Positions 1 to 47,120 of a DNA stretch of 47,120 nucleotides are shown one piece after another. The translations under genes and the position numbers were made by a program. This DNA comes from a virus. The notes under the pieces are model-generated. The model did no database searches. It worked only from the letters and a program-made list of their open reading frames with translations, and was not told where the DNA came from. Positions within the stretch are counted from its first letter, which is position 1. Every line of letters begins with the position of its first letter. The stretch is from IMG/VR virus record IMGVR_UViG_3300025154_000153, positions 1 to 47,120 of that record; one strand, 5' to 3'.

Positions 1-144
1 ACGGTTCCGGCTGCGAAGGCCGCTCCTCCGCCGGTGTCCAGGCCGACGGTTCCGGCTGCGAAGGCCGCTCCTCCGCCGGTGTCCAGGCCGACGGTTCCGG
101 CTGCGAAGGCCGCTCCTCCGCCGGTGTCCAGGCCGACGGTTCCG
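1..144 (+). repeat. 45-bp tandem repeat, left window edge
   Basis: About 3.2 copies of a 45-bp unit (starting aaggccgctcctccgccgg and ending with gttccggctgcg). The copies seen here are identical to each other. The unit is a multiple of three and encodes 15 residues. It matches the repeat at 46997-47120 except that two copies there carry A for G in cctccRccgg. Confidence 0.95.
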
Positions 145-159
145 CCGCCCCGTCGCTAA
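1..159 (+). CDS. C-terminal end of the repeat-tailed protein that starts at 46268
   Basis: The window opens inside an open frame made of just over three 45-bp repeats (15-residue unit AKAAPPPVSRPTVPA) and closes with VPPPRR and a TAA stop at 157-159. The same repeat ends the window in the gene beginning at 46268. If the last four bases (acgg) are overlapped with the first four, the frame is continuous, so this is the C-terminus of that protein. The total copy number in the real gene is unknown, because an assembly could break or collapse here. The segment is a Pro/Ala/Lys-rich, probably disordered tail with no recognisable domain. A separate unrelated gene is unlikely because repeat sequence and phase are identical. 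Confidence 0.75.
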   Translation, partial: TVPAAKAAPPPVSRPTVPAAKAAPPPVSRPTVPAAKAAPPPVSRPTVPPPRR

Positions 160-218
160 TCAACACCTTTCCCAGCGCCGCGGTGGGCTACCCGTGGCAC
201 CAATTCTCCGGAGGAGTG

Positions 219-575
219 ATGACACAGTATGAATCTGATATGCTTGTAGTGGATGAGCTACAAGCCAAAATGCAGGTAAAGCAAGAGCTGCCTTGGGTGT
301 TTGTTGTGGCCAGTCTTAACCACGTAACCTGGTACTTGAGCAAGTTACGTGAACGAAATATTTCGTTTTCACTACACGTTGCTTACAAACGAGTAGAATT
401 TGTTAATGGAAACGTGCTCCGCATCTTGGCTGTAGATGGAGATCCTGTGCACAGCTGTGGATTGAGTTTGAGTGGCTGTATCTTTGCAGCGTCTCCTTCT
501 GCTGATTTGGCAGATGAACTCAAACGAGCGTTGTTATACGGTGAGATGAAAGTCGCTGCTCCGGAGGAGCCATGA
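219..575 (+). CDS. Hypothetical protein, 118 aa
   Basis: I do not recognise this protein. The ATG at 219 is chosen because a strong Shine-Dalgarno (ggaggag, inside a CTCCGGAG element) lies eight bases upstream. An in-frame start at 183 lacks such a site. The middle is compatible with a small alpha/beta fold: a hydrophobic strand (WVFVVAS), a helix around WYLSKLRER, and later strands (VLRILAVDG, SGCIFAAS). The C-terminus ends in AAPEEP, encoded by a CTCCGGAG element that also gives the next gene its ribosome-binding site. The stop overlaps the next start as ATGA, so it is translationally coupled to the RuvC-like resolvase. Confidence 0.7.
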   Translation: MTQYESDMLVVDELQAKMQVKQELPWVFVVASLNHVTWYLSKLRERNISFSLHVAYKRVEFVNGNVLRILAVDGDPVHSCGLSLSGCIFAASPSADLADELKRALLYGEMKVAAPEEP

Positions 576-1141
576 TCGTCGGCGTGTCAATTGATCCATC
601 CATTGTACAGCACGGTTACTGCATCTGGTACGGCACCACGGCGGTATCCGCGGGCTTGTTCGAATGGAAGTCTAAGGGTACAATATCTGAGCGTTCCGTA
701 CGAATCGCACAGGCGTTCGCTACCTGGCTTCAAGCAGATTGGGTGGATCATTTGACGTGGGTTGCTGTGGAGGACCAGATTATCCGCCCTCGGTCGCCTT
801 ACAACCAGGCGATCATGACGTTGAAAACGGCGGCAGATACCGTTGCAGCGGTACTGTTGGAGCGCTTCAGTGCTCCAAAGGCGCCTGTTCAAGTGGTACG
901 TTATCTACCTGAGACCTGGAAAGGTTCGATGTCCAAACAAGCCACCGAAGTGCATATCGTCGGTGATGCCAATCATCTCGGGAGACTGTCTCCGGAGGAG
1001 CGAAACATCTTTACAAGGGAGGAGTGTTACATCCCGTACCGACAACGGACAGGGAAAACGCATAAGGACGGCCAAAAGAAAACAGCAAGTGACGTTTTTG
1101 ATGCCGTGGGAATAGGTCTGCGGTATCTGGGGCGTTTCTGA
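572..1141 (+). CDS. RuvC-like Holliday junction resolvase
   Basis: This 189-residue protein has the layout of an RNase H-fold resolvase of the RuvC/phage type. It starts GVSIDPSIVQHGY (Asp near residue 7), has an acidic residue after a strand in VAVEDQI (about residues 65-71), and ends with SDVFDAVGIGLRYL (about residues 171-184), where the last acidic metal ligands are expected. Such enzymes cut four-way DNA junctions so that replicating or recombining phage DNA can be resolved before packaging. The start is supported by ggaggag seven bases upstream and by the ATGA overlap with the preceding gene. A RuvC-fold nuclease with another role is possible. Confidence 0.8.
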   Translation: MIVGVSIDPSIVQHGYCIWYGTTAVSAGLFEWKSKGTISERSVRIAQAFATWLQADWVDHLTWVAVEDQIIRPRSPYNQAIMTLKTAADTVAAVLLERFSAPKAPVQVVRYLPETWKGSMSKQATEVHIVGDANHLGRLSPEERNIFTREECYIPYRQRTGKTHKDGQKKTASDVFDAVGIGLRYLGRF

Positions 1142-1158
1142 TTGAGAAGGAGTGTCAA

Positions 1159-1626
1159 ATGAAGTTTGTGGCGAAAATGACTGTAGAGGGTGATCTGACA
1201 CTGGCTGTGTCAGGAGTAGCCGTTGATGGCAGTTACTCCCCAATTGAAAGTCGAATGCTGTCGATTGCACAGGAGGTGCTCAGTAGACGAACTGCCAGCC
1301 CAGTGGAGATTCCGGTGTGGTCCATCACCTTCGACATCACTCCAGAGGAACCTACCGTCCAAGCGGCCCTCACCGAGCCGCTCGGAACGCGAATTCCGAA
1401 GGGTGAGGAAGATGAGTACCTGGCGCGAGCGACCAACAGACTGCGTTCCGGAGAGACCCGGCCGCAGATCGCCGACGCTCTGCGCCTTAAGAAGGACTGT
1501 GCCGCATTCAAGAGGCTCTGGACGAAACTGACTGAGCGTGAGATGGAGGCCGCCGTAGCCGCTCCGGAGGAGCATGAATCGGCAGGCATGGGCGTAGTTT
1601 GGATGCATTCTCCGGAGGAGCCATGA
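1159..1626 (+). CDS. Hypothetical protein, 155 aa, with possible helix-turn-helix
   Basis: I do not recognise the family. The ATG has a good Shine-Dalgarno (aaggag) nine bases upstream. The N-terminal half is strand-rich (VAKMTVEGDLTLAVSG, PVWSITFDI). Residues near 95-120 (EYLARATNRLRSGETRPQIADALRL) look helical and could form a helix-turn-helix, which is inference only. Three iterated elements add PEE segments (TPEEP, APEEH, SPEEP), two of them in a 20-residue C-terminal tail that may be little more than inserted repeat. The stop overlaps the next start. Confidence 0.65.
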   Translation: MKFVAKMTVEGDLTLAVSGVAVDGSYSPIESRMLSIAQEVLSRRTASPVEIPVWSITFDITPEEPTVQAALTEPLGTRIPKGEEDEYLARATNRLRSGETRPQIADALRLKKDCAAFKRLWTKLTEREMEAAVAAPEEHESAGMGVVWMHSPEEP

Positions 1627-1814
1627 ATCAGAGTCTTACAGGGATAGAGGTGGTGACGACATTGGCGCAGATCGTCTTTGACCTTATCAAGGCGCGCATC
1701 GAAGACGAACAGCGATTGGTGCTCGTCTTCGACCCCGAGACGTTGACAGACGAACAGTCGACTACGATTGCTGCCCTTCTGCCCAACGCCCTATATGTAA
1801 GGAGGACGAAGTGA
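1623..1814 (+). CDS. Small hypothetical protein, 63 aa
   Basis: The start ATG at 1623 follows ggaggagcc of a CTCCGGAG element and overlaps the previous stop as ATGA. The product is one amphipathic helical stretch (VVTTLAQIVFDLIKARIEDEQ) followed by a strand-like LVLVFDPETL and a helix. No family is recognised. It sits in a tightly coupled run (219-1996), so it is probably co-translated with its neighbours. Confidence 0.6.
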   Translation: MNQSLTGIEVVTTLAQIVFDLIKARIEDEQRLVLVFDPETLTDEQSTTIAALLPNALYVRRTK

Positions 1815-1996
1815 AAATCGAACTGGAAGGCGGCAAATACACAGCCTGTTACGAGGAAGCCACTGGAAAGTTGTATGCCCTTCGTCACGGCAAACCCTGG
1901 AGAGATTGTTGTGGTGACGGTTTCATTCTGGCCTTGATGCACAAGATAGCCGAGCTGGAAGGGCAGATACCGCCGGTTAGACCTCCGCAACGATAA
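1811..1996 (+). CDS. Small hypothetical protein, 61 aa, GTG start
   Basis: The gene begins with GTG at 1811, overlapping the preceding TGA (GTGA), with aaggagga upstream. Sequence: a short beta-like start (IELEGGKYTACYEE), Trp and two Cys near the middle, and a Pro/Arg-rich end. It is the last gene before a promoter at 2040. It ends with the 9-mer CAGATACCG, translated as QIP. Function unknown. Confidence 0.55.
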   Translation: MKIELEGGKYTACYEEATGKLYALRHGKPWRDCCGDGFILALMHKIAELEGQIPPVRPPQR

Positions 1997-2039
1997 CCGC
2001 TCTCCGTCTAATCCTTTGACACCCGCAAAAATTTTCTTC

Positions 2040-2068
2040 TTGCTATAACTTCCTGCCTGTGCTATACT
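2040..2068 (+). promoter_or_regulatory. Sigma-70 type promoter upstream of the DNA polymerase
   Basis: TTGCTA (2040-2045), a 17-bp spacer and TATACT (2063-2068), preceded by the A/T-rich box gcaaaaattttcttct. The spacer end ctgtgctatact is nearly the same as in the promoter at 42134. A leader of about 55 bases follows before the ATG at 2131. Confidence 0.75.
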
Positions 2069-2130
2069 GTAGACAATCATCAAATACCAGATATCCTTAT
2101 CACAGTGGCGTTTGCCGCTCCGGAGGAGCT

Positions 2131-5100
2131 ATGCTCACGAAGGTCATTTCAGGTGGACAGACAGGCGCAGACCAGGCGGGGCTTGTGGCTGCACGAGATG
2201 CAGGTATCGCGACAGGTGGCTGTGCGCCGAAAGGTTGGAAGACGCAGGACGGACCGGCTCCGTGGCTTGGCACAGACTTCGGCCTTGTTGAACACGCTTC
2301 TCCGCAGTACCCTCCTCGAACCGAGGTTAATGCAGGCACGAGTGATGGCACACTTTGGTTCGGTCGCACGACGTCCGCGGGTTTTCGTTGTACACAGAAA
2401 GCCTGCATCAAAAATGGCCGACCTTTCCGTATCTTCCAAAGTGTCGAAGACGCAGTCAAGTGGATCACAGATACCGGTATCTGTGTGTTGAACGTAGCCG
2501 GCAACCGGGAGAACACCAATCCGGGAATCTACGAAAGCACATATTGGAACCTGACCGAAATATTGTGCTACACTACGATAACTACTGTCAGTCGTGAAAC
2601 TACTCCAGAGGAGCCGGCAACAAGATATTGGCACCACCCTGAATCTTCCTGTATTTTCACGACAGAAAACGGTGAGCAGGCTGAAACAGACGGCCTTGTT
2701 GAGGAGATCGAAGAAGCTGTCTATCTGGAATTGCAGTCCTTGTATGCTGCTCCGGCTAGCCCGGTATCTGCCGCCCCTGAGACGTCTTTGAAAGGGACGG
2801 TGCCGATCGCCGACCGTAACTACTTCGACTTTGAAACCACTTTAACTGATGGCTTCCGACTCGAGACGATTCCGATCTGTAAAGGTCTTTACGCGGATCG
2901 CCATTCGAGCGTGCTCCTCCCTTCTGACTGTGTGTCTTGGCTTCGACGACTCCTCCGGAGCGGAGCTGACCAACCCCCTGCCGTTCGGCCGAAGGGTGTG
3001 GGTTTTGCTCTTGCTTTCGATATGCTGCAATTCTTCCGTTGCCCGTCCTTTTCGACGGCGGATGTTCTGGAAATCCTTCAGGCGTATGCTGATGGACGCT
3101 TGATCGACATTCGCTGTGCGGATAAGCTGACTTCGATTCAGGCCGGGGACTTCGAGCGTAGGGTATTCACCCTTGCCGAAGCATACAAGGCACGCACCGG
3201 TAAAGTGATCGCAGACCAGAAAGGGATGAATCATCCGATAATTGGAGCTTACAAGAAAGGCGTCAAGAAGGATCAAAAACTGGCGTGGCTTAAGGCATTC
3301 GGAGCTGCCCAACGTGCGTATATCTCTGGTGACCGGACAGCCGCAGATACCGCGCTTGCCGCCGCGTGTGCCATTGTGCCCTTGGCAGATGTACCTTGGC
3401 GATACAAGTATGCCTTCCTATACGGTCTTCCACTTGCGATGTGGCCGGCAGAAGCGAAGGCTTACGTTATCGCAGATTGCAAGGAAACGGCCGAGCTTGG
3501 GGCTGTGGTGTGTTCCGCTGCCCAGGAGGCACAAGTTCCGATTGACCTGGATGGGGTTCTCCAGAGCGGTTATCTCGGACCGGATGGATTGCCGCTGCAC
3601 ACCGCCTTCGAGTCCGCGATGGACTTCGGATTGCAGCTCATGTGTGAAGTCGGTTTCTTTATCCGTGATGAGTACGTCTCAGATATGGTTCAGTTCTATG
3701 AGGAAACCCGTGCGGAGACGCAGGATGCCCTTTTCATGAAGGGTCTCATTAAGGTCCGAAAGACGGGCGAACACAAAGGAACCCTTGGCATGGACGCCAA
3801 AGAGGTTCAAGAAATGGTTCGAGATGCTTTTGTTTCAGAAGGACTCGAGCCTCCGTTGTCAGAAGGGGGTGAGGCTCAAAAAGCGGCTTGGACAGCCGGT
3901 AATCGCGATCCGAAGAACGCTCCGGAGGAGTGGGCCACGAAGCGGGACAAGAATACACTTCTGGAGTGTCCTGGTCGGAAAGCCGAACTATACCGGGCAT
4001 GGCAAACGGCGCAGAGAATGTGTGAAGTCAAACTTCCACTTCTCCAGAGAAAGCCGTTGCGAACAGCCATCAACAGCATGGTCATTACGAGCCGCACCTC
4101 CTCTGGAGCGGATGAAGAAAATGGCGGAGCGGAATTCAACTCTCAGAACCTTGATAAGGAGGGGGGTGTCCAACAGGCTTTTAGACCGCCGACAATGGAA
4201 GAGATGAGGGTCATCCAGAAGCGTCTTCACCTGCCGAAGTTTGAATTGGAGCCTGGCGACAGGTACGTCATTCTCGACGCGGATTATGCTACCTTGGAGT
4301 GCCACACCGGTGCCACACAGTTCATCTATCGACGAACCGGCAGAATGGGCTACCAGCCGGGCGTGAGTGAGCTGGCTGATGACCTCATGTTGGAAACCGA
4401 TATCCACTCAAAAATAGCGGTATCTGATTGGATCATGCGCGGATACCGTGCGGCGGATGGTTACGACTTCTCCGGAGCGGACTTCGATGAAGCGTACAAA
4501 TATTTCCGAGTACGGCGAAAGAAGGATCCTGAATACGCCTTGGCAAGGCAGACGAAGAAGCCGGTTATCTTCGGTGCCTTGGGAATGATGGGCGCATACC
4601 GGCTTGCGATGCAGGCGTTTAGTTTGCACGGTATAAAACTTGCTGTACACGAGAACGGTATGTGGGATCCTGCTGGTTCTGTGGAGGTTGCGAAACGATC
4701 TCTAGCGATCTGTCTTGAGCTGTACCCGGATATTGCAGAGCACAGACAGCAGGGGTATGATGGTGGCACCGATCAGCTGGCTTACTGCATGCCGAGCATG
4801 CTTCAGAGAGGACGTTGCTTGCCCACAGAATGGGGCAATTGGGCGATTCAGCCGGAAGCGGCCAGAATCTTTAAAAGGGCGATATTTGGCGACTGGCGAA
4901 AGATCTATGATGTAAAGCGGTACCCGGCATTCGCAGGTTGCACCGTATTCATCGGTGTTCATGATAGCATCGGTATGTATGTGCCTGAATCGCAGGTACA
5001 CGAAGCTTCTCTGGAGCACCGTCGGACTATGCTTGATTCAAAAGAGGTGTCCTGTCCCGGAATGACCAAAGACAGCCAGGTCGTTCCTGTAGCAACTGAA

Positions 5101-5241
5101 GTGATGGAGAAGAGCGCCGAACCGACGTACCGAGACGGACGGCTCGTCGTAACACCTTGTTCGATACCGGTTGCTAAGCGGCCGGAATTCCTTTGGCACA
5201 ATCATCCACGCGGAGCCTACGGCTGGCTCCTGGAGGAGTGA
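2131..5241 (+). CDS. SLOG/YpsA-like domain fused to family A DNA polymerase with 3'-5' exonuclease
   Basis: This 1036-residue protein replicates the phage genome. Residues 1-150 (KVISGGQTGADQAG, then CVLNVAGNRE) match the SLOG-type 'putative molybdenum carrier'/YpsA Rossmann fold, thought to bind nucleotides. After a linker holding an iterated element (TTPEEP), a DnaQ-like 3'-5' exonuclease starts at about residue 230 (YFDFET, exo I) with a YVIAD exo III motif near 444. The polymerase palm and fingers follow: motif A ILDADYATLE (about 713), motif B RQTKKPVIFGALGM (about 805) and motif C VHDSIGM (about 943). Motif C has Ser where Glu is usual. The ATG at 2131 is set by ggaggag nine bases upstream. 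The N-terminal fusion is unusual. No frameshift or stop separates the two parts. Confidence 0.93.
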   Translation: MLTKVISGGQTGADQAGLVAARDAGIATGGCAPKGWKTQDGPAPWLGTDFGLVEHASPQYPPRTEVNAGTSDGTLWFGRTTSAGFRCTQKACIKNGRPFRIFQSVEDAVKWITDTGICVLNVAGNRENTNPGIYESTYWNLTEILCYTTITTVSRETTPEEPATRYWHHPESSCIFTTENGEQAETDGLVEEIEEAVYLELQSLYAAPASPVSAAPETSLKGTVPIADRNYFDFETTLTDGFRLETIPICKGLYADRHSSVLLPSDCVSWLRRLLRSGADQPPAVRPKGVGFALAFDMLQFFRCPSFSTADVLEILQAYADGRLIDIRCADKLTSIQAGDFERRVFTLAEAYKARTGKVIADQKGMNHPIIGAYKKGVKKDQKLAWLKAFGAAQRAYISGDRTAADTALAAACAIVPLADVPWRYKYAFLYGLPLAMWPAEAKAYVIADCKETAELGAVVCSAAQEAQVPIDLDGVLQSGYLGPDGLPLHTAFESAMDFGLQLMCEVGFFIRDEYVSDMVQFYEETRAETQDALFMKGLIKVRKTGEHKGTLGMDAKEVQEMVRDAFVSEGLEPPLSEGGEAQKAAWTAGNRDPKNAPEEWATKRDKNTLLECPGRKAELYRAWQTAQRMCEVKLPLLQRKPLRTAINSMVITSRTSSGADEENGGAEFNSQNLDKEGGVQQAFRPPTMEEMRVIQKRLHLPKFELEPGDRYVILDADYATLECHTGATQFIYRRTGRMGYQPGVSELADDLMLETDIHSKIAVSDWIMRGYRAADGYDFSGADFDEAYKYFRVRRKKDPEYALARQTKKPVIFGALGMMGAYRLAMQAFSLHGIKLAVHENGMWDPAGSVEVAKRSLAICLELYPDIAEHRQQGYDGGTDQLAYCMPSMLQRGRCLPTEWGNWAIQPEAARIFKRAIFGDWRKIYDVKRYPAFAGCTVFIGVHDSIGMYVPESQVHEASLEHRRTMLDSKEVSCPGMTKDSQVVPVATEVMEKSAEPTYRDGRLVVTPCSIPVAKRPEFLWHNHPRGAYGWLLEE
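2466..2485. repeat. 20-bp perfect palindrome built from two CAGATACCG half-sites
   Basis: CACAGATACC is directly followed by its complement GGTATCTGTG inside the SLOG part of the polymerase gene. It is the most complete symmetrical form of the iterated 9-mer. It suggests that the frequent single CAGATACCG is a half-site. Confidence 0.9.
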
Positions 5242-5242
5242 A

Positions 5243-5401
5243 ATGAAAGCCCGAAAACAACCGCCTTGTAAAGGGTCTAATAAGCCCGGAATACAGGTTC
5301 GGGACAAAGTTAAGTGTTCAGTGTGTGGTTTTCCATTTCCAACTTTCAGCTTTGCGGAATACGGAAATATTCCAAAACATCACAAAGGACGTCCGACATA
5401 G
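5243..5401 (+). CDS. Small zinc-finger-like protein, 52 aa
   Basis: The protein is basic and short, with Cys residues in PPCK and CSVC and a later HH pair, consistent with a one-zinc knuckle. The ATG follows tggaggagtgaa, one base after the polymerase stop, so it is translationally coupled to it. Small zinc-ribbon proteins next to replication genes are common in phages and may bind nucleic acid, but no specific role can be assigned. Confidence 0.6.
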   Translation: MKARKQPPCKGSNKPGIQVRDKVKCSVCGFPFPTFSFAEYGNIPKHHKGRPT

Positions 5402-5425
5402 CACCGGCTTCTCTGGAGGAGTGAA

Positions 5426-5767
5426 ATGAGTTGGTATTATCACCTCGTAAGTGACTCAAATGGTGACTGGCACGAACTCCTGGAAGTGAGCACTCGACAG
5501 GAGTTTCTGGAGTATACAGGCACAGGCGTCATTACCGGTATCTGCTGGCACTACCGTCTTCCTGACCCTTTCGGCGATGCTTTTACTGTGCCGATGCTCA
5601 CCTGCTACCGGTATTTGAAGTTGTGGAGGGGTGGTGAGCTATTCGGCTACGCTGCGGAGGAGCTCAAACCGACCGATGTGCCTCTGTTCTTTCGGCGTAA
5701 GCATGACGCTATGATCCGACACGCAGCAACGGAAACCTTGAAATATCTACGTTCTCTGGAGGAGTGA
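5426..5767 (+). CDS. Hypothetical protein, 113 aa
   Basis: No family is recognised. The start is firm: ctctggaggagtgaa lies directly upstream. The protein is rich in aromatic residues (SWYYHLV, ICWHYRLP, CYRYLKLWRGG) and looks like a compact alpha/beta domain with a helical C-terminus (AMIRHAATETLKYLRSLEE). Its last residues (SLEE) are encoded by the CTCTGGAG element that forms the ribosome-binding site of the next gene. Confidence 0.65.
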   Translation: MSWYYHLVSDSNGDWHELLEVSTRQEFLEYTGTGVITGICWHYRLPDPFGDAFTVPMLTCYRYLKLWRGGELFGYAAEELKPTDVPLFFRRKHDAMIRHAATETLKYLRSLEE

Positions 5768-5768
5768 G

Positions 5769-6110
5769 ATGAAATTCGAAGTACGACCAGATCTAATAAA
5801 AAAGGGTGTGTGGAAAATCGCATGGCTGCCGGCTACCTTTTTCGACGAATCGGAGCAACGAATCAATACGTCAATTCGACATAGTGATATACACATCACA
5901 TATCCAACAAATCTGCATTTTGCGGTGTGTGATGACGTCGTATTGTGTGAACGAGAACCTACTCAAGGGGAAAAGTCTCTGATACTTAATTCCTTTTTGA
6001 AAGACTTGTGTCCCTTCTGTGGGAAGCCCAATGATCCGACGGCGTATGTTACAGCCGGAAACGGACATCGCGCTCACTATACTTGCTTTTACCCGCTTTT
6101 GGAGGAGTGA
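5769..6110 (+). CDS. Hypothetical protein with C-terminal zinc-binding motif, 113 aa
   Basis: The N-terminal part is strand-rich and unrecognised. The C-terminal 35 residues contain LCPFCGKPND, then HRAHYTC, a CxxC plus His/Cys arrangement typical of a zinc ribbon. The start follows ctctggaggagtgag, one base after the previous stop. The C-terminus ends PLLEE from a relaxed copy of the same element (ttggaggag), which serves the next gene. A nucleic-acid or protein adaptor role is plausible but unproven. Confidence 0.65.
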   Translation: MKFEVRPDLIKKGVWKIAWLPATFFDESEQRINTSIRHSDIHITYPTNLHFAVCDDVVLCEREPTQGEKSLILNSFLKDLCPFCGKPNDPTAYVTAGNGHRAHYTCFYPLLEE

Positions 6111-6111
6111 A

Positions 6112-6333
6112 ATGAAAATCGACGAAGACATAAGACCTATTGTTGTGTCAGTAATAGAAGCTAAAGAGTATTGGAGTATGGTAGGGAAGAAGGCCGGTGA
6201 ATTCGAATTTACAATAGGAAGACGAATTCGAATTCACCGGGAATCGGAGACACACGTGTTCATAGACAAGCACCTTACCATGGTTGAAGAACAGGCTTTG
6301 GTTCGCTGGTGTCGCTCCGGAGGAGTGAAATGA
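6112..6333 (+). CDS. Hypothetical protein, 73 aa, containing a 16-bp inverted repeat
   Basis: The ATG follows ttggaggagtgaa one base after the previous stop. The product is acidic at first (MKIDEDIRPIVVS) and then basic (GRRIRIHRE). Its middle codons are written by a perfect 16-bp inverted repeat at 6194-6240. No family is recognised. The stop overlaps the next start (ATGA). Confidence 0.6.
   Translation: MKIDEDIRPIVVSVIEAKEYWSMVGKKAGEFEFTIGRRIRIHRESETHVFIDKHLTMVEEQALVRWCRSGGVK
6194..6240 (+). repeat. 16-bp perfect inverted repeat inside a coding sequence
   Basis: CCGGTGAATTCGAATT (6194-6209) and its exact complement AATTCGAATTCACCGG (6225-6240) are separated by 15 bases. The mRNA would fold into a long hairpin inside the 73-aa gene. 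There is no following U-run, so it is not an intrinsic terminator. Confidence 0.9.
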
Positions 6334-6713
6334 TACGCCTTGCGCACTACCGAATGGCTGCTAAGTACCCTCGGCCGCACATTCCGATATCCAACGGCGT
6401 ACCAGACGACATTCTGGTAACTGAGCGATATCGAGAATTTGACCCTTCTTGGAACAATGTTTCTGACTACAGAGCCGGTATACTGACTTGGGACCGTTTT
6501 GTCGATCTGTATTGGCGACAACTTGAGACTCTTTGGAGTACACGAAGGGAGCTTTTCGGATATTTGGAGCTTCGCGGAGGTACATGTTTCTGTTATTGTA
6601 CTCCCGGTGATCGGTGTCATCGACGTATACTCGCTTGCTTCTGTTTGAAAGTTGGGTTTGAGGTTGAGTTGGATGGCAAACGACTGCCATCCAATTGGGA
6701 GGAGATCTGGTGA
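6330..6713 (+). CDS. DUF488-like protein, 127 aa
   Basis: The C-terminal half contains GGTCFCYCTPGDRCHRRILA, matching the signature of the DUF488 family (Cys, then a C-x-x-x-x-x-CHR stretch at the start of a helix). DUF488 proteins are of uncertain function and occur in phages and bacteria. The Cys and His residues could bind metal or act catalytically. The start lies after ggaggagtga of a CTCCGGAG element and overlaps the previous stop. The next gene (nuclease) starts with GTG overlapping this stop, so it belongs to the polymerase transcription unit. An N-terminal start at 6309 lacks a comparable Shine-Dalgarno. Confidence 0.7.
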   Translation: MIRLAHYRMAAKYPRPHIPISNGVPDDILVTERYREFDPSWNNVSDYRAGILTWDRFVDLYWRQLETLWSTRRELFGYLELRGGTCFCYCTPGDRCHRRILACFCLKVGFEVELDGKRLPSNWEEIW

Positions 6714-7552
6714 ATACAGATACCGTTTCTAGTGACGCTCCGGAGGAGCAGCCTGTCTCTGACTGCTTCGGCGACTTCCGATGCCATGTATCGGTATCAC
6801 CGATGCAGTGGTTTAAGAAGTGCCCCTTTCGCTGGTACGCACACAAGGTACAGCACCAACTGGACCCAGGTAAGCCGACCAGAGGGCTCCAGATCGGGAA
6901 GGCTTGTCATGCCGAGGTCGAGGGCGCCGTAAATGGTAAGGTAGCTCCAGAGGAGTTGTCTGCATTGGCTCGGCTAAGTTATGACCTCATACCATCGGTA
7001 TCTGACTGGGTCCCTGAATTCGTTCTGGACCATGTGGATCTTGGCTTGGTCTGGCCTTTCTACGGAAAGATCGATCTCCTCAGATACCGCGGTGGCCAAC
7101 TGGCCTTTATCGATTCGAAGTTCGCAAGCGAAGGTAAACCACCTTTCCCCGGGGGGTATCGTCTTCTCCCGAAGACAAAGGAGGCGATTCAGAACGACTT
7201 TCAGTTGTGCCTGTATGCCGCAGCACTTCAGAGAATTTTTGGTGATTTACCTGCTACCCAAGGGCAAAACCAGGTGAATTACAACACCGGGGAGCGATGC
7301 GTTGTAGAGGCTCCTTGTTCCCAAGAGGCGGTATCTGCCGCCGTTGAAGAGGCTAAAAATTTGTGTGAATCTATGGATCGCATGTCTCGGGCACCTGCCT
7401 GGGACGTACCGACAGAGGGTTTGCCCGGTCAAGGGCCACACTGTAACGCGTATGGACGGCCTTGTGAAACACTTCGTTACTGCCGTGAGATCGAACAGTC
7501 GCAATTGGGCGGCCGCTCAAGGACACGGCCGAAAACAGGATGGGAGATCTGA
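6710..7552 (+). CDS. RecB/Cas4-like PD-(D/E)XK nuclease, probably Fe-S
   Basis: The 280-residue protein shows the PDDEXK_1 pattern: a Cys in FKKCPFRWY (about residue 38), GKACHAEVE (about 63-71, the conserved His), GKIDLL (Asp near 121), AFIDSKFA (D-x-K near 136) and QLCLYAAAL (QxxxY near 165). Three Cys near the C-terminus (HCNAYGRPCETLRYC) with the early Cys could hold a 4Fe-4S cluster, as in Cas4 and AddB. The likely role is single-strand or exonucleolytic DNA processing in replication or recombination. The start is GTG at 6710, with gggaggag upstream and GTGA overlap with the preceding stop. CTCCGGAG and CTCCAGAG elements add APEEQ and APEEL. Confidence 0.85.
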   Translation: MNTDTVSSDAPEEQPVSDCFGDFRCHVSVSPMQWFKKCPFRWYAHKVQHQLDPGKPTRGLQIGKACHAEVEGAVNGKVAPEELSALARLSYDLIPSVSDWVPEFVLDHVDLGLVWPFYGKIDLLRYRGGQLAFIDSKFASEGKPPFPGGYRLLPKTKEAIQNDFQLCLYAAALQRIFGDLPATQGQNQVNYNTGERCVVEAPCSQEAVSAAVEEAKNLCESMDRMSRAPAWDVPTEGLPGQGPHCNAYGRPCETLRYCREIEQSQLGGRSRTRPKTGWEI

Positions 7553-8130
7553 TGAAACGAAGACACGGAAATATGCACAAGTCACTGACAAATGAGCAAG
7601 CCGTTTCGCTGATTGCTCTGGAGAAGTTTCTCCGGGAGAACGCAGCGCCTGTGACGATCCTCGATTCGGCGCCCCAGCTCATACGACAGCGAGCAATCAA
7701 CGTGCGCTTTCGGAAGCTATATCAGAAAGACTATCTTGAATTGGACATCTCCCAGTTCACCTGCCCTTCTCCGGAGAAGCAATCAAAAGTGGAAGACAAA
7801 CAGTACCCTTGTGTGACGGTGACACAAGGCATGTCGGGTTACTTCGCTGTTCTACTGACCTGGAACAAGGAGTTCGGAGGCTTTGCTGAGCCCTTTGAGA
7901 CGGGCATTGGACGGTATGCCATACAGGCTGATGCAATCAAAGAGGCACAGGGCTGGGCTCACTCCAAAGGTATACCCTTCTACTCGCCGACGCTTAGTGC
8001 TTCTCCTGCCCGTCAAGATGTTGAGCAACAGTTGCGAGAAGTGCTCCCGGATCTCGTTGTTCACTGTATTGAGTGTGGTGGTGTCAACGAGCACCGCTTC
8101 GGCTGTCCGGTTTCCTGCTGCGACGGTTGA
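7552..8130 (+). CDS. Hypothetical protein with C-terminal Cys cluster, 192 aa
   Basis: No family is recognised. The start ATG at 7552 overlaps the nuclease stop (TGATG) with gggaga upstream. An in-frame ATG at 7540 is possible. The N-terminal region is helical, and the middle (YPCVTVTQGMSGYFAVLLTWN) looks like a sheet domain with an 'FETGIGRYAIQADAIKEAQGWA' like segment resembling small phage proteins that read out a value per residue. The end, HCIECGGVNEHRFGCPVSCC, has enough Cys/His for a zinc site. It is the last gene of the unit begun at 2040. Confidence 0.65.
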   Translation: MKRRHGNMHKSLTNEQAVSLIALEKFLRENAAPVTILDSAPQLIRQRAINVRFRKLYQKDYLELDISQFTCPSPEKQSKVEDKQYPCVTVTQGMSGYFAVLLTWNKEFGGFAEPFETGIGRYAIQADAIKEAQGWAHSKGIPFYSPTLSASPARQDVEQQLREVLPDLVVHCIECGGVNEHRFGCPVSCCDG

Positions 8131-8193
8131 GTCGGGTATCCGAACGAAGCGAAAAATTTTTCTTCTCCGTTCAAGCGCCCTTCTCGATTCTAC

Positions 8194-8222
8194 TTGCCTT
8201 AAGTCCCCCTTTGTGGTATGCT
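8194..8222 (+). promoter_or_regulatory. Sigma-70 type promoter for the 8.3-9.8 kb genes
   Basis: TTGCCT (8194-8199), 17-bp spacer, TATGCT (8217-8222). The A/T-rich box gcgaaaaatttttcttct lies about 30 bases further upstream. A leader of over 100 bases follows, with a strong hairpin (8289-8307). Confidence 0.65.
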
Positions 8223-8288
8223 GTGTTCATCATTTGAATTGCCCACTCCCGTCTGGCGACGGTAGCTCCCCACAAGGGCGGTTCCGAA

Positions 8289-8307
8289 GGGGTGTCCGTA
8301 ACACCCC
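8289..8307 (+). promoter_or_regulatory. Leader hairpin between promoter and first gene
   Basis: GGGGTGT (8289-8295) pairs with ACACCCC (8301-8307) around a five-base loop and is followed by ccacttttctttc. This may be an attenuator or an mRNA-stabilising hairpin. The downstream T-run is interrupted, so efficient termination is uncertain. Confidence 0.45.
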
Positions 8308-8344
8308 CACTTTTCTTTCGATGACCTGTATCTCCGGAGGACCG

Positions 8345-8629
8345 ATGATTCAGATACCGAGTCTATACGATGTTCAAGGCATTGACAGCCTTCGTATTTT
8401 GATCGAAGCGGTTGAGGAAAGTCCCCTTGACTGTCCTCCGGAGGAGCGGTTCGGCCTGTTGTTTGCCTTGCAGGAATACTGGGAAGGAGCTACACTTCCC
8501 TGTGTTATCTATGGTGTGGGAGGCGTTCACAGGTACTTCCTGTGGAAAGGTGAAGTCTGGTATAGTGCCTCTCACGGACAAAGACAAGTGTTTCGTGCAC
8601 GAGATGTCGGTTTTTCCGTCTTTGATTAA
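8345..8629 (+). CDS. Hypothetical protein, 94 aa
   Basis: The ATG follows ctccggaggaccg and the second iterated word immediately inside the gene (cagataccg, reading QIP). Residues 18-40 hold another element (CPPEERFG). The C-terminal half looks strand-rich (PCVIYGVGGVHRYFLWKGEVWYSAS). No family is recognised. It is the first gene after the promoter at 8194 and lies ten bases before the kinase gene. Confidence 0.6.
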   Translation: MIQIPSLYDVQGIDSLRILIEAVEESPLDCPPEERFGLLFALQEYWEGATLPCVIYGVGGVHRYFLWKGEVWYSASHGQRQVFRARDVGFSVFD

Positions 8630-8638
8630 AGGAGCAAC

Positions 8639-9104
8639 ATGAACGTCGTAGTTATGGTGGGTTTGCCCGGGAGCGGAAAGAGTACCTACACACAGGACAA
8701 CATGATCCCGGGAGATGTCCTCGTCTCCCCCGGACCTATTGCGAGGCGTAAAGGAAGCTACTCCGGAGAACCTTAACCACGCCTGGCGCCTGGCGTGGGA
8801 AATCTTTGGCCGGTTACTCACACACCCGGTATCAGGTACGTTGTACTTCGACGCCTGTCAACTTAACCGGAACTATCGAACAGCGATTCTCGGCCTTTGT
8901 AGAGGACTACAGATACCGTGCTACGCGGTATTCATGGATACGCCGCTTGAGCTGTGCAAGTTACGCAATGCAATGCGCGACGGTGCAGCTCGCGTGCCGG
9001 ACCAAAAGATAGACTATCTCGCTGGGCTGTTGACACCTCCTACTGTGGAGGAGGGTTTCACCAGTGTCTTCACCCACACCCTAAGTGCTCTGGAGAAGCA
9101 ATGA
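8639..9104 (+). CDS. P-loop nucleotide/polynucleotide kinase, split by a +1 frameshift
   Basis: The ATG at 8639, after aaaggagcaac, begins VVVMVGLPGSGKSTYT, a Walker A of the AAA_33/T4 polynucleotide kinase type. As written, this frame stops at 8774-8776 after 45 codons. Dropping one C from the five-C run at 8727-8731 joins it to a frame that stays open to 9104 and carries the rest of such a kinase (SPDLLRG, then GLQIPCYAVFMDTPLELCKLRNAMRD). The corrected product is about 154 residues. The break may be a sequencing error, a real inactivating mutation or a +1 ribosomal slip. Such kinases phosphorylate nucleic-acid 5' ends or nucleotides. The end overlaps the next ATG. Confidence 0.75.
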
Positions 9105-9526
9105 ATCTCGAAAACTTCAACTACTACAACGACCGCCGTGTTCAGGTTACTCCCGGGCGGCGAGTGCTAGAGTCTGTGGACGAAACGCACATGACAGGCA
9201 TACTTGTCTGCGGAGAAGAGACGGTATCTGTCAAGGTGGCATACGTTGTATGTGACTTGTGTATCGGACGTGGAAAGATCGTCAACCCCTCCATCGATGC
9301 TGGCGGGCTGTCTGCGCAGGACTTCGAAGATGACCCGAGCTTCAAGTCTGATTACTTCTCTGGAGTATACGACATCACCTGCCCTACGTGTTCTGGTAAG
9401 CGTGTCGTATATGGAGTCGTGTGGTCCTCAGTACCTAAAAAATTTGCGAAGAAACTTCGCGCACAGGAGAAAGAAGACGAGTACTTTGAGCAACAAGTAC
9501 GCGCCGAGCGTGCCGCCGGGGCGTAA
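9101..9526 (+). CDS. DnaJ-like zinc-binding hypothetical protein, 141 aa
   Basis: Two CxxC pairs, CDLCIGRGKIV (about residues 51-61) and CPTCSGKRVV (about 93-102), have the CxxCxGxG look of a DnaJ-type zinc module. The C-terminus is highly charged and helical (KKFAKKLRAQEKEDEYFEQQ). No J-domain is present. The start overlaps the kinase end as ATGA and follows ctctggagaagca. A role as an adaptor or RNA/protein-binding factor is inference. Confidence 0.65.
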   Translation: MNLENFNYYNDRRVQVTPGRRVLESVDETHMTGILVCGEETVSVKVAYVVCDLCIGRGKIVNPSIDAGGLSAQDFEDDPSFKSDYFSGVYDITCPTCSGKRVVYGVVWSSVPKKFAKKLRAQEKEDEYFEQQVRAERAAGA

Positions 9527-9545
9527 CCAACTGAAAGGAATTCAG

Positions 9546-9776
9546 ATGACAGCAGATCAAAAAGCACTTCGGATTGCCATCGGGCGTTTACGAACTTCAT
9601 ACGCTACATTGGACGATATTGTAGCCTTGTTAGAACCTGGCGATTCAGCAGACGCTGGGGTGGTGGCACTTGAGGAGATTGACAGCGTGATAGAAATCAT
9701 CGCTGTGCGCCTCACTAAGGCTCCGCCTCTGCCTCCAGCCTCGTGCCCTGCCCCGCGCGTCGCTCCCCGCAGTTAG
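9546..9776 (+). CDS. Small helical hypothetical protein, 76 aa
   Basis: The ATG lies after gaaaggaattcag. The product is mostly helical (ALRIAIGRLRTSYATLDDIVALLE, EEIDSVIEIIAVRL) with a Pro-rich end. No family is recognised. It ends just before a CTCCAGAG element and the promoter at 9869. Confidence 0.5.
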   Translation: MTADQKALRIAIGRLRTSYATLDDIVALLEPGDSADAGVVALEEIDSVIEIIAVRLTKAPPLPPASCPAPRVAPRS

Positions 9777-9868
9777 TTCTCCAGAGAAGTCTCGCTGAAT
9801 CAAGAAGTTCTTCCTGATAAACGAGAAAATTATTTTTTCGATTTGAACCCCTCGACAAGATTTTTTAT

Positions 9869-9897
9869 TTGACATAACTGATAGAAAATGGTATAAT
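9869..9897 (+). promoter_or_regulatory. Consensus sigma-70 promoter
   Basis: TTGACA (9869-9874), 17-bp spacer, TATAAT (9892-9897). Both boxes match the textbook consensus exactly, making this the strongest-looking promoter of the window. It shares the 14-mer ATTTTTTATTTGAC with the promoter at 43854. It drives the 10.0-13.7 kb genes. Confidence 0.85.
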
Positions 9898-10000
9898 GTA
9901 CTTGACAGTCGAGATCGGGTCGCGCTTGAATCGCGTCCGATACCGCGTTCTGGACGACCGAGGTGGTCCTCCAGAGAACCCTCGCCAGAAGGAGATAGAA

Positions 10001-10210
10001 ATGGTACAGACCTTCAGGTTTACGACGGCTAGTGGTGGTGTTTCAGAAATCGTACTGAAGCACGTTTGCTGGGTGTACTTTGGGAAGAGAAAGACTTGGG
10101 TCTGGTTGACAGGTGTTCGTGCTCCCTTCAAGTTCTCTGGTGGGGCCAGAGATACCTTTGAGGTCATTTGGACTCAATACGTCAACAGAATTGAAAGGGG
10201 TGTCAAGTGA
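10001..10210 (+). CDS. Small hypothetical protein, 69 aa
   Basis: The ATG at 10001 after agaaggagatagaa is preferred over an in-frame ATG at 9896 that overlaps the -10 box of the promoter. The protein is strand-rich with aromatic residues (VCWVYFGKRKTWVWLTGVRAPFKF), suggesting a small beta fold. Unknown function. It is coupled to the next gene by a GTGA overlap. Confidence 0.6.
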   Translation: MVQTFRFTTASGGVSEIVLKHVCWVYFGKRKTWVWLTGVRAPFKFSGGARDTFEVIWTQYVNRIERGVK

Positions 10211-10680
10211 ATCCAACACCCAAAGGTAAAGATGCGGAACTTCTCTGGAGCGCAATTGCCGCCTTTGATCCGGCTTGTGGTTCGATACGCTCAGTCGTGC
10301 ATGACGTTGCAGACGTGCTCGACGGTTGGTCCACGCGGAACACTCCTGTGGAGACACCCGAAATCGGTACTTCCAATTGGAAAGCTCAGTCGAATACACA
10401 GAAAGTGACTGACGTACTTGAGCGTATGTCGAGCGTCATGACCATTGGTGCTGTCTTAGCTTCGAAGCAGCCGAAGCGAAAGCAGTGGCTCGGGTCGCCA
10501 TATACCGAGTGTGAGCTTTGTGGTCGGGCGCCCGGGGCTGTGTTCTACGACGCTTACGTACCTGGCAACGCATGGGCTCGTATATGCCATGAGTGCTTTC
10601 GAGCGTATCAGTGCTCCACAGGAGAAGGCCGAGGACAGAAGTATCGGTTGGAAAACGGTATCTGGTACAAGGAATCGTAA
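10207..10680 (+). CDS. Zinc-finger-containing hypothetical protein, 157 aa
   Basis: It begins with GTG at 10207, overlapping the previous stop, with aaaggggtgtcaa upstream. The N-terminal 100 residues are helical and unrecognised. The C-terminal part has CELCGRAPG and, 25 residues on, CHECFRAYQC, a CxxC...CxxC zinc ribbon resembling small phage DNA-binding modules. It ends with the iterated 9-mer, translated NGIWY. Confidence 0.6.
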   Translation: MNPTPKGKDAELLWSAIAAFDPACGSIRSVVHDVADVLDGWSTRNTPVETPEIGTSNWKAQSNTQKVTDVLERMSSVMTIGAVLASKQPKRKQWLGSPYTECELCGRAPGAVFYDAYVPGNAWARICHECFRAYQCSTGEGRGQKYRLENGIWYKES

Positions 10681-10807
10681 CCCTTCGGTGCGGCGCCGTG
10701 AGGCGCGAGGCGGTAACCAGTCCGCCTGAGCCAGCTGGTTGGCTGGGGAGGCCCGGGTTAACAGTCGCCAGAATGCTTCTCCTCTGGAGGAGCGAAGGGA
10801 GATACCG

Positions 10808-11665
10808 ATGAACATGAACGACCGGTTTCTAGTACCACAAATGCATCCGACTCAGATCCTCTTGGCACTGCACGTGTGGGTAAGTGCCCAGAAGGCCCAT
10901 TGTGGGTTCCCCACTCGCACCGTGCACCTGAGCGACCTGGTCCAGGTGTGGGATCAGGCAAAGTGGAACCCTTCGGACCTTTCGAAGGGCTTCGGACTGG
11001 TCTGCGGAGCGTTCATCCCGTGTCGGATGATCGTGATTCCGGACGCCCCACATCCGTACATTCAGTTGGACCCAATTGCTTTCGATACCTACTACGGCGC
11101 TGGCGCAGCCTTCCATGCGATTGTTGCGTACCGCGACCGCCGGTTGGCTGGTGAGACGGCAGATAACGTGGCCGCCCGTGCCGCTTCTGCGGAGGACCCC
11201 GAGAACGCAATTCCGGCACCGATTGCACTGCCGATGGACCGGGAGATGGGCGTTCGGGCAAGTCGCCCGGGTGAGAAGGCCGCTCGCAAGACCGCCAGGG
11301 CGCACGTTGCCCTGGAACACCTGCCGCCTGATGGTGGTGCGACCGAGACCGCTCCGCAGATACCGCTCCCCTTGGAAGCGGTCGTATACAGCCTCCAGGG
11401 CACTTTGGCCTTGAAGGAACACAACACCCACCTGGCCGGTATGTCTCCAGAGGAGCGACAGGCCGATAACCGAAAGTGGTTTGCCGAGATGACTCGGACC
11501 CGCCCGGTTTCGCCGGCGACTGTTGACGAGTTCAACTCGGCCGCTTTGGGACGACTCCTTTCGAAGGAGGAGGCAAAAGAACAAGCCCTCGATACCCGAC
11601 TGCCCAAGATGATCCTGGACACCACCGATCTCGTTTTGGGCCAACTGACGTCATTGGAGGACTAA
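10808..11665 (+). CDS. Hypothetical protein, 285 aa
   Basis: No family is recognised. The ATG at 10808 follows ggaggagcgaagggagataccg, so both iterated words lie in its ribosome-binding region (CTCTGGAG and a GATACCG form). A second ATG two codons later is possible. The N-terminal 110 residues (FLVPQMHPTQILLALHVWVS and FGLVCGAFIPCRMIVI) look like a folded alpha/beta domain. The middle is Ala/Glu/Pro-rich and probably flexible. The C-terminal region is helical. Base composition is higher in G+C than in the flanking small genes. It may be a structural or DNA-associated protein, but this is a guess. Confidence 0.65.
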   Translation: MNMNDRFLVPQMHPTQILLALHVWVSAQKAHCGFPTRTVHLSDLVQVWDQAKWNPSDLSKGFGLVCGAFIPCRMIVIPDAPHPYIQLDPIAFDTYYGAGAAFHAIVAYRDRRLAGETADNVAARAASAEDPENAIPAPIALPMDREMGVRASRPGEKAARKTARAHVALEHLPPDGGATETAPQIPLPLEAVVYSLQGTLALKEHNTHLAGMSPEERQADNRKWFAEMTRTRPVSPATVDEFNSAALGRLLSKEEAKEQALDTRLPKMILDTTDLVLGQLTSLED

Positions 11666-12082
11666 ATGACTACCCTACAAGAGCTACAAATGAAGACAGC
11701 GCAAGCAAAGCACGAGTGGGTAGCTATCACTCGTAACGTTCACGTTGTGTGGGCACGACACATAGCTTTGGTGAAGTGGTCACAGGCAGACTGGGATGCG
11801 GCGGTATCTGTGGAGGAGTTTGCTTTCGCTGCTTGGAAAGAAGCGGTTGAAGCGAAGAAGGGTCTTCTGAAGTTGTGGGCTGCATTCGAGCTCTGGCAGG
11901 AGGCGTCTGAATTGGAGCAGGCAGCCTGGTCTGCGCTGGTGGAAGCGTCAGAGACCGCCACACAGGAGACGGCGGAGATATTCGCCAAAAGTGAAAAGCC
12001 CTATACGGCCTGGCAAGAGGCGGAAGAAGCGCTCGTGACTGAAGTCAAACGTCAAGAGGCTGCAATTACTCTGGAGGAGTAA
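11666..12082 (+). CDS. Trp/Ala/Glu-rich coiled-coil protein, 138 aa
   Basis: The whole product is predicted helical: regular Ala, Glu and Trp residues (AFAAWKEAVEAKKGLLKLWAAF; ELWQEASELEQAAWSALVEA) give an amphipathic pattern with an unusually high Trp count. The start follows ggaggactaa directly after the previous stop. It ends in TLEE, encoded by CTCTGGAG, which serves the next gene. Likely an oligomerising coiled coil; role unknown. Confidence 0.65.
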   Translation: MTTLQELQMKTAQAKHEWVAITRNVHVVWARHIALVKWSQADWDAAVSVEEFAFAAWKEAVEAKKGLLKLWAAFELWQEASELEQAAWSALVEASETATQETAEIFAKSEKPYTAWQEAEEALVTEVKRQEAAITLEE

Positions 12083-12085
12083 CAA

Positions 12086-12385
12086 ATGACCAGGTATGAG
12101 TGGACACTGGCCCTTCAAGGCGCCGAGTTGCTGGCTCGCGATGCTACTCGAGCAGCCAGTGCGGCAGCACAAGAGACACACGAAGCAAAACGGTGCGAAA
12201 AAATCGCAGTCGACAGGGCTTCGTTGACTTACCTGGAGAGCACCTGTGATCGGCGTGCAGATACCGCTGCCCTGGAGGCCCTGCGCTTCATGCGACATGA
12301 GATTGACTGGCATGCCTTGGACGCGGTCTTGGACGAATTGGAGGTATCCCTGCGGGGCCACGAGGCTTCGGGGACGGTTCGGTAG
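12086..12385 (+). CDS. Helical hypothetical protein, 99 aa
   Basis: The ATG follows actctggaggagtaacaa. The protein is Ala/Arg/Glu-rich and helical (LLARDATRAASAAAQETHEAKRCEK; ALEALRFMRHEIDWHALDAVLDELE) and resembles the previous product in composition, so the two may be related or form a complex. No family is recognised. Confidence 0.6.
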   Translation: MTRYEWTLALQGAELLARDATRAASAAAQETHEAKRCEKIAVDRASLTYLESTCDRRADTAALEALRFMRHEIDWHALDAVLDELEVSLRGHEASGTVR

Positions 12386-12453
12386 CGCTCCTCTGGAGCG
12401 GTCGAGATGGGCTCGATCGTCCCTGAGGGCATTGATGATGGAGGTAGAGAGAA

Positions 12454-12918
12454 ATGGGTCGTTATGTGAAGTGTATGTTGGTTCTCTTGGGTCTGATGCT
12501 TCTGCCTACACTGATCGGCTGGGGTGGCCCGGTCCCCGTGCCCGATTCGAATCCGGACCCTGGAGGTGGTCAACTCCCGCCGGGCTGCGATCCCAGGGGC
12601 GATCTGGAGCCGGCTGTCGACGGGCGGGAGAAAGAGCCTTGTGTCATGATGAGCGGAGGCGTTCTTTGCGTCGTTCGAGCCGACGGGAGTATGTCCTGTG
12701 GCGAGCGGATGACCCCGATTCCGAATTGCATTGAGGCTGCTTCGGAGGAGTCCTGCTGGGTGTACACTGAAGGGACCGGTATCTGCTTCTGGGACGGGGT
12801 GGTGATGGGCTGCTTCCTACCGGCACCAGACGGTATCTGGTGGCAGAGCGGCGGCGAACGCGCAGCGGGCTGGTGGCAGAGCGGCGGTTCCGTCGGAGAT
12901 ACGGAAGACCTCAGGTGA
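12454..12918 (+). CDS. Secreted Cys-rich hypothetical protein, 154 aa
   Basis: The N-terminus is a classic signal peptide: basic MGRYVK, a hydrophobic core (MLVLLGLMLLPTLIG), then a Pro/Gly-rich mature start. There is no lipobox Cys. The mature part has about nine Cys, suggesting disulphide bonds outside the cytoplasm. Two WWQSGG repeats lie near the C-terminus, written by an 18-bp direct repeat (12840s and 12870s). The start follows ggaggtagagagaa. The 9-mer occurs twice inside it, as TGICFW and DGIWWQ. Being the only clear exported protein, it could act in lysis, superinfection exclusion or envelope modification, none of which is shown. Confidence 0.65.
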   Translation: MGRYVKCMLVLLGLMLLPTLIGWGGPVPVPDSNPDPGGGQLPPGCDPRGDLEPAVDGREKEPCVMMSGGVLCVVRADGSMSCGERMTPIPNCIEAASEESCWVYTEGTGICFWDGVVMGCFLPAPDGIWWQSGGERAAGWWQSGGSVGDTEDLR

Positions 12919-13042
12919 CGGGCGGCTTCGGCCGCAATGCTGCTATACCCGTGCCTCAGTCGGGGACTGCATATCGCAGGAAGCAGGTGCCGGCGCCAGA
13001 TACCGTATTCGGAGGCCTCGACGGGGCTCCTCTGGAGGAGTG

Positions 13043-13369
13043 ATGACTTCGACTTCGATGTGCTCGAGGGCACAATCTCTCGTAAAAGCGACAATTTATC
13101 ACACCATTTCGTTTGAGCTCCAGCCGGAATTGCCGGAGGATGATTACCCCGGTGCCGCCTGGCACTGGTATTTCCGGGGGTTCGAGGCAGCGCTTCGGCA
13201 CGCCGGCGATTGTGCCGAGGTGATCCGGGCTATCCAGTCCGACCCCGCCGTGATGGCCGCCGCGAAACGCACGCGACGGCTGCTCAAGGATAACGACCCG
13301 AACTTCCCCTTGCTTTTGGTGGGTTTCGGTCCCGGCTGGCGGGACACGGGGAAAGTGGAGGTATGGTAG
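13043..13369 (+). CDS. Hypothetical protein, 108 aa
   Basis: The ATG follows ctcctctggaggagtg, an extended palindrome that includes the Shine-Dalgarno. The sequence appears to be a compact alpha/beta domain (WHWYFRGFEAALRHAGDCAEVIRAIQ; PLLLVGFGPGW). No family is recognised. The stop lies 26 bases before the next ATG, with a relaxed copy of the element (gctcagaggagc) between. Confidence 0.55.
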   Translation: MTSTSMCSRAQSLVKATIYHTISFELQPELPEDDYPGAAWHWYFRGFEAALRHAGDCAEVIRAIQSDPAVMAAAKRTRRLLKDNDPNFPLLLVGFGPGWRDTGKVEVW

Positions 13370-13395
13370 TGCTCAGAGGAGCGAAAGGAGACCCG

Positions 13396-13680
13396 ATGAC
13401 CCCGACCGTGACCCCGACCATGACCCTTAAAGAGTACGTGTTTGAGTATGTTCGTAACTACCCCCTTCGCCTTCGGTGGACGGCGGAGGAGCTCTTCGCT
13501 CACCTAGGTGAGCACCTGCCGGATATAAGTGATTCGTGGGATACCGTGTTGACTGGGCATCCTGCGGAGGAGCTCCTGAAGGAGGTTCTTCGGGAGGCTG
13601 TGAATTTGGCGCTATTCGAGCTGTCAGATGCCGCCCCTGCCGACGATTATCTCCTGATCCTGGACTTGTCCGATCTCTGA
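13396..13680 (+). CDS. Acidic hypothetical protein, 94 aa
   Basis: The ATG at 13396 follows gcgaaaggagacccg. After a Thr/Pro start (MTPTVTPTMT) the chain is helical and acidic (AEELFAHLGEH; ELLKEVLREAVNLALFEL), ending in LLILDLSDL. No family is recognised. It is the last gene before the non-coding tract 13681-15189. Confidence 0.55.
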   Translation: MTPTVTPTMTLKEYVFEYVRNYPLRLRWTAEELFAHLGEHLPDISDSWDTVLTGHPAEELLKEVLREAVNLALFELSDAAPADDYLLILDLSDL

Positions 13681-14482
13681 TTTCCCGCCTTCCGCCGCCG
13701 CCGCCGTCCGGGTTCTCCGGAGCGCCCCTTCTCCCCTCGTCCGCTCCCTGTTTCCTCTTCGAAGAGATTTTCTTTTCGACTCGGTTGCTTTGTCGGCGGC
13801 GCTTCTCTGCGGCCGGCGGCTGGAGAACCGCTCCGAGGGATACTTGGAAGAGATAATCTGTTCCTCCGTCTGAAAGAGATTTTCTTTTCCGTGCCTGTGT
13901 CTGTCAGATACCGCTTCTGGCCGCCTTCGAGCGCGCGCCTGGTCCGTTTCCTTAATGATTGCGGGTACTTACGCCGATTGGCCCTTTTCAGCGTCCAAAA
14001 TGCTCCTGAGCCCATGGATGGACGGTTTGGGTCAAATGCGGGCAAGATAGCTAAAAACGCCTTTGTAAGTGCCTGTTTTTAAAGGGCTTTTTTGACGGCT
14101 TTCGGTAGTCTGCGTGTGCCCGGGAATCAGGGAAACAGGGAATCCGGCATGAATGCGCCGACAGATACCGCCTCTGGCCGACGCCCCCGGGAGGTAGCCG
14201 ACAGATGTGAGCGGGAGCGAGAAGATTTTTTAATGGGCTGACTGAGGTGGACGGGGTTCCGCGTCCGGGGTTTTCCTTGGTATGAAGCCAAAAAGGCATA
14301 AATCCGGGGGTAAGCCGGACGCGGGTTTACGTCTCTGTAAGTACATGAAAAGACAGGGGAAATGGACGTTTTAGGGGGTCACGCTGGACGCCAGGCCAAA
14401 TCGCCAGATACCGTGCGTTTTCAAGGGTTTATCTCTGCTATAGCCCAAAAGAGGCCGGTACGAAGCCAAAACTTTCATAATC

Positions 14483-14503
14483 ATATGCCGATATGGGAAT
14501 ATG
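14483..14503 (+). repeat. Long inverted repeat, left copy (ATATGCC-N3-ATGGGAATATG)
   Basis: This 21-base stretch matches the reverse complement of 17991-18011 at every position except parts of the three central bases. It lies in A/T-rich DNA. The two copies bracket the ParB-like gene. Confidence 0.75.
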
Positions 14504-14749
14504 CCACAACCGGCATATACAACATATATATATATATGTTAGAGAAGAGTAGTATATATAAGGGCTACATCAGAGCTAAGTATATGAAAAGACAGAGAAA
14601 ACCGTTTCGGGGTCGCCCGTCCGATAAGAAACGGTATTTGACAGAAAAGCCAGCGATTCCGGGCACTTACGGAGACGCCGTTCGTCGTCTGGCCTGCCGC
14701 CTGGATACCCATTTCCTCAATGATTCCAGTACCTTAGCGGGACGGGATA

Positions 14750-14836
14750 GCCTAGGAAGAATAAAAAAATCTCCTTGCCCTAGGCGGGTTCAGGAAGGAT
14801 AAAAAATCTCTTCCTGACTCAGGATAAAAAAATCTC
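14750..14836. repeat. Triplicated AAAAAATCTC motif with nested inverted repeats
   Basis: The motif gRataaaaaaatctc occurs near 14759, 14798 and 14822. The first copy lies inside GCCTAGG/CCTAGGC (14750-14756 and 14779-14785). The second lies inside TCAGGAAG/CTTCCTGA (14790-14797 and 14810-14817). The A-run sits in the loop, so these are not ordinary terminators on the + strand. Confidence 0.75.
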
Positions 14837-14890
14837 TGTGGGGATGCGGGTCCTGGTCACCCCGTCCGGTGCTCCTGCGGAGGAGCGGAT

Positions 14891-15000
14891 GCCGGGTGCC
14901 GGGTGCCGGGTGCCGGGTGCCGGGTGCCGGGTGCCGGGTGCCGGGTGCCGGGTGCCGGGTGCCGGGTGCCGGGTGCCGGGTGCCGGGTGCCGGGTGCCGG
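14891..15000 (+). repeat. Heptanucleotide array GCCGGGT, about 16 copies
   Basis: About 110 bases of uninterrupted 7-bp units, G/C-rich, sitting directly after a relaxed hairpin element (gctcctgcggaggagc). Because seven is not a multiple of three, copy changes would shift any frame, which supports the tract being non-coding. Confidence 0.95.
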
Positions 15001-15189
15001 AGGCGCGACAGAAACGTCGCACTGCGACATCTTTTCCGCCCCATTTTTGTCGCACTTCGCCGGTTCTCCAGAGAAGCCAATTCCGAATCCCTTTTGGAAT
15101 CAGGCACTTACGAAAAAGACGGTATCTGGCATGCACTTTGCAATATCAAGGCGCAAGGGGACAAACGCCAGAAACGAAGGGAGCGAAAA

Positions 15190-15384
15190 GTGACCAGTAA
15201 GACGGAAGAGGAGATCTTGCGTGAACAGTCAACGCATAGGCTGGTAACTAACTTGCAGTACTATGAGATTAACCTCACTCAGGTTAATCTAAGCGATTCT
15301 GAAGTGCAGTCAATGAAGTACACAGTATTGTTGATCAAGTCTGAATTACTTGATCGCGTTAGAAACCACGAACGTATTTTCTGA
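15190..15384 (+). CDS. Small hypothetical protein, 64 aa, GTG start
   Basis: GTG at 15190 follows gaagggagcgaaaa. The same frame is open far upstream, but that part is only the GCCGGGT array. The product is charged and helical (KTEEEILREQSTHRLVTNLQ; YTVLLIKSELLDRVRNHERIF). Its DNA contains a short inverted repeat (gattaacctcactcaggttaatc, about 15267). Function unknown. Confidence 0.5.
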   Translation: MTSKTEEEILREQSTHRLVTNLQYYEINLTQVNLSDSEVQSMKYTVLLIKSELLDRVRNHERIF

Positions 15385-15406
15385 CTGAACGAAGGAGGAG
15401 AGTGAA

Positions 15407-15895
15407 ATGCTACCAGAAAAACCGCTCGAAATGCAGATCCGGGAGCTACGTCTTGAGTGGGATCATTGCTACTATGCAATTGATGTGTTGCAGGGTAGGA
15501 AAAGCGCTCTGGCGAAAAGGATAGCCGAGCTCGAGGCAATCATCGAAGGGATTAGCGAGCCTGCTATGCCTGATGCGTCAAGAGCCTGCACGCCAGAGGA
15601 GGAGGCAAAAGGGGAGCGTAAACTGGCGCAAGGGCGTGCAAGGTACGCTGCGAAAAAGGCTGAAAAGGGAGGCTATGCTCTGCCCATTGCGGAGCCAATC
15701 AAAGGTGACTGCGTGTGTAGTCCGGTAGGAGCTTGTCATGTGGATTGTTCACTCGAACCTGGACACAAGGGTAAGTGCGTGAAACGTACACAGGTTAGAG
15801 GCTGTCCCGGTATCAGACCTTTGTTGCCTGCCGTTCGTTGCGAAGTTTGTGGAGGTTGGATTATTCGCCCGATCCTTGTGAAAGATGCGAAATAG
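15407..15895 (+). CDS. Hypothetical protein with coiled coil and Cys-rich C-terminus, 162 aa
   Basis: A strong gaaggaggag lies upstream of the ATG. Residues 5-50 are predicted coiled coil (MQIRELRLEWDHCYYAIDVL; ALAKRIAELEAIIEG). A basic middle part follows. The last 65 residues hold nine Cys (CVCSPVGACHVDC, later CPG and CEVCGGW), enough for two zinc sites. The stop is next to the promoter of the ParB-like gene, so the two are probably transcribed separately. Unknown function. Confidence 0.6.
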   Translation: MLPEKPLEMQIRELRLEWDHCYYAIDVLQGRKSALAKRIAELEAIIEGISEPAMPDASRACTPEEEAKGERKLAQGRARYAAKKAEKGGYALPIAEPIKGDCVCSPVGACHVDCSLEPGHKGKCVKRTQVRGCPGIRPLLPAVRCEVCGGWIIRPILVKDAK

Positions 15896-15898
15896 TTG

Positions 15899-15927
15899 TT
15901 GATGCCCGTCGAAGGGTATGGTATGAT
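15899..15927 (+). promoter_or_regulatory. Sigma-70 type promoter of the ParB-like gene
   Basis: TTGATG (15899-15904), 17-bp spacer, TATGAT (15922-15927). A leader of about 115 bases follows, with cctcgtcggaatacgacgag as a possible hairpin (15936-15955). Confidence 0.55.
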
Positions 15928-16046
15928 TCTTTTGCCTCGTCGGAATACGACGAGTAAACTAGCTCGATACCGGTGGTCAAGCCCGGCGCTCTGACAAAAT
16001 GTCAGGGATAGCGAGACAGAACCGTAACTCCAGAGGAGTGTTAGAA

Positions 16047-17591
16047 ATGAAAGTAACCAAGCCAGGCAAGTTAGCAACGAATCAGAACACGATCACTACC
16101 CCGGCCACTACCCCGGCCACTACCCCGGCCACTACCCCGGCCACTACCCCGGCCACTACCCCGGCCACTACCCCGGCGGCATCCCCGGCCAGCAAGCCGG
16201 CCCCCAGCAAGCCGGCCCCCAGCAAGCCGGCCCCCAGCAAGCCGGCCCCCAGCAAGCCGGCCCCCAGCAAGCCGGCTCCCAGCAAGCCGGCCCCCAGCAA
16301 GCCGGCTCCCAGCAAGCCCGCCGTCCAGAAATTTACGAACGACGACATCGCACGGCTCAACGCAGCGATGGATGCCGCTATGGGAGCTGCGTTTGTTGTT
16401 CAGGCATTGGACACAGCGTTGATCGAGGCAATCAAGGAAGCGCAGTCAACCGGTCTGGCCCATGTGCCGACCTATGAGCAGGTGCCCGTCTCGACGCTCG
16501 TGCCGTTCGATCCGGCTGTCCATGGACCGTTGCTCGGTGAGGATGACTGGAGTTTTCTCTCCGACGACGCGCGAATCGCGGCAGGTAGCCTCACGTCGCT
16601 CGAGGAGCTCAAGGCGTCGATCAAGGGCGCGGGTGGTATCATCTCGACGCTTGCTCCGAGCGTGCTTCGTATTCCGGCCGGATCGGAGGACGGTGCATAC
16701 TGGGATGTGCTCATCAATGGGCACCGTCGAACGCAGGGATTGACCGAATTGATCGCGGAAAACGCGCCGGTCGATCCGAACGTGTGGGTTGACGTGTACT
16801 CTCCGGAGGAGCGCATCGCGATACAGGCACTGAAAGCTGCGGCGAACGTTGCTCCGAAAGCAGCGGAGGCAACGGAAAAGTTCGGTCTCCTCGTCGGATT
16901 CAAGGTCGCTGGCTGGACCGATGTGCAGTGTGCAGAGCGGCTCGGGTATGCGCTCAATTCCGAGGGGAAGCCGAGCGGGGCATACTTCAATCTGTTGCGC
17001 ATCAGCAAGGCAGATTCGGAGATCCAGCGGGCATTCCTGGAGAGCCGCATCAGCCTGAAAGCGGCGAACGACTACGCGACGATCGGCATCCAGATCGGTG
17101 GCGAACCGGGACGGGTGGCAAGTCTCGAGGCAATGGCTGCCGGCACCCGCCGGCTCGAGGCACTGGCAAAGGGGCGCGCGGCGAAAGGTACCGGCACGGG
17201 CGAAACCGGCACGGGCACGGGCGAAGGGACCGGGACGGGCGAAGGGACCGGGACGGGCGAAGGGACGGGTGACCGGGAAGCGCGCGAGGCAGACGGGCTT
17301 TTCCATCCGGCCTTCAGGGGCGGAAAATCCGTTCAGAACGTGTACAAGAATGTGCCGGAATCGTCGGCTGTCAGGTTTCCGCTCAGCCTGCTCGGTGGTA
17401 TGTCGAAGATCGGCCCGGCCGAATTGGCCGGACGCATCCAGACGGCGCTCAAGACAGCTCCTTCCTACGGTGCGATGCTGGCAGTGGTCGCATGGTCGTT
17501 CGGGTTCAAGGCACCGGACGGGATGACTGGATTCGGGATGCCGGAGCTTGACGATCTTCTCGTTTTGTTGGACAAGGCCGCCGCGAAGTAA
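16047..17591 (+). CDS. ParB-like DNA-binding protein with repetitive N-terminal tail
   Basis: This 514-residue protein begins at the ATG at 16047, after actccagaggagtgttagaa. Residues 15-92 are low complexity: about six TTPA repeats, then eight PAPSK repeats, written by 12-bp and 15-bp tandem repeats. The ParB/KorB-type core follows: VPVSTLVPF (about 150), LKASIKGAGGII (about 192), the NGHRR box (about 224), then a predicted helix-turn-helix (WTDVQCAERLGY...YFNLLRIS, about 291-325). A Gly/Thr repeat (GTGTGEG) lies near 388-410. ParB proteins bind parS sites and spread along DNA. The palindromes at 17802-18247 just downstream are plausible targets. No ParA is encoded nearby. Confidence 0.85.
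   Translation: MKVTKPGKLATNQNTITTPATTPATTPATTPATTPATTPATTPAASPASKPAPSKPAPSKPAPSKPAPSKPAPSKPAPSKPAPSKPAPSKPAVQKFTNDDIARLNAAMDAAMGAAFVVQALDTALIEAIKEAQSTGLAHVPTYEQVPVSTLVPFDPAVHGPLLGEDDWSFLSDDARIAAGSLTSLEELKASIKGAGGIISTLAPSVLRIPAGSEDGAYWDVLINGHRRTQGLTELIAENAPVDPNVWVDVYSPEERIAIQALKAAANVAPKAAEATEKFGLLVGFKVAGWTDVQCAERLGYALNSEGKPSGAYFNLLRISKADSEIQRAFLESRISLKAANDYATIGIQIGGEPGRVASLEAMAAGTRRLEALAKGRAAKGTGTGETGTGTGEGTGTGEGTGTGEGTGDREAREADGLFHPAFRGGKSVQNVYKNVPESSAVRFPLSLLGGMSKIGPAELAGRIQTALKTAPSYGAMLAVVAWSFGFKAPDGMTGFGMPELDDLLVLLDKAAAK
16095..16316 (+). repeat. Two coding tandem repeat arrays (12 bp and 15 bp)
   Basis: About six copies of a 12-bp unit (accccggccact, TTPA) run from 16095 to about 16175, then about eight copies of a 15-bp unit (cccagcaagccggcc, PAPSK) to about 16316. 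A few units carry a T/C change (ggctccc), so the array is not perfectly homogenised. Confidence 0.95.
17206..17272 (+). repeat. 18-bp coding tandem repeat (Gly-Thr-Gly-Glu)
   Basis: Three near-identical units (gggaccgggacgggcgaa) encode GTGTGE near the C-terminus of the ParB-like protein, preceded by degenerate copies. Probably a flexible linker. Confidence 0.85.
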
Positions 17592-17620
17592 ACCCGCCCG
17601 AATTCCCCCCCCCCTTCAAG

Positions 17621-17648
17621 CCCCGTCGCACGTGCGACGGGGTTTTTT
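17621..17648 (+). terminator. Intrinsic terminator after the ParB-like gene
   Basis: A perfect 22-bp palindrome (CCCCGTCGCAC and its complement, 17621-17642) is followed by TTTTTT (17643-17648), 30 bases past the stop codon. This is the clearest terminator in the window. Confidence 0.93.
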
Positions 17649-17801
17649 GTCGTTCGCCCTTGCGCCTAGCAGAGCCCTTGCTAGCGATCTTCCCGGTACC
17701 CTTACCCTTACCATTCCCTGCCCGTCGTTCGTTCGTCCACGGGGCGCTAATGCGTTCTGGCCTTTCAGCTTTTCCGCTAAGGATCTGACTATTTGAATGT
17801 G

Positions 17802-17815
17802 TGCCAGAAGTGGCA
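17802..17815. promoter_or_regulatory. parS-like palindrome TGCCAGAAGTGGCA
   Basis: TGCCA and TGGCA arms around GAAG. The same palindrome with AAAG recurs at 18088-18101 and 18137-18150, and weaker copies are at 17857-17870 and 18234-18247. It lies 210 bases downstream of the ParB-like gene, a usual position for a partition site. Confidence 0.55.
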
Positions 17816-17990
17816 GACTACTCCGGAGAACCAAACAGTCAGCGGTATCTGGATGCTGCCATTTCTGTCAACGTCTAGTGACCAGTTGATTGTTGATGAT
17901 ACAGTCAACTGTTGTTAGGTATACTGACTAACAGTTTGTTACTCGCTCCTCTGGAGTACATATGCACATATGTACACATAGATATATAAA

Positions 17991-18011
17991 CATATTCCCA
18001 TAGAGGCATAT
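17991..18011 (-). repeat. Long inverted repeat, right copy
   Basis: CATATTCCCAT-AGA-GGCATAT, the reverse complement of the 14483-14503 copy apart from the central triplet. It sits in A/T-rich DNA. Confidence 0.75.
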
Positions 18012-18070
18012 ATCTAACCTGTTGTGTATACATCTAACAGTCTGTTTTTGCGTACTACCATCTAATAACC

Positions 18071-18151
18071 AGTTGACTATTAGACAGTGCCAAAAGTGGC
18101 AGAGGAGCGTCAAGTAATTAGTTGACTATTAGACGATGCCAAAAGTGGCAG
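18071..18151 (+). repeat. Two 32-bp direct repeats (iterons) with parS-like palindromes
   Basis: AGTTGACTATTAGAC, two variable bases, then TGCCAAAAGTGGCAG, at 18071-18102 and again at 18120-18151, 49 bp apart. An inverted, partly degenerate copy of the first half (GTCTAATAGTCA) is at 18206. These are likely binding sites for the ParB-like or a replication protein. Confidence 0.85.
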
Positions 18152-18276
18152 CCCGATTCCTCAATGAAATCAAGCACTTAGCAAACAGTCAAGGGCTAAA
18201 AAGACGTCTAATAGTCAGTTGATTACTTGAAAATGACATCGATGGCAGCCGAAAACCTCAATGAATTCATGCACTT
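18146..18276 (+). repeat. Two copies of a TGGCAGCC...CCTCAATGA...GCACTTAG repeat
   Basis: Copies at about 18146-18181 and 18243-18277 share TGGCAGCC, a gap, CCTCAATGAA-TCA and GCACTTAG. Shorter relatives lie at about 13951, 14648, 14716 and 15089 on the other side of the ParB-like gene. Confidence 0.7.
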
Positions 18277-18477
18277 AGGCGGGTGGGGCCCCCCCCAGGG
18301 GCCTCGAGCACACCAGAAAAGGCTACCACGAAATTTTTTCCAGAAAAACACTTACAAATCGAGTCCTTCCGAACAAGTTCTCTGGAGAAGTAACTTCAAA
18401 CAACCGTTTTAGCCAACTGAGTAGGTTCTTCGGAGTACCGAACTTCAGTATTAGAGGCTGTTTTGAAATTTTTTCGC

Positions 18478-18506
18478 TTGCTTTGCCGATACAAGTCTGC
18501 TATCTT
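18478..18506 (+). promoter_or_regulatory. Sigma-70 type promoter of the packaging genes
   Basis: TTGCTT (18478-18483), 17-bp spacer, TATCTT (18501-18506), with gaaattttttcgc upstream. The first ATG is at 18527, so the leader is very short. Confidence 0.55.
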
Positions 18507-18526
18507 TGCATAAGGAGGTTTGATAG

Positions 18527-19246
18527 ATGAACCCTGTTGAGATGAGAAGTCGCCTGCGCGCGGTCTTAAACAAAACGCCAGATACCTTGGCCCCTTTATG
18601 GGCGAATGAGGTGTTGCGAGAACATCTTTGTGAGCTTGTCGCACTCCGGGCAACACCGGTATCTGCCATTTCACAGATAAGCGCTCTCACCGGGGTTACA
18701 CTCAGCCGAGAACAGTACGTTTCCCTTCGAGAGCGGGCGCTAGCTTCTCCGGAGTACCAGGTACAAGTACAGACCGCAGCCGGTATGGCATCTCCCCTTG
18801 TTGTTGCTTCTGGCACCGCTGCTGTTACGGTTACCACCACAGAAAGCGCGGTATCTGCTGAAGATCCGCGGGTTCAAAGGCTTTTGGAACACGCAACTGA
18901 ACGCGCAAACGGGCTTCAACGGATGTATGTACATCAGATGGCTTTTATTGATGGTTATATTGAAAGAGGTGTACCAATTCCCAGAGAACGGTTACATGAC
19001 ATGCTCAAAACAGCTGATTCGGCGGCCACGGCGGCCACGACTGCTGCGCGGTTGATCGAAATGAGTACTCCGCAGCGCACGGAGGTATCAGAAGCTTCGC
19101 TTGTTGGCCGTGCGCCGGTATCTCTGGAGGAGTTGGGTGATGGCTCTGGCCGAACAGTATTAGTTATCGAGCCAGAGAAGAAGGAAACAAAGGAAACGCA
19201 TGGGAATGCAAGTGTGCTACCGCGATGGGAGCCCCTGCTACCGTGA
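18527..19246 (+). CDS. Probable terminase small subunit
   Basis: The 239-residue protein lies upstream of the large terminase, with only a small gene between, where the small subunit is usually encoded. The Shine-Dalgarno aaggaggt is eight bases before the ATG. The N-terminal part is helical (RSRLRAVLNK; AISQISALTGVTLSREQYVSLRERAL, a plausible helix-turn-helix). The middle is Ala/Thr/Val-rich, and residues 120-180 form long helices (ERANGLQRMYVHQMAFIDGYIERG; TADSAATAATTAARL) that could oligomerise. Small terminases recognise phage DNA and regulate cutting. The assignment rests on position and this pattern, not on a recognised family match. Confidence 0.6.
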   Translation: MNPVEMRSRLRAVLNKTPDTLAPLWANEVLREHLCELVALRATPVSAISQISALTGVTLSREQYVSLRERALASPEYQVQVQTAAGMASPLVVASGTAAVTVTTTESAVSAEDPRVQRLLEHATERANGLQRMYVHQMAFIDGYIERGVPIPRERLHDMLKTADSAATAATTAARLIEMSTPQRTEVSEASLVGRAPVSLEELGDGSGRTVLVIEPEKKETKETHGNASVLPRWEPLLP

Positions 19247-19514
19247 CACGTCTAATATAGGTGTACCCCTAATGTCAGTGCCTTTTGTATGTAGACTTTA
19301 CGAAGGACCTGACTATGAGACATTGTCGTTACTGGTCCAGGCGCTACGAGAGTGGGAGTGGCAATATGTGGAGATCATTTTCGAAAAGCAAGACAAACTT
19401 GTGGCCTTCTTTCTTACTGAGACGCAAGTAAGTGATTCAAAAGCCATATCTTGTAGACCTGAGGAAGTCTACAGGAGCGTATATGACACTTGGGAGAGTT
19501 TGACTTACCCTTGA
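19200..19514 (+). CDS. Small hypothetical protein between terminase genes, 104 aa
   Basis: An ATG at 19200, overlapping the preceding gene by 47 bases, has a purine-rich Shine-Dalgarno (aaggaaacaaaggaaac). An in-frame ATG at 19272 avoids the overlap but has a weak site, giving 80 residues. The product is mixed alpha/beta (LSLLVQALREWEWQYVEIIFEKQDKLVAFFL). No family is recognised. Confidence 0.55.
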   Translation: MGMQVCYRDGSPCYRDTSNIGVPLMSVPFVCRLYEGPDYETLSLLVQALREWEWQYVEIIFEKQDKLVAFFLTETQVSDSKAISCRPEEVYRSVYDTWESLTYP

Positions 19515-19527
19515 GTCTGGCTAAAGA

Positions 19528-21345
19528 ATGAGAACCGGATACCGCCCCTTGGAAAGGGCAAAAACAACCGCCGCCCCTTGGCCTGAAGGTCCGGGGCCAA
19601 ATTGTCCCATAAGGTATACGATTGACCCAGATCGGAACCGCAGGGATAACTGCGTTCGAGCAATTCAGGCAATTCGAATCGAGCTTGCTAAGGCAGACGG
19701 GCCGACGACGGGCTCAGCGATGGGGGCTATGGCGGGGGACCCGGTTCGGTTCTCCGGAGCAACCAACGCTTTTTCATACCCCGGAGGTCCACGCAAACGG
19801 TATCTGGAGCGTGCACTCGAACGGTCTCTCACGTGGCTTGAGCAATGGCACAAGGAAAACGATCGCCTTAGCTGGTTCTACAGCACCCTACGAATCGGCC
19901 TTCGTGATGCTAACTACGCACCGAAATTTCAGGCTTTTCATGCAGACGAAGCGTTATTGCGCTTCTTGCGAGCGCCAAACCAGGTTGGGAAAAGCTATGC
20001 TGCCGCTGCGGAGGTGCTTTTCTACGCTTCCGGGAAGCATCCTTGGAAGGAGATCGATGCAAAGTGGGTGGATCCTTTAATTGAGAAGACTATTCTGGTA
20101 GTCACAGGAAGTGATAAGAATCGGGAAGGGGTCTTCAAAGCACTTTGGGCGCTATGCCCCATTGATGCCATTGATTGGATCAGTACCCACTACGATACTC
20201 GTAATATGTGGGGCGTCCGAAACCCCTGTATCGTTTTTCCAAAAACGAATACGAAGATCATCTTTCGGTCCTCGAACCAAGATACAGACAGTCTCAACTC
20301 GCTCACTGCAGACGGTATCTGGATCGACGAGCCTCCGAAAGCCGGAACGATCGACGAGATTCGTCGAGCCGGGCTTGCTCGAACGGCTTGGGTGATAATG
20401 TCTTTTACCCCTATCGGAGAAGAGGGGGAGGACTTTACCTGGCTGCGGGATTATGTGGAGGGAGATGCGGAGTACAGAGAGACACACGGAGAGAGCGGAG
20501 TTGGTCCTCGAGGAAAGTGGAAGCAGCATGTGATCGGTATCCCGGACTGTCCTTGGTTTGCTCCGGAGGAGTTGGAATCAAGGCGGGACGCTTACCGGGA
20601 GGAACAAACTCCGCAAAGGCTTTTCGGTGAATGGGAAGGCGTGACGAAAAACCGCGCTTTCACGTATTACAAGGAGACAGGTACAGATCGCTCCACTGTA
20701 GATCGCTGGTTGCGACTCGTACAGGAGGACGCAGACGAGTGGATGTTTGCAGTAGGCATCGACCACGGTGAGGGCGCCTTTACGCAGGTAGCGGTACTCA
20801 TTGCATACCGAATGTATGACCCAAGCTCAACGGCGGTTATAATTGATGAGTATGTCTCTAAGAAAAAGACGACCTCGACAGATGATGCCGAAGGCATTCT
20901 TGAAATGCTTCATCGGAACAGTCTCTCTGTTGAGGAGGTAACGTTTTGGGTTGGGGATATCAACACAGGTGGAAAAGAGGTTCGTGGGGAGAAACTGAAT
21001 AAGCTTCTCTCCAAGGCAATTGGCGAACTCTCCGGAGAAGCTGCACCCTATATTCGCAAGCCGAACAAGTATCCTGGCTCCGTCGAGACAGAGGAGCGAC
21101 GAGTAAATCAAGCGTTTAAGGAGCGTCGGTTGAAAATTCATAGCCGCTGCAAAGTTTTGTCTCGGTCATTCCGCCATTACGTGGCGGACGGATCGAAAAA
21201 AGATAAAGCTCTCAAGCATGCGTTGGACGCGTTGCGTTACGCGACGCAAGTAATACTTGACAGAATGGGCTGTGCTATGGTATACTCTAGAACATACGCA
21301 GGTCGATCACAAAATGATCGATTTGGAAAAGCTATGGCTGCCTAA
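19528..21345 (+). CDS. terL: Terminase large subunit
   Basis: The 605-residue packaging motor. The ATPase has a Walker A RAPNQVGKSYAA (about residue 148, the RxxxxGKS form), Walker B GIWIDEPP (about 262) and a coupling region with WVIMSFTP (about 288). The RNase H-like nuclease has GIDHGEGA (about 410), VGDINTGG (about 480) and the final KHALDALRYATQ (about 560). It pumps DNA into proheads and cuts it at the end. The Shine-Dalgarno is weak (ggctaaag), and the first 110 residues before the ATPase are unusually long, so a later start is possible. Walker B is written by the iterated 9-mer (DGIW), and three CTCCGGAG copies lie in the gene. A promoter lies in its last codons. Confidence 0.93.
   Translation: MRTGYRPLERAKTTAAPWPEGPGPNCPIRYTIDPDRNRRDNCVRAIQAIRIELAKADGPTTGSAMGAMAGDPVRFSGATNAFSYPGGPRKRYLERALERSLTWLEQWHKENDRLSWFYSTLRIGLRDANYAPKFQAFHADEALLRFLRAPNQVGKSYAAAAEVLFYASGKHPWKEIDAKWVDPLIEKTILVVTGSDKNREGVFKALWALCPIDAIDWISTHYDTRNMWGVRNPCIVFPKTNTKIIFRSSNQDTDSLNSLTADGIWIDEPPKAGTIDEIRRAGLARTAWVIMSFTPIGEEGEDFTWLRDYVEGDAEYRETHGESGVGPRGKWKQHVIGIPDCPWFAPEELESRRDAYREEQTPQRLFGEWEGVTKNRAFTYYKETGTDRSTVDRWLRLVQEDADEWMFAVGIDHGEGAFTQVAVLIAYRMYDPSSTAVIIDEYVSKKKTTSTDDAEGILEMLHRNSLSVEEVTFWVGDINTGGKEVRGEKLNKLLSKAIGELSGEAAPYIRKPNKYPGSVETEERRVNQAFKERRLKIHSRCKVLSRSFRHYVADGSKKDKALKHALDALRYATQVILDRMGCAMVYSRTYAGRSQNDRFGKAMAA
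21257..21286 (+). promoter_or_regulatory. Sigma-70 type promoter inside the end of the terminase gene
   Basis: TTGACA (21257-21262), 18-bp spacer ending tgtgctatgg, TATACT (21281-21286). It would transcribe the portal and head genes separately from the terminase. Confidence 0.65.
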
Positions 21346-21384
21346 GGACGCACGAGGTCATTTCGACCGCTCCGGAGAACCTAA

Positions 21385-22533
21385 TTGAAGACGCAACCAG
21401 AAATCGAAGACTACGGTACGTGGGACTTCGATCGGCTGAAAACAGTTCCAAACGATCTCGAGTCTGGAGACTTCGAGTCACTGGGATATCTCGACCACTG
21501 GCTTTGTAAGGATCCTCGGATCGGGCAGTGCATCGTTGATCGTGGAGCAGCGGTCATGCAAAATGCTGTTCTCGAGATTGAAGGCGGTTCTCCAGAGCAG
21601 CAAGCCACCTTGAGAGCCGATTTCGCAAGGTGCATACCTCCAGATACGGTATCTGATCTCCTCACCTGGCAACGGCTAAACAAGGCAGAATTTTGTCAGG
21701 TTATCCACGATACGTTGCGCGGTCCGATTCTTCAACCGTGGAATCCGGCGTTTTTATCTCGAGATGCAGAGCGAACTTGGTGGCTCAGGGAAGACGCAAA
21801 AACCTCTATTCTCCTTCCAAGTGGAAGAGGATGGAATAACAAATCTCCGATAGAATTTGGTGAGGACTACCTTCTTCTTGGAACAGAGATTGATCCTAAG
21901 CCCTGGAGTGGCATTGGGGCGGGCTGGAATATTCTCGGACCTTTGTGTGTAGGTGGGGTTCAGGCTCTCGTTTGGTGGCTTCGGAATGCCATGCACAGTT
22001 CGATCAGTCCTCTTCTCGTTCGTACAGAAGGCATGGACGCGAAGAAGGATAAGCCTAAGTTCTTTAGAACTATGGACGAGATTGGCCAGAAGACTTGGAT
22101 TGAAGTACCGGACGGTGCCACCGAAGACTGCATCACAAGAGTACAGTCGACTCCTTTTGACTACCGCTCCACAGCGGAACTGAAGAAGGAGATCGACATG
22201 ATCAAGGCAGAATATTTGAAGGGTCAGTCGACGACGACCCGTCTTGATTCAGGGTCATACAATGCAGTAGAAGTTCTCATCAACGAAGTTTCGGTTCCGA
22301 TGCTCGCGTTGGAATTGGCTCGACTGGCGTACAGTCTTAATTGGTGGTGGATTCCGCTCTGGAGAACCTTTCGGCAGATACCGTCTTCTGTGGTGTTTGA
22401 GCTCAGCTGGAAGGTTCGCTCCATGAAGGACATGGAGCGCAGAGCGAAGATTCTTATGGATCTCAGTACCGCAGTGAAAAACTGGCCCGGTTGTGAAGCC
22501 GACGCCAAGCGGATTTTGGAGGCTTCAAAATGA
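21385..22533 (+). CDS. Portal protein (Mu gp29/DUF935-like)
   Basis: The 382-residue protein follows the terminase as portals do. It starts with TTG at 21385 after ctccggagaaccta. It has the DUF935-like order: a helical start with a capsid-vertex loop (HWLCKDPRIGQCIVDRGAAVM), a central segment with DYLLLG and GWNILGPL, long helices (TAELKKEIDMIKAEYLKG) and a hydrophobic C-terminal part (LALELARLAYSLNWWWIPLW). It forms the ring through which DNA enters the head. The start codon is not ATG, and no other good start lies nearby. CAGATACGGTATCTG at 21641 encodes PPDTVS. Confidence 0.75.
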   Translation: MKTQPEIEDYGTWDFDRLKTVPNDLESGDFESLGYLDHWLCKDPRIGQCIVDRGAAVMQNAVLEIEGGSPEQQATLRADFARCIPPDTVSDLLTWQRLNKAEFCQVIHDTLRGPILQPWNPAFLSRDAERTWWLREDAKTSILLPSGRGWNNKSPIEFGEDYLLLGTEIDPKPWSGIGAGWNILGPLCVGGVQALVWWLRNAMHSSISPLLVRTEGMDAKKDKPKFFRTMDEIGQKTWIEVPDGATEDCITRVQSTPFDYRSTAELKKEIDMIKAEYLKGQSTTTRLDSGSYNAVEVLINEVSVPMLALELARLAYSLNWWWIPLWRTFRQIPSSVVFELSWKVRSMKDMERRAKILMDLSTAVKNWPGCEADAKRILEASK

Positions 22534-23711
22534 CGATACATATTTCTCCGGAAGGTTACTTTGCACGGTATGAAGGTCAGCTGCTCAGTGTAGATCCGAT
22601 CTTGCTTGAGCGAGCCTTCTTCTCTTTTTTCGAGGTGAAGGAGGGGCTGACCGTCCGACGCTCCAGAGAAACAGGTCTGATTCAGCTTAGTAGTGCGCTT
22701 TCCTTTGATCCAGAGTGGGGTGAGGTAGGATATGCCGATCTGGTTGCAAAGGTGGGGGATCTCTATGCAGATTCAAAGGTCAAACGCGTGCAGTTTGAGA
22801 TTATGTCTCCAGGTGGCACTACAATTGGCAATCAAGACGCTGCTGAAGCCTTGAACGGTTTCGCCAAGCAAAAACCTACTACGGTATGGGTGCCTGCTTA
22901 TGCTACTTCTGCTGCGTATCTACTGGCGACAGCTGCGGCTTCGCCGGCAAAGAGTCTTTATGCTTCTCCAGAGGCCTTACTGGCCTCGGTTGCGACAATT
23001 CGTCGAAGAGTCGATCAGACAGAGAGACTCGAAAAAGCAGGTGTTAAGATAACACAGTTCTCCGGAGGTAGCAAGAAGGGGTGGGGAGACCCCAATTCGA
23101 AGATGTCTCCAGAGGAGCTGGAACATTGGAAGGCCGAAGCGGTATCTTCGACGAAAGAATTTCAGAAATCCGTAGCTACTTTCGGCTACGGATCAGAACA
23201 GTTTTGGGCGGATCAGCAAGGCGCCGTGCTGTCCGCAAAGGTGGCCGGCGTCGTAAATCATGTACAAAGGAGAAATCCAATGACTGAAGAGGAAATGAGG
23301 GCTGAACTCGAGAAGCAGTCGAAGCAATTGGCTGAACTGCTTGAAGTGTCGAAAACACAAGCATCACGAATTCAAGGGGAGGCCGACGCACGCAAGAAGG
23401 TCGAGGCGGAACTCGCGCATGAGAAAGCCAAGGCACAGGCGCGTGAAGCTCAGCTCGAAGGTAAAATCGTCGAAGGCTCCGAGGCGCTTGAGTCCCTGGC
23501 GGACGTCGTCACCAAGGCTGGCAACGCCTGGATGAGGTATCTTCCCGAAGTCGCGAAGGTTCCGGTGACTCCGGCGACTCCTTTCGGGAAAACGCCGAAG
23601 GAGCAGCCAGGTCTGAACGGTGGAAAGCGGAATGCTGCCGGCATGTCCCGTGAAGAACTTGCAGCCGAACTCGAGGCGAAGGGTGCCTCTTTCCTGGATG
23701 AGATCGAATAA
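22530..23711 (+). CDS. Head maturation protease (S49/SppA-like) with C-terminal scaffold
   Basis: The ATG overlaps the portal stop (ATGA). Residues 60-230 form a SppA/ClpP-like serine protease: a strand with FEIMSPGGTTIG (about 95), then YATSAAYLLATAA (about 125), the usual catalytic Ser context, then VDQTERLEKAGV (about 165), as in SppA. Residues 250-393 are coiled coil (EMRAELEKQSKQLAELLE; EADARKKVEAELAHEKAKA), ending in a Pro/Gly linker and a helical tail, the form of a scaffolding domain. The protease would cleave scaffold and capsid proteins during head assembly. An internal ATG at 23280 probably yields the scaffold alone, as with lambda C/Nu3 and Mu I/Z. Confidence 0.85.
   Translation: MTIHISPEGYFARYEGQLLSVDPILLERAFFSFFEVKEGLTVRRSRETGLIQLSSALSFDPEWGEVGYADLVAKVGDLYADSKVKRVQFEIMSPGGTTIGNQDAAEALNGFAKQKPTTVWVPAYATSAAYLLATAAASPAKSLYASPEALLASVATIRRRVDQTERLEKAGVKITQFSGGSKKGWGDPNSKMSPEELEHWKAEAVSSTKEFQKSVATFGYGSEQFWADQQGAVLSAKVAGVVNHVQRRNPMTEEEMRAELEKQSKQLAELLEVSKTQASRIQGEADARKKVEAELAHEKAKAQAREAQLEGKIVEGSEALESLADVVTKAGNAWMRYLPEVAKVPVTPATPFGKTPKEQPGLNGGKRNAAGMSREELAAELEAKGASFLDEIE
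23280..23711 (+). CDS. Nested scaffolding protein, internal start within the protease gene
   Basis: A separate ribosome-binding site, acaaaggagaaatcca, precedes an in-frame ATG at 23280, giving a 143-residue product (MTEEEMRAELEKQSKQ...) made of the coiled-coil part of the larger protein. This matches the lambda and Mu arrangement, where the scaffold is translated from inside the protease gene. The region between protease and scaffold is also the boundary where domain content changes. Confidence 0.7.
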   Translation: MTEEEMRAELEKQSKQLAELLEVSKTQASRIQGEADARKKVEAELAHEKAKAQAREAQLEGKIVEGSEALESLADVVTKAGNAWMRYLPEVAKVPVTPATPFGKTPKEQPGLNGGKRNAAGMSREELAAELEAKGASFLDEIE

Positions 23712-23724
23712 GCAACACTCCACC

Positions 23725-23769
23725 AACCCGAAGAGGGTTCGGTTCTCCGGAGTACCGCGCCTAAGGCGC
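23725..23769 (+). promoter_or_regulatory. Paired hairpins before the capsid gene
   Basis: AACCC-GAAGA-GGGTT (23725-23739) and GCGCC-TAA-GGCGC (23757-23769) flank a CTCCGGAG copy in the 81-base gap between scaffold and capsid genes. There is no T-run. They could protect the capsid mRNA 5' end or mark a processing site. Confidence 0.45.
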
Positions 23770-23792
23770 AAGAAAAAGAAAGGCGGTATCTG

Positions 23793-24866
23793 ATGACGTC
23801 GAGTTATGATTTCTCTGACGCTGTAAAGCGAGCGCTGCAGGAAGCGGCGATGACACTTGGGCAGTATCGCCCGAAGTATCTGCAGGCTCCCTACACCGAG
23901 GCCCGTCGGTTTCCGGATGGTCTGATTTCCAATCAGGTGCCCTTCGAGATCGATCTGTTCCCGGCAGAAGTAGGGGACTTCAGAACCTGGGGTGTGGAAG
24001 GCGGGAACTCAGTTCTGCGGCTCGGGTCGACAACCAGGATGGGTACAATCTACCAGTACCCGATGCAGGTGTTTCTGACGATCGATGAGATCACCCGTCG
24101 AATGATTCGAGGGCAGCCTTCGCTGCGGCTGAAAGCCGCAAAGGTGCTCGGAATGCAGTGCAAGATGTTCAGATCGCGGGCGTTCTTCGATGCGCTCAAA
24201 CTGGCGGTCGACGAGAATGAGGCAGATGCGATTCCGAACCTCAGTCTGCCCTCAGCGCTGTTCGGAGAAGCTGCGACACCTCTGGATTACGACATGGTTC
24301 ACGACGCTCTGGACTTCTACTCCGGAGACTATCGTGAAGCCTGCAACACGTGGTACACACACACGGACAACCAAAGATGGTTTGAGATGGAGGCGGACCG
24401 GGCGCCGTCCGAAGCGAAGCTCAAATGGATCTCCAGAGGAGCTGCCGAGGCCGGCTTCCCGAAGGGTCGGGTTCTCATGGAAGGGATTCCGGTAATGTTC
24501 GTACCCTTCGACGATCTCGAGGTACAGAAAGACTACGCCGACTACACCCGCGCTGGCCTGCGGTATCTGACCGATCCTGAGTCAGAGTACAACGAGGAGA
24601 CCAATCCGTACAGTTACAGAACCTTCCTTGCCACGGATTACGTGGTCAAGGAGTACACCGGATGGTCACCCGGCGAAATGCAGATGGATACACCACCGAT
24701 TGCAGCGGGGACCAGTGGACATCCGGCAAACGGGCAGTCCGCCGGCAATACCTGGTATCTCGCCATGATCCACAGTCCGATCATCGAATTGCCGAAAGAT
24801 TCGTGGGATCGCATCGGTCTCTGTGAAATTCTGCACGCTCTTCCTTCGGGCGATTCTCAGGTCTGA
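23793..24866 (+). CDS. Major capsid protein
   Basis: The 357-residue protein follows protease and scaffold, as head genes do, and has the composition of a HK97-type capsid: a helical N-arm (FSDAVKRALQEAAMTLGQY), then a P-domain-like region with long helices (RLKAAKVLGMQCKMFRSRAFFDAL), strands with Tyr/Trp/Asp (VQKDYADYTRAGLRYL) and a compact end (YLAMIHSPIIELP). Codon choice is more biased to C- and G-ending codons than in neighbouring small genes, as for a highly expressed gene. The ATG follows aaagaaaggcggtatctg, so the iterated 9-mer sits at the ribosome-binding site. A hairpin (GCGCC-TAA-GGCGC, 23757-23769) lies upstream. Confidence 0.8.
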   Translation: MTSSYDFSDAVKRALQEAAMTLGQYRPKYLQAPYTEARRFPDGLISNQVPFEIDLFPAEVGDFRTWGVEGGNSVLRLGSTTRMGTIYQYPMQVFLTIDEITRRMIRGQPSLRLKAAKVLGMQCKMFRSRAFFDALKLAVDENEADAIPNLSLPSALFGEAATPLDYDMVHDALDFYSGDYREACNTWYTHTDNQRWFEMEADRAPSEAKLKWISRGAAEAGFPKGRVLMEGIPVMFVPFDDLEVQKDYADYTRAGLRYLTDPESEYNEETNPYSYRTFLATDYVVKEYTGWSPGEMQMDTPPIAAGTSGHPANGQSAGNTWYLAMIHSPIIELPKDSWDRIGLCEILHALPSGDSQV

Positions 24867-24924
24867 TTTTCTTCGGTTCTCCAGAGCACCTGCCAGTTTT
24901 CTTTCCGCATTTTCAAATATTCTC

Positions 24925-24953
24925 TTGCCTCTGCGTGTGTGATCAGCTATACT
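24925..24953 (+). promoter_or_regulatory. Sigma-70 type promoter of the tail operon
   Basis: TTGCCT (24925-24930), 17-bp spacer, TATACT (24948-24953). The 19-mer ATCAGCTATACTTATAGTA is identical to the one at 43871, so the two promoters probably share an activator or a common origin. Confidence 0.75.
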
Positions 24954-25055
24954 TATAGTAAGCAGCGTCGTCTCTTTCTCGAGCGAGACACTCCTTCTGG
25001 TAGACACGACTGGGAGTTGGTTTTTGACGACGTGCTTAATTTCTCTGGAGCACCT

Positions 25056-25499
25056 ATGGCAACACAACAGCTCGCCACACGCGAAGATTTCTACATACAC
25101 GGGCTTGAAAAATCCCGTATTAAGGATGAATATACCTCTGACGAGGATTCCTCCGTGATAGATGCGTGGTTGCGTGCAGCCAGCGGTAAGGTGCTTGACG
25201 CTCTTGGACATTTCATGATTCTTCCCTTGGTTAGCTGGGGAGAGGTGTTAATAGAATACGTCTGTGTGCTCGCTGCATATAGTGCCAAGAGTGTAATTGG
25301 TTTACCTTCGTCTGAGGTAGAGTGGCCTCAGATTGAAGCCCGATATGCGTTTATTCTCGACGAGTTAGAGCGCTGGACTCGGCGTAAACGTGCGCCGACA
25401 GGTACAATTGACTCCTCTGGAGAAACAGACAGTCCAGATGAACACCCGGGGACGCCGAAGATCGGTGGTTATAGGGCAATCAATATTAATCCTTGGTGA
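25056..25499 (+). CDS. Head-tail connector protein (Mu gp36/DUF1320-like)
   Basis: The ATG at 25056 follows ctctggagcacct. The frame is open to 24939, but that part overlaps the promoter. The 147-residue chain starts with a tyrosine-rich helix (REDFYIHGLEKSRIKDEY), then SSVIDAWLRAASGKVLDAL and a hydrophobic helix (VLIEYVCVLAAYSAKSVIG), the typical pattern of DUF1320 connectors, which join head and tail. The end (GYRAININPW) is flexible. It lies between capsid and tail genes, the usual place. Confidence 0.7.
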   Translation: MATQQLATREDFYIHGLEKSRIKDEYTSDEDSSVIDAWLRAASGKVLDALGHFMILPLVSWGEVLIEYVCVLAAYSAKSVIGLPSSEVEWPQIEARYAFILDELERWTRRKRAPTGTIDSSGETDSPDEHPGTPKIGGYRAININPW

Positions 25500-25502
25500 C
25501 GC

Positions 25503-26081
25503 GTGATACCCTGGCTTGACCCTTATGACCACTTTGAAACCTGCGCAGCGGCGTATGCCGCTCGGTTTCCGGGTGATGACATTAAGTGGTACTACGGCGG
25601 TAACGCACTGTCGCAGAATACCGCTCAGTGTCGTGTTGTCTACGTGTCTCGGGATGATGTTGATCAAGATGAGCATCAACTTTACAAAGGAGCACTTGAC
25701 ATGAGTGTCTCCGGAGAAGACGATCAGGAGGATCTCCCGGACACTATCCAGAACGACGGTATTGGAGTGTCTGTATATTGCTTTGGTACCCGACGACAAC
25801 TACTTACATACAAGATTGCAGATACCGTTTTCTTTGGTCTTAGGGACAGAGTAGCTACGATTCTCCGGAGTAGTGCGGTAGGGCCGAAGAATCTCACTTT
25901 TGAGCGGTCGGGCTTCCCGCAGGGGGATTTTTCAAATCTGTCTACAGCGTTGTGGACGTGGGTACACAACGTAAGGTACTGGATACCGTTATTTGATCTT
26001 TCGACAGCGGAAGGCACTGTTTACCTTCCGATCACTCAGGTTGACATTGAAGAGGGTGAGGTAAACGATGGAACTTCCTAA
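25503..26081 (+). CDS. Neck/tail completion protein (Mu gp37-like by position)
   Basis: It starts with GTG at 25503, four bases after the previous stop, with a weak Shine-Dalgarno. The 192 residues form an alpha/beta domain: helix (PYDHFETCAAAYAARF), strands (CRVVYVSRDDVDQDEHQLYKGALDMSV) and GIGVSVYCFGTRRQLLTYKIADTVFFG. The last part (TVYLPITQVDIEEGEV) resembles phage tail-terminator/completion proteins. The assignment is mainly by position between the gp36-like connector and the sheath. It overlaps the sheath gene by 14 bases. Confidence 0.55.
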   Translation: MIPWLDPYDHFETCAAAYAARFPGDDIKWYYGGNALSQNTAQCRVVYVSRDDVDQDEHQLYKGALDMSVSGEDDQEDLPDTIQNDGIGVSVYCFGTRRQLLTYKIADTVFFGLRDRVATILRSSAVGPKNLTFERSGFPQGDFSNLSTALWTWVHNVRYWIPLFDLSTAEGTVYLPITQVDIEEGEVNDGTS

Positions 26082-27543
26082 CACTTCCGGATCCTTCGAT
26101 CCAGGGTATTTGGCTGCATCAGGTTCACGAGATGTGTACAAGGTCTTGTGTCATGTCGGCTGCTCCTCCACAGGAACGGCCAACTTGCTCACGAAGTGCA
26201 ACAGCAACAGCCTCATTGAGAGTTCCTTCGGGCTCGGGCCGTTGGTTCGAGTGGGGAAGAACGCACTGGCGAAGTTGCGTGTGCCTCAGTTGCTGTGTAA
26301 GGCTGCAACGGCTGTCGCCGGTTCCTGTGGCTTGACTCGGTATGCAGCGTCCAGTACGGCCTCCGAAAGTGCCACTCCGGAAGATATCGGAACCGTTGTG
26401 TTCTCCGGAGCGGCCCTTGACGATTTCGAGTTGCTCTGGAAGTTTACGGTTGGGGGTGTCATCGGCGGAGACGCTCGTGGAAGGCTCTCTCTTGACAACG
26501 GCTCAACCTGGTTGGATGAGGTAGCGGTATCTGGTGCTACGATTGTCAATGCACTCTCGGGTGTCACGTTGACATTCAGTGACGACGCCGGTGATTTTCC
26601 GGTTGGTACGTATTGGAGATGTCGTACCGTTGCACCGGCTATGTCTGTGGCCGGAATGTCAGCCGCGCTTGACGCTCTTTCGACGCAGATGGTTGAGCGT
26701 TTTGGAATGGTTGTGGTGCATCAAGGATGGAATACGGATGATTTGGCGGAGGCTCTTGAGGCTGCTGAGGATGCAGCTCAAGACGGACCTGCGAAGTTGA
26801 ATTTGTATTCGTGTTTCCTGTCGTTTCGACGACAGGACGTAACAGGTGAAGACGGTTTCGGTACTGCAGGTGCTCCGGAGACAGACGCTCAGTATGAAAC
26901 ATCGGCTGTCGGGTTGGAGTACGCCGGCGGTCTTCGCGTTCTCAAAAGTCACGGTGAGTTTCGAACGCAGGACCTGGTACACGGCTTGAAACCTCGACGG
27001 CTGAAGCTCGAAAATGAAATGTACCGGTTCGTCGCGTCGGACTACAAGCAGGAGTTGATGGATACCGACCTGGGTCCGATTGAAGACGTACTGACGAGCT
27101 ACTCAACGGAGGAAATCGGCGGATCGCTCTACCCAAGGCAGTGGCTCGTCACTAGGCAGCACCCGGGTTACGTTGGGCACTATCTTGCTGGGGGACTGAT
27201 GTCCACACCCCCAGATAACAAGATGAAGTATATCTACGTGCGTCGGATCGCCGACTTGATTGAGGAGCGGCTCCGGAGATATGCTGTACACGTCTATGGA
27301 AAGTTTGCGGCTGCGCTTGCGACGGGAGGTCTTACGACAGACGCTCAGAGATTCTGGAGCGGGGAGTTCTACAAGTCGGCGATGAGTCTCATCGATGGCA
27401 ATGTGCTTCTCGGTATTGTTGTCACAGTCGCCGATTCGACCACGAACGATTCGACGGTTCAGATGGTTGTTGGTTGGGATTTCACTGTGGCTCTGCCGGT
27501 CGGTAGTGTCACGCTCAACGGTTCATTCTCTATCGGGCAGTAA
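26068..27543 (+). CDS. Tail sheath protein
   Basis: The 491-residue protein sits just before the tail tube gene, as sheath genes do. It is large, with several strand-rich modules (GTVVFSGAALDDFELLWKFT; SLDNGSTWLDEVAVSG), a segment resembling sheath domains (MSAALDALSTQMVERFGMVVVHQGW), a long helical region (AEALEAAEDAAQDGPAKLN), LKSHGEFRTQDLVHGLKPRRLKLENEM, and a C-terminal strand pair (VGWDFTVALPVGSVTLNG). The sheath contracts to drive the tube into the host. Start: ATG after gagggtgaggtaaacg, overlapping the previous gene. It contains at least three CTCCGGAG elements and one CGGTATCTG. Confidence 0.8.
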   Translation: MELPNTSGSFDPGYLAASGSRDVYKVLCHVGCSSTGTANLLTKCNSNSLIESSFGLGPLVRVGKNALAKLRVPQLLCKAATAVAGSCGLTRYAASSTASESATPEDIGTVVFSGAALDDFELLWKFTVGGVIGGDARGRLSLDNGSTWLDEVAVSGATIVNALSGVTLTFSDDAGDFPVGTYWRCRTVAPAMSVAGMSAALDALSTQMVERFGMVVVHQGWNTDDLAEALEAAEDAAQDGPAKLNLYSCFLSFRRQDVTGEDGFGTAGAPETDAQYETSAVGLEYAGGLRVLKSHGEFRTQDLVHGLKPRRLKLENEMYRFVASDYKQELMDTDLGPIEDVLTSYSTEEIGGSLYPRQWLVTRQHPGYVGHYLAGGLMSTPPDNKMKYIYVRRIADLIEERLRRYAVHVYGKFAAALATGGLTTDAQRFWSGEFYKSAMSLIDGNVLLGIVVTVADSTTNDSTVQMVVGWDFTVALPVGSVTLNGSFSIGQ

Positions 27544-27577
27544 TACGCCGATCGGCGGTTCTCCGGAGGATACTTCC

Positions 27578-28108
27578 ATGCAGAAGTTCGATGATCCTGT
27601 CTACACAACTAAGGCAGCGTCTTTTGTTTCGAAGCGAATCAAGTTCATTCGTGGCGACGGCTTAACGAAGGTATATCGGCTGTTTAAGAGTTGCGATGGC
27701 CGAGAACTCAAGAACAACCGCAAGCACATGCAGGGGCAGTATCAGACGCCGAAGGCGTGGTCTGCGGGACAGCAGGATGGTCCAGGTTCCGGCTCGTATA
27801 CCTTAGGGCATAGCTCTTGGATGGACTGCTACATCAACTTCTTCAAAGGCTCCCCGCTGGGGAATACCTACGATATCGAGATTCTCACCCAGGAGAACGG
27901 AATTGACTATATCGAGGAGTACCGTGGGGTGAACAATGAGTCTCACAAGGAAGAGAATGCAACAGAGGGTGGGGAGCCCCTTGCGGAGAATGTATCCTTC
28001 GGTTTCCTTGAGTACCGTCTCAACGGTCTTCGGCAGTATGACCCGGAAGGTTGGACGTTCAGTCTGGACGTGCAAATTGAGGCGTCGATCAGCCTTCAGT
28101 TTGCGTAA
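27578..28108 (+). CDS. Tail tube protein
   Basis: The ATG at 27578 follows ctccggaggatacttcc. The 176-residue, strand-rich chain with a pre-tube helix (KFDDPVYTTKAASFVSKRIKF) and strands (YTLGHSSWMDCYINFFKGSPLGNTYDIEIL; FGFLEYRLNGL; SLDVQIEASISLQF) fits a myovirus tube of usual size. It follows the sheath gene directly, as expected. The tube is the channel for DNA and polymerises on the tape measure. Confidence 0.75.
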   Translation: MQKFDDPVYTTKAASFVSKRIKFIRGDGLTKVYRLFKSCDGRELKNNRKHMQGQYQTPKAWSAGQQDGPGSGSYTLGHSSWMDCYINFFKGSPLGNTYDIEILTQENGIDYIEEYRGVNNESHKEENATEGGEPLAENVSFGFLEYRLNGLRQYDPEGWTFSLDVQIEASISLQFA

Positions 28109-28122
28109 TTAGTACCGTAAGT

Positions 28123-28138
28123 GCTCCTCCAGAGGAGC
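28123..28138 (+). promoter_or_regulatory. Perfect 7-bp hairpin form of the iterated element before the chaperone gene
   Basis: GCTCCTC (28123-28129), CA, GAGGAGC (28132-28138), followed by gaaaaaggag. It carries a CTCCAGAG core extended to 16 bases and lies directly upstream of the start at 28155. Confidence 0.6.
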
Positions 28139-28154
28139 GAAAAAGGAGTGTCTC

Positions 28155-28550
28155 ATGCAACTCGATCCGAAAGTGTTTGCGGTAATTCGGGAGGCTAATC
28201 CTGGCTGCGCCTTGAAACAGGTGTTCATAGATCCTGAGGCTCTTACTCAGGAGGAGGCGGAAGATTGTCCGTTTGTAGTCGTTCGACGTCTTCGTGCCCC
28301 AGACTGGGACATGATTGACAAGATCAAAGAGAAGAACGACAAGCTGGCTAAAGGAGAGAAGCCGGTATCCTTGGATCGTGTTGCTTGTAGGATGGCCTGC
28401 GTCTACTGTCACCCTGGAGTTACAGTAGACGACCTTCTGGATGAGTTTGTCTACTTTCAGAACCAACTGGCCCAAGCACTGTACATCTTCAGTGGAGGTG
28501 GCAGCCCTTTGGTATTGCTGTTGCCCAAGAACGTGAACTCGACCGAATAG
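28155..28550 (+). CDS. Tail assembly chaperone, short form
   Basis: The ATG follows aaaaaggagtgtctc. The 131-residue chain is the size of short chaperones between tube and tape-measure genes (lambda gpG, Mu gp41). It has a helical C-terminal half (VDDLLDEFVYFQNQLAQALYIFS). These proteins coat and fold the tape measure during tail assembly. The stop is at 28548-28550, but a slippery site at 28505 would let ribosomes go on in the -1 frame (see next entry). Confidence 0.75.
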   Translation: MQLDPKVFAVIREANPGCALKQVFIDPEALTQEEAEDCPFVVVRRLRAPDWDMIDKIKEKNDKLAKGEKPVSLDRVACRMACVYCHPGVTVDDLLDEFVYFQNQLAQALYIFSGGGSPLVLLLPKNVNSTE

Positions 28551-28804
28551 GACGACTTAGGGACTGGACGCGGGAACTTCTCCGGAGTAGTCAAACGTCG
28601 ATTCCGATAATCGACGGCGTTCAGTTCGCCTTAGACATCTTTAAGTCAGAGCAACTGGATAGTATCGAACTTACCTTTGCTGCGCAGGCTCTCCTGGCCT
28701 CGCGACAAACACCGGTATCTGCTTTGGCAGTAACCGGGGCGACACTGGAGTTTCTTCAAATGTACGATCTTCGACAGCTTTTGAGAGGACCTAAGAAGAA
28801 ATGA
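28155..28804 (+). CDS. Tail assembly chaperone, -1 frameshift extended form
   Basis: At 28505-28511 the sequence is C CCT TTG in the reading frame of the short form, the X XXY YYZ heptamer where two tRNAs can slip back one base. After the slip the frame stays open (PFGIAVAQERELDRIGRL ... RGPKKK) to a TGA at 28802-28804 that overlaps the tape-measure ATG. The extension of about 98 codons has no start codon with a ribosome-binding site of its own near its beginning. This reproduces the lambda G/GT and Mu gp41/41' arrangement. The extension includes one CTCCGGAG and one CGGTATCTG. Confidence 0.8.
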
Positions 28805-31119
28805 CTGCGAAGGAACTTAGGGCTGCCGAACTTGCCCGTGTCGAACAGTTGGCACAGGCAACACACCGGCAAACACTCCAAACGATACGTCAACAGTCTG
28901 AGACCGCTGCTGCGCAGTGGAAAGCTGCGCGGCAGGAGTTCGACTTGTCGAATAGAGCTGCTACTAAGAAGCTTCAGGCTTTTAGGTTACAGGCTACACA
29001 GCGAGATGCCCAGTGGTCTGCTGCACGTATTGCGATACGTGAGGAGGAGATACTTCAGAAGGCTTTTGCTCACGATCGTCAAAATGAATGGAGGCAACAG
29101 TCTCAATTTCTCCGGAGACAATCAAACAACGATCGAATATCTGCTATCCGGAGAATGAATGCTCAGACCTTGGTTAGACAGAATCAAGCAGCTCTGAATC
29201 AGGCACAGTTGACAAGATATAGGCAGCAGCTTTTTGCGGATACTCTTCAGCATAAGCGTCTGATGACTGATCAGGTACTTGTCAACCAAAATCAAATGCT
29301 TAACTACCGTCGGCAGCTGTATGCACAGCGGTTGACGAACGGTGCTGCGTTACATACTCAACGGATGGCTCAAGCTCAAGAGCGTGCGACGCAGCGACAG
29401 ATGCTTCGTGGTTCCGGTGGAGGTGGTGGAGGAGGGGGATTCGGAGGAAGACCGGGAGCTTTTGGCGGTTTCGCTTTTGGCCCCCGCTACGGTGTTCTTA
29501 CCGCGCTAGCAAGTCTTGGTCCAATAGGTACAGCTTTGGGAGCTGCTGGACTTGTAGCCGAAGCTGGCTTAACTGGATTTGCTGCCGTAGCGAAGATGCT
29601 GGCTGGGTTGGGTGTCGCTGCTGGTGCTGCGACAATATACGTCGCGAAGTGGTATGAAGAAGCCGTTGGGTTTAATCAGCAGGCTAACGGCATTATTGAT
29701 GCTTTGGCTGGCGGGAATAAGGATCTCGCTGTCGGATTAGGAGACTATCTCCGGAGAGAGGTAGCCAGACAGACGCCGCTTACTACCAGAGATACCTTGC
29801 TCATGACACCTAAGTTCATGAGTATGGGTAAAAGTCTTTCTGAAGCTGACTTTCTTACCCAGTTTAGCTCTGACGTTGCCTTCGGTCTGAATCCGAAAGA
29901 TGCTACACGTGCGATGCATCTCACAGAGAAACTTGTTGGAGACGTCATTTCTAAGGGGCGTTTTCAAGCAGAAGAAGGGCGTCAGGCGGCTAATCTCGGG
30001 TTGCCCTTGGCAATGATTCGGCAGAATATTTTTGAGCAGTGGAACTCAGCTGAGTTTCAGAAACTGAATCCTCGTGTAGGGAAGTTGAAGAATGTTTCGG
30101 AAGTGATGGAGAAGATCTCCTCCGGAGAAGTTGGCCCGAACATGGTGATAAACGCCTTTGCGGCGGTCTCCAATCAGCGATTGCGACGGGAAAAGACCGG
30201 AGAATATTCCGTTTGGGCGACTAACAACACGATTCAAGGTTTGATGAGTCAGCTTGCGTCTTTCCCAATTGAGATCGCAGATGTGATTGCTCAACGAAAG
30301 GGGGGGTCGGCTGACAAAGTTATGGAGATGCTGCGAAGTTTTGTACCGACTCTTGGGAGTACGTCTTCACAAGAACGTATTGCTGTTGGAATAGACAAGG
30401 CTGTCACTTCGCTGTTGGGATTCAGCACAGGGTTCGTTAAGAACTTTCGAGGTTTTGATTTTTTGAACGATATTGTTGGAGGCATAAGCGCCTTCAATTG
30501 GGAAGAGTTTGGGAAGTTTGGAGCGGAGTCTGTGAACTGGGTCGGCAGTGCGTTCAAAGGTTTTATGTTGGCAATGGAGGACAGTCGTCCGAAATTTCAG
30601 TCAATCTTCGGCGGAATGATGAAGTTCTTCGATTCTCCGGAGAAGGTACGGGAAACTACGAATGCACTGATCGAACTTGCCGTCGCGTTGACGGACTTGG
30701 GTGCTACAACCATAAAGGTTCTGGATTTTCTGGCAGCTCCTTTGAAAGATCGCTCCTCTGCCGTAGAAGAGCGGGCAAGAATGAATTTTGGTGGTAAGCT
30801 GAATCCGCTCACTTGGACAGGTGCAGCGGTCGATGAAGTTTTCAACGCCTGGGATAACTACATTTGGAATCCAGCGGCTGGTGCAATAGGCGGTGGATAT
30901 CAAAGCTTAGATGACGCCCTAAAGGAATATCACGAAAAGAAAGAAACTGAAAGACAACAGCGATCGGTAGACCCGAATCTTGGATCGCGAAATTTCTCCG
31001 GAGGAGGCGCTGTGTTCGGAGATATCAACATATATCAGCAACCGGGGGAAGACGGTGAAGCGCTTTCTCAACGGGTGGTAGCCGGTATTGTGGGCGAACT
31101 GAGAGGACTTCCGGCATGA
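28801..31119 (+). CDS. Tape measure protein
   Basis: The 772-residue protein fixes tail length and passes DNA. Residues 1-200 are coiled coil rich in Ala, Gln, Arg (QRDAQWSAARIAIREEEI). A Gly run follows near 201-220 (GGGGGGGFGG), then a hydrophobic part around 235-285 (SLGPIGTALGAAGLVAEAG; KMLAGLGVAAGAATIYVAKW), as in membrane-active tape measures. The rest is helical with a Gly/Asn-rich end (GGGAVFGDINIYQQPG). Start ATG overlaps the frameshift product stop. By the usual 0.15 nm per residue rule it suggests a tail a little over 100 nm. It carries no CGGTATCTG, unlike its neighbours. Confidence 0.9.
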   Translation: MTAKELRAAELARVEQLAQATHRQTLQTIRQQSETAAAQWKAARQEFDLSNRAATKKLQAFRLQATQRDAQWSAARIAIREEEILQKAFAHDRQNEWRQQSQFLRRQSNNDRISAIRRMNAQTLVRQNQAALNQAQLTRYRQQLFADTLQHKRLMTDQVLVNQNQMLNYRRQLYAQRLTNGAALHTQRMAQAQERATQRQMLRGSGGGGGGGGFGGRPGAFGGFAFGPRYGVLTALASLGPIGTALGAAGLVAEAGLTGFAAVAKMLAGLGVAAGAATIYVAKWYEEAVGFNQQANGIIDALAGGNKDLAVGLGDYLRREVARQTPLTTRDTLLMTPKFMSMGKSLSEADFLTQFSSDVAFGLNPKDATRAMHLTEKLVGDVISKGRFQAEEGRQAANLGLPLAMIRQNIFEQWNSAEFQKLNPRVGKLKNVSEVMEKISSGEVGPNMVINAFAAVSNQRLRREKTGEYSVWATNNTIQGLMSQLASFPIEIADVIAQRKGGSADKVMEMLRSFVPTLGSTSSQERIAVGIDKAVTSLLGFSTGFVKNFRGFDFLNDIVGGISAFNWEEFGKFGAESVNWVGSAFKGFMLAMEDSRPKFQSIFGGMMKFFDSPEKVRETTNALIELAVALTDLGATTIKVLDFLAAPLKDRSSAVEERARMNFGGKLNPLTWTGAAVDEVFNAWDNYIWNPAAGAIGGGYQSLDDALKEYHEKKETERQQRSVDPNLGSRNFSGGGAVFGDINIYQQPGEDGEALSQRVVAGIVGELRGLPA

Positions 31120-31823
31120 GTGCAAAAATTCTTTGGGGCTCAGAGCCCCCACGACACATCGCGAATCCAGGCCCTGCACAAATGTTGTACCTTGGTACGA
31201 CCCAAGACGATCTTTGTCCTGGGTTGCTTACACTCTCCGGAGGAGTTCGGTCCTTCAAATACCGTCTTGAGCAAGAAGAGCGGATGTTCGCAACGTTCGT
31301 ATACTTCAGCGGTTTCAAGGTTCCGGCTTTCAAAGCAGCGTTTCAAATCTGGAATGAACCGCAGTACGAAGAACTGCTGCGGCTGTATGAGAAGTACGCC
31401 CCCCGTCCGCTATTGAGTCTACGAGGGGGTGCAGTCCAAGTCACAAACCCTATTCTGAATGAACACAAATATCGTATGATGCTCATCAACGACTGGGCAC
31501 CGCCGGTTGCTCCGGAGGTAGGACTTAGTTACGTTTACAGTTTCACGCTGCTTGAGGCATTCCCGCGACGGTTCGTTCCGAAGCCACCTTCGGCATCGGA
31601 TAAGGATAAAGGCTTGGTTCGAGACGTTCCACAGGATACGAAGAGGGCTATCAATCCGAACGCCGAACTTGAACGGAAGTGGAACGCTCATTTACTGAGG
31701 TCGAAGGAGCCCGCAGCGGTATACCAGACGCCAGCAAAACCTTTGGTTCAAGCGCCTCCGAATATGTCCTCGGCTATACCTGAGACACCCTATTCGGACT
31801 ACGATTACGGAGTACAGCAGTAG
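31116..31823 (+). CDS. Baseplate/tail protein (Mu gp43/N or gpU-like by position)
   Basis: The ATG overlaps the tape measure stop. The 235-residue chain is strand-rich (MLYLGTTQDDLCPGLLTLSGGVRSFKYRLEQEERMFATFVYF) with a helical middle (YEELLRLYEKYAPRP) and a basic, Pro-rich end (DKGLVRDVPQDTKRAINPN). It occupies the place of gp43 in the Mu-type order. No family signature is visible, so the assignment is by position. Confidence 0.55.
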   Translation: MSAKILWGSEPPRHIANPGPAQMLYLGTTQDDLCPGLLTLSGGVRSFKYRLEQEERMFATFVYFSGFKVPAFKAAFQIWNEPQYEELLRLYEKYAPRPLLSLRGGAVQVTNPILNEHKYRMMLINDWAPPVAPEVGLSYVYSFTLLEAFPRRFVPKPPSASDKDKGLVRDVPQDTKRAINPNAELERKWNAHLLRSKEPAAVYQTPAKPLVQAPPNMSSAIPETPYSDYDYGVQQ

Positions 31824-32446
31824 TGGCTACGCTTTCATATACTGGTCTTCACGAACCGCTTACAGCGTTTCGAACCACAGTACAGCTTCCCGCGCAAGGG
31901 GCTTGGAGGATTTGTCTCGAGTTGCCGGAAGAGGTAGCCAACCTTACACAGGTGCAGGTGACTTTTCGAGATATCCTCTTTAGCGGGAAGGTGGTAGCAT
32001 CTGAACGACAGAGTCGGACGTATCACGTTGATATCCGGCCAGGAAAAGGGCTGCAAAGTATTGCACAGGCCAGGAGTTACTCCTCCGGAGCAGTTGCAAC
32101 TATGATTCGGGATGCGGTATCTGATTGCGGTGAAACACTGTCTGTGCAGTCAGTGCTGAGTACAAAGATAAAGGATTGGTTTCGTTTTCCTGGCCAGACA
32201 CTGCCTCAGATATTGGGTCAACTAGGTGTCAAGTGGCACTGTTTGGCCTCTGGAGAAGTAGTCGTAGGCGAAGTGTGGCCTGAAGACGATACTGGCGAAA
32301 GTTACTACCTGTCTTCGCACCCTCAAGCAGGAATTCAGCAGTTAATGTTGGAGCCTGAGACCTTCATTTGGCCTTCGGTTACTGTAAAGGCAGTGGAATA
32401 CACTGCCAGTGCAGAAAATAGTGCGCATTGCGTGGTGCAGATGTGA
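31823..32446 (+). CDS. Baseplate hub protein (Mu gp44/gp27-like)
   Basis: It begins with GTG at 31823, which overlaps the previous TAG by one base. Sequence: strand-rich start (PLTAFRTTVQLPAQGAWRICLELP; VTFRDILFSGKVV), the typical hub segment YSSGAVATMIRDAVSDCGETL, then WFRFPGQTLPQILGQLGVKWHC, where many gp27/gpD-like hubs have a small domain. The 207 residues are short for this family. It forms the trimeric hub to which the spike attaches. Confidence 0.7.
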   Translation: MATLSYTGLHEPLTAFRTTVQLPAQGAWRICLELPEEVANLTQVQVTFRDILFSGKVVASERQSRTYHVDIRPGKGLQSIAQARSYSSGAVATMIRDAVSDCGETLSVQSVLSTKIKDWFRFPGQTLPQILGQLGVKWHCLASGEVVVGEVWPEDDTGESYYLSSHPQAGIQQLMLEPETFIWPSVTVKAVEYTASAENSAHCVVQM

Positions 32447-32994
32447 TCGCAGAAGCTCTTATAGTGGAAATTGTACGTCTTTGTCGCGACAGGCTTGGAA
32501 TTCGTTTTCTTCAGCCTCGCCGTGGTATTGTAAGGACTGTGTCTGTTGATGGTACTTGTGTTGTAGACGCCTGGGGGGGACAGATACCGAAGGTCAAGGT
32601 TATGCAGCCATGGCCAGGCTGTACACTTACTTTTCAGAAGGGTGCTGATGTACTGTTGGAGTGGCCTCGTGTCTCTGGAGATACTGAAGACGCTGCTGCA
32701 CCGGGCGAGTTGCCTGTCATCGTAGGCTTTTATTCAGGCACCTCAGTATCTGTGACTATTCTTCCAGGAGGGGCCGCTGCTGCTCGTGTAGGGGATGACG
32801 TACAAATGTCAGTTGTTACAGACCCAGGATTCGTATTGTGGGCGGCAGCGGTGCAGGCAGCTTGCTTGACGACTCCGGGTTCGAGTGCTTTTCAAGCTGC
32901 AATGGCGGCAGCCAATGCACTCGGGTACACCTGGCCTCCTGTTACAGTAGATAGTAGGATCACTTCGGGGAGTGGAAAGGTAAATATCGGATGA
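32443..32994 (+). CDS. Baseplate spike protein (Mu gp45/P2 gpV-like)
   Basis: GTG at 32443 overlaps the hub stop (GTGA). The product of 183 residues has an OB-fold-like start: GIVRTVSVDGTCVVDAWGGQ, VKVMQPWPGCTLTF, GADVLLEWPRV, then VIVGFYSG, typical of gpV spikes. The last third is Ala-rich and ends with a short strand (TSGSGKVNIG), where a membrane-piercing tip is expected. The 9-mer occurs as GQIPK. Confidence 0.7.
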   Translation: MIAEALIVEIVRLCRDRLGIRFLQPRRGIVRTVSVDGTCVVDAWGGQIPKVKVMQPWPGCTLTFQKGADVLLEWPRVSGDTEDAAAPGELPVIVGFYSGTSVSVTILPGGAAAARVGDDVQMSVVTDPGFVLWAAAVQAACLTTPGSSAFQAAMAAANALGYTWPPVTVDSRITSGSGKVNIG

Positions 32995-33611
32995 CCGCCG
33001 CAATCGAAGATGTCAATCTCTTTGCCACGACTGAACATCCGGCATCTGTCGTTGTGTCTATGAGTACAGATTTGGTATTTGCCGGTTGTGTTGTGGCTGT
33101 AGCTACTCCTACTGAAGCAGCGAGGTACAACCTATTTCGATATCGTGAAGGTGTCTGGCAGTGGGACGCTTCAGGAGGAGCAGGAGAGTTGTGGGTGGAG
33201 TCGGCTGTCTGGCCAGGAGGTTTTTCTGCGAGTTTTACTTCTCCAGAGAAGGTAGATTCGGACTTTGCTTTTGTCGAAGTGTATTGTTCGCCCGCTTGGA
33301 CGGGGCCAGATGTTGCTTTCAACTGGCCAGCATTAACGACAGAGCTTGAAGATGTGGCACAGCGGGTGATGCGAGGTTACTACGCTTCGTTAATAGGTGG
33401 ATCAAAACTTCCGTGTGTAGACATAACCGATTTGCTTGGGTCGATGGTAAACCCTGTACTTAAGAACACGCTCGAACGAATTGTGGCGGAAATGGATGAC
33501 ATAGAAAGCCACACCTTTGTTCAGGAAGGAACCACGATCATTATTTCGTTTGTACTGTACTCCGGAGCGGAAGGCTCCGTAGCTCTGGAGCTGAACAATG
33601 AACTATTCTGA
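32991..33611 (+). CDS. Baseplate wedge protein (Mu gp46/W/gp25-like by position)
   Basis: The ATG overlaps the spike stop. The N-terminal 125 residues are strand-rich and unusual for gpW; the C-terminal 80 (DITDLLGSMVNPVLKNTLERIVAEMDDIESHTFV...IIISFVLYSG) match the size and helix/strand order of small gp25/W wedge proteins. It lies between spike and J-like genes, so a gp46-like role is likely. The longer N-terminal domain is an addition. Confidence 0.6.
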   Translation: MTAAIEDVNLFATTEHPASVVVSMSTDLVFAGCVVAVATPTEAARYNLFRYREGVWQWDASGGAGELWVESAVWPGGFSASFTSPEKVDSDFAFVEVYCSPAWTGPDVAFNWPALTTELEDVAQRVMRGYYASLIGGSKLPCVDITDLLGSMVNPVLKNTLERIVAEMDDIESHTFVQEGTTIIISFVLYSGAEGSVALELNNELF

Positions 33612-34725
33612 CCTTCTTGTTATCGAGACACAGGAAACTGTTGACGCCCGGTTGCGGGCTGCGGCGGCTGTGAAAGGGGCACAACCTGACACGTGGAAAG
33701 ATCGCGGGATAATGGCCGTGATTGTTTACGCGGTCAGTGTTGTATTCGTACTGATATACGACATGATCCGCTTCTTCGCAGGAGGAGCAGCTTTCACAAC
33801 TACTTCTGTGGAGACACTTGCAGAACGGTGGGCATACTCCCAGTTTGGCTTGACGAGGTTGCCTGCTGAAGCGGCGGTGTTTTCAGTTACTGTGGCTGTG
33901 GAAGAGGGTCAACCAGCAGCGGACCTCACAACGGACTTCCGTATAAGCACCTCTTGGGGGCAGGAGTATTTTCTTCAGACCGCAGTCGTAGTTGATAGTG
34001 GTACTTCAGAGGATCTCCTGTTTCAAGCTGTAGTCGCCGGAATAGAAGGCAATGTTACACCGGAACAACTGGTGAACATCGTGACTCCGATTGTTGGGGT
34101 TACGATTACTCCGGTTGTGATCTACTCCTCTGGAGTAGATAAAGAAACGATACCGGCTCTTCACGCACGTTGTCAGCTTACCCTTGGAGGAATCGGGGCA
34201 GGTGCGCAGGAGTTCGTTCAGAACCTAGCCATCAATACGGATCCTTTGTTGACGAAGGTAAGGACACGCGTTGACAGTACTGCGGCAGGTGAGATGATTG
34301 TCTATGCTGGGCAAACAGCGGAGGCAGCAAATGTGGACCAGGTTGCTGCACTAGCTGCGGCAATTGAAGCCCTGCAAGTTTTTCAAGCTGTTTCTGTGAC
34401 AGTGTTGGCCGCTACTCCGGAGGAGCTGGAGATTAGCGGAACGGTTACTGTATACCCTGGTCGTAAAGCTGAGGCAGAAGAAGCGGTATCTGATGCCATA
34501 GCTTTGTGGCAAGCATCGCTGAGTTATGGTGACGAGATCCCGGCTTCAGATATTTGGCGTAAGAATTTCGGTCTCGATGCTGAAGAGAACGCTGTGGTGG
34601 GTATATTTTCATCACCTGCAATTGAGAAGATAGTTGACTTACTTCCAAATACCGTGTATACTGGATCTCAATGGGGACTTACTGTTCTCGTCAATTCTTT
34701 GGTTTTCTTTGATTCTGCGGAGTAG
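33598..34725 (+). CDS. Baseplate assembly protein J-like (Mu gp47)
   Basis: It overlaps the wedge gene by 14 bases. The 375-residue chain begins with a hydrophobic, helical segment (MAVIVYAVSVVFVLIYDMIRFFAGG), then SVETLAERWAYSQFGLTRLPAEAAVFSVTVAV and GIEGNVTPEQLVNIVTP, the well-known J pattern in which an L(A/S)xxxG/R... segment is followed by strands and 'xxxGNV.pG'. Residues 185-215 (IPALHARCQLTLGGIGAGAQEF) match the family's Y-x-x-W region only weakly. It builds the wedge around the hub. Confidence 0.8.
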   Translation: MNYSDLLVIETQETVDARLRAAAAVKGAQPDTWKDRGIMAVIVYAVSVVFVLIYDMIRFFAGGAAFTTTSVETLAERWAYSQFGLTRLPAEAAVFSVTVAVEEGQPAADLTTDFRISTSWGQEYFLQTAVVVDSGTSEDLLFQAVVAGIEGNVTPEQLVNIVTPIVGVTITPVVIYSSGVDKETIPALHARCQLTLGGIGAGAQEFVQNLAINTDPLLTKVRTRVDSTAAGEMIVYAGQTAEAANVDQVAALAAAIEALQVFQAVSVTVLAATPEELEISGTVTVYPGRKAEAEEAVSDAIALWQASLSYGDEIPASDIWRKNFGLDAEENAVVGIFSSPAIEKIVDLLPNTVYTGSQWGLTVLVNSLVFFDSAE

Positions 34726-34727
34726 TC

Positions 34728-35345
34728 TTGTTTCCGACTCGCGACAGATTTTTTGCCGAACTTCCTCGATGGCTTGTCAATTTGCCTGGATCACAAGTTT
34801 GGGCGGTTGTAGCTGCTATTGGCGAAGAATTGGAGCGGGTTGCGTACTTATCACGGATCACTTGGCAGAGTTGGCTGATCGTGAATCAGCCGGTTGATGC
34901 ACTTAAGTTCTCTGGAGAACTCCGTAAGCTTCCTAGATACAGCCTTGATACAGACCAATCGTACAGGAACCGTATCTGGCAAGCTCTGGAGTTTTACAAG
35001 TTTTTAGGTACTAGTAAGAGCATAGTAGACACTTTCGCTCTTCTTGGTTATACAGCCGAGGTTATTTGTGAGAAGGATTGGACACCCGAGACGAAACCCG
35101 ACGAAATCGAGATGTGGAATCGTTTCTGGGTTCGAGTTGAAGGCTTTGAAGTCGAATCTTGGAATCAGCCCCTGAAGACTTGGAATGAGCCAACTGAGGT
35201 CTGGAATGCGAGTTTCGACGGTGCCTTGTTGGAAGAGATGCGACAGATTGTGCTTCGGTGCCGGTTTGCTGGTAATCTCTTTGTTGGTTTTATTTTCGTG
35301 CAGCCGGGCGGATCAGAGGTCTTTGTCATTCTTAACGATGAGTGA
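34728..35345 (+). CDS. Tail protein I-like (Mu gp48)
   Basis: The likely start is TTG at 34728, three bases after the J-like stop. The 205-residue chain is helical and Trp-rich at first (FFAELPRWLVNLPGSQVWAVVAAIGEELERVAYL; SWLIVNQPVDALKFSGEL), with a conserved-looking SYRNRIWQALEFYKFLGTSKSIVDTFALLGYTAEV that resembles gpI/gp48. The C-terminal part holds WNQPLKTWNEPTEVWNAS, a repetitive Trp segment. It links wedge and fibre. Confidence 0.7.
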   Translation: MFPTRDRFFAELPRWLVNLPGSQVWAVVAAIGEELERVAYLSRITWQSWLIVNQPVDALKFSGELRKLPRYSLDTDQSYRNRIWQALEFYKFLGTSKSIVDTFALLGYTAEVICEKDWTPETKPDEIEMWNRFWVRVEGFEVESWNQPLKTWNEPTEVWNASFDGALLEEMRQIVLRCRFAGNLFVGFIFVQPGGSEVFVILNDE

Positions 35346-35358
35346 CTCCGGAGAAGTA

Positions 35359-36477
35359 ATGTCCACGGAATATACCCCTCAGAACGTCAAACACGACACC
35401 GTAATAATTCCGGCCGGAAATGAGCCTCACGTATGGGATGACACTCCTGTTGATGGAGTTGTATACCCGGGTCCGTATGTGAAGGATCTACTCGAAGATC
35501 TCGCTGATAATGCCGAGCATGCTGAACAGGCCGCTTCAGTAGGGCCGACTATGTTTGCTGTGCAGCATGATCCAGCAACCGGTTACCATACAGGAGTATC
35601 TACTCAGTCTCCGGATGGCTGGGGTTCGTCATTGTTCGTGCAAGGTCCTCCGGAGAATCACGGCATTCCGATTATGCAGGTCATTGCTTCGATACCTGCA
35701 GGTGCGGCGCCGCTTATTACAGTTGATGACGATTCCGTGGAAGTTTCGGAAGATAAGCTATTACGAGCTGGGCAGACGAGACTGCGCGCGGGAAGTGCGA
35801 ATAGTCTCAAACTGGCTATATATAATGATGTCGCCGACGACGACGATCAGCCGCAGTTGGCTGTGATTGATTCTGACGGTTCTCCATATCGCTTCTCTGT
35901 AGATAAACTTGGACGTGTTTTGGCCAACGCTCTTTCAGCAGATACCTTACTCGCGGAGACGGTAACGGCACAACAATTTCTATTCCACTCCTCCGGAGTG
36001 GCTCCCAAATACTATACGAAGCTTGGTACGAGCTTCGAGTTGGTTGAAACGACATTAGTCACGGATGTGGTAAGAGAAAAACCCGGGATACTATCCTGGC
36101 GTGGAAATACAGATACTGAATTTGAAGCAGAAGTAGTCTTTGCAGCTGACGATGTTATCACCGGTTTTCGATCATGTGTACAAATAACTGGTACTGCACC
36201 AGGTTCGACAGGGGCTGTCGTGTATTTGTACAAACTTCAAAAAACGTCTGGGGCGGCAGAAGCAATTGCTTTGCAAGCCTGGCCAGATACCGTGGCGACA
36301 CGAACTGTCGGTGCGTGGGTGGCGACTTATGTAGACCTGATCACGCCACTTGCCGAAGCGATAGACCTTGAGAATAACGCGTACTTTATCCGCGTTCAAT
36401 TCGAAGCTCCTTTTGGTATAGACGACGTTTCACGGCTATTTTTTGCTGAAATTCGTACAGAGCGCACTACACTTTAA
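35359..36477 (+). CDS. Tail fibre or fibre-associated protein, 372 aa
   Basis: The ATG at 35359 follows actccggagaagta. An in-frame ATG at 35338 overlaps the previous gene but has no Shine-Dalgarno. After a neck-like start (YTPQNVKHDTVIIPAGNEPHV) there is a collagen-like or fibre-type region with many short strands (ITVDDDSVEVSEDKLLRAGQTRLRAGSANSLKLAIY), then a domain with ITGFRSCVQITGTAPGSTGAVVYLYKL that resembles receptor-binding jelly-roll folds. It follows the I-like gene, as fibres do. Confidence 0.65.
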   Translation: MSTEYTPQNVKHDTVIIPAGNEPHVWDDTPVDGVVYPGPYVKDLLEDLADNAEHAEQAASVGPTMFAVQHDPATGYHTGVSTQSPDGWGSSLFVQGPPENHGIPIMQVIASIPAGAAPLITVDDDSVEVSEDKLLRAGQTRLRAGSANSLKLAIYNDVADDDDQPQLAVIDSDGSPYRFSVDKLGRVLANALSADTLLAETVTAQQFLFHSSGVAPKYYTKLGTSFELVETTLVTDVVREKPGILSWRGNTDTEFEAEVVFAADDVITGFRSCVQITGTAPGSTGAVVYLYKLQKTSGAAEAIALQAWPDTVATRTVGAWVATYVDLITPLAEAIDLENNAYFIRVQFEAPFGIDDVSRLFFAEIRTERTTL

Positions 36478-36492
36478 TTCTCTGGAGAAGTG

Positions 36493-36882
36493 ATGGCAGA
36501 CGTACCCGGTACTGGGTCGAATGGCAAGGTGCTTTTTGTTACAGAATTGGCAGCACGCCTCGATGCCATTCTCGACCAGTTGGAAGCCCTTGCAGGTGGC
36601 TCCTACGGAGCATTTGATTACTGTGAAGTCTTTGTTCCTGTGGAGGATCAGTTGGACTACCTGTGGGGTACAGGGAGTCAACAGGAGGGGGAGATTGATA
36701 GCGACGCTCGTACTGAGGCGCGCAATGCAATGGTGCAGTGGGGAGTAGCAATGCTTGCTCCACTGCTTGACTACACAATCTTGGAGGACAGACTTCGATT
36801 GGCAACAGGAAAAGCCCCTACTGCAGAGCAGGTTGCAGCTGGGGAACCTCTGGTAGTACGTGTGAAACGGTCTGCTACATAA
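36493..36882 (+). CDS. Hypothetical protein in the fibre cluster, 129 aa
   Basis: The ATG follows attctctggagaagtg. The chain is helical and acidic: VTELAARLDAILDQLEALAGG, then DYCEVFVPVEDQLDYLWGTG. Small helical proteins between fibre genes may be fibre chaperones, but I cannot assign one. The stop is followed by the hairpin GCTCCGG-AGAA-CCGGAGC (36885-36902). Confidence 0.6.
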   Translation: MADVPGTGSNGKVLFVTELAARLDAILDQLEALAGGSYGAFDYCEVFVPVEDQLDYLWGTGSQQEGEIDSDARTEARNAMVQWGVAMLAPLLDYTILEDRLRLATGKAPTAEQVAAGEPLVVRVKRSAT

Positions 36883-36884
36883 CC

Positions 36885-36902
36885 GCTCCGGAGAACCGGA
36901 GC
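36885..36902 (+). promoter_or_regulatory. Intergenic hairpin GCTCCGG-AGAA-CCGGAGC
   Basis: A 7-bp stem with a four-base loop made from a CTCCGGAG element with complementary flank. It lies 25 bases before the start of a probably highly expressed gene at 36927 and lacks a T-run, so it may be an mRNA-processing or stabilising hairpin. Confidence 0.55.
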
Positions 36903-36926
36903 ACTTAAAAAGGAAGGCGGTATCTG

Positions 36927-37658
36927 ATGGCTCTTCGAACAGTATTGTCTCTGATCCCGACAGCTGGAATTCTTCCTGGTAAGATCAAGCTGGACGAGGC
37001 GTTCAACTTCACCGGCACTTTGCAGAAGTCTGGCGTGGACATCGATCCCAACCAGAATCTGACCTATGCTCGAGTCAAGTGTGCTACTCTGGCCGACATT
37101 CCGAACCTGGCCTCCGGAGCACCCTCCGTGATCGACGGGTACAATCTCCAGCAGAATGATGATGTGCTGGCCTGGATGCAGGATCCGGCGACCGAGAACG
37201 GCATCTACAACGACGACACTGTCGGATCAGGGTCCAACGGTGTGATGACACGGGCGACGGAACGGGATGCGGCTGCGGAGCTTCCGCAGGGTATGCTGGT
37301 GTACGTGCAGAATGGCGCGGTGCATGGTGGGAAGTTGTTCAAGCTCACCTCGGCTGTGGTCACCATCGGCTCCGACGCTGTGACGTTCGAGGAGCAGGAA
37401 GAGGGCCTTTCGCCCATTACTGCAACCGGCGAGCCCGCGGCGCTGGCAGATGGCGATGGTTCGACGCTGATCTTCGATCTTCCCTACGCCGGAACGGTCG
37501 CACTCACGGTGTATGTGGATGGAATCATGCAGCTCCCGACGACGTGGTCCATCGGAGCAGGAACCGGAACCGGCGGTGTGGACGAGTTGACGTTCGGTGC
37601 GGGGAACGCCCCGGCCAACGGCGCCAAGGTCGAAGCGCAAGGTCTCCGTCGCGTCTGA
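36927..37658 (+). CDS. Probable tail fibre or structural protein, 243 aa
   Basis: The ATG follows aaaaaggaaggcggtatctg, the same initiation sequence as the capsid gene. The protein is strand-rich: RVKCATLADIPNLASGAPSVIDGY, LQQNDDVLAWMQDPATENGIY, HGGKLFKLTSAVVTIGSD, typical of C-terminal fibre domains that repeat 'DGYxLxxGDxVL' type segments. The C-terminal half has GTVALTVYVDGIMQLPTTWSIGA. Codon use is biased, as for an abundant protein. A strong hairpin/terminator follows, so this ends the tail operon. Confidence 0.7.
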   Translation: MALRTVLSLIPTAGILPGKIKLDEAFNFTGTLQKSGVDIDPNQNLTYARVKCATLADIPNLASGAPSVIDGYNLQQNDDVLAWMQDPATENGIYNDDTVGSGSNGVMTRATERDAAAELPQGMLVYVQNGAVHGGKLFKLTSAVVTIGSDAVTFEEQEEGLSPITATGEPAALADGDGSTLIFDLPYAGTVALTVYVDGIMQLPTTWSIGAGTGTGGVDELTFGAGNAPANGAKVEAQGLRRV

Positions 37659-37703
37659 TCTTCTCTCGAGTAGTTCGGAGTTCTCCAGAGTAGTCTCTAA
37701 CCG

Positions 37704-37740
37704 CAAGCCGTTGATCCTTGGGTCGACGGCTTGTGTTTTC
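37704..37740 (+). terminator. Intrinsic terminator at the end of the tail operon
   Basis: CAAGCCGT (37704-37711) pairs with ACGGCTTG (37726-37733), and further inner pairs (gatcc/gggtc) extend the stem. TGTTTTCT follows at once. It separates the tail genes from the promoter at 37763. Confidence 0.85.
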
Positions 37741-37762
37741 TACAACAAGAAAAATTTTATTG

Positions 37763-37791
37763 TTGACCTTACTGCTGAGATGTGATATACT
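37763..37791 (+). promoter_or_regulatory. Sigma-70 type promoter of the primase/helicase genes
   Basis: TTGACC (37763-37768), 17-bp spacer, TATACT (37786-37791), with aagaaaaattttattg upstream. The first ATG (37842) has gaaaggagacagt. Confidence 0.75.
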
Positions 37792-37841
37792 GTCTTCAGT
37801 TCAAGTGGTTAGTCTTCTATTTGAAATCGAAAGGAGACAGT

Positions 37842-38135
37842 ATGAACAGTGCTTGTGCAAAGTGTGGTTGTGCGTTGAATGAGTGTGAATGTGACGTAGA
37901 AACGGAGGAGGCTCCTCTGGAGGAGGAAGAAAGGGAATACAGGTGTCATTGCTCAGAACACAGCCAGCAACTTCCTGTGGAGACACTGGAGGAGCTGAAG
38001 GAATCAGAGCTGGAACTGGAGACGCTTTCTGAAAAGCAGTTGCGACTGAATCTGGAGATACGACGCCGACTTCAGCGAACAGAATTCCAGTCCGAAATGC
38101 GAAAAACGCCAGACTGGTGGACAACTACCCTGTGA
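37842..38135 (+). CDS. Acidic zinc-knuckle protein, 97 aa
   Basis: The N-terminus has CAKCGCALNECEC, a CxxCxC cluster that may bind zinc. A Glu-rich middle part (ETEEAPLEEEERE, with a CTCTGGAG element) and a coiled-coil stretch follow (LEELKESELELETLSEKQLRLNLEIRRRLQ). The start has a good aaggaga. The end overlaps the primase start (GTGA). It could be a loader or inhibitor acting with the primase, which is inference only. Confidence 0.6.
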   Translation: MNSACAKCGCALNECECDVETEEAPLEEEEREYRCHCSEHSQQLPVETLEELKESELELETLSEKQLRLNLEIRRRLQRTEFQSEMRKTPDWWTTTL

Positions 38136-39217
38136 TTCGCATAGCCGCAATCGACAATATCTTCACGCCCGGCGCCTACCAGGTCGTCGAAGGGCAATTT
38201 GTGTCCCGGAAAGGGCGGGACATCACCGGGTATCCGTACACTACCCTTGAAGAAGCCTTTCGACCGACAAATACCGCTGCCTGCTGTTCAGTGTATAACC
38301 TTCGTTCTCCGGAGGAGCCAGACGAACTCTTTCCTTGGGTTCGTTTCACTGGACCTCAGGCGCGACGGGAGTGTGGACTGAAGGTGTCTGTAGAGTGGTT
38401 ACATCTGGAGTTCGACCTTGTCACAGATCCGGCAGGTCAGAAGGTTTGGCCTGGGGTCTCGCAGGACAAAGACGGTATCTGGCGTGCTTCCGACAAGGCA
38501 GCCGGGCTGTGTGAAATCTTCTGTGAATCGGTTTGTCCCGGTTGGAATTGGTATATGAGTCGAGGCGGCCTGCACATTCTTACACCGATCGAGCCCGTAC
38601 CATATGAGCAAGCTTTGGCGTATGCTGATGCTTTCATTGAAGGACTGCTTCCTGCAGTGAAGAGGGTTGCTGCGGAGCTTCAGATACCGCTGTCTTTGGA
38701 CCGGTCTTGTGCGCAACCGTCAAGACTTATGTATCTTCCACAGATTGATAAGCCGGGACAAGGAACCTTGCGCCTTCCACACAGTATGCAGGGCTTGGAA
38801 GCGTCGATTCGGTTGCCAAAGCCAACTTGGCTTGCTTCTCCAGAGAAGCAACGATCGAAGTCACCCCTGAACCTGGAGCGTTGTGAGCGAAGGTGGATGG
38901 AGAACTTTGCTGCCCGCTGGATGAAGTCACACTTTGATTGGCTGGCCCAGGCAAGGGTGGGGGATGGCGTTAACAATAGGTTGTACGCTGTGGGCGGGGA
39001 TGTTCGACAGCTTGGTGATATAGGCTTGCTCGGAGATACGGAAGGCTGGCTCCGGGCCGCACTGGAGTTGTGGCCAGATGCACACGCCGAACAAGCTGTG
39101 TATAATGGTTACAACAACGGTTTTGGTACACACACCGTGGCGGTTGGTATCTCGGATCTCCAGCGATACCGAGATGGAAAAGAACGAGCACAGAAGCTCG
39201 CAAAACTTTTAAGATAA
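38132..39217 (+). CDS. PrimPol-type primase (archaeo-eukaryotic primase fold)
   Basis: The 361-residue chain has the two signatures of AEP primases: a hydrophobic strand with acidic residues (LHLEFDLVTD, about residue 95) and SRGGLHILTPI (about 145), the SxxH motif. These are followed by a helix (YEQALAYADAFIEGL) and IPLSLDRSCAQPSRLMYLP (about 190), like the DxR-type strand of phage primases. The C-terminal region may be a PriCT-like helical domain. It makes primers for the polymerase. The start is GTG at 38132, overlapping the previous stop. Another GTG at 38117 is possible. The next gene is the partner VapE-type helicase. Confidence 0.75.
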   Translation: MIRIAAIDNIFTPGAYQVVEGQFVSRKGRDITGYPYTTLEEAFRPTNTAACCSVYNLRSPEEPDELFPWVRFTGPQARRECGLKVSVEWLHLEFDLVTDPAGQKVWPGVSQDKDGIWRASDKAAGLCEIFCESVCPGWNWYMSRGGLHILTPIEPVPYEQALAYADAFIEGLLPAVKRVAAELQIPLSLDRSCAQPSRLMYLPQIDKPGQGTLRLPHSMQGLEASIRLPKPTWLASPEKQRSKSPLNLERCERRWMENFAARWMKSHFDWLAQARVGDGVNNRLYAVGGDVRQLGDIGLLGDTEGWLRAALELWPDAHAEQAVYNGYNNGFGTHTVAVGISDLQRYRDGKERAQKLAKLLR

Positions 39218-39251
39218 CACTCCTCCAGAGAAGTCGCCAGAACAGAGGTAC

Positions 39252-41042
39252 GTGGTGGAAGTTTCTGAGTACGCTCGACGAGAGTTAGCGGTAAAGATTC
39301 AACGCTTCTCTAACCTTGGAGACGACTCCAAAATCGAAAAGGTTATTGAAGCACTCCAGAGGCTCATTGGCTGGGCCGGCGCGGTATCTGCTACACTCGG
39401 AGAAAACTTTCCATCGAAAGAAGAGATTTACGATCAGGTAATTGAGGCTCTTAGATTTGATTTTGATACTGATGCTCTGGTGGCTGTTCTCGACGGGGGC
39501 TGGGATGCAGGCCAGATGCAGCCTGTCAATCTCGCGCGGTTAAAGGCGCAGGCAGATACCGCTTGGCGACAGGCGTTACTACGTAACCCTGTCACCGGTT
39601 TGATTGATACAGGTATCGCCAATCTCACATCAATTTTTCGTAACGACCCCGCTTGGGCCGGCTGTCTAGGTTACGACACCCTGCTCAAGAAGGTCACGAT
39701 CGAACGACCCTTGCCGCTGGCGCTCGATGCTTCGACTCTGGACGAAATAGCTCCGGAGACATCTGTCGTCAAAGACTCACTCACTCAGGCACCGGATTTC
39801 GTACTGCCGGCCGTCATTTCACACCCGACAGCCTTCGGTCTTATGTCATCTTGGTTCTCAGAGGCGTGGCAACTTTCTGTGAACAGTAAGAATGCGCTGA
39901 TTCAAGCCGCTCAAACGGCGGCTATGTTCCAGCGCTCTAATCGGGCGTTGGAGTGGGCTAAAAAACAAGTGTGGGGAGGTGAACTGCGGCTGATACCACC
40001 GCACTACGGCCAAAAAGATGCTCCGGAGGAGCCGAGTCGTCTAGCTTTATGTTTTACGGATGACATTGAATACGCCACCAGAGTTGTCACTCCTTTTCTT
40101 CGGATATTCGTTCTGTCGTTTGTTGCTCGGTTGCTAAAACCCGGCTGCAAAGTTGACACACTGCTTGTACTTGAAGGGCCACAAGGATTTCGTAAGAGCA
40201 CGTCGATGGCCCTTCTTGTTCCACATAAGATTTATTTTTCTGACTCCCCTCTAGAACTTGGGGATAAGGAAGGGCTCCAGGCGGGCAGTAGTATTCTCAT
40301 GCGGGAAATTTCGGAGCTTGATAAGCTCCTCTGGAGAAAGAACGCGGCCGAGCTTAAGGGCTGGGCACGTTCGAGCACAGATCACTACCGTGCACCTTAT
40401 GACACAGAATTTAGGATGTATGCACGAACTTTCGTTACCTACTGTACAGTAAACGCAGAGGGAGCTTGGCTCAACGACTCAGGCAAACAGCGCGGATATA
40501 TGCCGATAACTGTGCACCGGAATATCGATACAGACTACATTGCTGAGTTCCGAGGGCAAATTATTGCAGAAGCTATTGCGCTTTTAGCAGCAGGCTGGAG
40601 TTACTTTCCGAACGCGGAAGAGACACTTCTCATAAATGAGGAGATGAATACTCGCCTGGTTCCGAACGCCCTTACGGAAGTAATTCGAGAAGACCTGTAT
40701 AGGTATGGGCTTACATTCGTCCAAACTATGGATGTTGCGCAAGTGCTGCTAGATGTAACGAAAGAACGGATTGACAGTAAAGTTAGCGCAAATATCTCCA
40801 CAGCAATGACAGCCCTTGGTTGGTCTCAAGGGCGTGAATGGCGAGGGCCAAGTCGACTTGTCGGCTGGAAAGCCCCGACAACCTGGCGGCCAGCTCCGAC
40901 AGGCTGGGATAGCGTAGCAGCGCCTCGCAAGGGACAATTCGCCCGGCCGGTCGGCACTTCTCCAGAGAAGTCGCAGTGGGCAGATGACTCGAAAGAGAAC
41001 ATCGTACAGTTTGATTCGCTTCGAAAGAAAGGCGGTATCTGA
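39252..41042 (+). CDS. VapE-like superfamily 3 type helicase/ATPase
   Basis: The 596-residue protein carries the virulence-associated E/primase-helicase type ATPase: Walker A LVLEGPQGFRKST (about residue 305; Arg stands where the usual GxxGxGKS has Gly), Walker B-like SILMREISELDKL (about 348), LKGWARSSTDHYRAPY (about 370), sensor-like TFVTYCTVNAEGAWL (about 398) and GYMPITVHRNIDTDYI (about 420). It follows the primase gene, as in many phages with a primase/VapE pair, and should unwind the fork. The start GTG at 39252 (GTG also at 39255) has a weak site (cagaggtac). The stop overlaps the next ATG (TGATG). Confidence 0.8.
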   Translation: MVEVSEYARRELAVKIQRFSNLGDDSKIEKVIEALQRLIGWAGAVSATLGENFPSKEEIYDQVIEALRFDFDTDALVAVLDGGWDAGQMQPVNLARLKAQADTAWRQALLRNPVTGLIDTGIANLTSIFRNDPAWAGCLGYDTLLKKVTIERPLPLALDASTLDEIAPETSVVKDSLTQAPDFVLPAVISHPTAFGLMSSWFSEAWQLSVNSKNALIQAAQTAAMFQRSNRALEWAKKQVWGGELRLIPPHYGQKDAPEEPSRLALCFTDDIEYATRVVTPFLRIFVLSFVARLLKPGCKVDTLLVLEGPQGFRKSTSMALLVPHKIYFSDSPLELGDKEGLQAGSSILMREISELDKLLWRKNAAELKGWARSSTDHYRAPYDTEFRMYARTFVTYCTVNAEGAWLNDSGKQRGYMPITVHRNIDTDYIAEFRGQIIAEAIALLAAGWSYFPNAEETLLINEEMNTRLVPNALTEVIREDLYRYGLTFVQTMDVAQVLLDVTKERIDSKVSANISTAMTALGWSQGREWRGPSRLVGWKAPTTWRPAPTGWDSVAAPRKGQFARPVGTSPEKSQWADDSKENIVQFDSLRKKGGI

Positions 41043-41839
41043 TGTCTTACGTTAAGCCGCCTTTCAGTTGGAGCGGAGGAAAGCGAAAACTTCTACCTCA
41101 CATTCTTTCACAGATACCGTACAGGATTCGGAACTTTTATTCTCCATTCCTTGGTGGAGGTGCTCTGGAGATAGCCGTATTACAGACAGCAACAGTTGAA
41201 GGAGACGTTTTTCTAAGCGACGTTAACCCTCGCCTGATCCAACAGTGGAAGTTTATTCGCGACTCGGTATCTGCCGTCCTCGAGGACCTTGAATGGCATG
41301 ACTTAGAGTGCGATTTCGAGCAGGTGAAGGCAGACTACAATGCCGGGTTGCAATTGCCAGGCTCGTTTATCTATCTCGTTCAGAAGTGTTTCAGTGCGAA
41401 GTACCGAGAGAACAGCGACGGTACTTTCAATGGAACCTTCGCAAGTGACGGTGGAAAACCTTTGCCTTCTGAGGTTCAATTAAAAGAACTGGCTGATCTC
41501 TTGCGATTGACGGTTCTCCGGAGCGGTAGCTGGACCTGGCTCCTCGAACAGGAGATCGGAGAAGGTGACGTCATTTTTTGTGACCCGCCCTACGTCGGTA
41601 CGGCGGTCAATTACGCAAAGGACGGCTGGTCTCCGGAGGAGCAGGAGCATCTCATTCGGTCAATGGAGTACTGGGCTTTTTGCGGTGCAGTGTGCCTTCT
41701 CACCGAAACGGATGCAGTACTGGAGACACTTCGCTATTTAGGTACGAGATTCGATTATGAAGCAGTGAAGAAAGTCCACACCATTTGTGGACTTTCAAAT
41801 GAAAACACGACGGAGGTCGTCGTCCGAATCTTCGGATGA
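41042..41839 (+). CDS. dam: Dam-like DNA adenine-N6 methyltransferase
   Basis: The order is that of D12-class enzymes: FSWSGGKRKLLPHIL (about residue 7) and FYSPFLGGGALE (about 32), the SAM-binding segments, then VFLSDVNPRLI (about 56), and the catalytic IFCDPPYVGT (about 178). The 265 residues are of normal length. It probably methylates adenine in GATC-like sites to protect the phage or mark its DNA; the target cannot be read from sequence. The ATG follows aaagaaaggcggtatctg. The stop overlaps an ATG (ATGATG), but the next likely start is at 41884. Confidence 0.88.
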   Translation: MSYVKPPFSWSGGKRKLLPHILSQIPYRIRNFYSPFLGGGALEIAVLQTATVEGDVFLSDVNPRLIQQWKFIRDSVSAVLEDLEWHDLECDFEQVKADYNAGLQLPGSFIYLVQKCFSAKYRENSDGTFNGTFASDGGKPLPSEVQLKELADLLRLTVLRSGSWTWLLEQEIGEGDVIFCDPPYVGTAVNYAKDGWSPEEQEHLIRSMEYWAFCGAVCLLTETDAVLETLRYLGTRFDYEAVKKVHTICGLSNENTTEVVVRIFG

Positions 41840-41883
41840 TGGTTCTCCAGAGACAAACCGCCAGCTGGTGGTTCGGAGGAATT

Positions 41884-42096
41884 ATGGCTTCAACAACGGA
41901 AAAAGTGGTTCTTCAAGTGGGTTCCAGTGCAGCACCGACGATTGCGATCAGCGTCAATGTGACGTTCACACAAGATACTGAAGATATCTGGACGGTATCA
42001 GGTAACGGCTTCGAGTATGTTGCTGCTTCAAGTGCCGAAACCAAGCATGCTGCACTGATCGGCTGGCTATCAAAAATTCTAGGTGTCGCTGACTGA
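41884..42096 (+). CDS. Small hypothetical protein, 70 aa
   Basis: The ATG at 41884 has a clear Shine-Dalgarno (cggaggaatt). An in-frame ATG at 41836 is weaker. The protein is strand-rich (KVVLQVGSSAAPTIAISVNVTFTQD) with a helical end (ALIGWLSKILGVAD). No family is recognised. Confidence 0.55.
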   Translation: MASTTEKVVLQVGSSAAPTIAISVNVTFTQDTEDIWTVSGNGFEYVAASSAETKHAALIGWLSKILGVAD

Positions 42097-42133
42097 CGCG
42101 AAACGTTTTCGGAACACCTTCGAAAAGATTTTC

Positions 42134-42162
42134 TTGCCTTAACTCCCCTCCTGTGCTATACT
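42134..42162 (+). promoter_or_regulatory. Sigma-70 type promoter of the helicase genes
   Basis: TTGCCT (42134-42139), 17-bp spacer, TATACT (42157-42162), preceded by cgaaaagattttc. The block ctcctgtgctatact resembles that of the promoter at 2040. Confidence 0.75.
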
Positions 42163-42231
42163 TCCTCTAGTTTGTTCGTCATCAAATACCGTTTGTCAAC
42201 CAGCGCTCCAGAGGAGCGACAAGGAGGAGTT

Positions 42232-42441
42232 ATGAGTCAAGCATTTAGCAGGTGGCTTGAAGAGGTTGATACAGCAATGGCTTCTAGTACAGAGGGCCTG
42301 ACACACGAAGATTTCGTCGATATTGCCTGGCGAGATCTGTATGACGCAGGGACGGATCCAGATGAAGCTTGTGACGAACTTGCGGAAGAAGACCCCATTT
42401 TCGCAGCAATGTGGGTCAGACCGTCTCTGGAGCGTTCCTGA
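42232..42441 (+). CDS. Small acidic hypothetical protein, 69 aa
   Basis: Strong Shine-Dalgarno (aaggaggagtt) before the ATG, itself preceded by CTCCAGAG in a 14-base palindrome (cgctccagaggagcg). The product is acidic and helical (AFSRWLEEVDTAMAS; DEACDELAEEDPIFAAMW). It is directly coupled to the helicase (two bases between). Confidence 0.6.
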   Translation: MSQAFSRWLEEVDTAMASSTEGLTHEDFVDIAWRDLYDAGTDPDEACDELAEEDPIFAAMWVRPSLERS

Positions 42442-42442
42442 C

Positions 42443-44239
42443 ATGCCTTATGACTCCCTCAAGAAAATTGACCTGCACCTCTGGCCGCATCAGGTGCAGT
42501 TCGTTGATGATATTCAGCGCGTCGAAGCTGGATGTCTCAATCCGATCGGTACAATGGCCACGGGTGGAGGGAAGACACGAGCCATTGTCGAGGATGTTCG
42601 TCGAACGCTAATGGGCGGCCAGTTTAGTACAATCGGCATCTGCTGTCATTCAGTAGATGTGTTGAGACAGCTCCTTGTAGATAATGATGGAAAACCCGGT
42701 CCCCTCACGGAACTCCGGATACCGTATGGTTGGGTTGCTGCTGGTGAGCAGGAGAATCAGTTAGCGCCGATTCAACTGATCTCTACTGCGACACTTCTCC
42801 GGAGACACGACTCCCTCAAGTACAGCCACCTAATGAAACGTTTACAGTCCAAAGGCACCAAACTCATCTTTGATGAAGTTCATCGATCTTTGTCCGGTAA
42901 AGTAGGGGAACTAGTTTGGACCTGGGACGCCTTCGTGAGTGGATATACTGCCACTCCCTGGAATAAGACACTCCCCCTTCGCTTCGACGAGATCGTTCCA
43001 GGTCCAATTCCGTCTGTGCTGCAGGCTATGGGATATTTGGTGTACAGCCGTGTAATAGAACCACCAGATACGGTATCTGCTGACGGGCTACCTGTACAAG
43101 CCGGAGATTTCTCCTCCGGAGCAGTCAGCAAGTTAATGCGGGAAAATCCCGGTGTGACGAAACGTATTGTACGTTTTATTCGGTCTGTTATTCCACACGG
43201 CAAAGTATTGTACTTCGTAGCCGACAAATTACACGCAGCTCATGTTGGTGCTGCTTTAGATGAGATTGGGGTTCCAAATGAAGTTATTCTTGCTGACACC
43301 GAAGGGCGTGCTGAGGCCCTCGGACGAATTCGCCGGTCAGTTGATACGTCTGGCATCTCGATTGACGTCCTCAGTACAGGAATTGACATCCCAGATCTCC
43401 GGAGTATTGTTTTCCTTAGACATACAATGTCTCCTATTGTCTTCTACCAGCAGTGGGGTAGAGGACTACGAACAGCTCCTGGAAAGGAATACTGCTGGAT
43501 TTTTGACGTTGTTGGTAACATTGAGCGAATGCGAGGCATGGGGTTTCCCCCTCCAGAGGATCTTGATGAGTACCTTTTCGAAGGAACTCGCAAGAAAGGA
43601 ACGCGAGAGATCGGACAAAAGACTTGTCCAGAGTGTGGAACACTGAATGGGTCCATGCGTTTACGATGCGTCGAGTGTGCTTATCTCTTCGAAGAGACTT
43701 GTCCTCAGTGCAAAGCAGACCTCTTCTTTAATCAAAACACTTGTCGAAGATGTGGTTACGACAAACGGACAGTCGAAGAGAGATTAGCCGCAGAAAAAGA
43801 GGCTGCGGCAAGGCTAGAGGAGCTCCGGAGAAGCTTCGAGGAAAATTTTTTATTTGACTCAACAGAGGAAATCAGCTATACTTATAGTAGATTGTGTCAC
43901 GAGGCTTGGGCCGGTCGAAAGGCAATGGACGAACCGCTGAGATGGCTGAAAAGCATTCTGCGGGGCGGAACGGCCTTAGAGCTTCTGGCACCATATACGT
44001 TGCACACACTGTGGACGGCGGAACAGGTGGCAGGAGCAACAGAAGCTTGCTTCCGGGAGTATGCCGAGCGACTTTTGCAATACAGATACCGCAATGGCGG
44101 GATGATTCCTGGAACTGATGTCACCCTTCTGATGGGTTTGCAGTTTGGGCACCAGGGACGACAATTTTTAACAGAGAACTATACGACATTTGACAGAAAG
44201 ACCGGTGGGAGTCTTTGGTATCTCCGGAGGAGAAAATGA
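42443..44239 (+). CDS. Superfamily 2 helicase with C-terminal zinc ribbons
   Basis: The 598-residue protein has MATGGGKTRAIV (Walker A, about residue 37), SGYTATP (motif III, about 166), FDEVH (motif II, about 138), LSTGIDIPDLRSIVFL (about 313) and YQQWGRGLRT (motif VI, about 338), so it is a DEAD/DEAH type nucleic acid translocase like those of phage or SSL2/UvsW type. Residues 395-450 hold four CxxC pairs (CPECG, CVEC, CPQC, CRRCG), two zinc ribbons. The tail contains a coiled coil (AEKEAAARLEELRRSFEEN). It may act in recombination or replication restart. A promoter lies in its 3' part. Confidence 0.85.
   Translation: MPYDSLKKIDLHLWPHQVQFVDDIQRVEAGCLNPIGTMATGGGKTRAIVEDVRRTLMGGQFSTIGICCHSVDVLRQLLVDNDGKPGPLTELRIPYGWVAAGEQENQLAPIQLISTATLLRRHDSLKYSHLMKRLQSKGTKLIFDEVHRSLSGKVGELVWTWDAFVSGYTATPWNKTLPLRFDEIVPGPIPSVLQAMGYLVYSRVIEPPDTVSADGLPVQAGDFSSGAVSKLMRENPGVTKRIVRFIRSVIPHGKVLYFVADKLHAAHVGAALDEIGVPNEVILADTEGRAEALGRIRRSVDTSGISIDVLSTGIDIPDLRSIVFLRHTMSPIVFYQQWGRGLRTAPGKEYCWIFDVVGNIERMRGMGFPPPEDLDEYLFEGTRKKGTREIGQKTCPECGTLNGSMRLRCVECAYLFEETCPQCKADLFFNQNTCRRCGYDKRTVEERLAAEKEAAARLEELRRSFEENFLFDSTEEISYTYSRLCHEAWAGRKAMDEPLRWLKSILRGGTALELLAPYTLHTLWTAEQVAGATEACFREYAERLLQYRYRNGGMIPGTDVTLLMGLQFGHQGRQFLTENYTTFDRKTGGSLWYLRRRK
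43854..43882 (+). promoter_or_regulatory. Sigma-70 type promoter inside the helicase gene
   Basis: TTGACT (43854-43859), 17-bp spacer, TATACT (43877-43882). It shares ATTTTTTATTTGAC with the promoter at 9869 and ATCAGCTATACTTATAGTA with that at 24925. The encoding segment (NFLFDSTEEISYTYS) differs in composition from the rest of the helicase. Confidence 0.6.
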
Positions 44240-44523
44240 AAGTTACACAACAACCGGTTGGAACAGTGGTTACGAAGAATCCAGTACCTGAGGCGGCTAT
44301 CGAAGTAGCTCCAGAGGAGCCGAAGAAGCTGGTTCTAACTTTTCAAGTGACGGACTCTTTTCCGGTCCTTGAGCGAAAGCTCAAAGAGCGGTATCTGCGG
44401 GCAGTGATTAAGAGTCGTCGGGATTGGCCGCGTGGACGCAAGGAGATTGCGGAGGCTACCGGATTGAGCGCACCAACCATAACTGCGTGGTGTGCTGAAT
44501 TTGACATTCCGCTCCCATTCTGA
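44236..44523 (+). CDS. Helix-turn-helix protein, 95 aa
   Basis: The ATG overlaps the helicase stop, with ctccggaggagaaa upstream. The C-terminal half contains GRKEIAEATGLSAPTITAWCAEF, a clear helix-turn-helix of the Fis/homeodomain-like type. The N-terminal half is probably a short tail (VAPEEP is an element) and a strand-rich segment (LVLTFQVTDSFPVL). It is a candidate transcription regulator or DNA-binding factor. Confidence 0.7.
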   Translation: MKVTQQPVGTVVTKNPVPEAAIEVAPEEPKKLVLTFQVTDSFPVLERKLKERYLRAVIKSRRDWPRGRKEIAEATGLSAPTITAWCAEFDIPLPF

Positions 44524-44539
44524 TTCTCTGGAGCACTAA

Positions 44540-46180
44540 ATGGATCTTTGGGATGAAGCAATGGCGGTTCTCAGACCGCCTCTGAGGGTTACTATGGACT
44601 TTATTGAATTCGACGGTCCTGCGACACTTCTCGAAGAAGACGATCTGTTTCTCATTGACGGTTACATCGGTGTCGTACTGAGTGTGGATGCAGATACTGT
44701 GCTCTTTGAGTGGAGACAAAGTCCCGATTGTACCCGCAATGGTGTGCAAGAGCGGCTGTCCCTTGAGGCAGAAGGGCGGATACTGTTCTCACAGAACTCC
44801 GGGCATCGAAGAGTGTCTCCAGAGACTCTTACCGAGGGAGACTGTTTCATTCTCGGGGTACTGATGTGGTTTGTTTGTGAGCCTGGAAAGTGTCGTGTGG
44901 TGTCTCCTGTAGGAGACACGGAGTTCGAAGCTCAGACCTATCCGTTGCCTGTGGACGGAGCTGTACTTGTTCTTAAGGCACCCTTGGCAGAGCATCTGCT
45001 TCGGGCGCAATATCAGGCAGTAAATCTGCCTCCTCCGGAGGAGCTTTTCGCTTCTCTTAAAAAGAAAGGACCAGAAATGAACTGTCCCACGTTGGATACA
45101 CCTTTGAAGGACATTCAGGGGTTTCCGAGAAAGCTGGTTAAGGCGGTGTGCGACGCGTATCAGGGCGCTGTCTCAGTAGCGGATGTTACGTTCGAACACC
45201 TTATGGCAATCTCGTGGAACGACCTGTTCGTCATTCCGGGCTGCTGGGCAGGAGTCGGTGGCAACTCAGGATCGAACGCCCTCGCCGTCTTTTTGCAGAA
45301 GTGGGGAATCGAAAAGCAGAACATGGGCGAGCACTTTGTCATGCCGGGTTTGCCGGCCGAGGTATCTCCGGAGACCGAAGCCGAAGCCGAAGCCGAAGCC
45401 GAAGCCGAAGCGGTATCTGACGAGGCCGAGGGGATCGACGGTACGGTAGATGTGTTGGAGTACATTCAGAGTATGTACCCTGATTTTGACGCGATCTACA
45501 CGATGCAGATGATCAGTGACGGCACCGGACGTAAGCACACTCAGCTCCTCGAACTCTCAGGATACTCCTGGGAGCAACTCGTAGAGAAGTGTGGCGAGAC
45601 CTTGTCTCAGCATCTCTACGCGGTGCTACTGAGAGACGTTGGAGAGACGCTCGAGTTTCCGTTCCGGCCCTTCCTGCGACAGGATGTCCGAAACGACGGC
45701 ACGCCCCTTCTGCCGGAGACAGATACCGCATTGCCTGTCAAGGAGACCGAAGTCGAAGCGCTGCCGGAAATGCTGGACAACCGAAATTCTGTAGCGGATT
45801 TTCTGACCTGCCCGTTGAGCGAGTACTTCGACTTCTCCGGAGCGGTGTCGAAGGGTTTCGCCTCGGCAGTGACGGACTTCGTCGGTGAGACTTTCGTCGG
45901 TTGGACCTGGGAAGAGGTATCGGCGTGCTTCGCAGATGCCGAGTCCGCTGTGGCCTTCTTCTCCTGGGTCACTGAGAACTACGCCCTGGAGAACGCTATT
46001 CAGGAGGAGGATGGAACACCGATGTTCGTTTGGGCTACTCCGCAGGAAGTGGAAGAGGAGACACCCGAACCTGAGGCTTTGACTGCCGAATTGACCGCAT
46101 GGATCCAGGCGTTCGACGCACTGACGATCGAAGACAGGATTGCCGGCCTTGCCCGGCTCAATGAAAATATCCCATTCTGA
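44540..46180 (+). CDS. Large hypothetical protein with acidic repeat and HhH-like segment, 546 aa
   Basis: I do not recognise the protein as a whole. Residues 1-175 are strand-rich (FLIDGYIGVVLSVDADTVLF). Residues 180-260 begin with an internal Met and include QGFPRKLVKAVCDAYQGA and SWNDLFVIPGCWAGVGGNSG, resembling helix-hairpin-helix segments that bind DNA. A Glu/Ala run (about residue 280, EAEAEAEAEAEAEAV) is written by GCCGAA repeats. Two further similar segments (ELSGYSWEQLVEKCGETL; FVGWTWEEVSACFADA) repeat a short W-E/D-x-L/V pattern. Start: ctctggagcactaa. G+C rises after about 45077, where another start with gaaaggaccagaa exists, so it may be two genes fused. Confidence 0.6.
   Translation: MDLWDEAMAVLRPPLRVTMDFIEFDGPATLLEEDDLFLIDGYIGVVLSVDADTVLFEWRQSPDCTRNGVQERLSLEAEGRILFSQNSGHRRVSPETLTEGDCFILGVLMWFVCEPGKCRVVSPVGDTEFEAQTYPLPVDGAVLVLKAPLAEHLLRAQYQAVNLPPPEELFASLKKKGPEMNCPTLDTPLKDIQGFPRKLVKAVCDAYQGAVSVADVTFEHLMAISWNDLFVIPGCWAGVGGNSGSNALAVFLQKWGIEKQNMGEHFVMPGLPAEVSPETEAEAEAEAEAEAVSDEAEGIDGTVDVLEYIQSMYPDFDAIYTMQMISDGTGRKHTQLLELSGYSWEQLVEKCGETLSQHLYAVLLRDVGETLEFPFRPFLRQDVRNDGTPLLPETDTALPVKETEVEALPEMLDNRNSVADFLTCPLSEYFDFSGAVSKGFASAVTDFVGETFVGWTWEEVSACFADAESAVAFFSWVTENYALENAIQEEDGTPMFVWATPQEVEEETPEPEALTAELTAWIQAFDALTIEDRIAGLARLNENIPF
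45378..45410 (+). repeat. Coding hexanucleotide repeat GCCGAA
   Basis: About five and a half copies of gccgaa (Ala-Glu), followed directly by gcggtatctg (VSD). It forms an acidic linker. Slippage would change length in steps of two residues without shifting frame. Confidence 0.9.
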
Positions 46181-46267
46181 TCGGTTGTCTGACCACCCGG
46201 TCGGTCCTCTGGAGAACTAATCCGCCGCCTTGGAAGAGGCGGTATCTGATGAAAGAAAGGAAGCGAA

Positions 46268-47120
46268 ATGCCAGTTCAACCTCCGAAGAAGTCCGCCGCT
46301 CAGCAGGCTGCGGACTATGAGAACCTTGTGCAGTTTGTGGGCCACCAGGCCCGCAGTTACAACAACCCGTCCGTGAAAGAGCCGGGTGAGTATACGAATT
46401 CCGCCCGGCTCGGGTGGGCCGAGTCCTCCGACGGAACGAAGTATCCCTGTGGGTATATCTTGAATGCCGGGGCATTCAAGATCGCCCAGGATGGGGCTGA
46501 CATATACTACATCATCGAAGGAACCGTTTTGGCGTGCGGCTCCGGAGCAGTCGGGTCGCTCCGAATCAAGAAAGGGGAGTACCGGCCTGTAGATCTTACT
46601 CCAAACATGGGCGGATCGATCATGCAGCTCTACCGTCGACAAGCAACGGAGGGGCTTTGCAAGAAGTTCTTCCGGGCATTCAGCGGAATGAGCGAGGTCG
46701 AATACGACAACCAGGGGCAGGACTATGCCGATCAGCTCTGGGATAATCTCTGGAAACACCAATCGCTGGTCGGAATGACGTTCAAGGTAGATGTAATCCC
46801 GAAAGAGCGTTCTGAGGATGAGTACGGTCGGGACAGTACGACCTTCCCGAATGCCAGTATCTACCCGCTCTGGGATCCATGGGAAGATTTGTCCGTACTA
46901 CCTGAGCAAAAAGGTTGGGAAGGAATCGAGCTGATCGGTGCGCCGGACTACGAGGTTCTCCAGAGCAGCAATCCGATTCCGCTGATGACAGTCACGAAGG
47001 CCGCTCCTCCGCCGGTGTCCAGGCCGACGGTTCCGGCTGCGAAGGCCGCTCCTCCACCGGTGTCCAGGCCGACGGTTCCGGCTGCGAAGGCCGCTCCTCC
47101 ACCGGTGTCCAGGCCGACGG
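46268..47120 (+). CDS. Hypothetical protein with C-terminal 15-residue repeats, runs off the right edge
   Basis: The ATG at 46268 has gaaaggaagcgaa upstream. The first 240 residues are folded: a helical start (AAQQAADYENLVQFVGHQARSY), strands (CGYILNAGAFKIAQDGADIYYIIEG; GSLRIKKGEYRPVDL), a helix (EGLCKKFFRAFSGMS) and GMTFKVDVIPKERSEDEYG, which resembles phage ssDNA-binding proteins of the DUF669 type by general pattern only. From 46997 the 15-residue repeat (AKAAPPPVSRPTVPA) begins and continues at position 1 of the window, ending at 159. A Pro-rich tail on an ssDNA-binding-like domain would fit a replication organiser, but the function is unproven. Confidence 0.7.
   Translation, partial: MPVQPPKKSAAQQAADYENLVQFVGHQARSYNNPSVKEPGEYTNSARLGWAESSDGTKYPCGYILNAGAFKIAQDGADIYYIIEGTVLACGSGAVGSLRIKKGEYRPVDLTPNMGGSIMQLYRRQATEGLCKKFFRAFSGMSEVEYDNQGQDYADQLWDNLWKHQSLVGMTFKVDVIPKERSEDEYGRDSTTFPNASIYPLWDPWEDLSVLPEQKGWEGIELIGAPDYEVLQSSNPIPLMTVTKAAPPPVSRPTVPAAKAAPPPVSRPTVPAAKAAPPPVSRPT
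46997..47120 (+). repeat. 45-bp tandem repeat, right window edge
   Basis: About 2.75 copies of the same unit as at 1-144; the second and third copies have A instead of G in cctccRccgg. The edge cuts the unit after acgg. Confidence 0.95.

Follow-up and report, generated by a model that had tools for sequence, protein, structure and literature searches.

Results

The window analyzed here, the whole 47,120-nt stretch, is a 47.1 kb phage genome in which the palindromic word CTCYRGAG occurs 122 times by exact count, compared with a single occurrence of a control word. The copies run from 206 to 46965, with no strand assigned and a mean gap of 386 bp, and their centers are CG in 62 (CTCCGGAG), TG in 31 (CTCTGGAG), CA in 29 (CTCCAGAG) and TA in none (CTCTAGAG), while the remaining thirteen centers of CTCNNGAG words together number six. 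A third-order Markov model predicts 4.7 + 2.2 + 1.7, i.e. approximately 9 copies, and when all 8-mers were ranked against this model CTCCGGAG came first (z 37) and the TG/CA form second. A preliminary description of this DNA had reported about 114 copies over the same span and had proposed the ranking as a check; the span and the top rank agree with it, whereas the count was too low and the iteration is stronger than had been claimed.

Copies start at codon position 0 in 18 cases, 1 in 47, and 2 in 32, with 25 copies in non-coding DNA, where density is 3.45 per kb as opposed to 2.43 per kb in coding sequence. Shuffling of synonymous codons yielded 8.2 +/- 2.8 copies, against 98 coding copies observed, and with the Markov expectation this excludes codon usage or base composition as the cause. 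The occupation of all frames, the non-coding copies, and the result of the shuffle bear out the earlier suggestions that the word is indifferent to reading frame and that pressure acts on DNA and not on protein. About 11 copies lie 8–24 nt 5′ of a start codon, and one (16024..16039, core 16028-16035) is at the ribosome-binding site of a ParB-like gene.

The only methyltransferase found is a predicted Dam-family N6-adenine enzyme, and CTCYRGAG does not contain GATC; PADLOC returned only methyltransferase and helicase matches. The gene for the Dam-family D12 enzyme (41042..41839, + strand) carries three copies, at amino acids 41-43, 159-161, and 197-199, without insertion in the protein. Alignment of homologs to distinguish insertion from substitution had been proposed and was informative for this one gene with solved relatives: compared with solved Dam-family structures, three of three copies are not insertions, and at the level of sequence those in this gene are substitutions. 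Decayed copies were rare in the genome.

The iterated unit is larger than the 8-bp core, being a 16-bp dyad, RCTYCTCYRGAGRAGY, with half-site RCTYCTCY. Information pooled over half-sites was 0.27, 0.24, 0.64, and 0.18 bits at positions -4 to -1 and approximately zero further out, so that it stops at the eighth base from the dyad. The arms follow a common consensus (RCTY / RAGY) with no covariation between them, and thus the complementary flanks described earlier hold as a shared consensus but not as pairing. Flanks are better in the weaker T-center halves (p 0.018 when scored by a matrix built from C-center halves alone), the TA center was observed 0 times against 7.4 expected, and the two patterns together behave as total binding affinity would. 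Orphan half-sites were few (25, compared with 74 full half-sites inside sites). An RNA hairpin or cruciform is ruled out by the lack of arm covariation and the strand symmetry of the TG and CA centers; rather, arms that share a consensus without covarying, compensating flanks, and few orphan half-sites point to a dimeric DNA-binding protein. Each site holds about 17 bits, and 8.6 bits suffice to locate 122 sites in the phage alone, so the predicted sites carry twice the phage-only need, or about enough to single them out from a host chromosome. A position weight matrix scan also identified a near-miss site with strong flanks in a long gap (GCTTCTGCGGAGGACC, 11183..11198) and another in the largest gap (GCTCCTGCGGAGGAGC, 14871-14886), neither with a strand assigned.

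Copies avoid one another. The coefficient of variation (CV) of the gaps is 0.54, compared with 0.98 for random placement (KS p 2e-7) and 0.84 when copies were re-placed within the same genes, and gaps below 100 bp numbered 7 against 27 at random. A second iterated word, CAGATACCG, is present 57 times between 834 and 46248, with 23 copies on the forward and 34 on the reverse strand, and its spacing is not even; this word, like the even spacing of CTCYRGAG, the 16-bp extent, and the exclusion of the TA center, is additional to the preliminary description. Iteron-like repeats TTGACTATTAGAC and TGCCAAAAGTGGCAG (17801..18278, no strand assigned) lie downstream of the ParB-like gene and are a possible replication origin. 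There was no match to Rfam.

The ParB-like gene (16047..17591, + strand, 515 codons, with an open reading frame that can also begin at 15999) encodes a divergent ParB-family protein, with a ParB/Srx-like N-domain containing LINGHRRTQG, a helix-turn-helix (HTH), and low-complexity tails. In hhalign comparisons with 21 ParB proteins it was matched over the ParB/Srx N-domain and HTH at 92-93% probability and 29% identity across 136-140 columns, while controls (shuffles and 12 other proteins of the window) reached at most about 2%. Matches to ParB in PHROG were weak, and sequence searches of Pfam, NCBIfam, and PDB did not recognize the protein. Of the CTP boxes, the GHRR of Box II is kept and the ENxxR of Box III is replaced, which makes a CTP clamp uncertain. 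No ParA partner was found among the phage proteins scanned, which were part of the open reading frames; Noc likewise is without a ParA-binding motif (PMC12704722). The N-terminus is low-complexity TTPA/SKPAP, in which no amphipathic helix, such as the N-terminal membrane helix of Noc, was evident by eye. Third-position GC peaks in this gene, at 0.74, and sites are sparse within it; it may be a recent acquisition. Six other ParB-encoding phages had no iterated palindrome. A second candidate reader of the sites is a 95-aa protein (44236..44523, + strand) with a predicted C-terminal three-helix HTH, the AF2 model placing helices at 43-57, 61-75, and 79-88 with pLDDT of approximately 75 there. Its HTH matches are weak, at E 0.14 or worse. 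Many other proteins of the window have no family match.

Three scans of IMG/VR for triple sites returned only tandem protein repeats, chance matches, and other assemblies of this very phage, each scan having a sensitivity of only about 0.25 expected matches per 47-kb phage, such that a handful of relatives could escape. The array was also missing from a virus contig whose IMG sample number belongs to the same series. In Gordonia phage GEazy an apparent excess of CTCCGGAG (5 vs 0.67) lacked the flanks and is attributed to chance. Terminase, portal, and DNA polymerase had no close relatives except in the same phage or as single domains. A scan of approximately 85,000 GTDB species found no genome-wide array, where about 20 matches would be expected per 4-Mb genome at the phage density (0.24 per 47 kb). 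Genomes with multiple matches contained local protein repeats or were near background, as were whole-genome counts in 15 of them; in Desulfonema magnum there were 683 copies against 198 of the control, explained in part by tandem repeats. The array is thus found solely in this phage among IMG/VR and the GTDB species scanned. A search of the available literature found no phage case of such an array, and no virus is known to us to carry a binding site every 390 bp through its genes.

Discussion

The sequence itself establishes the number of copies, their dyad form, the grading of the half-sites, the regular spacing, and the independence of reading frame. We consider it quite probable that the 122 copies constitute a genome-wide array of 16-bp two-fold-symmetric sites for protein binding; this was one of the roles proposed earlier, and the graded 16-bp dyad of the predicted site makes it the best reading. 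The protein that would bind these sites is most likely encoded by the phage, and its own ParB-like protein is the leading candidate, although we name it tentatively. It is unlikely, if a serious alternative, that the reader is some other phage protein, such as the 95-aa HTH protein, an unannotated repressor, or a nucleoid-like protein, with the array serving as a whole-genome silencer, a condensing lattice, or a stoperator-like set. Site anatomy would suit such a protein equally, an HTH protein of fitting size is present, and unclassified proteins are many, but the HTH similarity is poor and the 16-bp length better suits sites of the ParB family.

Somewhat less likely again is that a host protein or a host genome-wide signature accounts for the word, the phage matching it as a landmark, repair site, or nucleoid site. 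HIP1 is a precedent for whole genomes with such words, and the earlier expectation that the host shares the word may yet hold; it nonetheless found no support in a scan in which a 4-Mb host at phage density should have been conspicuous, and no other virus scanned has the array, including the contig from the same sample series. An improbable source is a HIP-like process of DNA methyltransferase with mismatch repair or mutation bias, with TG/CA centers as deaminated methyl-CpG. The CCGG core, the TG and CA centers as expected products of 5-methylcytosine deamination, the absent TA center, and the methyltransferases that accompany HIPs (PMC4390886) are consistent with this, but the flanks of TG/CA halves are better and not random, the sole methyltransferase found is predicted to be Dam-like and not a CCGG cytosine enzyme, and HIP1 itself differs in form. 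HIP1 (GCGATCGC) of cyanobacteria, the analog offered in the preliminary description, is similarly a short palindrome and in dense genomes occurs at a comparable density of about one per 300-700 bp; as measured here, its flanks carry no more than 0.09 bits, compared with up to 0.64 in the phage, and its CV is mostly 0.72 to 1.3 (about 0.8 at a density similar to that of the phage array), compared with 0.54. The analogy holds for density, therefore, but HIP1 is without extended symmetric flanks, is spaced nearer to random, and occupies whole cellular genomes, in contrast to the evenly spaced 16-bp dyad. We give very little weight to a self-spreading short palindrome inserted genome-wide, as had been suggested: many copies of one sharply defined word would fit, but the testable copies are not insertions, decayed copies are few, copies avoid each other, and flank information is graded. 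A signal at the RNA level is comparably remote, since although GGAG is a Shine-Dalgarno core, the palindrome could fold, and some copies precede start codons, the majority are intragenic, centers are strand-symmetric, arms do not covary, and Rfam had no match.

Scattered arrays of protein-binding sites are known from bacteria, for Noc and SlmA, and some phages carry several dozen sites for a repressor. SlmA and MatP have palindromic scattered sites for a dimeric nucleoid protein, but their sets are chromosomal, of far lower density, and of other sequences. Stoperators of cluster A mycobacteriophages number some 20-40 per genome and are mostly intergenic. They resemble the present array, as read here, in that a single DNA-binding protein made by the phage has numerous sites across the phage genome, but they are asymmetric, bound by a monomeric repressor, and end transcription (PMC9283540), whereas the 122 phage sites are symmetric and mostly coding. 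The closer likeness is to ParB/parS and Noc/NBS, whose sites are palindromic, 16 bp long, and made up of two 8-bp halves (PMC7383237, PMC8429893, PMC4331003) and, for Noc, about 70 in number and scattered (PMC4331003); the phage also has a ParB-family protein. Position 6 of the phage half-site is an invariant C, as in NBS, and a K of the ParB-like protein aligns with Noc R201 (PMC7383237). Differences are that the phage has 122 sites in 47 kb, where a chromosome carries only a few parS or some 70 NBS, that the half-site RCTYCTCY is distinct, that Box III is not retained, and that no ParA was found.

Selection on phage DNA would maintain the sites. By analogy with ParB and Noc, the ParB-like protein would load at each and once loaded would hold or spread over the approximately 390 bp up to the next site, which would coat or condense the entire phage genome within the host or mark it as self. 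Even spacing would follow if each site serves only its own neighborhood. The whole reading, a selected array for a dimeric DNA-binding protein, best represented by the ParB-like protein, that coats, condenses, or marks phage DNA, seems to us about evenly balanced between right and wrong. Coating or marking as the function of the array is a possibility that we hold with reserve, and more speculative still is its most specific form, in which about 122 even loading sites for the phage's own divergent ParB-like clamp allow each segment of about 400 bp to be coated, marked, and told from host DNA as a chromatin-like self-tag. If the array is real, selection for a DNA landmark is so strong that it shapes the proteins encoded by most genes (SPEE, SGA, and LRS/LRR at sites), and a single protein and a single 16-bp oligonucleotide would suffice for a direct test of a phage-encoded nucleoid or self-marking system.

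Results

The palindromic octamer CTCYRGAG, described preliminarily as highly iterated throughout this phage genome, has an exact count of 122 in 47,120 bases: 62 copies of CTCCGGAG, 31 of CTCTGGAG, 29 of CTCCAGAG and none of CTCTAGAG (CG, TG, CA and TA centres). Among CTCNNGAG words, the 13 centres besides CG, TG and CA sum to just 6. A third-order Markov model built from the window sequence itself predicts 4.7, 2.2 and 1.7 copies of the three forms present, and the octamer's two word classes occupy the top two ranks of the window's 8-mers. As also described, copies occur in all frames (18, 47 and 32 start at codon positions 0, 1 and 2 in a provisional gene set) and in non-coding DNA, where 25 copies give 3.45 per kb compared with 2.43 per kb in genes. 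With synonymous codons shuffled, 8.2 +/- 2.8 copies were obtained against 98 observed; with shuffle and Markov expectations both far too low, codon usage and composition, the explanation against which the claim had been set beforehand, are not the cause of the abundance.

In pooled half-sites, information reaches exactly 4 bases beyond the core (0.27, 0.24, 0.64 and 0.18 bits), past which it falls to about 0, so the site is a 16-bp dyad, RCTYCTCYRGAGRAGY, carrying about 17 bits (14.4 core, 2.7 flanks). The complementary flanks reported earlier hold up as a consensus common to both arms, but the arms do not covary: at none of 20 distances did complementary flanks significantly exceed the shuffles, and immediately next to the core they were slightly rarer. 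Covariation between arms is expected of a hairpin or cruciform, which is therefore ruled out, but is not required where a dimer reads two half-sites. Where T replaces C at the centre of a half, its flanks are better (p 0.018, matrix trained on C-centre halves alone), and no site has both centres weakened against 7.4 expected, a pattern that fits selection acting on total affinity. Few half-sites are orphans (11 and 14, versus 74 full half-sites inside sites). Strongly flanked near-miss sites tend to be at greater distances from core sites than expected by chance (p 0.02 to 0.11 by threshold), a trend that is suggestive only. The array is real, strong and DNA-level, and its candidate sites have the anatomy of dimeric protein-binding sites.

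Gaps between cores average 386 bp with a CV of 0.54, compared with 0.98 for random placement, and 7 are shorter than 100 bp where 27 were expected. Random re-placement within the same genes gave a CV of 0.84 (0.1 percentile 0.70), so gene structure is not the cause of the even spacing. HIP1, the highly iterated palindrome of cyanobacteria, measured in HIP1-rich cyanobacterial DNA, has at similar density a CV of about 0.8 and single-base deviants chiefly in its outer bases; its flanks carry no more than 0.09 bits, as opposed to up to 0.64 bits in the phage dyad. The phage array thus differs in kind and is ruled out as a HIP.

Three core copies in the Dam-family methyltransferase gene encode ALE, LRS and SPE, and all lie outside any phage-protein insertion in a HMMER alignment to a solved relative, the DpnII methylase (2dpm). 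This argues against the self-spreading inserted palindrome suggested earlier and rules out insertion for these alignable copies, which, judging from the alignment, arose by substitution. Other genes lack a close enough homologue, so that substitution is general by extension only.

Triple-site scans of IMG/VR revealed no other phage with the array; apart from chance matches and tandem protein repeats, they picked up just this phage, reassembled in IMGVR_UViG_3300025073_000623 (100% across 15.2 kb, 99.97% across a further 16 kb) and IMGVR_UViG_3300025010_001216 (100% over 5.2 kb). Across about 85,000 GTDB species, 84 stretches matched, with copies mostly grouped in local repeats, and whole-genome core counts in 15 of the matched genomes were near background. 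About 20 matches per 4-Mb genome are expected at the phage's site density, so this set would have revealed a dense host array, though not a sparse one, nor an array in an unsequenced host; the proposal that the host shares the word was not borne out as a dense array in these species. Dense local CTCCGGAG or CTCTAGAG runs with a period of about 72 bp in Neolewinella and Bifidobacterium resemble long tandem repeats within proteins and bear no relation to the phage array. An AT-rich 183-kb phage (IMGVR_UViG_3300033146_005641) has CTCTAGAG/CTCCAGAG clusters, spaced by multiples of about 63 bp, within a few repeat regions.

A second word, CAGATACCG or CGGTATCTG, has 57 copies (834-46248) on both strands, inside and outside coding sequence, against an expectation of 4-12 for its 8-mers; single-base variants are scarce. 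Its spacing is uneven (CV 0.84, inside the random range), it shows no positional relation to the core across the window, and its 3' flank is pyrimidine-rich. Four copies lie directly 5' of a likely start ATG as AGGCGGTATCTGATG (23784, 36918, 41033, 46240), and one pair makes CAGATACCGGTATCTG (2468-2483).

The window encodes a contractile-tailed phage (Mu-type portal, head protease, sheath, baseplate wedge) with a VapE-type primase-helicase, SF2 helicase, PD-(D/E)XK nuclease, Dam-family methylase and a DNA polymerase bearing an N-terminal circularly permuted YpsA/SLOG domain, an apparent fusion (2101-5241). A 45-bp tandem repeat encoding a TVPAAKAAPPPVSRP repeat is identical at both contig ends (1-144 and 46995-47120); the contig probably represents a circle opened inside this repeat. 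The 7-mer CGGGTGC has 16 tandem copies at 14886-15000, within a largely non-coding stretch of low core-site density (13.7-15.4 kb). Iteron-like direct and inverted repeats adjoining the ParB-like gene (17801-18278) are a possible replication origin.

Discussion

The leading candidate for a protein reading the array is the ParB-like product of 16047-17591 (+), given its profile match and the likeness of the dyad to ParB and Noc sites. It matched a 21-member ParB profile with 92-93% probability over the N-domain (LINGHRR) and HTH, whereas neither its shuffled versions nor any of twelve other window proteins scored above about 2%. Its matches to two PHROG ParB families were weak, and Box III (ENxxR) is absent. 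ParB and Noc sites are 16-bp palindromes of two 8-bp half-sites, and Noc R201 reads C at position 6 (PMC7383237); C is likewise invariant there in the phage dyad, whereas the residue aligned to R201 is K. Noc, a CTP switch (PMC8429893), uses about 70 scattered sites to coat DNA (PMC4331003), and phages carry divergent orphan ParB-fold proteins with roles unknown (PMC12704722). Counting against this candidate, six other phages with ParB-like genes lack any iterated palindrome, and the gene itself has few core sites and the highest third-position GC. Alternatively, the reader could belong to the host or be some other phage DNA-binding protein, or the array could stem from a HIP-like methylation process.

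Locating 122 sites within the phage alone needs 8.6 bits, about half of what the site carries; picking them from a bacterial chromosome needs, by our arithmetic, 15-16 bits, which is close. This information content, with the even spacing, fits a protein recognising phage DNA everywhere, and phage DNA alone. We infer that such a protein, by binding the array, would coat, condense or mark the phage DNA throughout. Two sharply defined iterated words in one phage are stranger than a single one.

Follow-up and report, generated by a model that had tools for sequence, protein, structure and literature searches.

The genome of an unclassified bacterial virus carries a real, intact and, within the searches made, apparently unreported fusion of a SLOG domain to a family A DNA polymerase (PolA). 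The presumed ligands of SLOG domains of this kind are small signal molecules that resemble nucleotides. We analyzed a window of 47,120 bases, which is the whole of IMG/VR virus record IMGVR_UViG_3300025154_000153. Judged from the sequence, the fusion gene has a single frame, an intact SLOG pocket and intact exonuclease and polymerase motifs, and it lacks a good internal start. We propose, at about even confidence, that the phage makes a single polypeptide in which a flexible linker connects a whole cpYpsA SLOG domain to the family A polymerase, with the ligand activity of SLOG tied to replication. The features are listed in Table 1.

Table 1. Features of the fusion gene and its upstream region (window coordinates)
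Feature	Coordinates	Strand	Description
Promoter-like site	2040..2068	+	TTGCTA-17-TATACT, TG ahead of second hexamer
CTCCGGAGGAG	2118..2128	+	Shine-Dalgarno of the fusion gene (ATG 2131); belongs to the sites iterated across the genome
Fusion gene	2131..5241	+	1036 aa: SLOG, linker, 3'-5' exonuclease, family A polymerase
cpYpsA SLOG domain	2131..2580	+	Residues 1-150; PF12694, 3imk, AF2, homologue alignment
SLOG pocket residues			S7GGQTG12xD14, G29G30, P33, G41, Y60, R63T64, N67, D72, T74, G84, T88, L120N121xA123G124xR126
Linker	2581..2805	+	Residues 151-225, ~75 residues; low predicted confidence (AF2)
CTCCAGAGGAG near domain border	2603..2613	+	Resembles the gene-end/Shine-Dalgarno repeat of the phage
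GTG, best candidate internal start of a separate polymerase	2800..2802	+	Weak AAGG four bases upstream
3'-5' exonuclease region	2806..3540	+	Exo I D233/E235, Exo II D297, Exo III Y445/D449; sequence inspection
Family A polymerase region	3568..5238	+	Thumb, palm, fingers
Motif A DADYATLE	4276..4299	+	D718, E723
Motif B RQTKKPVIFG	4546..4575	+	R806, K810
Motif C GVHDS	4954..4968	+	H944, D945

A sequence-only reading of the window had described a SLOG domain and a family A polymerase with 3'-5' exonuclease in one continuous frame. Indeed, the frame opens with ATG 2131 and is free of stop codons until its end at 5241. GGAGGAG directly precedes the ATG and makes a strong ribosome site. The last 13 bases of the promoter-like site (2056-2068) are identical to 42150-42162, upstream of the helicase operon; the promoter-like sequence is common to 2040-2068 and 42134-42162, and a CTCCRGAGGAG site follows each. 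GTG 2059 was rejected as a start, since it is a mechanical extension only and would begin inside the -10 region of the promoter-like site.

The possibility that two proteins are made from separate starts was considered with the same frame. A start-codon scan revealed no in-frame ATG between the SLOG domain and Exo II. Past the SLOG core and ahead of the exonuclease, the in-frame starts are TTG 2563, 2731, 2740 and 2788 and GTG 2800, and among these candidates only GTG 2800 has even an AAGG nearby. This codon (residue 224) lies just ahead of the exonuclease domain, at the expected N-terminus of a stand-alone polymerase (MPIADRNYFDFET...), and might yield a free polymerase in addition to the fusion. 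However, its ribosome site is weak compared to the GGAGG-type signals of most genes in the window and an in-frame ATG is absent before Exo II, so that we regard two products as rather unlikely. With no ATG before Exo II and only an AAGG at GTG 2800, a single fused product, as predicted from the gene, is the simplest reading.

The N-terminal SLOG/YpsA-like assignment for residues 1-150 was confirmed by profile and fold. PF12694 (cpYpsA) matched residues 5-144 over model positions 1-144 of 145 (E 1.7e-29, 102.8 bits against a cut-off of 26.2). The AF2 model of the domain reached a pLDDT of ~97, and the nearest solved structure, PDB 3imk, was recovered both by sequence (E 1.9e-12) and with the model in Foldseek (E 1.5e-13, TM 0.81 of target, rmsd 1.9 over 153 columns). 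A degenerate N-terminal pocket, which would have spoken against a working domain, was not found. All positions that are at least 85% conserved in an alignment of 167 SLOG homologues are kept in the fusion, including G12 and D14 of the GxD, each of which is present in 167/167 homologues. At positions of 75-85% conservation the only departures are E39 to Q and V68 to A. Q39 is the main one; an acidic residue stands there in 83% of the homologues and Q in five others. This GxD is probably the equivalent of the GxD/E signature of Bacillus subtilis YpsA. The function of YpsA requires that signature (PMC6459960). By sequence, the SLOG pocket is intact rather than degenerate, and residues 1-150 are a full member of the cpYpsA / putative molybdenum carrier family by profile, fold and pocket. 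Molybdenum cofactor carriage was dropped as a function, because it rests on the family name only.

A different role for the domain is conceivable by analogy with DprA/Smf, ssDNA-binding SLOG proteins that are present in jumbo phages (PMC7272460, PMC7824862): the SLOG domain might serve as a DNA-binding clamp that holds the polymerase template. However, the fused domain belongs to cpYpsA and not to DprA according to Pfam, it keeps the small-ligand pocket signature, and no DNA binding was seen with SLOG-carrying ThsA (PMC7272460). We consider such a clamp very unlikely.

The C-terminal part is more divergent. PF00476 matched the fusion weakly (E 0.03, 13.7 bits, below the cut-off of 34.3), and the match of the polymerase part to PHROG 17 was likewise weak (E 1.6e-4). 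With hhalign against a phage PolA profile that was built without the fusion protein, 237 columns aligned (E 9.4e-6, probability 82.7), and motifs A, B and C of the two sides matched up. In an alignment with seven phage PolA proteins, for which segments were anchored at the first motif because MAFFT on longer pieces misplaced motif A, R655, the motif A Asp, E723, K810, Q907, H944 and D945 were invariant. The alignment pairs D716 as the motif A Asp, but D718 fits the usual D-x4-E spacing. The exonuclease motifs look complete by sequence. Based on the co-linear catalytic motifs and the hhalign result, we assign the C-terminal part to the family A DNA polymerases as a divergent member. Like phage family A polymerases (PHROG 17, PF00476), it combines an exonuclease with a polymerase and carries motifs A, B and C in order. 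The VHDS of motif C had been taken as unusual, but HDS is also found in at least five other phage PolA proteins (L185, L192, L198, L095, L087) and is ordinary.

Structure prediction, while clear for the SLOG domain, did not resolve the polymerase part in the full-length AF2 model; therefore, no domain interface can be judged. A separate palm model was of low confidence (pTM 0.44) and placed motif C at a beta turn. All 50 of the 50 Foldseek matches listed for it were family A polymerases, with E values of at least 0.009; since the input alignment consisted of PolA, these matches are weak support. The polymerase part is only ~20% identical to the phage family A polymerases compared, and no close relative was found in phage records or IMG/VR: neither the whole protein nor the polymerase part had relatives in IMG/VR, and tblastn with the polymerase part gave no match up to E 1 in 50,697 phage records. 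The polymerase of Rhodobacter phage RcExplorer, which was considered via a shared VapE-like protein, showed no similarity. No match for a second polymerase was obtained among the window proteins scanned, and we infer that the fused enzyme is the replicative polymerase of the phage.

A direct repeat, 98% identical, was found at the two window ends (14-139 and 46995-47120). Therefore, the genome is, judged from its sequence, probably complete and either circular or terminally redundant. Contigs of the same virus out of other samples stop at the same place. The window encodes a baseplate protein (PHROG 6) and a terminase, for which the phage collection gave one weak match, together with a VapE-like primase-helicase, a ResIII-type helicase, a Cas4-like PD-(D/E)XK nuclease and a DNA methyltransferase. 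From this gene content the virus is probably a contractile-tailed phage. It had no close relatives in the phage collection.

Two further IMG/VR contigs come from the same virus in other samples, and the polymerase gene is absent from both, so that 2131-5241 is covered by the window contig alone. The junction thus rests on one assembly, and two genes might look fused because the contig is a chimera or a stop codon was overlooked. Against such an artefact, one of the two contigs agrees with the window at 100% identity over the 15,186 bases compared, the linker keeps one frame, the gene has a promoter-like site and is followed by genes that run in the same direction, and the window ends are nearly identical, which points to a complete genome. 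We judge an assembly or sequencing error to be hardly credible here.

The genome is further marked by iterated sequences. The palindrome CTCCGGAG occurs window-wide (for example at 206, 559, 2118, 16801 and 45033) in 62 exact copies compared to ~0.9 expected, and in 122 copies when CTCYGGAG/CTCCRGAG variants are included. Their spacing is more even than chance (CV 0.54, reached by 0/20,000 random placements), and many of the copies are Shine-Dalgarno sites at gene ends. A second word, CGGTATCTG, is present in 57 copies on both strands, with 0.44 expected (for example 2468-2483, 12777 and 45411), and two of its copies make CAGATACCGGTATCTG at 2468-2483, within the SLOG domain. A ParB-like protein is encoded at 15999-17591, recognized by eye from a LINGHRRTQG box; it has long TTPA and PSKPA repeats, had no Pfam or PHROG match and is a possible binder of the iterated palindromes. 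At ~14880-14970 lies a tandem GGTGCCGGGT-type repeat, one frame of which encodes CRVPGAG repeats.

The direct fusion of a SLOG domain to a replicase had been called unfamiliar. A search for the same two-domain architecture supports this for the polymerase: in searches that kept best matches only, no other SLOG-PolA fusion was found among the best 80 viral and 80 cellular SLOG loci, and a polymerase search in 50 SLOG-carrying viral records found none. The best tblastn matches of the whole protein in phage and plasmid records covered the SLOG part only, and in 148 genomes of the Geomonas phylum only SLOG matches were obtained, in frames of at most 365 aa, none extending into the polymerase part. 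The cpYpsA members found were mostly stand-alone or had short extensions, and some reside in very large phage proteins (L022, L039, L047, L070, L080, L089, L092). In a giant frame of L022 and L047 (~4500-8684) the SLOG domain follows directly after a NADAR-like domain, as seen by eye, in agreement with published NADAR-SLOG phage proteins.

SLOG fusions to other nucleic-acid enzymes have, however, been published, and in this respect the idea is not new. Sporadic phage cases, including one to a 3'-5' exonuclease, appear in PMC9503650 (Figure 5i), where sensing of NAD/ADP-ribose signals is proposed. The suggestion of the sequence-only reading, a SLOG domain that senses or uses up a nucleotide signal and thereby tunes its partner enzyme, is thus already in print for phage SLOG fusions. 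A SLOG-polymerase fusion is not named in the covered text of that paper or in the related SLOG literature covered. Like the fusions in PMC9503650, ours joins SLOG and an effector domain in one predicted polypeptide; unlike them, it has an entire polymerase, exonuclease included, as the effector part. Hence, the published list of phage SLOG fusions is extended by a polymerase. In Thoeris ThsA (SIR2-SLOG), sensing of a nucleotide ligand is the presumed task of the SLOG part (PMC7272460). ThsA likewise holds its SLOG domain within a two-domain protein, but it belongs to another SLOG clade, and our protein has neither a SIR2 nor a TIR partner (Pfam, PADLOC) and no PADLOC match.

Three unrelated phage groups carry SLOG and PolA as separate genes close to one another. 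A UDG-PolA gene starts within the end of the SLOG gene in L084 (910-4716) and L087 (5471-9274), so that its ATG and the SLOG stop codon overlap (ATGCTGA). The near-duplicates L077/L078/L082/L086 have exonuclease/UDG genes on one side of the SLOG gene and the polymerase gene on the other. The SLOG gene of L053 comes after a UDG gene, and polA stands one gene further on. The UDG part of the UDG-PolA genes of L084 and L087 seems by eye to carry an intein (TPNHPVL...NGFIVHNC). In Pseudomonas phage SYP (L204:2743-4522) the SLOG gene overlaps a DNA ligase gene by 8 bases. Other phage SLOG neighbors are mostly unrelated or belong to nucleotide metabolism; DnaJ and thymidylate synthase are among them. 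By a rough count, SLOG-PolA adjacency occurs in 3 of ~72 loci, which corresponds to P ~0.05 to 0.2 under guessed expectations; therefore, we claim no enrichment. The link of SLOG to replication genes is not general and, being only slightly above a rough expectation, not clearly above chance. Since SLOG genes reach replication operons in other phages, an origin by fusion of neighboring SLOG and polA genes is nevertheless plausible.

Such an origin could also be the whole story. A stop might have been lost between neighboring early genes, with the SLOG domain still working as it would on its own, perhaps by removing a nucleotide signal of the host, uncoupled from the polymerase. The adjacent but separate genes in other phages, the diversity of phage SLOG neighbors and the flexibility of the linker (low AF2 confidence) all fit this explanation. 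So does the gene-end-like CTCCAGAGGAG near the domain border, which may be chance because such sites recur every 386 bp. On the other hand, pocket and polymerase are both intact in one chain and the gene is apparently undisturbed, and the linker is long and in frame, unlike a fresh read-through of a few codons. We regard a passive fusion as a real possibility, while leaning against it.

In the coupled reading, which we prefer, the SLOG domain would bind or hydrolyze a small molecule derived from a nucleotide; the likeliest candidates are molecules of the NAD/ADP-ribose type and related modified nucleotides. The fusion would couple this activity to DNA replication. The domain might act near the polymerase to neutralize a nucleotide linked to immunity or damage, or polymerase/exonuclease activity might be adjusted upon appearance of the ligand. 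The low-confidence linker in the model suggests co-localization rather than tight allostery. As the fusion was seen once, conservation cannot argue for its function. A more specific proposal is a built-in replicase sensor, in which SLOG detects a host immune or stress nucleotide of the ADP-ribose type and switches between synthesis and exonuclease/idling, or removes the nucleotide at the fork; we consider this quite unlikely. If true, this would be, as far as searched, the first case of direct control of a DNA polymerase by SLOG.

Should coupling exist, phage DNA replication and the nucleotide-based immunity of the host would be connected. The cpYpsA proteins are widespread in bacteria and phages and are still called 'putative molybdenum carriers', and for none of them was a ligand or activity found in the literature covered. 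A natural fusion to an easily assayed enzyme offers a direct route to the cpYpsA ligand.
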